Positions 1 to 32,538 of a stretch of DNA of 32,538 nt are shown piece after piece. Position 1 is the stretch's first letter; each line of letters begins with the position of its first letter. Below the pieces are notes generated by a model that searched no databases, had not been told where the DNA came from, and worked only from the letters and a program-made list of their open reading frames with translations. Made by a program: the position numbers and the translations under genes. Origin of the DNA: Alphaproteobacteria bacterium (GTDB lineage: Bacteria > Pseudomonadota > Alphaproteobacteria > Rhizobiales > Beijerinckiaceae); the NCBI GenBank assembly GCA_016869595.1, contig VGDT01000032.1, forward strand, positions 1 through 32,538. The letters run 5' to 3'.

Positions 1-55
1 TCGTTCGAACAAAAACGGAGGACCGTAGCGAGAGGAGAAAAATTATGCCGCGCAA

Positions 56-2800
56 TCATCGAGCTTTTCCCCGCAAAACCGGGGAGTCGTCACGGCCACT
101 CGGCATATCGGGCAACGTGGCAGAATACGTGTTATCCCGAGATCGGGATAAGACATATTCGCGTGGGGTGATATCGCAGGAAAGATCGCCCCATTCGGAC
201 GACGGGATTTCGGCGAGACGGCGCTCCATCAAGGCTTCGCTGGTCGAAACGATCTGGATCACCGCGGCATAGCCCGCCGCCAAATCACGCTCGATCGACG
301 CGATGAGGCTTGGGACCTTCATCGCCGTGATCAGATGATTGAAAAAACGCTGCTTGTTGGATTCGAAAGCTGAGCGCGCGGCGCTCTTGGCGTTGCGGTT
401 ATAGGCCTTGCCCCCTTCGCCGGTAATGTTCGCCGCCTCCAGCGCCGCGGTCAGATTATTGTGAATGATTTCGAAGGCGCCGGCGTAAGAATCATAGATG
501 CGGATCTGCTCCGGCGAGAGCTGGTGCTCCAGCATCTCGACCTCGACGCCGGCATAGGAGAGGGCGCGCGACGCATAAAGGCCGAGAGCCTTCAGATCTC
601 GAGCCAGCACCTCCATGGCGGCGATGCCGCCGGCCTCCATGGCCGCGACAAAATCCTGGCGCGTCGCGAAGGGCATGTCGGCCGAACCCCAGAGCCCGAG
701 GCGCGTGGCGTAGGCAAGATTGGCGACGGTCGTCGCGCCCGTCGCCGAGACATAAAGCACGCGGGCGCGGGGCAGGGCGTTCTGCAGCCGCAGACCCGCT
801 CGTCCCTGCTGCGAGGCGGTCTTCTCACCGCGCTCGCCCTTGTCGCCAACGGCGTTGGCGAGAGCGTGCGCCTCGTCGAAGACAATCACGCCGTCGAAAT
901 CGGCTCCGAGCCAGTCGATGAGTTGTGACAGGCGCGAAGCCTTCACAGCGCCGTCGCGACCCTGGCGTTCATCCGACCGCAAGGTCGAATAGGTGGTGAA
1001 AAGAATGCCATCGGCAAGACGGATCGGCGCGCCCTGCTTGAAGCGGGACTGCGGAACGATCTGCAATTTCTCCCCACCCAGCGCCGCCCAGTCGCGCTGC
1101 GCGTCTTCCAGCAGCTTGTCGGATTTGGAGATCCAGAGCGCCTTGCGGCGGCCTTTCAGCCAATTGTCGAGAACGACCCCCGCGACCTGTCGCCCCTTAC
1201 CGGCACCCGTGCCATCTCCAAGGTAATAGCCGCGGCGAAAGCGGACCGCCTTCTCGGCGTCGTTGGGCGCGGCGGAAACCGTGTCGAAGCTTTCATTGAC
1301 GAGGAAAGAGCCGGCAAGGAGGCCGCTATGGGCTTCGCCGGCGTAAACAATGCTCTCCAATTGCGCGTCGGACAGCAGCCCGGATTCGATCACGGCTTTC
1401 GGGAGGTTCGGCCGATAGGAGGGTTTCGGCGGCGCGACTGACGCCATGGCGGCGGATTGGACGAGTGTCGTCGGATGCGGCTTCGCGCCTTCGATCGCGA
1501 TCGATTGCACCGCATAGGGCTCGTAGAGGCCGGCGCTGAGAGAGCCGCCCTCGGGCGTTTTCCAGTCCCTGGTCTCATAGGCGAGCTCGACGACCTCGCT
1601 CGCGACGGCTGAGGAGCGAGCAACAGACCTTTCGGCGACAGCGACGTCGGAACGCGGAGACGCGCGATCGGACCCCCGCAACGACCACGACTGCGACGAA
1701 CGGGGGAACGCAATCGAAGCGACCGGTTTCGAAAGGGCAGGGGGAACGGCGTCGGTGCGCTCGCTCTGCGTGAGCGCTTGACGCGGCCGAACCTCGCGCT
1801 GAACGAGCGACAACAATTCTTCGAGAGTGGCGACGGGGCTGAAGCCTTCGCGAAATGCCATGGGACGCTCGGCCGGCGTCTTGTCGAAGACCGTCAGGCG
1901 GCTCTCGACGCTGGTGCCGTGACGCGCGAAAAATCCGCGGGCGAGTGAGGCCGTGAAGATAAGTCGGCCCTTCTCCTGCAAGCGTTCGAACCCTGCGCGC
2001 CAGGCGGGGGCGCTCGGCGAGAAGCTCTCGCCGGTGATCGCCACGAGCCGGCCGTTCGGCTGCAGACGCGCCAAAGCGGAACGAATATGTTCGAAGGTCG
2101 CCGCCGCGTGCCGGCCCTCGATCAGGGGCGACGACGAGAAGGGCGGATTCATCAAGACGACGCTCGGGCGACAATCGGAGTCGAGCCGGTCGTTGATCTG
2201 CGCGCCATCGAAGCGGCTAACCGGTGCGCCAGGAAAAGTGAGCTTCAACAGCCCGGCGCGGGTCTCCGCCCATTCATTGAGAATGACCTTCGCCCCGGGG
2301 AGCTCGGCGAAGATCGCGAGCATTCCCGTTCCGGCCGACGGCTCCAGCACAACGTCGTTCGAACCGATCCCGGCGGCGAGACTCGCCACGTAGGCCAATT
2401 CCAGCGGGGTCGAAAATTGCTGCAGCGTGTGGCTCTCTTCCGAGCGCCGCGTCTGAGTCGGCAACAAGACGCCGATCTTCGCGAGCATCGCGAGGATGCG
2501 CGAAGGCTCGTTTTGAGCGCGCGCCTTGATTGCCGGCCCGTAGCGACGCACGAACAGCACCTGCGCCGCTTCGAGCGCCTCGTAGGCGTCCTTCCAGGAC
2601 CAGGCGCCTTGCGTATCGCTCGCGCCAAAGGCGTTCTCCATCGCTGCGCGCAGAGCCGCGGCGTCGATCGTGCGGCCCTTGGCGAGATCGGCGACGAGCG
2701 CCTGTGCCGCCATGATCAGCGCAGTGGGCTTGTCGTCTGTCGTGAAGGAAAGTTCAGCCTGTTCGGTCTGGGCAAGGGCGGCTGCGAGGATCGGGCTCAT
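56..2800 (-). CDS. Strawberry-notch-like methyltransferase/SF2 helicase, 3'-truncated
   Basis: The protein combines an N-terminal N6-methyltransferase-like domain with a strawberry-notch-type SF2 NTPase. Seen: motif I EPSAGTG near residue 154 and the catalytic-loop motif NPPF near residue 217. A P-loop-like GTGAGKG lies near residue 530 and a DEAH box (FDEAHAL) near residue 640. The start ATG at 2800 follows GGAGATC. Family members on alphaproteobacterial plasmids usually run well past 1,300 residues and contain a second helicase lobe. This one has only 914 codons. It breaks off just after the family-like stretch DITPREYVL and ends in about 35 unrelated residues beginning at a perfect palindrome at 132-151. 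The C-terminal helicase domain is therefore absent and ATPase function is doubtful. It is transcribed in the same direction as the ParB-like gene upstream, a common pairing on such plasmids. The family call is confident; the truncation is inferred from family length. Confidence 0.85.
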   Translation of the reverse strand: MSPILAAALAQTEQAELSFTTDDKPTALIMAAQALVADLAKGRTIDAAALRAAMENAFGASDTQGAWSWKDAYEALEAAQVLFVRRYGPAIKARAQNEPSRILAMLAKIGVLLPTQTRRSEESHTLQQFSTPLELAYVASLAAGIGSNDVVLEPSAGTGMLAIFAELPGAKVILNEWAETRAGLLKLTFPGAPVSRFDGAQINDRLDSDCRPSVVLMNPPFSSSPLIEGRHAAATFEHIRSALARLQPNGRLVAITGESFSPSAPAWRAGFERLQEKGRLIFTASLARGFFARHGTSVESRLTVFDKTPAERPMAFREGFSPVATLEELLSLVQREVRPRQALTQSERTDAVPPALSKPVASIAFPRSSQSWSLRGSDRASPRSDVAVAERSVARSSAVASEVVELAYETRDWKTPEGGSLSAGLYEPYAVQSIAIEGAKPHPTTLVQSAAMASVAPPKPSYRPNLPKAVIESGLLSDAQLESIVYAGEAHSGLLAGSFLVNESFDTVSAAPNDAEKAVRFRRGYYLGDGTGAGKGRQVAGVVLDNWLKGRRKALWISKSDKLLEDAQRDWAALGGEKLQIVPQSRFKQGAPIRLADGILFTTYSTLRSDERQGRDGAVKASRLSQLIDWLGADFDGVIVFDEAHALANAVGDKGERGEKTASQQGRAGLRLQNALPRARVLYVSATGATTVANLAYATRLGLWGSADMPFATRQDFVAAMEAGGIAAMEVLARDLKALGLYASRALSYAGVEVEMLEHQLSPEQIRIYDSYAGAFEIIHNNLTAALEAANITGEGGKAYNRNAKSAARSAFESNKQRFFNHLITAMKVPSLIASIERDLAAGYAAVIQIVSTSEALMERRLAEIPSSEWGDLSCDITPREYVLSRSRDNTYSATLPDMPSGRDDSPVLRGKAR
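123..160. repeat. Inverted-repeat junction site at the break in the helicase gene
   Basis: A 20-bp core, TTATCCCGAGATCGGGATAA at 132-151, consists of two perfect 9-bp arms around GA. The symmetry extends to 38 bp (GAATA..., ...TATTC) with two mismatched pairs. The helicase reading frame loses its family likeness exactly here. Related half-sites occur closer to the window edge: TTATGCCGCG at 44-53 and ATATGCCGAG on the minus strand near 96-105. Such an arrangement resembles recombinase binding sites at the end of a mobile element whose body lies left of the window. No recombinase gene is visible, so the element type is unknown. Confidence 0.5.
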
Positions 2801-2915
2801 CGAGGATCTCCGGGTTGGGTCAAACCAGCCCGGATCGCTCTCTCTTCACGCCTTCCGGGCTCGCCCTTCCCGGCAAAGCCCTCTCCCTCTCCTTTCCCTC
2901 AGCTCCACTCCCGAT

Positions 2916-4859
2916 CTATCGAGCCCAACCGACGAAGCTGCTCGGCCCCTCATACGATTCGTGGCGCGCCGGATCGATCACGAAGCCATGGTGGCCAGGA
3001 TCATATTCGCCCTCGGGCACGAGAAAGCGCCGCTCTGCACGGCGACGATCGCCGCCCAGTGTCGCGACGCATTCGACAAAACCTGGGCGTTGACGCGACT
3101 TGATGGCCGATCTCATAAGCCAATCGCGCGCATGATCCAGCCGAAACCGGCGGGCGTCTTTCGTATGAGATTCGCCAGGACCGAGGACGACACTGTTGAC
3201 GATCTCATAGGCGTCGGGTTCCCAAACGCGCAGAATTTGGTCGGCGCATTTTTGCGGCGTTCGTTTTGGTCTCTCGACGATCGAGCTCCAGCAATTGGCG
3301 CTCGTGATCGGAGATTTCTGTGAGATGTCGGCGAAAGGCGGCTTCGTCTTCGAGGAGACGCTCGAAGATATGAAAATCGGATGGGCGCCATTCCTCAGGC
3401 GGCTTGTCGACGTTACGCGCGCTTGCAACAGAAATGCCGCCGCGAGAAACGCCGCCTGGGGATCATTCGCCAACACGTTGCGCAAAGCGAGCGTGCGATG
3501 CGCGGTGAGCTCGGTCAGTAGCCGATCGGAGAGCTTCGGCGACGTTTCCGTCTCGTCCTCGCCGACCGAAGACGAGGCAGAGGGGGCGCCACCCGTCGGC
3601 GATCCGCTTCCTTCGCTTCTCGTGCCGCCCGCTGAGCTGTCACTGACATCCGCTGGTTCGGCGTCAGCGTCCCGCTCATCGGAAGCGGCTGGCGCCTCGT
3701 CCTCGGGGTGCACGAAACCGCGCTCGACCTTCAAGGCGCCGGCGTGGTCGATGCTCACGAAAATTCCGGCGCGGGCGATGTCGGACGGGTCATAGATCGC
3801 GGGACGTTCGTCGACAGCCGCGATCTGCTGCTCGAGTTCGGCGAGCTTCTGGTCGACCTCCTCGGGCAGATCCTCAGCGCCTTCGTACTCTTCCGAGAGC
3901 GAATTATACTCCGCGAGAGTGGCTTCGTAACGCGCCTGCTCCTCGTCTGAGAGCGGCGCGTAGTTCGCCGGCAAGTGCCGCATGCCATTCGTGTGGCCAT
4001 AGGGAAAATCGACTGAAACTTCAGCCCACTTCCAGCCTTCGGCCCGAATTTCGTCTGCCGCGGCGCTGAGCTTTTCGCGCGCCAGGCGATCGAGCAGCGC
4101 GACGTCCTGCAGCCAGCCACCCTGATCGGCGGCAAAGAGATCGCGCAGGACCACGCCGCCTCCGGCCTCATAGGCCTCGATGCCGACGAAGATGGCGCGC
4201 TTGTCGGACGCCCTAACCGCGCCTTCGGTCAGCATCCGCCGGATCACATAGGGCTCTTTGCTGTAGGAGCGCGCGAGCGCCTCCCAGACTTCCTCCTGGC
4301 GCGCGTGATCGTCGGTGACGCAAAAGGCCATGAGCTGCTCGAGGCTCAGCTGGTCCGCGACATAAAGGCCGAGCAGCTTTGGGCTCGCCGCTGCGAGCTT
4401 CAGGCGCTGGCGCACGACTTGCGGCGCCACGAAGAAGCGCGCGGCGATTTCCTCGATCGTCAGCCCTTGATCATTTAGCGTCTTGAAGGCGCGGAATTGA
4501 TCGACTGGGTGCAAGGCTTCGCGCATCGTGTTTTCGGCAAGCGAATCCTCTTCTTCGATTCCGTCCGTCTTCACGATGCAAGGGACCGGCGCGTTCTTCG
4601 CGAGCCGTTTTTGTTTGACAAGGAGCTTCAGCGCCGCGAGCCGTCGCCCGCCCGCGCTCACCGCGAATTTGCCTGTTTCTTCGCTGGCATCGCCGAGGAG
4701 CGGCCGTACGCTCAACGACTGCAACAAGCCGCGCCGGGCGATATCCGCCGCCAACTGCTCGATACTCACCCCGGCCTTGATCCGCCGCACATTCGCATCC
4801 GACGCCACCAAGCGATCGAGAGCAATGTCCCGCGCCGACGTCAACGTGATCTTCGACAT
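2916..4859 (-). CDS. Large ParB-like (ParB/Spo0J N-terminal) plasmid protein, altered C-terminus
   Basis: The N-terminal ~230 residues are a ParB/Spo0J-type domain. The pattern AGGRRLAALK is followed by SLAENTMREALHPVDQ and a helix-turn-helix segment (LTIEEIAARFFVAPQVVRQRL). The ATG at 4859 is chosen because GGAGAG sits just upstream and the ParB fold begins immediately (MSKITL). The longer frame up to 5165 reads as low-complexity basic sequence. The middle region is acidic and low in complexity. Near residue 473, after NDPQAAFLAA, the usual family sequence stops. Better protein-like sequence then appears in a different minus-strand frame (about 3415-3210, e.g. PPEEWRPSDFHIFERLLEDE), suggesting a fusion or frameshift. 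The 647-residue product is close to the family's usual ~700. It is distinct from the smaller partition ParB at 30049-31050. The role is unproven; family members travel with strawberry-notch helicases. Confidence 0.8.
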   Translation of the reverse strand: MSKITLTSARDIALDRLVASDANVRRIKAGVSIEQLAADIARRGLLQSLSVRPLLGDASEETGKFAVSAGGRRLAALKLLVKQKRLAKNAPVPCIVKTDGIEEEDSLAENTMREALHPVDQFRAFKTLNDQGLTIEEIAARFFVAPQVVRQRLKLAAASPKLLGLYVADQLSLEQLMAFCVTDDHARQEEVWEALARSYSKEPYVIRRMLTEGAVRASDKRAIFVGIEAYEAGGGVVLRDLFAADQGGWLQDVALLDRLAREKLSAAADEIRAEGWKWAEVSVDFPYGHTNGMRHLPANYAPLSDEEQARYEATLAEYNSLSEEYEGAEDLPEEVDQKLAELEQQIAAVDERPAIYDPSDIARAGIFVSIDHAGALKVERGFVHPEDEAPAASDERDADAEPADVSDSSAGGTRSEGSGSPTGGAPSASSSVGEDETETSPKLSDRLLTELTAHRTLALRNVLANDPQAAFLAAAFLLQARVTSTSRLRNGAHPIFISSSVSSKTKPPFADISQKSPITSANCWSSIVERPKRTPQKCADQILRVWEPDAYEIVNSVVLGPGESHTKDARRFRLDHARDWLMRSAIKSRQRPGFVECVATLGGDRRRAERRFLVPEGEYDPGHHGFVIDPARHESYEGPSSFVGWAR

Positions 4860-5290
4860 CTCTCCAGTCTCCGCGACGGGCGGGTGAAAGCCTTCTTTCA
4901 CCCTCTGTCCCGCCACGAAAAACCGAACTTTCCTCTTCCTCTCAGGCCGCCGCCTCCGTCGCTCCACAGACAGGCAAGTTGTACACCTCCGCTCCGGCGC
5001 GGGCGTAGGCTTTAGCGACCGCGACGAGCGACGCATAGGAGAGCGGCCCCAGGGCGGCGGATCGAGTTTCCGGCCGGTCAAGGTGGTGCCGCCACCCATT
5101 AGTTTCCACCTTCCGTGACGCGCACCCCTCGAAGCAAGTCGCCGATGCTCGTGTACCCGATCCAACAGCGGGCGACCCTACGTACTGAGCGATGACGCCC
5201 CCGAGCTGCGTCAGGCCGCGTCAAATTTCCGTCGCTCCGTCGAACCATTACAAACGCTTGCAAAAGCTCGCTTAGCGCTTGGAGGCCACG
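4860..5290. other. Intergenic region between ParB-like gene and cupin gene
   Basis: No convincing complete gene lies here. One minus-strand frame (about 5090-4944) ends in a protein-like stretch, PLSYASLVAVAKAYARAGAE, that closes with a stop codon. No start or full domain goes with it. It may be the tail of a deleted gene that once preceded the ParB-like gene. The promoters for the two divergent neighbours should lie here, but no clear -35/-10 pair was found. Confidence 0.4.
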
Positions 5291-5620
5291 ATGATTCGAA
5301 GCGGCGATCTGTTTGCGGGCTTAGCGACGAGTTCGAGCGAAGAGGAGATTTCGGTCCTTGCAAATTCGCCGGGCGCGAGGATCGAACGGATTGTCTCGAC
5401 CGGACAGGCGAGCCCGCCCGGGTTCTGGTACGACCAGGATTGGACGGAATGGGTTTTTCTGATCTCAGGGTCGGCGAGCCTCCAGATCGAGGGCGAGGAG
5501 GCGCCAAGAATCCTTCGCCCCGGCAGCTACGTCGAAATTCCCGCGCATGTTCGACACCGGGTCGAATGGACGGATGCGGACCAGCCGACAGTTTGGCTTG
5601 CCGTGCATCTGCCGCGATAA
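5291..5620 (+). CDS. Small cupin-domain protein
   Basis: This 109-residue protein is a single cupin barrel. Seen: a first cupin motif around residues 45-75 (FWYDQDWTEWVFLISGSASL, with a G-containing turn and E in EWVFL). A second motif follows (GSYVEIPAHVRHRVEWT, with the metal-type His residues H and H). The TTG at 5279 gives four extra residues, but the ATG at 5291 has GGAGG 5-10 bases upstream and is preferred. Small cupins of this type bind a metal or a small ligand; the substrate cannot be read from sequence. The gene is monocistronic and divergent from the ParB-like gene. It seems unrelated to plasmid transfer and is probably accessory cargo. Confidence 0.85.
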   Translation: MIRSGDLFAGLATSSSEEEISVLANSPGARIERIVSTGQASPPGFWYDQDWTEWVFLISGSASLQIEGEEAPRILRPGSYVEIPAHVRHRVEWTDADQPTVWLAVHLPR

Positions 5621-5644
5621 GAGCCGACTTGCGAAATCCGACGT

Positions 5645-5947
5645 TTACGGGCCCGTCGCTCGCCACCATGCGACCATTTCGTCGCGCGAGCCGTTCGCGA
5701 GCCGCAGCAAGAGATCGCCATGGCACGCCGCCGGCGCGCAGAAGCACACCAGATCCTTGCCGCGAAGTTCCGCGATCGAGCGCAGCAACTCATGCTGATC
5801 GCGCAACCATGCTTCATGTTTGGCGATGACCGCCGCTCGATCTCCGTCGCGCCCGATCCTGAAAGGATTTCCCCATTTGCTGCCCCGGCCGATGTAGACG
5901 GCGCCCGCCGGAATTCCGACAGCGTGTTTATTTAGAACCTTGCACAT
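5645..5947 (-). CDS. DUF4326 domain protein
   Basis: The 100-residue product matches the DUF4326 pattern. It has an N-terminal VYIGRGSKWGNPF, a central KHEAWLRDQ, and a C-terminal cysteine/histidine cluster LVCFCAPAACHGDLLLRL. The last could bind a metal or nucleotide, though the biochemical role of the family is unknown. The start ATG at 5947 follows a GGAAG Shine-Dalgarno sequence. The family is common on phages and plasmids. It lies downstream of the ardC remnant on the same strand, with about 360 bases between. Its stop is 24 bases from the convergent cupin stop. Confidence 0.85.
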   Translation of the reverse strand: MCKVLNKHAVGIPAGAVYIGRGSKWGNPFRIGRDGDRAAVIAKHEAWLRDQHELLRSIAELRGKDLVCFCAPAACHGDLLLRLANGSRDEMVAWWRATGP

Positions 5948-6309
5948 CTTCCGCTCCTTCGCCTTGAGCCGCTCAACTGCGAGCGGCGACGGCCCGGCGG
6001 ATCGCGTCGGGGCTCCCGCCTGTCACCGGAGCGCTCGGCCGAGCGCGAAGGGGAACGGCGCAGCCGTTGACTTGCGGGGCGACGCGTTACGATGGGACGG
6101 CGTTGCGAGCCCGCCCGATGCCGCCGCGTCGACCCACGCGGCTCTTCAGAATTGTTGGCAGAGGACGGGCGGCCCCGAGCAAGCCCGAGTCGCCTCCCGT
6201 CGGTACGCCGCGCCGAAATGCGCCGGCGCGCGATGAAGAAGGCGTCGACGCATAGTCTCAACGCGGCCCGCTTTTGACGGGAGCGGTATTTCGGGAAAGA
6301 GCGCAGCCA
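5948..6309. other. Gene-free interval
   Basis: No supported gene was found. All open frames are short, arginine-rich shadows of GC-rich sequence. It separates the DUF4326 gene from the ardC remnant and may hold the DUF4326 promoter. No convincing promoter, terminator or repeat was recognised. Confidence 0.4.
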
Positions 6310-6563
6310 CTATGCGGCCGCCTCCACCTGTTGCGGACGACTGAACGCGAGAATGTAATCGGCGGCGGCGCTCGCAGCCGTCGCCGCCTGAAATATCGCG
6401 CGCGTGTCGTTTTGAAGGATTTCGAGATATTGCGCGATATATTGCGCGTGATCGGGACGCGGGTCGTTCGTGATGCCGAGATCGGCGCGAAGGAACGCGG
6501 CGAAGAGTTCGAGGCGACAAGCTCTTCGAAGGCGTAGGCGCGATCGGCGAAGCCCCCGCACAT
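6310..6563 (-). pseudogene. ardC: ardC-like antirestriction gene remnant
   Basis: Two minus-strand frames together give the C-terminus of an ArdC (DUF1738, zincin-like) protein. The first frame (6563 to about 6515) has FADRAYAFEELVA. The second (about 6512 to 6310) has AAFLRADLGITNDPRPDHAQ, then AQYLEILQNDTRAIFQAA, and a stop after EAAA. The frames join if two bases at about 6513-6515 are removed, so a frameshift lies in the middle of a conserved block. Roughly 200 N-terminal residues expected for ArdC are absent; the broken recD2 gene lies there instead. ArdC proteins protect incoming plasmid DNA from restriction and usually sit in the leading region. This copy cannot work. Confidence 0.75.
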
Positions 6564-6661
6564 GTGATCTCTCTTACAGAGCCTGCAAATTATGAACGAC
6601 GAATATCCAGCGCCGCTGGCAACCGTTCACATTGCAATTGGCGCGATCATCCAGCCAAATG

Positions 6662-8854
6662 TCAACGCGCCGCCAACCATTCTCGAAGCTTCGTCCATCT
6701 CTTGCGCGCGCCGCCGCCTCGCACCGCGATCGCCATCGCCCGTCGCTGGCCGACGATGACCACGAGACGCTTGCCGCGGGTCACCGCCGTATAAACCAGA
6801 TTGCGCGCCAGCATGGCGTAATGCTGGGTGGCGAGCGTGATCGCGACGGCGGGATATTCCGAGCCCTGCGACTTGTGGATCGTCGACGCATAGGCTGGAA
6901 CCAGGGCGTCGAGTTCGCCAAAGGGGTATTCGACCTCCCGGCCGTCGAAGCCAGCGACGAGCAGGCCTTCGACCTCGTCGATGCGCAAGACGGTTCCAAG
7001 GTCTCCGTTGAAGACGTCGCGATCGTAATCGTTCACGGTCTGCATGATCTTGTCGCCGGGCGCGAAGATCGAACCGAATTTCTCGATCTTCGCCGGCGGA
7101 TCGGGATTGAGAGCCTTCTGCAGGTCGGCGTTGAGCGACCGCGCGCCGAGCGCGCCGCGCTGCATGGGGCAAAGGACCTGGATGTCGCGAATTGGGTCGA
7201 GACCAAAATGCGGACGATTTCCACGACCTTGGCCGCTCCCCTCTCGGGATCGTCCGCGTCGACGAACCAGAAATCCGAGTCCTCGCCGCGTTTTGGCCAC
7301 TCGGGTATTTCACCGCGATTGATCCGGTGGGCGTTGACGACAATGCGGCTCTCGGCGGCCTGACGAAACACTTCGGTCAACCGCGCGACCGGCATCGCGC
7401 CGGAATTGATGATGTCGACGAGCACTTGGCCCGGCCCGACCGAGGGAAGCTGATCGACGTTGCCGACGAGCAGCAGCGCCGCCGGGACCGGAATCGCCTT
7501 GACCAGCGCGAACATGAGCGACGTGTCGACCATGCTGGTTTCGTCGATGACGAGTAGATCGCATTCGAGCGGATTCTCGGCGCCGCGCCGAAAGCCGCCC
7601 ATCTTGGGATCGATTTCGAGCAAGCGGTGGATGGTCTTCGCCTCGATGCCGGTCTGTTCGCTCATGCGTTTCGCGGCGCGTCCAGTCGGCGCGGCGAGCA
7701 GGATTTTCGCGCCCTTGGCGACAAGAATGCGCAGGATCGCGTCGAGCAGCGTCGTCTTGCCGACGCCCGGGCCGCCGGTGATCACCGCCGCCTTCGAGCG
7801 CAGAACCATCTCGATCGCCGCACGCTGCGACGCCGCCAGAATTTTGCCGGTCTTCTTCTCGACCCAGGGAACTGCCTTGTCCACGTCGATCGTCGGCCAC
7901 GGCGGCGAACCCCAGACCAGCGCGCGAAGCCTTTCGGCGACGCCGCGCTCAGCGATATGCAGTCCTCGCAGGAACACGCAGGGCTCCCCGCCGATCGTGT
8001 CGCCGACGACCTCGGCGCCGGCGAGCTCCTGTTCGAGCGCCGCCCTCACGATCGTCTTGTCGACGCCGAGCAGCTTGGTCGCCAGATTGACGAGATTTTC
8101 GACCGGAAGTCCGCAATGACCGTCCTCGGTCGCTTCCTGGAGGGCGAACGACACTCCGGCGCGCACTCGCTGCGGCGCCTCGCGGGTCATGCCCATCTTC
8201 ATGGCCATGGCGTCGGCCGTCCGAAAGCCGACGCCCCTGATATCGCGGGCGAGCCGATGGGGGTTCTCGGTCATCACCTGAATGGCGTCATGCCCGTAGG
8301 TCTTGAAAATACGCACCGCACGCGACGTCCCGACGCCATGGGAGTGCAAAAAACACCATGATGTCGCGAACGGCCTTTTGCTCGGCCCAGCCGGCGGCGA
8401 TCTTGCCGGCGCGAAATTCTCCGATCCCCGACACGCCCTTTAGCTTTTCGGGACTCGCCTCGATGGTTTCGAAGGTTTCCTGCCCGAACGCGTCGACGAT
8501 TCTCTTCGCAAGTTTGGGACCGACGCCGCGAACCATGCCCGAGCCGAGATATTTCTCGATGCCCTCCGCCGTGGTCGGCGGGGTGGTCTTGAGAAGATCG
8601 GCTTTGAATTGAAGCCCGTGCGTGCGGTCGGTGGTCCAGACGCCGACGGCGTGAATGAACTCCCCCGCCGATATCGAGGCGGCATGTCCGACGACCGCGA
8701 CAAGATCCCGCTTTCCGCGCGCCTTCACCTTCAGGACGGCGAACCCGTTTTCCTCATTGTGAAAGGTGACGCGTTCGACCGAGCCGACGAGCGTTTCACG
8801 CGAGGTAGTCGTGTCAGTCGCGGACCGCAAGACGTGTCGTGTCTCCCGTGGCAT
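6662..8854 (-). pseudogene. recD2: RecD2-family helicase, two frameshifts
   Basis: The three pieces add up to ~731 codons, the normal RecD2 length. Piece 1 (8854 to ~8345) has the N-terminal OB-like start (FHNEENGFAVLKV) and the helix-hairpin-helix block (VRGVGPKLAKRIVDAFG). Piece 2 (~8345 to ~7215) carries Walker A GGPGVGKTT, Walker B DETSMVD, and motif III VGNVDQLPSVGPG. Piece 3 (~7213 to 6662) has ASTIHKSQGSEYP and motif VI YTAVTRGKR. The first break is one extra T in a run of six (minus strand, about 8345-8350). Removing it restores VFLHSHGVG. The second, near 7213, lacks a few residues before FGLDPIRD. RecD2 is a 5'-3' DNA helicase. A TATAAT box (minus, 8867-8872) lies only 13 bases from the ATG. 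The first break could be a homopolymer read error; the second looks like a real deletion. Confidence 0.85.
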
Positions 8855-8957
8855 CCTCAGGCCAAAATTATATCAAGCCGCGCCGACGACGCTCCGATGA
8901 TCGCGCGCCGGCCCGGCGGAAGCTCGCTGCCAAATTCCAGAGGATCCTCGCAAACGA

Positions 8958-9542
8958 TCAGATTTCTTCGCTCTTGTCCCGGATTTCCAATTTGAATTGG
9001 AAGCCCTCGAAGCCCGCGACCATTCGGCCGAACTCGTCCCACGAAATCTCTTGGCCGTCGATAACGAGGAGGGGCGCGCTCCCGCCCTGTTCCGCGTCCC
9101 AATCGATCAGACCGCGAACGACCTTGGGCCCTGCGATTTGCAAACCGTGCTCGCCGTCGTCGATGTGCTTTATGGCGAGAGCGCGCCGCATTTTTTCGAT
9201 CAATCGGCCAAGCAGCGCCAGAAGGTCCTCCTCCGGTTCGGCAACGACCTGGAATTGGTAGCCTCCCGGATTTCCGTCGCGAAGTTCGAAGGCGTCCAAG
9301 GCGACACCTGTTCCAAACAAGAAGACCCCGAAATGAAATTTGTGAACCTTGCCCGCGTGGTCGGTCAGCAGCACCGGTTCGAAATCGACATGCTGGAAGT
9401 CATCGAGACCCGCCGCCGTCGCCGCCTCGGTATTGAAACAGCGGCGGCAGAGCTGTTTGTATCCTTGTTCGATCCCGCCATAATTGACGATTTCGAAGCT
9501 CGGCGTCCGACGGCCGCACCCCTCGCACTTTACTTTGCGCAT
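8958..9542 (-). CDS. DUF7713-like zinc-finger hypothetical protein
   Basis: The 194-residue product starts with a short treble-clef-like zinc site, CEGCGRRTP...CRRCF, within the first ~35 residues. A mixed alpha/beta domain follows (FEPVLLTDHAGKVHKFHF, then GYQFQVVAEPEEDLLALLGR). I recognise it as resembling the plasmid-borne family listed as DUF7713; that assignment is from memory and unverified. The ATG at 9542 is chosen because the conserved Cys motif begins immediately. The longer frame to 10031 is arginine-rich and lacks protein character. It precedes recD2 on the same strand by about 100 bases and may be co-transcribed with it. The function is unknown. Confidence 0.75.
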   Translation of the reverse strand: MRKVKCEGCGRRTPSFEIVNYGGIEQGYKQLCRRCFNTEAATAAGLDDFQHVDFEPVLLTDHAGKVHKFHFGVFLFGTGVALDAFELRDGNPGGYQFQVVAEPEEDLLALLGRLIEKMRRALAIKHIDDGEHGLQIAGPKVVRGLIDWDAEQGGSAPLLVIDGQEISWDEFGRMVAGFEGFQFKLEIRDKSEEI

Positions 9543-9782
9543 GGTCTCGTCCCACCCGCCGCCGGTAATTTCAGCGTCTCTCGAACACGGATCATAGAAC
9601 GCTGGTTTGAGCCAACCAATCCCGGCAGACGCCGGTCTGGAGGGATTCGCACGGGGAGAGGGGTGATTTCTCGCCGACGCGCTTCGATCCTTGTGGACCA
9701 CGGCCGGGAAGAACGCTCGAAGCGCTGCATTCGATGAGATACATGTTAGTTTCGAGCGTTCTCTAAAATTCCGAGGACCGCC

Positions 9783-9926
9783 ATGACCACTGGAAAGAAA
9801 GTCGCCTCCGACGCGGCAAAGACGCTGCGCGATCCCAAAGCCACCAAGAAAGAAAAGGAGCTTGCCGCCTCGGATTTGGCTCAAGCCAAGCACAAGGCGA
9901 AGAGCCAGGGCAAAGGCAACAAATAA
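9783..9926 (+). CDS. 47-residue lysine/alanine-rich small protein
   Basis: A short reading frame with ATG at 9783, preceded by GAGGA, encodes 47 residues. It starts MTTGKKVASDAAKTLRD and ends KAKSQGKGNK. It is strongly basic and probably helical. Similar short proteins occur in other alphaproteobacteria, but I know no function for them. A GC-rich hairpin with a T-rich tail follows the stop, supporting an independent transcription unit. The protein may bind nucleic acid, judging only from its charge. Confidence 0.65.
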   Translation: MTTGKKVASDAAKTLRDPKATKKEKELAASDLAQAKHKAKSQGKGNK

Positions 9927-9969
9927 TCGTTCGAAGCTGATTGCTCGTTTGGCCTGCCCGCTTGCGCGG

Positions 9970-10012
9970 CGGCGGGAGGTGTTTTTGTTGGTTTGCGCGA
10001 AGCCTCCCGCCG
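9970..10012 (+). terminator. Intrinsic terminator-like hairpin after the 47-aa gene
   Basis: A perfect 10-bp stem (CGGCGGGAGG at 9970-9979 pairs with CCTCCCGCCG at 10003-10012) encloses a 23-base loop. It is followed by GCGTGTTGTTTTCC. It lies 44 bases after the small gene's stop and ahead of the convergent gene ending at 10089. Confidence 0.55.
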
Positions 10013-10088
10013 GCGTGTTGTTTTCCGCCAAGACGAATGTGCTCGCTCATGAAGGCGGACGGACGATCGCGATCGGCGGCCCTCGCCT

Positions 10089-10481
10089 TCACCCAAAGCC
10101 GTCACGACGGGACATACGCCAGTGATAAATGTTCCGACGCGGCGTTATGGCGACGAAGTCGCGCAGATGATTGCGCACATGCTGCTGCACCGCGCTATCG
10201 ACGCAAAGACGCGCGGCGATCTCGGAATAGACCTTGTCCCATGGGCGGCCGACTTGTTTCTCGAGATACCGGCACAGCGGCGCAAGATTCTCGTTGAGCC
10301 GCTTGCGCTCGCCCCGCAACGCCCGTCCGCGGCGCATGCCCTCGTGCGCTGGCATATCCTCCAGTTTCTGAGGGCGACCCTTGTGATTGCTTCGAGGATT
10401 GATGCGCGGACGTTCGACGATCACACGCGCCATATCTTCACGCATGGCGCGCCTCCATCGATCGCGGATGGCAAACGCCAA
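10089..10481 (-). CDS. Conserved hypothetical protein of alphaproteobacteria
   Basis: The product has 130 residues and no signal peptide or membrane segment. Recognisable family stretches are MREDMARVIVERPR near residue 13, LNENLAPLCRYLEKQVGRPW in the middle, and KVYSEIAARL followed by VQQHVRNHLRDFV near the end. I have seen this family in many Rhizobiales genomes without an assigned function; its basic, tryptophan-containing core could bind nucleic acid. The ATG at 10481 could be replaced by the one 12 codons later, where the conserved block begins. It is convergent with the 47-residue gene and divergent from the unknown paralog at 10856. Confidence 0.75.
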   Translation of the reverse strand: MAFAIRDRWRRAMREDMARVIVERPRINPRSNHKGRPQKLEDMPAHEGMRRGRALRGERKRLNENLAPLCRYLEKQVGRPWDKVYSEIAARLCVDSAVQQHVRNHLRDFVAITPRRNIYHWRMSRRDGFG

Positions 10482-10855
10482 ACGCCCGCGCGATCGTGAA
10501 GATCAGCGGGATAGAATCGCCAGTGATAAGGGTGGGCAGTTCATTCGTTAGGGCGCGTCCTTTTGCGCCGCCGGGGTCAAAAAGTCAAGAATTCAATCGA
10601 CAGGTTTCAATCACAGCTTCGCCAATCGCAGGCGCGCGGGCATATTCGCGTTGCTGGAGGAGGCGTCGACGGGCCCCTCGCGGCACGGCCTTCCTCCATG
10701 CGGGAGGCGACGGCGCCGCCGATCCCTTGGCGCGTGGAGCCGTGACTCTCGGCCGAGCGGTCGTTCACAGGCGCCCTGTCCAAAGTGACAGGGTTACTAC
10801 CGCGGCCGCTTCTGCTTCTGTCCGCCGTGCGCAGATTCGCGGCGGGAGAGAGAAA
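10482..10855. other. Divergent intergenic region with a lux-box-like site
   Basis: About 370 bases without a supported gene separate the conserved hypothetical from the first unknown paralog. The main content is the dyad at 10774-10793, annotated separately. A 12-base word, CGCCAGTGATAA, occurs at 10518-10529 and again at 10117-10128, flanking the hypothetical gene. Its meaning is unclear and it could be chance. Confidence 0.45.
10774..10793 (+). promoter_or_regulatory. lux/tra-box-like dyad upstream of unknown paralog 1
   Basis: CCCTGTCCAAAGTGACAGGG has perfect 7-bp arms around six bases. Its 18-bp core is CCTGT-N8-ACAGG, the same geometry as the site before the virB operon and as the Vibrio lux box (ACCTGT...ACAGGT). 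It ends 62 bases before the GTG at 10856, about the same offset as the virB-side site has from its first ORF. This makes a TraR-type activator site plausible. Confidence 0.45.
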
Positions 10856-11278
10856 GTGAACGTCGGCATTCAAAAAAGTCGAAATAGCGATGGGCGACAT
10901 TGGAACATCGAGAAGGCAGACCTCGAAAAAAGAACCATCGAGGCTCTGCAGCGTTATCGCGACGCGTTCGCAAGAGCCACGGAACTGGAGCGGCAGGAGA
11001 TCGCCGCACGTCGGGAGGTATCCAAGAGGCTGAAAGCTCCGATCCCTCGGGTGTCGCCCGCGAGATCGCAACTCATCCAAGCGGGCCAAGCGGCCATTTT
11101 TCGACTGAACCATATCAGGTTGGCCTTGAACGACGGCGCCGCGACGTTGGACTCGGCTTACGAGACCCTCGCCGTCTTGCTTGATGAACTGGGCTACGTC
11201 CCCGTTCAGGCGACGGACGACCAGCAGCGTCGCGACGCCGGAAGCGAATGCGCAATTGACGAAACTGTTCGCCTTTGA
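10856..11278 (+). CDS. Unknown protein, paralog 1 of a local pair
   Basis: The 140-residue product has no recognised domain. It is mostly helical and charged. It shares a clear pattern with the protein at 12705-13076: KAD-EKR--EAL-RYR-A-AR near the N-terminus, GQ-AI-RL---R-A in the middle and LGY-P near the end. The GTG at 10856 is chosen because GGGAGAGAG lies directly upstream and the paralog begins at a similar point. The frame is open back to 10496 but loses protein character. A lux-box-like dyad lies 62 bases before the start. No signal peptide or membrane segment is seen. The function is unknown. Confidence 0.6.
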   Translation: MNVGIQKSRNSDGRHWNIEKADLEKRTIEALQRYRDAFARATELERQEIAARREVSKRLKAPIPRVSPARSQLIQAGQAAIFRLNHIRLALNDGAATLDSAYETLAVLLDELGYVPVQATDDQQRRDAGSECAIDETVRL

Positions 11279-11317
11279 AAGGGACTGAACAAGCACAAAA
11301 TTCAAAAAGGCGAAGCC

Positions 11318-12525
11318 ATGGCCGCCGCTTCCCGCTACCGGTCGCAATCCGGCCCGGCCCTGCTTTCGGCCGGATTTCGGCCGTTCTTCCTCCTCGCGGC
11401 GTCATGGGCGGCTCTGATGGTTCCGATCTGAGTCGCTGTCTTCGCCGGGGTCGGACAGGCGCCGACGGCCTTTTCGCCGTTCGTCTGGCACGCGCATGAA
11501 ATGATCTTCGGCTTCGGCGCGGCGGCCGTCGCCGGATTTCTTCTGACCGCGGTTCCAAATTGGACCGGCCGGCCCCCCATCCACGGTCTGCCGCTCGCGT
11601 CGCTCGCGCTGCTGTGGCTCGCCGGGCGGATCGCCATCTCCTTTTCCACCTGGATCGGGGCGATCGGCGCTTCCGTGCTCGATCTCGCCTTCCCGGCCGT
11701 TTTCCTTTTTGTCGTCATGCGGGAAATCGTCGCCGGCGGGAACTGGCGAAATCTGCCGATTGCCGGTGTTCCCCTGCTGTTCTTGGTCGGCAATCTCCTC
11801 ACCCATTTCGAATCGATTGCGATCACCGAGACGGCGCGATCGGCGCGAGACTGGGCGTCGCGACGCTCTTGCTGCTCGTCGCGCTGATCGGCGGCCGCAT
11901 CACGCCGAGCTTCACGCGCAACTGGCTCGCCAAACAGCGCCCTGATGGCGCCATGCCGGCGTCGTTCGATTTTCTCGACCGCGCCGCGCTCGCCGCGACG
12001 GCGCTCGCCTGCGCGATCTGGGTCGCGGCGCCGGAGGGGATGCTCGCGCCCTGGTTGGAACTCGTCGCGGGCGTGACCCTCGGGCTTCGACTCGCGCGCT
12101 GGCGCGACCAAGCGACGTTGCGCGAACCTCTTCTCTGGGTGTTGCATCTCGGCTACGGCTGGCTCTCGTTCGGATTCTTGCTGCTCGCGCTCAGCGGCCT
12201 CAATCCGGCGCTGCCGCAATCGGCGGCCCTGCACGCCCTCACGGTGGGCGCGATCGGCACGATGACGCTCGCGGTCATGACGCGCGCCTCGCTTGGTCAT
12301 ACGGGCTGCCCGCTCACGGCCGGGCCCGGCACGACGACGATCTACGCGCTCGTGACGCTGGCAACCGTCTTGCGCCTCGCCGCGTCAATTGACGGTTCAG
12401 GATATATCGTGTTCTTGTCTCTCGCTGCGGCCGCCGGGAGCGGCGCCTTCGGCCTCTTCGCGTTGCTCTATGCGAAGCCGTTCATGGCTCCTCGCGTCAA
12501 GGACGAGACCGCGCGCCCGATTTGA
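11318..12525 (+). pseudogene. nnrS: nnrS-family membrane protein, nonsense codon and frameshift
   Basis: Joined frames give an NnrS protein. These are haem/copper-containing multi-spanning membrane proteins linked to nitric oxide tolerance and denitrification. Seen: an N-terminal PALLSAGFRPFFLLAASW, then the family His motif FVWHAHEMIFGFG, then several hydrophobic helices. The C-terminal part has ALHALTVGAIGTMTLAVMTR. Codon 38 is TGA (11429-11431) within MVPI*VAVFAG, where relatives have a tryptophan (TGG). A second lesion near 11835-11845 moves the frame: THFESIAITETA in one frame continues as IGARLGVATLLLL in another. The start ATG is at 11318. Two independent disruptions argue for a true pseudogene. 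It is sandwiched between the two paralogous unknown genes. Confidence 0.85.
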
Positions 12526-12704
12526 GTTGGGCGGCTCACGTCTCGATTCTCTCGCTATTGTTTTAGCGGTCTCAGCGATCAGAAATCCGCGGACCGAAGC
12601 CATCGGCCTGTCGGCTTTGAACCCGCGGGGACAGCGTTAAAAATCCTTTTACGGGTTCGAGGCGTAAATGGCGCGCTCTTCAGCCTGGTCGGAGAAACGA
12701 GCGC

Positions 12705-13076
12705 ATGAGCGAGAAGGCCGATGTCGAAAAGAGAGCCGTCGAAGCCTTGCTGCGTTATCGCGAAGCGCTCGCCAGGGTCGAAGCGCTGGAACAGGAAGAG
12801 GTAGCGGCGTATCGGGCGCTTGTCGAATGGCGCGGTCGCGTCGAAAACTCGATCTTCGACGGCGGCGCTTCGGCCGCCAGATCGAACCTCGTCGAAATTG
12901 GCCAAGACGCCATTTCTCGGCTGCATGACGTGAGATTCGCAATGAGCGAGGCGACGGCGGAGCTGAAATCGGCCTTTACGACCCTTGTCGCCTTCGATGA
13001 TGCCTTGGGCTACCTTCCCATTCCGGAGGCGACTGAATCGAACGTGAAAGGCGCCGGCGACAGCCCGGAAGAATGA
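12705..13076 (+). CDS. Unknown protein, paralog 2 of a local pair
   Basis: The 123-residue product aligns by eye with the protein at 10856-11278 over nearly its whole length. Shared points are EKADVEKRAVEALLRYREAL at the start, VEIGQDAISRLHDVRFAMSE in the middle and DDALGYLPIP at the end. It lacks the first ~17 residues of paralog 1. The sequence is helical and charged, with no signal or membrane segment. The ATG at 12705 follows GGAGAA by about ten bases. No lux-box-like dyad was found upstream, unlike paralog 1. It is convergent with traR. The function is unknown. Confidence 0.65.
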   Translation: MSEKADVEKRAVEALLRYREALARVEALEQEEVAAYRALVEWRGRVENSIFDGGASAARSNLVEIGQDAISRLHDVRFAMSEATAELKSAFTTLVAFDDALGYLPIPEATESNVKGAGDSPEE

Positions 13077-13122
13077 AAGCTTACGGAAGGCGTCTTCAAA
13101 AACAGCCGCCTCTCGCCCTCTT

Positions 13123-13135
13123 CCGCTTTGAGCGG
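13123..13135. terminator. Weak hairpin between paralog 2 and traR
   Basis: CCGCT-TTG-AGCGG forms a 5-bp stem with a 3-base loop between the convergent stops at 13076 and 13201. No T-run follows on either strand, so termination is only a suggestion from position. Confidence 0.25.
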
Positions 13136-13200
13136 CCCGCTGGAATCGACATCGCGTCCCGGCCCCGCCGCGACCCTCGACCCGTTCGCTCCGCTTGCCG

Positions 13201-13926
13201 TTACGGAATCAGGCCTCGCCTTACCGCCAGCGCCACCGTGTGCGTGACGTTCTCGGCTTCGAGTTTGGCGCGCGCATTGTCGAGATGAAAAGCGACGGTG
13301 CGCGGTGTGATGTTGAGAATTTGGCCGGTCTTCTCGATTGTGCGGCCGCGCGACATCCAGGTGAGGCACTGCGCCTGACGCTGGCTGAGCGGGACCGACG
13401 GATCGAGGACGACAGGCGGTCTGAAGGCCGCTTCGACATGGGCGTGGAAATAGGTCCCCATGAGTCGCAAAAGGACCTTCGCCTCCTCGACCCCTTCATA
13501 AAGGTCCGGGCCATGTTTATCGGCCGCGAAAGTGAAGGAGGCGAAGCGGTCGAAGCCGGCCGGGATAGGGATGGTGACGCCTTTGTCGATCCCAAACTCC
13601 GCCGCTTCTCCGAAGAAGCGCTTCTGAATATCGTCTGGCCCCGTCGACGCCTGCGCTCCGCTCCAATGGAAAAGATCGCGATCGCGCCGCGCTCGAATGA
13701 TGACCGGATCGATTTGATCATAGCCTTTCTTGCGATAGCGTGTGGTCCATTCTTTCGGATACGTCGAGATCAACCTGTGGTCGTCGCCCGTGAAGGCGAG
13801 ATAGGCGAACCAACGAAATCCCAATTTCTGAGTGGCCCGCTCGGCGACCGTGCGGAAAGCCAATGTGTCCGACGCCGTGCGCACGCCGTCGATGAATTCC
13901 TGATACGCAATTTCCAGTTGCCGCAT
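13201..13926 (-). CDS. traR: TraR-like LuxR-family quorum-sensing transcription factor
   Basis: The 241-residue product has an N-terminal autoinducer-binding domain (about 15-165). The ligand-pocket pattern of TraR/LuxR is visible: YPKEWTTRYRKKGYDQIDPV followed by FHW, giving the conserved W, Y, D, P and W. The C-terminal HTH (about 178-238) has LSQRQAQCL and TGQILNITPRTVAFHLDNAR. Family members bind an acyl-homoserine lactone, dimerise and activate promoters with 18-20 bp dyads. No luxI/traI synthase or traM antiactivator is in the window. The gene is divergent from the virB operon, and a lux-box-like dyad lies between them. It probably controls conjugation and possibly itself. The start ATG at 13926 follows AAAGGATTT. 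Confidence 0.9.
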   Translation of the reverse strand: MRQLEIAYQEFIDGVRTASDTLAFRTVAERATQKLGFRWFAYLAFTGDDHRLISTYPKEWTTRYRKKGYDQIDPVIIRARRDRDLFHWSGAQASTGPDDIQKRFFGEAAEFGIDKGVTIPIPAGFDRFASFTFAADKHGPDLYEGVEEAKVLLRLMGTYFHAHVEAAFRPPVVLDPSVPLSQRQAQCLTWMSRGRTIEKTGQILNITPRTVAFHLDNARAKLEAENVTHTVALAVRRGLIP

Positions 13927-14088
13927 TTTTGAAATCCTTTCGCCAAAAACCTTTCGCTTTTCTCGGCGCGCCCTGCTCCTGCTCCGCGCAACAGCCCGAA
14001 TTCATTACGCAATGAATGCCGCCGCCAATTTGCGAGTGGTGTTTGTGATCATGATGCGGCGATTTTGTGAACGCGTCCGTAAAACTAC

Positions 14089-14108
14089 CCCTGTAAAATT
14101 TCACAGGT
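14089..14108 (+). promoter_or_regulatory. lux/tra-box-like dyad between traR and the virB operon
   Basis: CCCTGTAAAATTTCACAGGT has an 18-bp core CCTGT-N8-ACAGG with only one mismatched pair. It closely resembles the Vibrio lux box in its outer arms and in length. It lies 67 bases before the first small ORF of the transfer operon and about 160 bases from the traR start. One site could serve both directions. TraR binding is inferred. Confidence 0.6.
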
Positions 14109-14174
14109 TCATCGGCGGCGCGTTTTTGCTTGGTTGCGCTTCGAATCGATTCGCGATTCGGAGAGGTCGAATTC

Positions 14175-14309
14175 ATGCAGGTTATCTCACCCCGCCGCCG
14201 CCATTTCGGCGCTGGCGCCATGACAATCGCCTTCGCGGCGGCCCACGCCGCAGCCGAACTCGACGGTCGGGCCGGCGCCGAGGCGCCCGCGCCGCGCCTC
14301 GTCGGCTGA
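14175..14309 (+). CDS. Small ORF at the head of the transfer operon
   Basis: The frame encodes 44 residues beginning MQVISPRRRHFGAGAMTIAF and ending APRLVG. GGAGAGG stands 8-9 bases before the ATG, a good ribosome site. The short alanine-rich middle is mildly hydrophobic. The stop is 18 bases before the virB1-like start. I recognise no family. It may be a real small protein or a leader peptide linked to operon control. Confidence 0.4.
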   Translation: MQVISPRRRHFGAGAMTIAFAAAHAAAELDGRAGAEAPAPRLVG

Positions 14310-14327
14310 CGCCGCGGAGGCCAAAGA

Positions 14328-14867
14328 ATGGATCTTTCAGCTTTCATGGCGCTCGCCGAGCGCTGCGCGCCCGGCGCCGATGCGCGGCCACTGATCGAGA
14401 TCGTGCGCATGGCGAGCGGTTTCGAGGCTCTTTCGCTCACGATCGACGGCCGCAGGCCGATCAAGATATTGGCGACCTCGAAGCCGGAAGCGATCGAGCT
14501 GGCGATGCAGGCGAAAATCGCCAAACAAGACGCGCGGCTCGGTCTTGCGGGTCTGACCTTCAAAGACCTCGACGAGGCGGGAATCGGCGTCGCGGACGCC
14601 TTCGAACCTTGTCCGGCGCTACGCGCCGCAGCGCGGATTCTCAAAGAGGATCCCAGGCGTTTCGCAATATCGAGAATAGCGCGCGTTCAGAACGAGGCGC
14701 TAGCGAAGCGCCCGGCCGATGGGCCAGATCAGCGCGACGAACGCTCTCATCGCGAAGAGGGCGCGGTCGCGGAGCCAGAAACGGCGTCCCAAAAACCATG
14801 GGACGTATTCGGCAATGCGTCCGGAAAATCGCTCCTCGTCTATGAGGCGTCCACCTCCCGACGGTAA
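14328..14867 (+). CDS. virB1: VirB1-like (degenerate lytic transglycosylase fold) protein
   Basis: The 179-residue product has the family start DLSAFMALAERCAPGA and the later VADAFEPCPALRAAARIL. It ends with the virB1-like tail KPWDVFGN...LLVYEAS. VirB1 proteins cleave peptidoglycan for channel assembly. The catalytic glutamate of the usual VESGF motif is replaced: here the codons give MASGF (Ala29, GCG at 14412-14414). The downstream GLMQIN signature also reads LGLAGLTF. Enzyme activity is therefore unlikely. The start ATG follows GGAGG. The position, directly ahead of virB2, fits the role. It may be a structural relic, with another transglycosylase supplied elsewhere. Confidence 0.75.
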   Translation: MDLSAFMALAERCAPGADARPLIEIVRMASGFEALSLTIDGRRPIKILATSKPEAIELAMQAKIAKQDARLGLAGLTFKDLDEAGIGVADAFEPCPALRAAARILKEDPRRFAISRIARVQNEALAKRPADGPDQRDERSHREEGAVAEPETASQKPWDVFGNASGKSLLVYEASTSRR

Positions 14868-14915
14868 AGCGCCCCGCGAACCATATCTCGTCATCTCAAA
14901 CGGAGTCTGAAATCC

Positions 14916-15212
14916 ATGATGCGTCCCTTCGCTCGTCGTCTCTCCTTCCTCCTCCTCGCCGGCGCCCTTGTCACGCTCGCCCTCGACGAGCCCGCGCTAG
15001 CGCAAAGCGCCAATGTCGAAAGGGTTCTCCAGAACTTCGTCGATGCGCTCACCGGCAATGTGGCAAAGCTGCTCGCGACGCTCGCGATCATCATCACCGG
15101 CATGACTTGGATGTTCGGTTATCTCGACTTGAGGCGCGCCGGCTACGTCATTCTCGGCGTCGCCATCCTGTTCGGCGCCGCGGAAATCGTCACGACGCTG
15201 ACCGGCAAATGA
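14916..15212 (+). CDS. virB2: VirB2-like major pilin (TrbC/VirB2)
   Basis: The 98-residue product has a signal sequence (MMRPFARRLSFLLLAGALV, cleavage probably after PALA-Q). Two hydrophobic helices follow around residues 43-64 and 72-94, the hallmark of TrbC/VirB2 pilins. The mature pilin forms the conjugative pilus and channel. Length is normal for the family. It sits between the virB1-like gene and virB3, seven bases before the latter. The start is at the first of two ATGs. Confidence 0.9.
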   Translation: MMRPFARRLSFLLLAGALVTLALDEPALAQSANVERVLQNFVDALTGNVAKLLATLAIIITGMTWMFGYLDLRRAGYVILGVAILFGAAEIVTTLTGK

Positions 15213-15219
15213 GCGCGCT

Positions 15220-15555
15220 ATGAGCAGCGAACACTTCGTCGAGGACACTCTTTTTCTGGCCTGCACGCGCCCTGCGATGATTCTCGGCGTGACGATGGAG
15301 GCCATGGGCCTCAACGTCATCTTCTCGTCGATCCTGTTCGTGCTGGCGGGCAGCCTCCTCTATGGCCTCGTCGCTCTGCCGATCCATTTCGCCTGTCGGC
15401 TCATTTGCCGGCGCGACGCCAACCAGTTCCGAATTATTTTCGCCTGGTTCGAAACGCGGGGCCGCCATCGCAACGCGAGCCTTTGGGGCGGCTCCTCCTG
15501 CACGCCGTTGCGCCTCGCGCGCCGCTTCAGCGCCGAGGAGGTCGCCCATGGCTAG
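15220..15555 (+). CDS. virB3: VirB3 inner-membrane T4SS component
   Basis: The 111-residue product opens with the VirB3 pattern (DTLFLACTRPAMILGVTMEA). A strongly hydrophobic region follows at about residues 28-60, then a short cytoplasmic tail. VirB3 is an inner-membrane partner of the VirB4 ATPase and is needed for pilus assembly. The gene overlaps virB4 by eight bases (ATGGCTAG), indicating translational coupling. Length and position are typical. Confidence 0.9.
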   Translation: MSSEHFVEDTLFLACTRPAMILGVTMEAMGLNVIFSSILFVLAGSLLYGLVALPIHFACRLICRRDANQFRIIFAWFETRGRHRNASLWGGSSCTPLRLARRFSAEEVAHG

Positions 15556-17920
15556 CGTAGCTGCGCGCGTCAAGGCGCGAGAGATCGAAGCGAGCGTTCA
15601 CCTGCCCTATCTGAGGCACGTCACAGAGCACGTGATCTCGCTGTCGACGCGCGCGCTGGTCACCACGATCCGTCTTGGCGGCGTCTCCTTCGAGACGGCC
15701 GACGCCGCCGATCTCAACGATCTCCACGCCAAACTCAACTTAACGCTGCGCAACGTCGCCGACGAACGGCTGGCGCTGTGGACGCATGTCATCCGCCGGC
15801 GAGCCACCGATTATCTTGAGGGCGTGTTTCGCTCGGACTTCGCCCGCAAACTCGACGAAGCCTATCGCACACGTCTCGTTTCCGAGATGCTCTATAGCAA
15901 CGAGCTTTATCTGACCCTGGTCTGGCATCCGGGACGCGACGCGACTGAGCGCGCCTCGCTGTTCTTTTCGCGCCTCGCGCGCGCGGAGCGCGCCGGCGCG
16001 GAAGTCGACGCATTTGGGCTAAAGAAGCTCGATGACGTGACGCGCGATCTGATCGCGGCGCTCGATCGCTACCGCCCGCGCCGCCTCGGTCTCGTCCAGC
16101 GGTATGGCGTCGTCTTTTCCGAGACCGGCTCCATCTTGCAGGAGCTCGTCGCCTGTGAGCGCCTACCCTTCCCGCTCGTCCACGGGCCAATCGGGCCGGC
16201 GCTTTACGCCAACCGCTTGATCTTCGGGCGCGAGACGATCGAAATCCGCGGCCCCGGCGGTTCGCGCTTCGCCGGCATGTTGGCGTTCAAGGATTATCCG
16301 GCGACAACCCGGCCCGGCCTCCTCGACGGTTTTCTCGCCGCCCCCTTCGAGCTCGTGCTCGCGCAGAGCTTCGCTTTCCTCGACAAATCGGAGGCGAAGA
16401 CCGTCATGACGCGCAAGCAAAACCAGCTTCTCTCGGCCAACGATCCGGCGGCTTCGCAAATTGGCGAACTCGACGCGGCGCTCGACGATCTCGAATCGAA
16501 CCGCTTCGTGATGGGCGAACATCACCTGTCGCTCCTCGTCCTCGCCGACGAACCGAGGGCCCTGCTCGACAAGATGAGCCAGGCGCGGCGGATTCTCGCC
16601 GACGCCGGCGCCGTGGTCGCGCGCGAGGACCTCGGGTTAGAAGCGGCCTTCTGGGCGCAATTGCCGGGACTGTTCAAATATCGGGCGCGGGCGGGCGCCA
16701 TCACCTCGCGCAATTTCGCTGGCCTGTCGCCCTTTCACGCCTATCCTTCGGGCAAGGCGGAGGGCAATCATTGGGGACCTTCCGTCGCCGTCCTCAAGAC
16801 CGCCTCGGGTTCGCCGTTTCATTTCTCGTTCCACGTCGGCGATCTCGGCAACACCTTCATCTGCGGCCCCTCCGGCTCGGGCAAGACCGCGTTCCTGACC
16901 TTCGCCTTGGCGCAGGCCGAGAAACTCGACTGCCAGCTGGTGCTGTTCGACAAGGATCGCGGCGCCGAACTCTTCGTTCGGGCGATCGGCGGTTCTTACC
17001 TCACCCTGAAGAGCGGCAAGCCAACGGGCTGCGCGCCCTTGAAGAGCTTCGATCTCACTCCGTCCAATCTCGCCTTCCTTGGCGCGCTCGTGCGCAAGCT
17101 CGTCAGCGTCGAGGGCCGACCGCTGTCGGTCGCCGACGAGCAGAGAATCGATAACGGCCTCTTGGCGCTGCGCGACATGCCGCGCCATGAGCGCTCCTTC
17201 TCGACGCTGCGCGTGTTTCTCGGCCAGCGCGACACCGAGGGAATCGGCGCACGTCTCGAACGATGGTGCAGGGGCGGCGCGCTTGGATGGGTTCTCGACG
17301 CCGACGAGGACGCGATCAGCATCGATTCGCACGCCTTCGGCTTCGACATGACCGAGGTGCTGGATGATCCGATCATCCGCACGCCGCTGATGATGGTGCT
17401 GTTTAGGCGGGTCGAGGAATTGATCGACGGACGCCGCATCGTCATCGCCATCGACGAATTTTGGAAGGCGCTCGGCGACGAAGCCTTTCGCGATCTCGCC
17501 AATGACGGGTTGAAGACGATCCGCAAGAAGAACGGCGTCATGGTGTTCGGCACGCAATCGCCGCGCGACGCGCTTGTCTCGCCCATCGCCCACACCATCG
17601 TCGAGCAATGCCCGACGCAAGTTTTCTTTCCGAACGCGCGCGGCCAGGCGCGTGACTATGTCGACGGCTTTCATCTCACCAAAACGGAATTCCGGTTGAT
17701 CCGCGAAGAGCTTTCGACCGAGAGCCGCCGCTTCCTCCTGAAACAGGGTCACGACGCCGTGGTCGCCGAGCTCGACCTCAAAGGAATGGACGATGCGCTC
17801 GCCATCCTTTCCGGTCGCACGGCGACCGTCGAGCTTGCCGATCGCTTGCGTGAAGAGGTCGGCGACAATCCGGCCAAATGGCTCCCGATCTTCCATCAGC
17901 GCCGAAAGACTCTCGCATGA
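15548..17920 (+). CDS. virB4: VirB4 T4SS ATPase
   Basis: The 790-residue product is a VirB4/TrbE-type ATPase. Walker A GPSGSGKTAF lies near residue 443 and Walker B IVIAIDEFWKAL near residue 635. A later FGTQSPRDAL block is also family-typical. It energises pilin extraction and substrate passage at the inner membrane. The ATG at 15548 overlaps the virB3 stop; the upstream extension of this frame lies inside virB3 and is not coding. The stop overlaps the virB5 start as ATGA. The gene is intact and of normal length. Confidence 0.95.
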   Translation: MASVAARVKAREIEASVHLPYLRHVTEHVISLSTRALVTTIRLGGVSFETADAADLNDLHAKLNLTLRNVADERLALWTHVIRRRATDYLEGVFRSDFARKLDEAYRTRLVSEMLYSNELYLTLVWHPGRDATERASLFFSRLARAERAGAEVDAFGLKKLDDVTRDLIAALDRYRPRRLGLVQRYGVVFSETGSILQELVACERLPFPLVHGPIGPALYANRLIFGRETIEIRGPGGSRFAGMLAFKDYPATTRPGLLDGFLAAPFELVLAQSFAFLDKSEAKTVMTRKQNQLLSANDPAASQIGELDAALDDLESNRFVMGEHHLSLLVLADEPRALLDKMSQARRILADAGAVVAREDLGLEAAFWAQLPGLFKYRARAGAITSRNFAGLSPFHAYPSGKAEGNHWGPSVAVLKTASGSPFHFSFHVGDLGNTFICGPSGSGKTAFLTFALAQAEKLDCQLVLFDKDRGAELFVRAIGGSYLTLKSGKPTGCAPLKSFDLTPSNLAFLGALVRKLVSVEGRPLSVADEQRIDNGLLALRDMPRHERSFSTLRVFLGQRDTEGIGARLERWCRGGALGWVLDADEDAISIDSHAFGFDMTEVLDDPIIRTPLMMVLFRRVEELIDGRRIVIAIDEFWKALGDEAFRDLANDGLKTIRKKNGVMVFGTQSPRDALVSPIAHTIVEQCPTQVFFPNARGQARDYVDGFHLTKTEFRLIREELSTESRRFLLKQGHDAVVAELDLKGMDDALAILSGRTATVELADRLREEVGDNPAKWLPIFHQRRKTLA

Positions 17921-18627
17921 AGCCCTCCGCCCGAATTCTCAATGTCGTGATCATGGCCGCCCTGCCCTTTTCGGCCTCGGCCCAGGTCGTGTTCGATCCG
18001 AGCGTCTTCGCTCGCCAACTCGACCAATTGATCGAAATGAAAAAGCAGGTCGAGACGCTCACTTCGCAGCTCAAAGTCGCGCAGGATCAGCTCACCCAAG
18101 CGAAGCAGCTCTATGATTCCTTCAACAAACTCACGAACGCCAACGACGTCGCGGGCCTCCTGAACTCGTCGGAATTCCGCAAATATCTACCGGGGGAATT
18201 CTCGCAAATCGAGGGCGTCATCAAGGGATCTGGGTCGGGAAGCTTTGCTTTTTCGATCGACAGCTATTTGGCGCAGAACCGCGTCTACACGGAAAACCCG
18301 GGCAATTCTTTCTATGCCTCCGAGCTCGATCGCATCGCCCGCCAAACGGGCGCCAAGCACTCGCTCGGACAAGCCGTCTACGACACGGCCTCCCGCCGCG
18401 TTGACCAGCTCGAGGAATTGCGCCGCCAGATCAGCGCCTCCAAGGACGCCAAGGAAGTGCTCGATCTTTCCGCGCGCCTGCAGGCCGAACAGGCGCTGCT
18501 GCAAAACGACGTGCTGCGCCTGCAAGGCCTCGCCATGATTCAACGCGCGCAAGCCGACATGGACGTCCAGCGCGAACACGAACGACGCCGACAGACGATC
18601 GATGAAATGAAGGCCGCCCTCCAATGA
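17917..18627 (+). CDS. virB5: VirB5-like minor pilin/adhesin
   Basis: The 236-residue product has a cleavable signal peptide (MKPSARILNVVIMAALPFSASA). A long helical coiled region (LDQLIEMKKQVETLTSQLKV and later QLEELRRQISASKD) is typical of VirB5/TrbJ. These proteins sit at the pilus tip and may contact recipients. The ATG overlaps the virB4 stop (ATGA) and the stop overlaps eexN by four bases. Identification rests on shape and operon position as well as sequence. Confidence 0.85.
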   Translation: MKPSARILNVVIMAALPFSASAQVVFDPSVFARQLDQLIEMKKQVETLTSQLKVAQDQLTQAKQLYDSFNKLTNANDVAGLLNSSEFRKYLPGEFSQIEGVIKGSGSGSFAFSIDSYLAQNRVYTENPGNSFYASELDRIARQTGAKHSLGQAVYDTASRRVDQLEELRRQISASKDAKEVLDLSARLQAEQALLQNDVLRLQGLAMIQRAQADMDVQREHERRRQTIDEMKAALQ

Positions 18628-18905
18628 AGACGCTCATCTCGACACTGCTGATCGCAACGTGCCTCGCGGGATGCGATAACGGGCCCCGCTCTTCCGACGC
18701 TGCGTCGAAGACGGCGTCAGAGGTCCACGACGTGGCGTGGTATCTCGAGCATGAGGTTGAGCACGACGAAACCAAGCGGCGATGCAAGGCCAATCCGGGA
18801 GCGCGACGCGACACGGCGGAGTGCATAAACGCCGATCAAGCGCAAAAGCAAATTTTCGTCTGGGGGCGCGAGGAAGCCCTGCGTCGCTCGCGTGAAGGCC
18901 GCTGA
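18624..18905 (+). CDS. eexN: EexN-like entry-exclusion lipoprotein
   Basis: The 93-residue product begins MKTLISTLLIATCLAGC, a clear lipobox with the lipid-bearing Cys at residue 17. The mature part has EVHDVAWYLEHEVE, then RRCKANPGARRDTAECINAD. This is the EexN pattern with its conserved cysteine pair. EexN proteins block redundant mating into cells already carrying the same system. The position between virB5 and virB6 is standard for this T4SS class. It overlaps virB5 by four bases. Confidence 0.85.
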   Translation: MKTLISTLLIATCLAGCDNGPRSSDAASKTASEVHDVAWYLEHEVEHDETKRRCKANPGARRDTAECINADQAQKQIFVWGREEALRRSREGR

Positions 18906-18907
18906 TC

Positions 18908-19891
18908 ATGGCCATCGCCGTTTTCGATGAATTCTTGAAAGAGTTCGAGCAGCCGATCACGCAGTTCGTGTCGAACTCGGTGCAGAACCTCACCTCCTAT
19001 GTCGACGCGCCGCTGCGCGTCGCGGTGATGCTCTATGTCGTGATCTACGGCATCGCGGTCATGCGCGGCGCGATCCAGGAGCCGATCCTCGACTTCGCCT
19101 GGCGGTCGATCCGTATCGTTGCCGTCATCCTGCTCGCGACCAACGCCGCGTCCTATCAGCAATATGTCACGGGCCTCTTTTTCGAGTCGCTGCCGAAGGA
19201 GATCAACGGGGCTATCGCCGGCGGCGGGCTCGACATGAAGTCCGGCCAGCCGTTCGACCAACTATTGACCAAGGGAATTTCGGTCGCCCAAAAAATCTAC
19301 GATCAGGCCGGGCTGACCGATATCGTGCCGGCGCTCGTCGCCGCGATCCTACTGGTCTTCACTGCGGTCAGCGGCTTCCTCCAGTTCGCGATCATGCTCT
19401 ATGCGAAGGTTGGCCTGGCGCTCGTCCTGGCGCTCGGTCCGATCTTCGTCGCCCTCATGCTGTTCGAGGTGACGCGCACCTTCGGCGAGGCCTGGACGCG
19501 TCAGCTCGCCAATTTCGTGATCCTGCATGTGCTCGTAGTGGCTCTGATCGGGCTTATGCTGACCACCGTAGGGCATTTCGTCGACAAATATGGCGCCAAC
19601 GCCGCGACCGGCGGCCAATTGATCGTCGGGGCCGTAGCGATCAGCGCCGTCCTCGGGCTCGCCGCCTATCTCGCCTTGCAGTTGCCGGAGATCGCCGGGG
19701 CGCTCGCCGGCGGCGGGGCGTCGCTCGCCGCCCACATGCTCAATCGGTGGATGGCGGCCTACGCCACCACCGCCACCGTGGGCGCCACGATCGGCGCCTA
19801 TGCCGGCGCGCACGTGGCCACCGGGCGAATGCTCCGGGCGTTGCGCGGCCGGCGGACAGGCGGCGGCATCCGCCACGTTCCCGCGGAATAG
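18908..19891 (+). CDS. virB6: VirB6 polytopic inner-membrane channel protein
   Basis: The 327-residue product has a soluble N-terminus (AVFDEFLKEFEQPITQFV). About six hydrophobic helices follow, including VAVMLYVVIYGIAVMRGAI, ALVAAILLVFTAVSGFLQFA and LALVLALGPIFVALMLF. The pattern of TrbL/VirB6 (ALGPIFVALMLFEVTR followed by FGEAWTRQLANFVI) is visible. VirB6 forms part of the DNA translocation path. It begins two bases after the eexN stop. The C-terminus is glycine/alanine-rich and basic. Confidence 0.92.
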   Translation: MAIAVFDEFLKEFEQPITQFVSNSVQNLTSYVDAPLRVAVMLYVVIYGIAVMRGAIQEPILDFAWRSIRIVAVILLATNAASYQQYVTGLFFESLPKEINGAIAGGGLDMKSGQPFDQLLTKGISVAQKIYDQAGLTDIVPALVAAILLVFTAVSGFLQFAIMLYAKVGLALVLALGPIFVALMLFEVTRTFGEAWTRQLANFVILHVLVVALIGLMLTTVGHFVDKYGANAATGGQLIVGAVAISAVLGLAAYLALQLPEIAGALAGGGASLAAHMLNRWMAAYATTATVGATIGAYAGAHVATGRMLRALRGRRTGGGIRHVPAE

Positions 19892-19935
19892 CGGAATTCC
19901 ATCATCCCGAACTTCCCTAAGATTTCGGAGACGAA

Positions 19936-20265
19936 ATGACCGCACGAATGACATTCTTGGCGCTGGCGCTCGTGACGCCTCTTGGCGGTTGCGCCAGCCT
20001 GACAGGTTCACAGGCGCCTTCCTGTGACGGTGCGGCGCGACGCCCACTCAACCGATCGCTGTGGAACTGGGAGAGCGCGAGTCCGATCGCGGCGGCGCCG
20101 ATCGAAGCGCCAGCCCCTCCTCCGGTTCCACCTGCGAGGGAAGGCGAACCGCTTATCCGCAAGGGCGAGATCGGCCCCGCGCAATCTGTGGCGCGCGCAG
20201 CTGCGCGGCCCGTCTTCGATATCGCCGCCTCGACGCGGCGCTGTGGGGGAGCCGATCATGGTTGA
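19936..20265 (+). CDS. virB7: VirB7-like outer-membrane lipoprotein
   Basis: The 109-residue product has a signal ending in the lipobox PLGGC (Cys19). Next comes CDGAARRPLNRSLWNWE, a stretch I associate with T4SS lipoproteins of this operon type, and then a proline-rich linker (APAPPPVPPA). VirB7 stabilises VirB9 in the outer-membrane core complex. It is longer than the classic ~55-residue VirB7. The stop overlaps the virB8 start by eight bases. An inverted repeat at 20007-20026 lies inside the coding sequence. Confidence 0.8.
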   Translation: MTARMTFLALALVTPLGGCASLTGSQAPSCDGAARRPLNRSLWNWESASPIAAAPIEAPAPPPVPPAREGEPLIRKGEIGPAQSVARAAARPVFDIAASTRRCGGADHG

Positions 20266-20932
20266 GGCGGGCGAACTGAAAACCTATTTCGAGCGCGCCC
20301 GGCTCTGGGAGCAGGATCTGCTGCTCTCGGCGGAGCGCTCGAAGCGCTTCGCTTGGGGCGTCGCGGCGGCGGCGTCCGTTCTGGCCTTCGTCTCGATCGG
20401 CGCCGTCGCCGCGTTGACACCGCTCAAGACCGTCGAACCCTTCGTTATCCGCGTCGACAATGCGACGGGCGTCGTCGACGTCGTCTCCGGATTGAAGGAC
20501 GAGCCGCAGACCTACGACGAGGCGATCGCCAAATATTTTCTCGCCCAATATGTGCGGGCGCGGGAAGGTTACAGCTTCGTCGAGGCGCCGGTGAATTTCC
20601 GGACGATCTCGCTGCTCTCAAACCAAGCCGAGCAGGCGCGGTTTTCGACCCTCTATCGGGGCTCCAACCCCGACAGTCCCCAGGTCGCCTATGGCCGAAC
20701 CGGTGTCGCCGAAATCCGCATCAAGGCGATCTCCTTGCTCGGCCCCAATCTCGCCTCGGTGCGCTTCATCCGCGAAACGCGCCACGGCGAGGAAACAAAG
20801 CTTTCGCATTGGATCGCGACGCTCGCCTTCTCCTTCGAGAAGAAAGCGACGATCTCATCCTCCGATCGCCTGATCAACCCGCTCGGTTTTCTCGTCTCGG
20901 AATACCGATCCGATCCGGAGACCGCGCCATGA
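20258..20932 (+). CDS. virB8: VirB8 inner-membrane assembly factor
   Basis: The 224-residue product has a short cytoplasmic N-terminus (LKTYFERARLWEQDLLLSAE). One membrane helix lies at about residues 30-55, followed by the periplasmic VirB8 domain (VEPFVIRVDNATGVVDVVS, then NPLGFLVSEYR near the end). VirB8 bridges inner-membrane parts to the VirB9/VirB10 core. The ATG at 20258 fits the domain start; the frame continues upstream inside virB7 without meaning. The stop overlaps virB9 as ATGA. Confidence 0.93.
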   Translation: MVEAGELKTYFERARLWEQDLLLSAERSKRFAWGVAAAASVLAFVSIGAVAALTPLKTVEPFVIRVDNATGVVDVVSGLKDEPQTYDEAIAKYFLAQYVRAREGYSFVEAPVNFRTISLLSNQAEQARFSTLYRGSNPDSPQVAYGRTGVAEIRIKAISLLGPNLASVRFIRETRHGEETKLSHWIATLAFSFEKKATISSSDRLINPLGFLVSEYRSDPETAP

Positions 20933-21789
20933 TGAACCGCTTTTCTTTCGTAGGCGCCTTCATGCTCGCCGCGGGCATTATGCTGACACCGCTACCGGCT
21001 TCCGCCTTGCAGCAACCGACCGCCGGTTCGCGCGACGCCCGGGTGCGCATGGTCGCCTATGACCCGGCCAATGTCGTCAAGATCAATGGCGTCATCCGCG
21101 CCTCGACCCAGATTCTCTTCGCCGAGGACGAAGAAATCGCCCATGTCGCGATCGGAGATTCGGTCTCCTGGGAGGTGGCGCCCGCCGGCAACATCCTCTT
21201 CCTGAAGCCGCGCGAAAAGCACCCGCCGACCAATCTGCAAGTGGTGACAACGCGCCGCGACGGCCGCAAGCGCTCATACCAGTTCGAGTTGTCCATCACC
21301 GAGAGCTCTCTCGCGGACAGCTATTTCATAGTGCGCTTCGCCTATCCAGGCGACGACGCCGAGGCGCGCCGCGACGCCTCCGCCGCAAGGCGCGGGGAGA
21401 TGGAGGCTCGCGCGATCGACGAGACCTTCGCGCTTCATAACGCCACGAGCCCCCGCAACTGGCGCTATTCGGCGCAAGGGACGCCGAGCCTGGAGCCCGA
21501 CGCCGTTTACGACGACGGCAAGGAGACGACGCTGCGCTTCGGAGGCAATCGCGAGATTCCGGCGATTTTCCTCGTCGCCTCCGACGGAACCGAAAGCCTC
21601 GTCCCGAAGGACGTGCGCGGCGAACTCGTCGTCGTCCATGCGGTCGGACGCGAATTGCGTCTGCGTCAAGGCGCGGAGGTTCTCTGCGTCTTCAACGAGG
21701 CCTTCGACGCGAGAGGCGTCAACCAGGCGACGCGAACGACGAGCCCGAGCGTCGCACGGCTGTCGCGCCGCGCGCAACGAACACGATGA
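20929..21789 (+). CDS. virB9: VirB9 outer-membrane core component
   Basis: The 286-residue product begins with a signal peptide (MMNRFSFVGAFMLAAGIMLT, cleavage after SALQ or nearby). The VirB9/CagX domain follows, with DARVRMVAYDPANVVKI near residue 40, then LFLKPREKHPPTNLQVVT. The C-terminal part has PRNWRYSAQGTPSLEP and TTLRFGGNREIPAIF. It forms the outer-membrane ring with VirB7 and VirB10. Both ends overlap neighbours by four bases. Confidence 0.93.
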   Translation: MMNRFSFVGAFMLAAGIMLTPLPASALQQPTAGSRDARVRMVAYDPANVVKINGVIRASTQILFAEDEEIAHVAIGDSVSWEVAPAGNILFLKPREKHPPTNLQVVTTRRDGRKRSYQFELSITESSLADSYFIVRFAYPGDDAEARRDASAARRGEMEARAIDETFALHNATSPRNWRYSAQGTPSLEPDAVYDDGKETTLRFGGNREIPAIFLVASDGTESLVPKDVRGELVVVHAVGRELRLRQGAEVLCVFNEAFDARGVNQATRTTSPSVARLSRRAQRTR

Positions 21790-22982
21790 GCGTCAACTCG
21801 CAATCACATTCGAAAGCGACCACAATGAGTGAAGATCCCGCCACGACTCCGCTCGACCAGGAGCGCCGCATCACGCCCGTCTCGTCTGATAGCGATACGG
21901 CCCTGCCGTGGCGCAAAGGAGTGGGCGTCATCGGTCTCGTCACGCTCTGCGGCCTAGTGCTGTGGGCAAGCTGGAAGCACGCGCCGGCCGAGGCCGAAGC
22001 CCGCCAGAAGCCGACGATTTCTGTGGCGAGCGCCTTCGAGCGCCCGCGCGATCCGCCGGCCGGTCGGGCGGAGCCGGCGGCCGTCCCCGTCGCCATTGCC
22101 AATACCCCCGAGCGATCCAAGGCCGACGAGCTCATGGACAGCGCGCGGCGCGCCCCAGTGCTCGTCTTCAATCGCCCTCCGCAAGCCAGGGCCAGCGCTG
22201 CGACCGCCCCATTTCCGGGCGTGGACCCCGAGCCGACGGGTTCGATTTATGCGAACGGCTATGGTCCTCCCGAAGCCCCCAATGAGCTGGCGAGCAAGCT
22301 TAAACCGACGACGTTGGAAGGCGTGCGGGCGGCCAGACTGCCCAACCGCCATCTCATCGTCACGCAAGGGACCGCCATCCCCTGCGTCTTGGAGACCGCC
22401 ATGTCGTCGGATGTCGCGGGCTTCGTCTCCTGCGTCGTCGAACGCGACGTGATGTCGGATTCGGGCGAAGTCGTGCTGATGGAGAAGGGCACGCAGATCG
22501 TCGGCGAATATCGCGGCAATGTGCGGCGCGGATCGAGGCGCATGTTCGTGCTGTGGAACCGGGCCAAGACCCCGACCGGGGTGATCGTGGCGCTCGCGAG
22601 CTCCGCGACCGACGCGTTGGGGCGCTCCGGTTTCGACGGCGAGATCGATAATCATTTCTTCGAACGCTTCGGCGGCGCGCTTCTCCTGTCGATCGTCGGC
22701 GACGCCGGCCAGATCGCCGCGACCCAATTGTCGCGAGCCGACATTCAGGTGAATTCGATTCAGAGGTCGGGACAAAGCGCGGCGGCGATCGCCACCGAAC
22801 AATCGATCAACATTCCGCCGACGCTAACCAAGAACCAGGGCGAGCTTGTGTCGATCTTCGTCGCCCGCGATCTCGACTTCTCTTCCGTGTATCGCCTGCG
22901 GCTCGTCGAGGGCCGCACGCAAATCCTCGATCGCACGATCGCGAGCCAAGTCACAACGCCGCAGAGGATCACCAAACCATGA
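21786..22982 (+). CDS. virB10: VirB10 (TrbI-type) core scaffold protein
   Basis: The 398-residue product has a cytoplasmic N-terminus and a single membrane helix at about residues 44-65 (GVIGLVTLCGLVLWASW). A proline/alanine-rich periplasmic linker follows. The C-terminal TrbI/VirB10 domain begins LIVTQGTAIPCVLETAMSSD and continues to GEIDNHFFERFGGALLLSIV. VirB10 spans both membranes and senses ATP use. Length is normal. The start and stop each overlap neighbours as ATGA. Confidence 0.93.
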   Translation: MSVNSQSHSKATTMSEDPATTPLDQERRITPVSSDSDTALPWRKGVGVIGLVTLCGLVLWASWKHAPAEAEARQKPTISVASAFERPRDPPAGRAEPAAVPVAIANTPERSKADELMDSARRAPVLVFNRPPQARASAATAPFPGVDPEPTGSIYANGYGPPEAPNELASKLKPTTLEGVRAARLPNRHLIVTQGTAIPCVLETAMSSDVAGFVSCVVERDVMSDSGEVVLMEKGTQIVGEYRGNVRRGSRRMFVLWNRAKTPTGVIVALASSATDALGRSGFDGEIDNHFFERFGGALLLSIVGDAGQIAATQLSRADIQVNSIQRSGQSAAAIATEQSINIPPTLTKNQGELVSIFVARDLDFSSVYRLRLVEGRTQILDRTIASQVTTPQRITKP

Positions 22983-24052
22983 GCGGCGATGACGCGGCCG
23001 TTCTCGACGATTTTTTGGCGCGCGATGGAACGGATGAGGAAGCGCAGTCAGGGGAGCGGCGCGTTCTGCTGCGCTTTCTCGAGCCGATTGCCGATCTTCT
23101 CGCCGAACCCAACCTGACGGAAATCGTCGTCAACCGGCCCGGCGAAGTCTTCACCGAAGGCCCCGAGGGCTGGACGCGCCATGAGCGCAGGGGCCTCGCC
23201 TTTTCGCATTTGATGAATCTCGCGACCGCCGCCGCGGCCTTCACCCGCCAGGATATCGCTTCCGACCATCCGATCGTTTCGACCGTGCTGCCAGCCGGCG
23301 AGCGTTGCCAGATCATCGCGCCGCCGGCGGTTCCGGCGGGGACGGTGAGCCTTACGATCCGCAAGGTGGCGGCGGTGACGATGACCCTCGACGAGTTCGA
23401 CCGTCGTTCGCTCTTTGCCGATGTTCGCCAGGCGAGCGACGAGCTCTCGGCCGACGAGCAGGAGCTCGTGCGGCTCAGAGACGCGGGCCAATGGCGCGCC
23501 TTCCTCGAACGCGCCGTCGCCGGCCGCCGCAATATCGTCATTTCCGGGGCGACGGGATCGGGCAAGACGACGCTCGCCAAGGGCCTCGTCGCGCTGATTC
23601 CCGACCATGAACGCATTCTCACGATCGAGGACACAGCGGAACTCACCATTCCGCAGCCCAATCATGTCCGCCTGCTCTACGCCAAGGATGGCTCGGGCGT
23701 CGCAAAGATCGGCCCGCGCGAATTGCTGGAATCGGCTTTGCGCATGCGCCCCGATCGCATCCTGCTGCAGGAACTGCGCGACGGCACGGCCTTCTACTAT
23801 CTGCGCAATGTGAACTCGGGGCATCCGGGTTCGATCACCACGGTCCATGCCGATAGCGCACGGCTCGCTTTTGAACAGCTGACCCTGCTCGTCAAGGAAA
23901 GCGCCGAGGGGCGCGAGCTCGCCCGCGAGGACATAAGGCGGCTCCTCCATCTCACCATCGACGTCGTGGTGCAGATGTCTCGCCGCGACGGCCGCTACCG
24001 CATCACGGAAATCCATTATGATCCCGAGGCCAAGCGCCGCAATACGTTCTGA
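22979..24052 (+). CDS. virB11: VirB11 secretion ATPase
   Basis: The 357-residue product is a VirB11-family hexameric ATPase. The N-terminal domain has LAEPNLTEIVVNRPGEVF. Walker A GATGSGKTTLAKG lies near residue 191 and Walker B RPDRILLQELRDG near residue 260. The His box GHPGSITTVHADS is near residue 281. It powers pilus formation and substrate transfer with VirB4 and VirD4. The gene is intact and overlaps virB10 by four bases. Confidence 0.95.
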   Translation: MSGDDAAVLDDFLARDGTDEEAQSGERRVLLRFLEPIADLLAEPNLTEIVVNRPGEVFTEGPEGWTRHERRGLAFSHLMNLATAAAAFTRQDIASDHPIVSTVLPAGERCQIIAPPAVPAGTVSLTIRKVAAVTMTLDEFDRRSLFADVRQASDELSADEQELVRLRDAGQWRAFLERAVAGRRNIVISGATGSGKTTLAKGLVALIPDHERILTIEDTAELTIPQPNHVRLLYAKDGSGVAKIGPRELLESALRMRPDRILLQELRDGTAFYYLRNVNSGHPGSITTVHADSARLAFEQLTLLVKESAEGRELAREDIRRLLHLTIDVVVQMSRRDGRYRITEIHYDPEAKRRNTF

Positions 24053-24116
24053 AGGGCAAGCCGCGAAAATTGTCGCCGCCCTCATGAAGATCGCGTCCCG
24101 AGGCGGAGCAAGCGCC

Positions 24117-26144
24117 ATGATCCATTCGAAGCTGACCGACTCTTGGCGGCGCCTCGCGCTTCCCGTCGGTCTTTCTTTCCTGGCGGTCGCGATCTTTCTC
24201 CTCGTCGCATCGAACGTGTCGCTGCTCGGCCTGCGCGCGCATAACGGCTGCTTTCATATTTTCGATATTCTGACGCTGGCGGGGCATTTCGGGAGCGACA
24301 AGCGCCTCGACCGCTGGTTGACCATCGGCGTCCTGGCCGGCGCCATCGCGACATTCGGCCTGCTCGGCGCGATCTTGCGCGCCCGGCCGCGACCGCTGCA
24401 CGGCGACGCACGCTTCGCCACCTCGCGCGAGATCGAGCAGGCCGAGTTGCGGGCGAAAAACGGTTTGCTGCTCGCCCAGACCAACGGCAGGCTCCTGACC
24501 TTCGGCGGCGCGGAACATGTGATCGTCTACGCCCCCACGCGTTCCGGCAAAGGCGTCGGCGTCGTCATTCCCAACCTCCTCTCGTGGAGTGACAGCGTCG
24601 TCGTCCTTGACGTCAAGAAGGAGAATTTCGTCAAGACGGCGGGATTTCGCGCCGCGCATGGACAAAAGGTGCATCTCTTCGATCCGCTCGACCCGGAAGG
24701 CCGCACGGCGCGCTACAATCCGCTCTCTTCCGTGCGCCGTGATCCGGCCGACCTTTACGACGATCTGCAAAGAATCGCCGGCATGTTGTTTCCGCCGGAT
24801 CCGCGCGGCGACCCGTTCTGGACGGAAGCGGCGCGTTCGGCATTCATCGCCGTCGGCGGCTACGTCGCCGAAACCCCGCAGCTTCCCTTCACCATCGGCG
24901 AAATCCTGCGCCAGCTGACAGTGGCGAGCGACGTAAAGGCGCATTTCGAAAGCGTCATCAGCGCGCGAAGGACAGGGCCGGAGCAACTCTCGGCTCTTTG
25001 CGTCGCCGCGCTCAACGATTTTCTAGCCGCTTCGGAAAACACACTGCAATCGGTGCGCAAGACCGTCACCGCGCGCTTGGGGTTGTGGCTCAATCCGCGC
25101 ATCGACGCGGCGACTTCGGCGAGCGATTTCGATCTGAGCAAACTACGGTCCGAGGCAATCTCGATCTATCTCGCGGTCACGCCCGACAATCTCGATCGGT
25201 TGGCGCCGCTGCTCAATCTCTTCTTCCAGCAGGTCGTCGATCTCAACGCCCGAGAACTGCCCGAGCACAATCCGGCGTATTCGCGCCAGCTGCTGTTGCT
25301 TCTCGACGAGTTTCCCTCACTCGGCCATGTCGGTGTGCTCGCAAAGAGCGTCGCTTTCGTCGCGGGATTCGGCGTCAGGCTCCTGACCATCCTGCAGAGC
25401 CCCTCACAATTGCGCGCGATCTACGGCGCGGACGAGGCCAAGAATTTCTTGACCAATCACGCCGTCGAGATCGTCTTTACGCCCAAGGAGCACGATGTCG
25501 CCGTGGAGCTCTCGGAGCGCTTCGGCACGCAGACCGTCGAGGCGAAAAGCCGCTCGCGGCCTTGGGGCTTCTCCAACCGCGCCCGCTCCGAGACGGTCTC
25601 CGATCATCGGCGTCCCCTCCTGCTGCCGCAGGAATTGAAACTCGTGCCCAAAAGCAAGGCCTTCGTGCTAATGGCGGGCGTGCCGCCGATCCTTGCCGAC
25701 AAGCTCGTCTATCATGAAGACCGCCGCTTCACCGCGCGCCTCGCCCCGCCTCCGATCATCGAACCGATGTTGGCGCCGACGCATACGGTGCTCGCTTCGC
25801 AGCTGCTGCAATTGATGCAGGACGTCGCGGAATTGCGCGCGATTGTCGTCCGCAGGCCCGTGAGCGAGGCGGAAATCGACGATCCGGCGTCGATCCCCGC
25901 GGACGCGCTGTCGAACCTTGCCGATGTCCCGCTCGATCTGGAAAACGTCTCCGAAGAAAAACTCAACGCTTGGGTGTCGGGCTATATCGACGGCGCCGCG
26001 CGCTATGGCGAGGTCTCGGAAGCAATTGAGCCGAGCGAGAATTCGGAAGCCTCCCGGCCGGACGAAGCCGAAGACGCGCGAGCCAAGGGCGCATCGGGGC
26101 GCGGCCAACGGCGCAAGCGAAGTCGGGAAATGAGCCGTGGCTGA
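24117..26144 (+). CDS. virD4: VirD4/TraG coupling protein
   Basis: The product (675 residues from this start) is a type IV coupling protein ATPase that brings the relaxosome to the channel. Seen: two N-terminal membrane helices (LALPVGLSFLAVAIFLLVA, then LTIGVLAGAIATFGLLGAIL). Walker A is APTRSGKGVGVV and Walker B is LLLLDEFPSL. The ATG at 24117 has GGAG at a suitable distance and leaves a short cytoplasmic N-terminus. Alternatives are ATGs at 24018 (overlapping virB11) and 24084. The C-terminal tail after about residue 560 is acidic and variable. It overlaps the LPD7 gene by eight bases. Confidence 0.93.
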   Translation: MIHSKLTDSWRRLALPVGLSFLAVAIFLLVASNVSLLGLRAHNGCFHIFDILTLAGHFGSDKRLDRWLTIGVLAGAIATFGLLGAILRARPRPLHGDARFATSREIEQAELRAKNGLLLAQTNGRLLTFGGAEHVIVYAPTRSGKGVGVVIPNLLSWSDSVVVLDVKKENFVKTAGFRAAHGQKVHLFDPLDPEGRTARYNPLSSVRRDPADLYDDLQRIAGMLFPPDPRGDPFWTEAARSAFIAVGGYVAETPQLPFTIGEILRQLTVASDVKAHFESVISARRTGPEQLSALCVAALNDFLAASENTLQSVRKTVTARLGLWLNPRIDAATSASDFDLSKLRSEAISIYLAVTPDNLDRLAPLLNLFFQQVVDLNARELPEHNPAYSRQLLLLLDEFPSLGHVGVLAKSVAFVAGFGVRLLTILQSPSQLRAIYGADEAKNFLTNHAVEIVFTPKEHDVAVELSERFGTQTVEAKSRSRPWGFSNRARSETVSDHRRPLLLPQELKLVPKSKAFVLMAGVPPILADKLVYHEDRRFTARLAPPPIIEPMLAPTHTVLASQLLQLMQDVAELRAIVVRRPVSEAEIDDPASIPADALSNLADVPLDLENVSEEKLNAWVSGYIDGAARYGEVSEAIEPSENSEASRPDEAEDARAKGASGRGQRRKRSREMSRG

Positions 26145-26955
26145 GAAGGACGACGACGACAGCCGCGAGTTCGAGTTGAAACGCGCCGAGCGAGACGCCG
26201 GCGGCGACAAATCGACCGCACGCGACGCCGACCGCCACCCTGCTTCGCGTTCGAGCGGCGCGGTCGAGTTCGATCATTTGCCCTCGCATCTGCGCCGCAA
26301 ATATTACGTCGTGGAGGTCGATGCGGCGGAGGCGAGAATTTACGCCGACCGATCCGGCGAATATCTGGTGGCGAAGGCCAGCCGCGACCGCCTCGTCACA
26401 CGGGTCGCCAGCATCGAGGTCGTCCGTGACCTCGTCGCCATCGCCGCGCATCGCGGTTGGGAAAGGATCGAACTGACCGGCTCGTTGGAATTTCGCAGGG
26501 AAGCCTGGCTCGCCGCCTCAGTACGCGGGATCGAGGCGAAGGGCTACGAGCCGACAGAGCTCGATCGCGCCGCGCTGGCGAAAATGCGAGGGGATTTCGA
26601 TCATGGCGACAAGACGCTCGCCTTCACGCGCGACAGGACTGGCGCGGGGCCGCGGGCGCCGCATCGCGCATCGGGACCGACAGAGCGGAATTGGAAGGGC
26701 GGGACCGATGAGCGGAACGAGCGCTCGCACCTCGCGGTCATCGAGCGTGTGGCCCTCGCGGCTTTCCCGAAAGACCCGGCGGCGCGCAAGCGCGTTCTCG
26801 ACGCCGCGCGCGAGCGCATGGCGCATCACCGCCGCCGCGGCGCTCGCTTCGATCGAGCGGAAATCGTCGAGGGAAAAACGGCGATGTCGCGTGAGGCGCC
26901 GAGCAAGTCCGCCGAAAGAACCGATCGCGCCGCACAGCGTTCCAGGGATCGATGA
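26137..26955 (+). CDS. LPD7-domain conjugation-associated protein
   Basis: The 272-residue product has a compact domain at about residues 44-150. It begins with LPSHLRRKYYVVEVDAAEAR, has VRDLVAIAAHRGWERIELTG in the middle, and ends with AAWL-type and RGIEAKGYEP blocks. This matches large polyvalent protein-associated domain 7 (LPD7), normally found as the C-terminal part of conjugative relaxases. The remainder is basic and charged. The GTG at 26137 overlaps the virD4 stop by eight bases, so it is part of the transfer operon. It may act with the separate relaxase encoded at 28131-29177, which lacks this domain. The partnership is inferred. Confidence 0.8.
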   Translation: MAEKDDDDSREFELKRAERDAGGDKSTARDADRHPASRSSGAVEFDHLPSHLRRKYYVVEVDAAEARIYADRSGEYLVAKASRDRLVTRVASIEVVRDLVAIAAHRGWERIELTGSLEFRREAWLAASVRGIEAKGYEPTELDRAALAKMRGDFDHGDKTLAFTRDRTGAGPRAPHRASGPTERNWKGGTDERNERSHLAVIERVALAAFPKDPAARKRVLDAARERMAHHRRRGARFDRAEIVEGKTAMSREAPSKSAERTDRAAQRSRDR

Positions 26956-26960
26956 CAGCC

Positions 26961-26990
26961 TTGAAATAGTGCTTTGAATGTGCATACACT
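26961..26990 (+). promoter_or_regulatory. Possible promoter of the toxin-antitoxin operon
   Basis: TTGAAA at 26961-26966 and TACACT at 26985-26990 are separated by 18 bases, a fair sigma-70-type pair in otherwise GC-rich DNA. Transcription would start near 26997, upstream of the antitoxin ATG at 27022. This gives the pair its own promoter beyond the virB operon. Confidence 0.4.
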
Positions 26991-27021
26991 GCCTATCCTA
27001 AGCACAGAAGGTCGCTCGAAA

Positions 27022-27384
27022 ATGCTCAGCGCTTTCCTCGATCAGGTAACCGACCGGCGCGGCGGGTTCATCTCTCCGCAGCGCGTGAGCGCGGCTCTGC
27101 ATGTGCCGCTCGCCAAGATCGCGCGCCTGGCGAAGGTCCACCGCAACACCCTCGCCCAGCATCCGGATTCGCCGGTCGTTCAAAAGCGCCTGGGCGACAT
27201 CGCCCGGATCATCACCATGGCGACCGAGCTTCTCGGCGGCGAGCAGGGCCGCGCGATCGTCTGGTTCAAGCATCAGCCGCTGGCGGGCTTCGACGGACGA
27301 ACGGCCGAGGAGCTGGTCGCGAGCGGCCACAGCGACGCCGTTCTCGCCCATCTCGACCTGCTGCGCGAGGGTTCCTACGCGTGA
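27022..27384 (+). CDS. Xre/MbcA/ParS-family antitoxin
   Basis: The product (120 residues from this start) has an Xre-like HTH (VSAALHVPLAKIARLAKVHR) and a DUF2384-type C-terminal toxin-binding segment (AIVWFKHQPLAGFDGRTAEEL). Such antitoxins neutralise RES toxins and repress their own operon. The ATG at 27022 fits the promoter candidate and lies 12 bases after AGAAGG. The frame can begin at a TTG (26974) or GTG (26980). The stop overlaps the toxin start as GTGA. It is typical in length and arrangement. Confidence 0.88.
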   Translation: MLSAFLDQVTDRRGGFISPQRVSAALHVPLAKIARLAKVHRNTLAQHPDSPVVQKRLGDIARIITMATELLGGEQGRAIVWFKHQPLAGFDGRTAEELVASGHSDAVLAHLDLLREGSYA

Positions 27385-27914
27385 CGTCGAAGCGCGTGCG
27401 GACGATTCCCATCGCTCGCCGCTATTGGCGGATGCTCGCGCCGAAATGGGCCCATGATCCGTTGAACGGCGCCGGAGCGGCCTTGCGCGGCGGGCGTTTC
27501 AATCCTCCCGGAACGTCGGCTCTCTACATGTCGGAAGAGTTTTCGACGGCGGTCGCCGAATACGAGCAGGACATCGGCATCCGTCCGGGAACGCTTTGCG
27601 CCTATGACGTTAAGAGCGAACGGATCGCCGACCTCGCCGACGCTCGAACGCTGGGGGAACTCGGCGTCGACGCGGAGATGTTGCGCACGCCATGGAAACA
27701 TATCGCCTTTGTCGAAAAACGCGCGCCCGCGACGTGGTCTCTTTGCGAGCGGCTGCTCTCAGAAAAGATCGACGGGGTTCGAGTCCCTTCCGTCCAGGCC
27801 GCTGGTTCCAACCTCGTCTTGTGGCGCTGGAATATCGAGGGAGCGGCGAAGGTCGCAGCGATCGATCCGCTCCGCGATCTTCCCAAGGATCAATCGTCGT
27901 GGAAACGACCATGA
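27381..27914 (+). CDS. RES-domain toxin
   Basis: The 177-residue product is a RES toxin, a family whose characterised members degrade NAD+. Seen: RYWRMLAPKWAHDPLNGAGA, then the conserved arginine in LRGGRFNPPGTSALY and the glutamate in STAVAEYEQD. The C-terminal part has VQAAGSNLVLWRWN. It uses GTG at 27381, overlapping the antitoxin stop by four bases, which is the classic order antitoxin then toxin. On a plasmid this pair would act as a stabiliser. It lies between the transfer operon and the oppositely oriented mobilisation genes. Confidence 0.9.
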   Translation: MTSKRVRTIPIARRYWRMLAPKWAHDPLNGAGAALRGGRFNPPGTSALYMSEEFSTAVAEYEQDIGIRPGTLCAYDVKSERIADLADARTLGELGVDAEMLRTPWKHIAFVEKRAPATWSLCERLLSEKIDGVRVPSVQAAGSNLVLWRWNIEGAAKVAAIDPLRDLPKDQSSWKRP

Positions 27915-27945
27915 CGCGCCGCGGCCGACCCTGCGACCAGCGCCC

Positions 27946-27967
27946 TCGCCCCACCATGGTGGGGCGA
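27946..27967. terminator. 22-bp perfect palindrome after the RES gene
   Basis: A perfect palindrome with arms TCGCCCCACCA and its complement is centred at 27956/27957. As RNA it forms a 9-bp GC-rich stem with a CATG loop, 31 bases after the toxin stop. No T-run follows, so it may be a bidirectional terminator between the convergent toxin and relaxase transcripts, or a protein site. Confidence 0.45.
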
Positions 27968-28134
27968 TTCAATCCCAGCTTTGGGGCCCAGGCGGCGTTA
28001 ACTTGAAGGCCGTCCATGGCTTTGCGTAATTTCGTCAACGACGCAAAGTGAAGCAGGACGCAGACCGGCACGCCGAACACGGGCATCAACACTAACGGGA
28101 ACCGCGCTTCAATATAGCTCGCAGACCGACTCAC
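27968..28134 (-). other. Possible membrane-protein remnant coupled to the relaxase gene
   Basis: A GTG at 28134 overlaps the relaxase stop by four bases (GTGA). It opens a frame beginning MSRSASYIEARFPLVLMPVF and continuing with a strongly hydrophobic helix (FGVPVCVLLHFASLTKLRK). After about 45 residues the frame runs through the palindrome and antisense to the RES toxin as far as 27610, losing protein character. It could be the 5' part of a small membrane gene cut off when the toxin-antitoxin pair arrived. Low confidence. Confidence 0.35.
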
Positions 28135-29177
28135 CTCTCCGATCTCTCCCCTCCCCTTTCCTTGTCTTTTCGACGCTGCGGCGGCTGGGGCTTGCCGATG
28201 GCCTTGGCGAGCTCTTTCAAGAGCCGATCGCGTTTCGTTTCGAACTCGGGCATGCCGGCCGCAAATTGCAACACTTGGGCTGCCAAATTGCGGTCGGCCG
28301 CGCTCGCAGAACGCTTTAACTCCTCGGCTTGCCGTCGATAGGCTTCCTTGATCGCGGCCTGCCTTTCTCGTGTCTTCGTCTCCCAAGGGCGCGCCGCGCT
28401 TTTCCCGACGCGCGCCTCCCTCACGATCTCTTCGCGGGCGAGACGCTCCACGCGCGGTTGCTCGCCACGCTCCCTGACCACGCGAACAACGCCCCGTTCC
28501 GTTTTTCGGACCTTCCCGCGCGCGCGGCGCGGGGTCGCCTCCGCCTCGACGCCGCGCAATCGCAATTCGCCGGCGAAGAGCTCGCGCCACGATGCAAGAT
28601 CGGCTTTACGCGGATTGAGCCGCTTGCCGTCATGACCGAGCGAGCGCACCGTCAGATGAACATGGGGATGTTCGTCTTCGACGTGTTGCACGAAAACGTA
28701 ATCGCGCCGACCGCCGAAGGTTTCCATCGCGAAGGCGCGAACCGCATCCTTCACGGCGCCCGGGTCCGTTCCCGGCGGCATCGAGAGGACGATGTTATGG
28801 GAGAGCGGCCCGTCTCGGCGCCGGCCCTCGTCGAGCTCGGCGTCATGGGCCCATTGCGCTTGGATGTCGCGCAAGCCTTGCCGCCCTTCCATGACGGCGC
28901 CGGTCTCCGTTTCCGCCGCCAGCTCGCCGTCGCGAGTGATATATTCCAGGTGCGATTTCAGGTGGCCGACGGTCTTGGTCTTGCCGGTGATCTTGACCAT
29001 CACCTCCGGCGCCTTGGCGACGATCCGCTGCAACTTGGCCCGCATGGCGGGCGTGAGCCTTCGCGGATCGGCGGGATCCGGAATCTCCCACTCGGAACGC
29101 TTTGGCTTTCGGACCGGCGTTTGCCAGACATAGGAGATTGACGGCAGTTCGAGGTCGTTATCTCCCTCGCCGCTCAT
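28131..29177 (-). CDS. MOBP-type relaxase (VirD2-like)
   Basis: The 348-residue product is a relaxase/mobilisation nuclease. Seen: motif I LKSHLEYITRDG with the probable catalytic Tyr79, and the metal-binding motif EDEHPHVHLTVRS with His170, His172 and His174. The C-terminal third is basic and helical. The enzyme nicks one strand at oriT and pilots it through VirD4. The ATG at 29177 is preferred because it overlaps the mobC stop (TGATG); the ATG at 29192 lies inside mobC. Unlike many relatives it has no C-terminal LPD7 domain, which is encoded separately at 26137-26955. It is transcribed with mobC and away from oriT. Confidence 0.9.
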   Translation of the reverse strand: MSGEGDNDLELPSISYVWQTPVRKPKRSEWEIPDPADPRRLTPAMRAKLQRIVAKAPEVMVKITGKTKTVGHLKSHLEYITRDGELAAETETGAVMEGRQGLRDIQAQWAHDAELDEGRRRDGPLSHNIVLSMPPGTDPGAVKDAVRAFAMETFGGRRDYVFVQHVEDEHPHVHLTVRSLGHDGKRLNPRKADLASWRELFAGELRLRGVEAEATPRRARGKVRKTERGVVRVVRERGEQPRVERLAREEIVREARVGKSAARPWETKTRERQAAIKEAYRRQAEELKRSASAADRNLAAQVLQFAAGMPEFETKRDRLLKELAKAIGKPQPPQRRKDKERGGERSER

Positions 29178-29695
29178 CAACCGCCCTCCCAATAATCGGC
29201 GTTCCGTTTCAGCGCCGCGCGCAGTTCGGCGAGCGCGCCCTCGATCCGCGCCGAAGCCTCGCGGATCGCCGCGGCCTCGATCTTCACCGTGCGGCCAATC
29301 AGCCGATGGAGATTGGCGGCGTGGGCGATCTGATTGATGTTGCCGCCGATGCGGTTCAGTTCGCGCGCCACCGCTCGCAGCGCCTGGCGTTCGTCATGCG
29401 TCTGCTGCACCGGCGAGCCGAGCCGCGCCCGCACTATCGACGCGATCCATTGCGTGCGGTTCATGCCGCGCCGCGCAGCGACCGCCGCGAGCAAGCGCAA
29501 CTCGCTTTCGCGTAGTCTGATCGTCACCTTGCAGGACGGACTCGTCGCCATCGTCTCATGCGCCGGTGACTTCCTGTCGCCGACCGTCTGTTCCACGAGC
29601 CGCCGCATCAGCGCCGATTTGCCGCCCTCGTTCGCCGCCATCGCCGCGAATTTTTCAGCGAGCGCATCGTCGATATGAAACCCCAGAAACGCCAT
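29177..29695 (-). CDS. mobC: MobC-like relaxosome protein
   Basis: The 172-residue product combines an N-terminal ribbon-helix-helix-like segment (MAFLGFHIDDALAEKFAAMA), a second RHH-like block (KVTIRLRESELRLLAAVAAR) and the bacterial mobilisation MobC signature (ELNRIGGNINQIAHAANLH). MobC proteins bind oriT and help the relaxase open the strands. The ATG at 29695 is preferred over a TTG at 29716, as neither has a strong ribosome site. It is coupled to the relaxase through TGATG. The predicted nic site lies about 60 bases upstream of the start. Confidence 0.9.
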   Translation of the reverse strand: MAFLGFHIDDALAEKFAAMAANEGGKSALMRRLVEQTVGDRKSPAHETMATSPSCKVTIRLRESELRLLAAVAARRGMNRTQWIASIVRARLGSPVQQTHDERQALRAVARELNRIGGNINQIAHAANLHRLIGRTVKIEAAAIREASARIEGALAELRAALKRNADYWEGG

Positions 29696-29720
29696 GGGTT
29701 TGCTTTGTCCACTCAAAGGG

Positions 29721-29785
29721 CGAGGTGTTTAAAAACGGCTGGCGGCAAGCCTATCCTGCACTCCCCCTCGAAAAACACGATGCGC
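29721..29785 (+). other. Predicted origin of transfer (nic region)
   Basis: TATCCTGC at 29752-29759 matches the nic core YATCCTG^Y of MOBP relaxases such as RP4 and Ti systems. Just upstream GGCT and AGCC (29738-29752) form a small hairpin. An outer pair, GTGTTT near 29726 and AAACAC near 29774, frames the site. It lies directly ahead of mobC, the usual place. With nicking after TATCCTG the + strand to the right (parB, parA) would enter first and the virB operon last. Confidence 0.6.
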
Positions 29786-30010
29786 TCCATTTTCAAGTCT
29801 CAGGGCTCGATTCCGATTAGTTGCCTTGGCGCAGGCGGCGAGTTCTTCAACTGACGCGAATCATTCGCGGCGGCATGAAGATTGAGACGACGGCTGCAGA
29901 CCTCTTCCCTTCTTGCCCGCGCCTTTCCCACACCCTCCGGCCTCACTACGGCGCTATTTGATGAGCGCGTTCGGCCTCCGGGCGCTCCGCTTCGCTTCCT
30001 CCCTGCGGGA
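29786..30010. other. Gene-free stretch between oriT and the parB terminator
   Basis: No supported gene. A 15-base palindrome (CGCGAATCATTCGCG, 29855-29869) may be an operator for MobC or another oriT-binding protein. Promoters for mobC-relaxase should lie here or within oriT. Confidence 0.35.
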
Positions 30011-30012
30011 TG

Positions 30013-30038
30013 GAAAAGCCGCTCCGTGACGTGCGGCT
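30013..30038 (-). terminator. Intrinsic terminator of the parAB operon
   Basis: On the minus strand AGCCGC (30038-30033) and GCGGCT (30022-30017) form a stem with a 10-base loop and are followed by TTTT. The hairpin begins 11 bases after the parB stop. Confidence 0.6.
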
Positions 30039-30048
30039 CGACAAATCC

Positions 30049-31050
30049 TCACGGGAGAGGTGATGCTTCTATTCGCATCTCGATAAGCGCGAGCTCGGAG
30101 AGCGACACATCGGCTTCGTCGTCACGCTCGTCGAATGCGACGAGCGCAAAGTGCGACCCTCTTTTCGAAACCCGCCCAAGAACTAAGCGACCGCCTCTTT
30201 GCTCATGGCGGACACGTACGACGACCTCGGATGAAGATTTTCGTGGCGCCGCCGGAGCGACCTCGCCCGTGGGCAGCCCTCGTGCGTCCTTTTTCGAGGC
30301 CTCCTCTACCCGCTGAAGCTCAAGATTTTCCGGGCGGAAATTCCGATCTGTCGACAAATCTGCTTTGTCGTTATCGTTTGGCTTGGCAGATGCTCCCTCG
30401 ATGAACGCGTCGGCTTGCGGACGTGTAAAAGATTGATGCCGCGCGCAGAATTCCTCGACGCTTGCCGCGTCTCGCTTCCACAGCTGATAGAGTTCATAGA
30501 CCGCCCGAAGCGGCGACGTTGAAAGCTTATCGCGCAGAACCTTCGGCATCTGCCCGACCGATGCGTACATGGCGACAAAGCCCTTGCTCTTGGCGAGGCG
30601 TCTGGCGATGTCCTTTTGCTTCTCGCCAGCCTTGAGTCGCCCTTCGATGAAAGCGGCGATCTCCGTTGGCAAAAGATCGTCGCGCTGAATGTTTTCGACC
30701 ATCTGATCGTATGGATCGCCGGCCTGCCCTGGCTGAATGATCGCCTTGATGGTCGTCAGACCCGCAATATTCGCCGCGCGAAATCGGCGCGCCCCGAAGA
30801 CGATGCGATGCTTGCCGTTTTCTTGCTTTTCGGTGACGCCGATCGGTTGGAGTAGGCCTCGCTCGCGGATCGAACCGGCCAACTCCTCGAGAGCGGCCTG
30901 GTCGAAATTGCGCCGCGGCTGTCCAGGGTCTTCTTCGATCAGGCTCAGGGCGATTTCGAGGGGCGCCCCACTGGAGCCGATGGGCGGCTCAAGGCCCTCG
31001 AGATGATCGAGGAGCGCCGCGACATCATCGAGTTTTTGTGCGTAACTCAT
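30049..31050 (-). CDS. parB: ParB/KorB-like partition protein
   Basis: The 333-residue product has a ParB N-terminal domain (ALSLIEEDPGQPRRNFDQAA, then GARRFRAANIAGL and MVENIQRDDLLPTEIA). A KorB-like HTH region follows (QKDIARRLAKSKGFVAMYAS). The C-terminal ~60 residues resemble the KorB dimerisation domain (RGGRLVLGRVSKRGSHFALV). Such proteins bind centromere sites and also repress plasmid promoters. The start ATG overlaps the parA stop as ATGA. Candidate binding palindromes lie upstream of parA at 31950-32261. It is separate from the larger ParB-like protein at 2916-4859. Confidence 0.92.
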   Translation of the reverse strand: MSYAQKLDDVAALLDHLEGLEPPIGSSGAPLEIALSLIEEDPGQPRRNFDQAALEELAGSIRERGLLQPIGVTEKQENGKHRIVFGARRFRAANIAGLTTIKAIIQPGQAGDPYDQMVENIQRDDLLPTEIAAFIEGRLKAGEKQKDIARRLAKSKGFVAMYASVGQMPKVLRDKLSTSPLRAVYELYQLWKRDAASVEEFCARHQSFTRPQADAFIEGASAKPNDNDKADLSTDRNFRPENLELQRVEEASKKDARGLPTGEVAPAAPRKSSSEVVVRVRHEQRGGRLVLGRVSKRGSHFALVAFDERDDEADVSLSELALIEMRIEASPLP

Positions 31051-31796
31051 GAAAGCTCCATTTTGGCGGCGAGTTTGTCGAAGACGATCCGCATTTCGCG
31101 ACCGGCCTCGCGGGCGGCCGTCTTGGGAAGGCTCCAGACGGGTTTCTTCTCCGCCAGAGCCTCGCCGATGGATGAGCGCTGCGGGATCACGCCGTCGAAG
31201 AGATATTTCGTGCCGAACTTCTGGACGAGGTTCTTAAGATTGTTGCGCTGGCGCGGCGAGGTCGTCTGAAGGCGGTTCGGGATCAAGCCAAGAAAGGTGA
31301 GCCCGGGATTGTACTTCTGCCTGACGCCGACCATATGTTTTAGGAGCGTCTCGATCCCATCGATCGCGTAATCGTCGAGGTCGATCGGCGCCAACACGAA
31401 ATGGCCGGCGATCAACGCAGCGAGATTGCGCACGCCGAAGGTCGGCGGCGTGTCGATCACCGCGACATCATAGGCGCGCGAGGCATCCTCGAGATTCGAA
31501 CGAAACTGCTGAATGAGCTTTCCGTCGACCGTGAGAATTCCGCGTAAGGCCGGAGTGGCGGGCGCGACGCGGATGCCTGGCGCCGACAGCGGCGGCAGGG
31601 CGACCGGCCGGGCGAAGAAGGCGGCGGCCGCGGGCTCGCCGATCTGCGCCGAGAGCGTCGTCGTGCCATTGCTCTGCGGGTCCAGATCGAGAAAGAGGAC
31701 GCGCTTACGATGCTCGGCAAAATACCAGGCGAGGTGAACGGCGATCGTGCTCTTTCCGACGCCGCCCTTCTCGTTGTTCACGACGATCACTTTCAT
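31047..31796 (-). CDS. parA: ParA-family partition ATPase
   Basis: The 249-residue product is a Walker-type ParA. The deviant Walker A is KGGVGKSTIAVHLAW at residues ~9-23. FLDLDPQSNGT and VAVIDTPPTFG follow, typical of the family. It lacks a long N-terminal HTH, so autoregulation probably falls to ParB. The ATG at 31796 is chosen because the ParA fold starts at once (MKVIVVNNEKGG); the upstream frame to 31895 is unlike the family. It drives plasmid positioning with ParB. A lux-box-like dyad stands 124 bases upstream. Confidence 0.93.
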   Translation of the reverse strand: MKVIVVNNEKGGVGKSTIAVHLAWYFAEHRKRVLFLDLDPQSNGTTTLSAQIGEPAAAAFFARPVALPPLSAPGIRVAPATPALRGILTVDGKLIQQFRSNLEDASRAYDVAVIDTPPTFGVRNLAALIAGHFVLAPIDLDDYAIDGIETLLKHMVGVRQKYNPGLTFLGLIPNRLQTTSPRQRNNLKNLVQKFGTKYLFDGVIPQRSSIGEALAEKKPVWSLPKTAAREAGREMRIVFDKLAAKMELS

Positions 31797-31920
31797 GAGA
31801 CGGCTCCAGTCCAAGCAACGAAGAGCATGCAGAGGCCCTCCCAGTTCGAGGCATTTGATGCTCGACGAATCCGTCGCCGAATCACTGCGACACAAAAAAC
31901 AAATTCAACGGGCCTTGCCG

Positions 31921-31938
31921 ACTGTGAGATTTCACAGG
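31921..31938 (-). promoter_or_regulatory. lux/tra-box-like dyad upstream of parA
   Basis: On the minus strand the core reads CCTGTGAAATCTCACAGT, that is CCTGT-N8-ACAGT, one base off the pattern at 14090 and 10775. Read on the plus strand it matches the virB-side site at 15 of 18 positions. It is 124 bases ahead of the parA start. In Ti plasmids TraR activates the rep/par genes, so the location is meaningful. Confidence 0.5.
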
Positions 31939-31949
31939 GGTAGAATTAG

Positions 31950-31964
31950 GTTTGCCTGACAAAC
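31950..31964 (-). repeat. Palindromic repeat copy 1 upstream of parA
   Basis: GTTTGCCTGACAAAC, a 15-base dyad with one mismatched pair, belongs to a set of three sharing GTTTGYCNGACAAAC and the outer extension GACAAACTT. It is the copy nearest parA and lies 11 bases beyond the lux-box-like dyad. Confidence 0.5.
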
Positions 31965-32157
31965 TTCCGCACATGCTTCAAAGAGGATGAGCAAAAGCGC
32001 GCGGCGCGCCAGGGCGCGACCTATCGCGCTCCATCCATGGGAGTCGCGACACGCGTCGGCGAGATGTCGTGAGCGAAGGAATAACGTCTCGCGCGTGCGA
32101 AATTTGACGGCGCCCGCCGCAACGCGAAGAGGAGCCGAGGGTTTTTGGCCCGAGCAG

Positions 32158-32172
32158 GTTTGTCGGACAAAC
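32158..32172 (-). repeat. Palindromic repeat copy 2 upstream of parA
   Basis: GTTTGTCGGACAAAC is a perfect 15-base dyad with an odd centre. Its centre is 208 bases from copy 1 and 80 bases from copy 3. It is a candidate ParB/KorB-type operator or parS. Confidence 0.5.
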
Positions 32173-32228
32173 TTGGATGAGCGATCAACGCACGCAGGAT
32201 GCACAGCGACCAAAGTCGCGGAGTTTCC

Positions 32229-32261
32229 TGCTCAGAAGTTTGCCAGACAAACTTCTGAGCA
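32229..32261. repeat. 33-bp palindrome containing repeat copy 3
   Basis: The 15-base core GTTTGCCAGACAAAC (32238-32252) is flanked by perfect 9-base arms TGCTCAGAA and TTCTGAGCA. The resulting 33-bp palindrome has a single mismatched pair. It is far longer than the other two copies. It may be a stronger binding site, a cruciform-forming origin element or an overlapping terminator. Confidence 0.55.
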
Positions 32262-32410
32262 ACCCTCTCTTGAAAAAGGAGCAAGCGGGTGCGTCGCGGC
32301 ACGCGAAGACCAGTCGTAACCCCGCCGTGCTCTGGGTCGAGCGCGGTCGACGCGAAGAAATCGGGCCAGTCATCCGCTGGCCCGTCGCAAATCCAAGGAA
32401 GCTCGCATCG

Positions 32411-32435
32411 GCGGGGCGGCGCGCGGCCGCCCCGC
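32411..32435. terminator. GC-rich hairpin after the edge gene
   Basis: A perfect 10-bp stem (GCGGGGCGGC pairs with GCCGCCCCGC) with a 5-base loop lies 8 bases beyond the stop of the minus-strand gene at the right edge. No T-run is present, but the position suits termination. Confidence 0.45.
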
Positions 32436-32443
32436 TCTTCGCG

Positions 32444-32538
32444 TCACTTGCGCTTCGCGGTTTTCTTCTGCGTCTCGGGCGCCGCCTCGGCCTCGTCATT
32501 GTCGGACGTGTCCGTCTTGGCGGAAGCGAGGATCGAGA
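32444..32538 (-). CDS. C-terminal fragment of an unidentified protein
   Basis: The frame enters from the right edge and ends with SAKTDTSDNDEAEAAPETQK then KTAKRK and a TGA at 32444-32446. The acidic-then-basic alanine/lysine tail is typical of a disordered C-terminus. Only about 30 codons are visible, so the product cannot be named. It reads away from the edge toward the parA upstream region and is followed by a strong hairpin. Confidence 0.45.
   Translation of the reverse strand, partial: SILASAKTDTSDNDEAEAAPETQKKTAKRK

What the first reader, a model, noticed from the sequence alone, without database searches (positions are those of the whole stretch)
10774..31938. Three lux/tra-box-like dyads suggest a TraR regulon joining transfer, partition and an unknown protein
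The pattern CCTGT-N8-ACAGG occurs at 10775-10792 and 14090-14107, and with one mismatch at 31921-31938. All three are intergenic, and each stands 62-124 bases before a gene: unknown paralog 1, the virB operon and parA. The arms match the Vibrio lux box. The virB and parA copies agree at 15 of 18 bases. Ti plasmids are known to couple TraR to tra and rep genes. A partition operon plus an orphan protein under one such regulator would be new for this plasmid class.
Basis: partly seen in the sequence, partly recalled or inferred. Interest (0 to 1): 0.75.

Follow-up and report, generated by a model that had tools for sequence, protein, structure and literature searches.

The report
TraR–TraM regulon on a Methylocystis plasmid
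A plasmid of a methane-eating bacterium appears to place its DNA-transfer machine, a partition operon and possibly its own off-switch under one quorum-sensing-type regulator, much as Ti plasmids do, but with no signal-making gene beside the regulator and with the partition genes next to the transfer genes.

Summary
The three dyads are real, intergenic and above chance in strict form. The contig is inferred to be Methylocystis plasmid DNA. Its regulator (13201-13926, -) is TraR-like. The two "unknown paralogs" are TraM-like antiactivators, so the targets (transfer, traM, partition) repeat the Ti TraR regulon. The virB box is present (up to 2 mismatches) in 12 of 12 full-length clade-A relatives including this one. 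Before parA, at -114 to -146, a box with up to 2 mismatches is in 16 of 22 Methylocystis genes and 0 of 6 from other genera; with up to 3 mismatches in 22 of 22 and 1 of 6. Two box types (CTGTG..CACAG and CTGTC..GACAG) change together at virB and parA, and mostly follow the regulator residue equivalent to Ti-TraR Arg206 (Ala against Lys/Arg). The traM1 box is of the second type although the window's TraR is of the first; the same genome holds parts of a second, type-B TraR system. No luxI was found beside traR in the Methylocystis plasmid regions examined, whereas Bradyrhizobium relatives have it there. A new variant of a known kind: virB plus parAB well supported, traM1 uncertain. No binding or expression was tested.

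The parts
13201..13926 (-). traR-like LuxR regulator (clade A)
   Evidence: Pfam Autoind_bind 8.1e-28 and GerE 1.4e-11; PDB 2q0o TraR 2.4e-35, 1h0m TraR 1.9e-25
14090..14107 (+). lux/tra-type box before the virB operon, CCTGTAAAATTTCACAGG
   Evidence: up to 2 mismatches in the same place in 12 of 12 full-length clade-A loci (this one included); ten of the twelve aligned
31921..31938 (-). box before parA; in parA orientation CCTGTGAAATCTCACAGT
   Evidence: at -114 to -146 in Methylocystis parA genes, 13 of 22 at up to 1 mismatch, 16 at up to 2, 22 at up to 3
10775..10792 (+). box before traM1, CCTGTCCAAAGTGACAGG (C..G type)
   Evidence: among 25 TraM loci scanned, only G203 and G212 have a like box
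10856..11278 (+). traM1, TraM-like antiactivator
   Evidence: Pfam Prok-TraM 1.9e-5, above cut-off; family profile against annotated TraM, E 1.7e-6
12705..13076 (+). traM2, TraM-like antiactivator, convergent with traR, no box
   Evidence: Pfam Prok-TraM 0.0075, below cut-off; member of alignment A1; same convergent order as annotated traR/traM
14328..14867 (+). virB1-like gene, first of the virB operon
   Evidence: NCBIfam VirB1 4.1e-6, far below its curated cut-off
14916..26144 (+). virB2 to virB11 and virD4 genes
   Evidence: tblastn matches under annotated virB/virD4 genes of M. parvus and M. rosea
28131..29716 (-). MobP1/VirD2-type relaxase and MobC
   Evidence: below curated cut-offs; annotated relaxase and mobC in relatives
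30049..31050 (-). parB, KorB-type
   Evidence: ParB_N 2.4e-20, KorB 3.4e-12
31047..31796 (-). parA
   Evidence: AAA_31 2.9e-29
31948..32254 (.). three copies of a different palindrome, about AAGTTTGYCNGACAAACTT, possible ParB sites
   Evidence: ParB role inferred

Best explanation
The dyads at 14090 and 31921 are operators of the plasmid's own TraR-like regulator. A TraR dimer, probably bound to an acyl-homoserine lactone made elsewhere, binds them and raises transcription of the virB/virD4 transfer operon and of parAB, so that transfer and partition rise together. TraM2, convergent with traR, and TraM1 bind TraR and keep it off until a threshold is passed; the box before traM1 probably adds feedback. 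Shown here: the sites, their conservation, covariation and gene context. Inferred: binding, activation, ligand and TraM action.
For: Regulator and antiactivator identity. Co-occurrence in 39 genus genomes: TraR in 15, ParA in 15, 14 shared; TraM in 16, including all 15 with TraR. virB side: box within 2 mismatches in 19 of 22 LuxR loci, the three misses being truncated matches; at up to 1 mismatch spacing N8 gives 15 of 22 loci, other spacings 3-14 give 0 or 1. parA side: at up to 1 mismatch spacing N8 gives 13 of 28 loci, N4 gives 3, the other spacings none; 13 of 22 Methylocystis loci have it inside -146..-114 and 0 of 8,800 positions elsewhere in those regions do (the interval was set after seeing the hits). 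The box ranks 1 of 283 windows in both parA alignments (11 of 15 clade-A and 7 of 7 clade-B loci used) and 7 of 313 at virB (10 of 12 loci used). virB and parA boxes change type together. In Bradyrhizobium BTAi1, B. septentrionale and G052 the dyad sits between luxR and luxI. Residues aligned with TraR Tyr53, Trp57, Tyr61, Asp70 and Trp85 (ligand-pocket positions recalled) are kept in the alignment.
Against: No binding or expression data. The core motif is not enriched genome-wide (23 against 22). Six of 22 parA boxes have 3 mismatches, a level that also occurs by chance (20 of 8,800 other positions, and G298 among the six outgroup genes). The traM1 box is of another type, and most traM genes scanned have none (3 of 25 with a box at up to 2 mismatches, two of them near-identical). 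No luxI found in this genome (the search does find luxI in relatives), so the ligand is unknown. Loci share ancestry, so the A/B covariation is few evolutionary events.
Confidence: 0.77

Rival explanations
1. The dyads are operators of the plasmid's ParB/KorB-type protein, which, as KorB does on RP4 (recalled), represses both partition and transfer promoters.
For: ParB carries a KorB domain and one site lies beside parA.
Against: Other palindromes near parA change with the ParA/ParB lineage (AAGTTTGTC..GACAAACTT; AGTTTGCCC..GGGCAAACT; GTGGTTTGAACCAC), while the dyad keeps its outer arms; the third palindrome occurs in three parA regions of G252 and G276 that lack the dyad. Not every region shows such a palindrome (none in L126, L130; only the dyad in L100). 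The dyad also sits between luxR and luxI in relatives.
Confidence: 0.08
2. The virB and parA boxes belong to TraR-A, but the traM1 box belongs to the type-B TraR of a co-resident plasmid, so TraM1 is switched on by the other plasmid.
For: The traM1 box is C..G type, 16 of 18 identical to the G200/G211 type-B virB box. The own genome holds type-B virB, traM and box contigs, and C107 begins inside a type-B TraR. G203 has the same arrangement plus a truncated Arg-type LuxR about 4 kb away.
Against: Only two independent traM boxes; box type may not decide binding; the window's own virB box is A..C, not G..C.
Confidence: 0.25
3. The dyads are chance or relics without function.
For: The core motif is at background genome-wide; in MJC1 the TraR frame is broken yet the box remains.
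Against: Fixed position, spacing and conservation above flanks in many plasmids.
Confidence: 0.05

Closest known systems
TraR/TraM/TraI regulon of Agrobacterium Ti plasmids (PMC3907764, passages seen)
   Same: LuxR-type activator; 18-bp inverted-repeat boxes before transfer, traM and rep/partition genes; TraM antiactivator
   Different: Box is of lux type (CCTGT-N8-ACAGG); transfer is a virB/virD4 system with a MobP-type relaxase; the boxed partition operon is a separate parAB beside the relaxase; no luxI next to traR
Bradyrhizobium plasmids pBBta01 (NC_009475) and pBs5S5a (NZ_CP147713)
   Same: luxR beside virB1-virB11-virD4 genes, dyad of the same spacing before the operon
   Different: luxI lies first in the operon; regulator residue is Lys and the box C..G type; regulator about 42% identical
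Rhizobium favelukesii pLPU83a (PMC13055273, abstract seen)
   Same: TraR-dependent transfer without an AHL synthase gene on the plasmid; TraM present
   Different: Control by RcgA/RcgR, which were not sought here; the parAB arrangement was not compared
pAt15955/pTi15955 dual TraR systems (PMC7856919, abstract and passages seen)
   Same: Two TraR systems in one cell with distinct box consensus; regulators differ at residues 206 and 210
   Different: Both have traI; no box of one system on the other plasmid's traM is described in the passages seen

Membership tests
TraR (LuxR-type conjugation regulator) | Autoinducer-binding plus GerE HTH domains, best solved relatives TraR | tested here: met
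TraR (LuxR-type conjugation regulator) | NCBIfam TraR equivalog cut-off | tested here: not met
   126 bits against cut-off 250; so called TraR-like, not a TraR equivalog
TraR (LuxR-type conjugation regulator) | AHL-dependent DNA binding and activation | not testable with these tools
   needs biochemistry
TraM antiactivator | Prok-TraM profile | tested here: met
   traM1 25.4 bits over cut-off 22.2, traM2 17.1 below it; 19 of 25 family members match at E up to 0.05; no NCBIfam match for either
TraM antiactivator | Profile match and C-terminal LGYIP motif of annotated TraM | tested here: met
   hhalign probability 90, E 1.7e-6 for this one comparison with four annotated TraM; LGYVP aligned with LGYIP
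TraM antiactivator | Fold of solved TraM | tested here: inconclusive
   two long helices predicted; listed fold matches are generic hairpins, none a TraM; profile search of PDB sequences gave no TraM
TraM antiactivator | Binds and inhibits TraR | not testable with these tools
   needs biochemistry
Ti-type TraR regulon | Boxes before transfer, traM and rep/partition genes | tested here: met
   but a traM box in only 3 of 25 TraM loci scanned
Ti-type TraR regulon | traI/luxI AHL synthase on the plasmid | tested here: not met
   none beside traR in the Methylocystis plasmid regions examined; none found in this genome
KorB/ParB operator | Dyad sequence and presence tied to the ParB lineage | tested here: not met

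The most novel reading that the evidence does not exclude
The plasmid's antiactivator gene traM1 carries an operator of another plasmid's specificity: a type-B TraR from a co-resident plasmid would induce TraM1 and so silence this plasmid's (or both plasmids') transfer. One recognition-helix residue (Ala or Lys at the Arg206-equivalent) and box positions 6 and 13 would set which plasmid listens to which.
Probability: 0.22. Interest if true: 0.72.

Novelty: new variant of a known kind. Interest (0 to 1): 0.52.

Why it matters
It extends TraR/TraM control, best known from Agrobacterium and rhizobia, to plasmids of methane-oxidising bacteria. It ties a stand-alone partition operon to conjugation, and offers a natural set of paired regulators and boxes in which a one-residue specificity code can be tested. 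Searches of the open-licence library, judged by titles and starts of abstracts, showed no paper on such a system in Methylocystis.

Tried and rejected
Looser motif: up to two mismatches is not above chance in the window. The core motif is not enriched genome-wide. The exact match at C23:8574 lies in what I read by eye as the signal peptidase gene (no family search) and is taken as chance; the contexts of the other chromosomal core matches were not examined. ParB operator: rejected as the main reading. RepABC control on the same plasmid: no box within 2 mismatches in about 450 bp before repA of M. parvus or MJC1. Box before traM2: none within 2 mismatches. No TraM appears among the listed fold matches. 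Palindromes before annotated rhizobial traM genes gave nothing useful. A first reading that the genome has a single TraR was corrected. The Fisher value for residue against box used only concordant loci and is not relied on; one search repeats it with the one exception in the Lys/Arg class (11 of 12 C..G against 0 of 11 Ala/Ser/Val; the Tyr locus left out), still on related sequences. TraM locus L153, a 39-residue fragment, was left out of the 26 matches.

Full report
What was checked. Exact matches: 2, against 0 in 300 dinucleotide shuffles; core CTGT-N8-ACAG: 3, with 0 of 300 shuffles reaching 3; the shorter TGT-N8-ACA is not significant, 40 of 300. Spacing N8 stands out within the window. 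Two cautions: hits with up to two mismatches are not above chance, and the core is at background across the 3.28-Mb genome, 23 against 22 for the reversed control. The strict form is 5 against 1. Four of these five stand before traM1, virB and the parA genes of contigs C63 and C101; the fifth lies in coding sequence by eye.

What the genes are. The window is a whole contig (C32). Two same-genus genomes hold contigs of the same length as the Methylocystis parvus and Methylocystis sp. MJC1 plasmid records, and the nearest named regulators are on Methylocystis plasmids; genus and plasmid nature are inferred from this. The regulator has Autoind_bind and GerE domains, and its best solved relatives are TraR of 2q0o and 1h0m. 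It falls below the NCBIfam TraR equivalog cut-off, so I call it TraR-like. The predicted fold, two long helices, is compatible but not diagnostic, and a profile search of PDB sequences found no TraM.

Co-occurrence. In 39 genus genomes TraR (E up to 1e-40) is in 15, ParA (E up to 1e-40) in 15 and TraM (E up to 1e-4) in 16. TraR and ParA share 14; all 15 with TraR have TraM (Fisher values, not corrected for relatedness).

The virB box. Within 450 bp upstream of luxR, a box with up to two mismatches is found in 19 of 22 LuxR loci examined; the three without (L120, L122, L123) are truncated matches. All 12 full-length clade-A loci have it. In an alignment of ten of those twelve (two near-duplicates left out) the box ranks 7 of 313 windows for conservation. 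In Bradyrhizobium BTAi1 and septentrionale and in genome G052, the dyad lies between luxR and luxI, and a virB1-like gene follows luxI. In the Methylocystis plasmid regions examined no luxI was found in that slot. LuxI genes occur elsewhere in 27 of 39 genus genomes, and in 12 of the 15 with TraR; none was found in this genome, G135 or G220.

The parA box. Of 22 Methylocystis parA genes found (15 clade A, 7 clade B), 7 have a box without mismatch at -114 to -146, 6 with one, 3 with two and 6 with three. Six parA genes from other genera (G298, G052, three of G252, G276) have none there at up to two mismatches; at three, G298 has two. In the same upstream regions of the 22, positions outside that interval give 0, 3 and 20 of 8,800 at up to one, two and three mismatches; the interval was chosen after seeing the hits. 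Spacing control over all 28: up to one mismatch, N8 in 13, N4 in 3, other spacings from 3 to 14 in none. The box is the best-conserved window, rank 1 of 283, in alignments of 11 of the 15 clade-A and 7 of the 7 clade-B regions. Separate palindromes that change with the parA/parB lineage lie near most of the parA genes, which argues against the dyad being the ParB operator. In M. parvus the plasmid also has a repABC operon, with no box before repA; so the boxed parAB, next to mobC and the relaxase, is a second partition system or part of the transfer module. On contig C63 of this genome the boxed genes are parA-parB-repC, nearer to the Ti case.

Two box types. Clade-A plasmids have mostly CTGTG..CACAG-type arms at virB and parA; clade-B plasmids (TraR 42-46% identical) have CTGTC..GACAG or a near form at both. 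The recognition-helix residue aligned with Ti-TraR Arg206, a primary base contact according to PMC7856919 (passages), is Ala in 11 of 12 full-length clade-A proteins and Val in one (a truncated one has Thr), and Lys in the clade-B proteins. Of the 48 LuxR loci examined, 22 have a neighbouring box at up to one mismatch: Lys/Arg 10, of which 9 are C..G (exception L031, A..G); Ala/Ser/Val 11, of which 10 are G..C (the window's own virB box is A..C); one Tyr locus (L015) is G..G. Three more have only two-mismatch hits that fit neither type (L010, L014, L029), and 23 have none under that filter, four of which (L109, L110, L112, L113; Ala) have two-mismatch G..C boxes. Two Bradyrhizobium plasmids with Lys are C..G. 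The sequences are related, so this is a lead, not a proof.

The traM1 box. It is C..G type, 16 of 18 identical to the clade-B virB box of G200 and G211, though the window's TraR is the Ala type. Of 25 TraM loci scanned only three have an upstream box at up to two mismatches: this one and the near-identical G203 and G212, where it lies at a similar distance and is also C..G type beside an Ala-type TraR. The own genome carries type-B transfer genes (C66, C107) with a type-B virB box, and C107 starts inside the N-terminus of a type-B TraR, so the earlier count of one regulator is an assembly effect. Hence either TraR-A reads this box weakly, as Ti traM has a mild promoter with its own tra box (PMC3907764, passages), or TraM1 answers to the other plasmid's regulator.

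Judgement. Control of virB and parAB by the plasmid's TraR-like protein is the best explanation (0.77 for the model as stated; the traM1 step is its weakest part). The mended outgroup count does not change these odds, since the stricter levels carry the argument. It works like the Ti TraR/TraM circuit. It differs in box type, in the missing luxI beside traR, and in a parAB placed with the transfer genes. TraR working without a plasmid AHL synthase has a precedent in pLPU83a (PMC13055273, abstract). Literature searches, judged from listings, showed nothing on this in Methylocystis.

Noticed in passing
26974-27914: Xre/MbcA-type antitoxin (just below the Pfam cut-off) and RES-domain toxin pair between the transfer genes and the relaxase.
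   Followed up: no
11560-12525: NnrS-like gene lies between traM1 and traM2; MJC1 has a traM1 remnant just before traM2.
   Followed up: partly
14175-14309: A 44-codon ORF between the virB box and virB1; G135 has a shorter one in the same place (read by eye). It may be a leader peptide or chance.
   Followed up: no
L056 18333-20016 (Methylocystis sp. MJC1 plasmid): Decayed copy of the regulon: TraR frame interrupted, traM1 a remnant, no virB gene of this type found beside it, yet the dyad is intact.
   Followed up: partly
G000 contigs C32, C63, C88, C101: Four related parA genes in one genome, each with a box (two A type, two B type), suggesting several related plasmids in one strain.
   Followed up: partly
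L054 116-3147 (G000:C63): Transposition-like ORFs beside the boxed parA-parB-repC cassette (by eye only).
   Followed up: no
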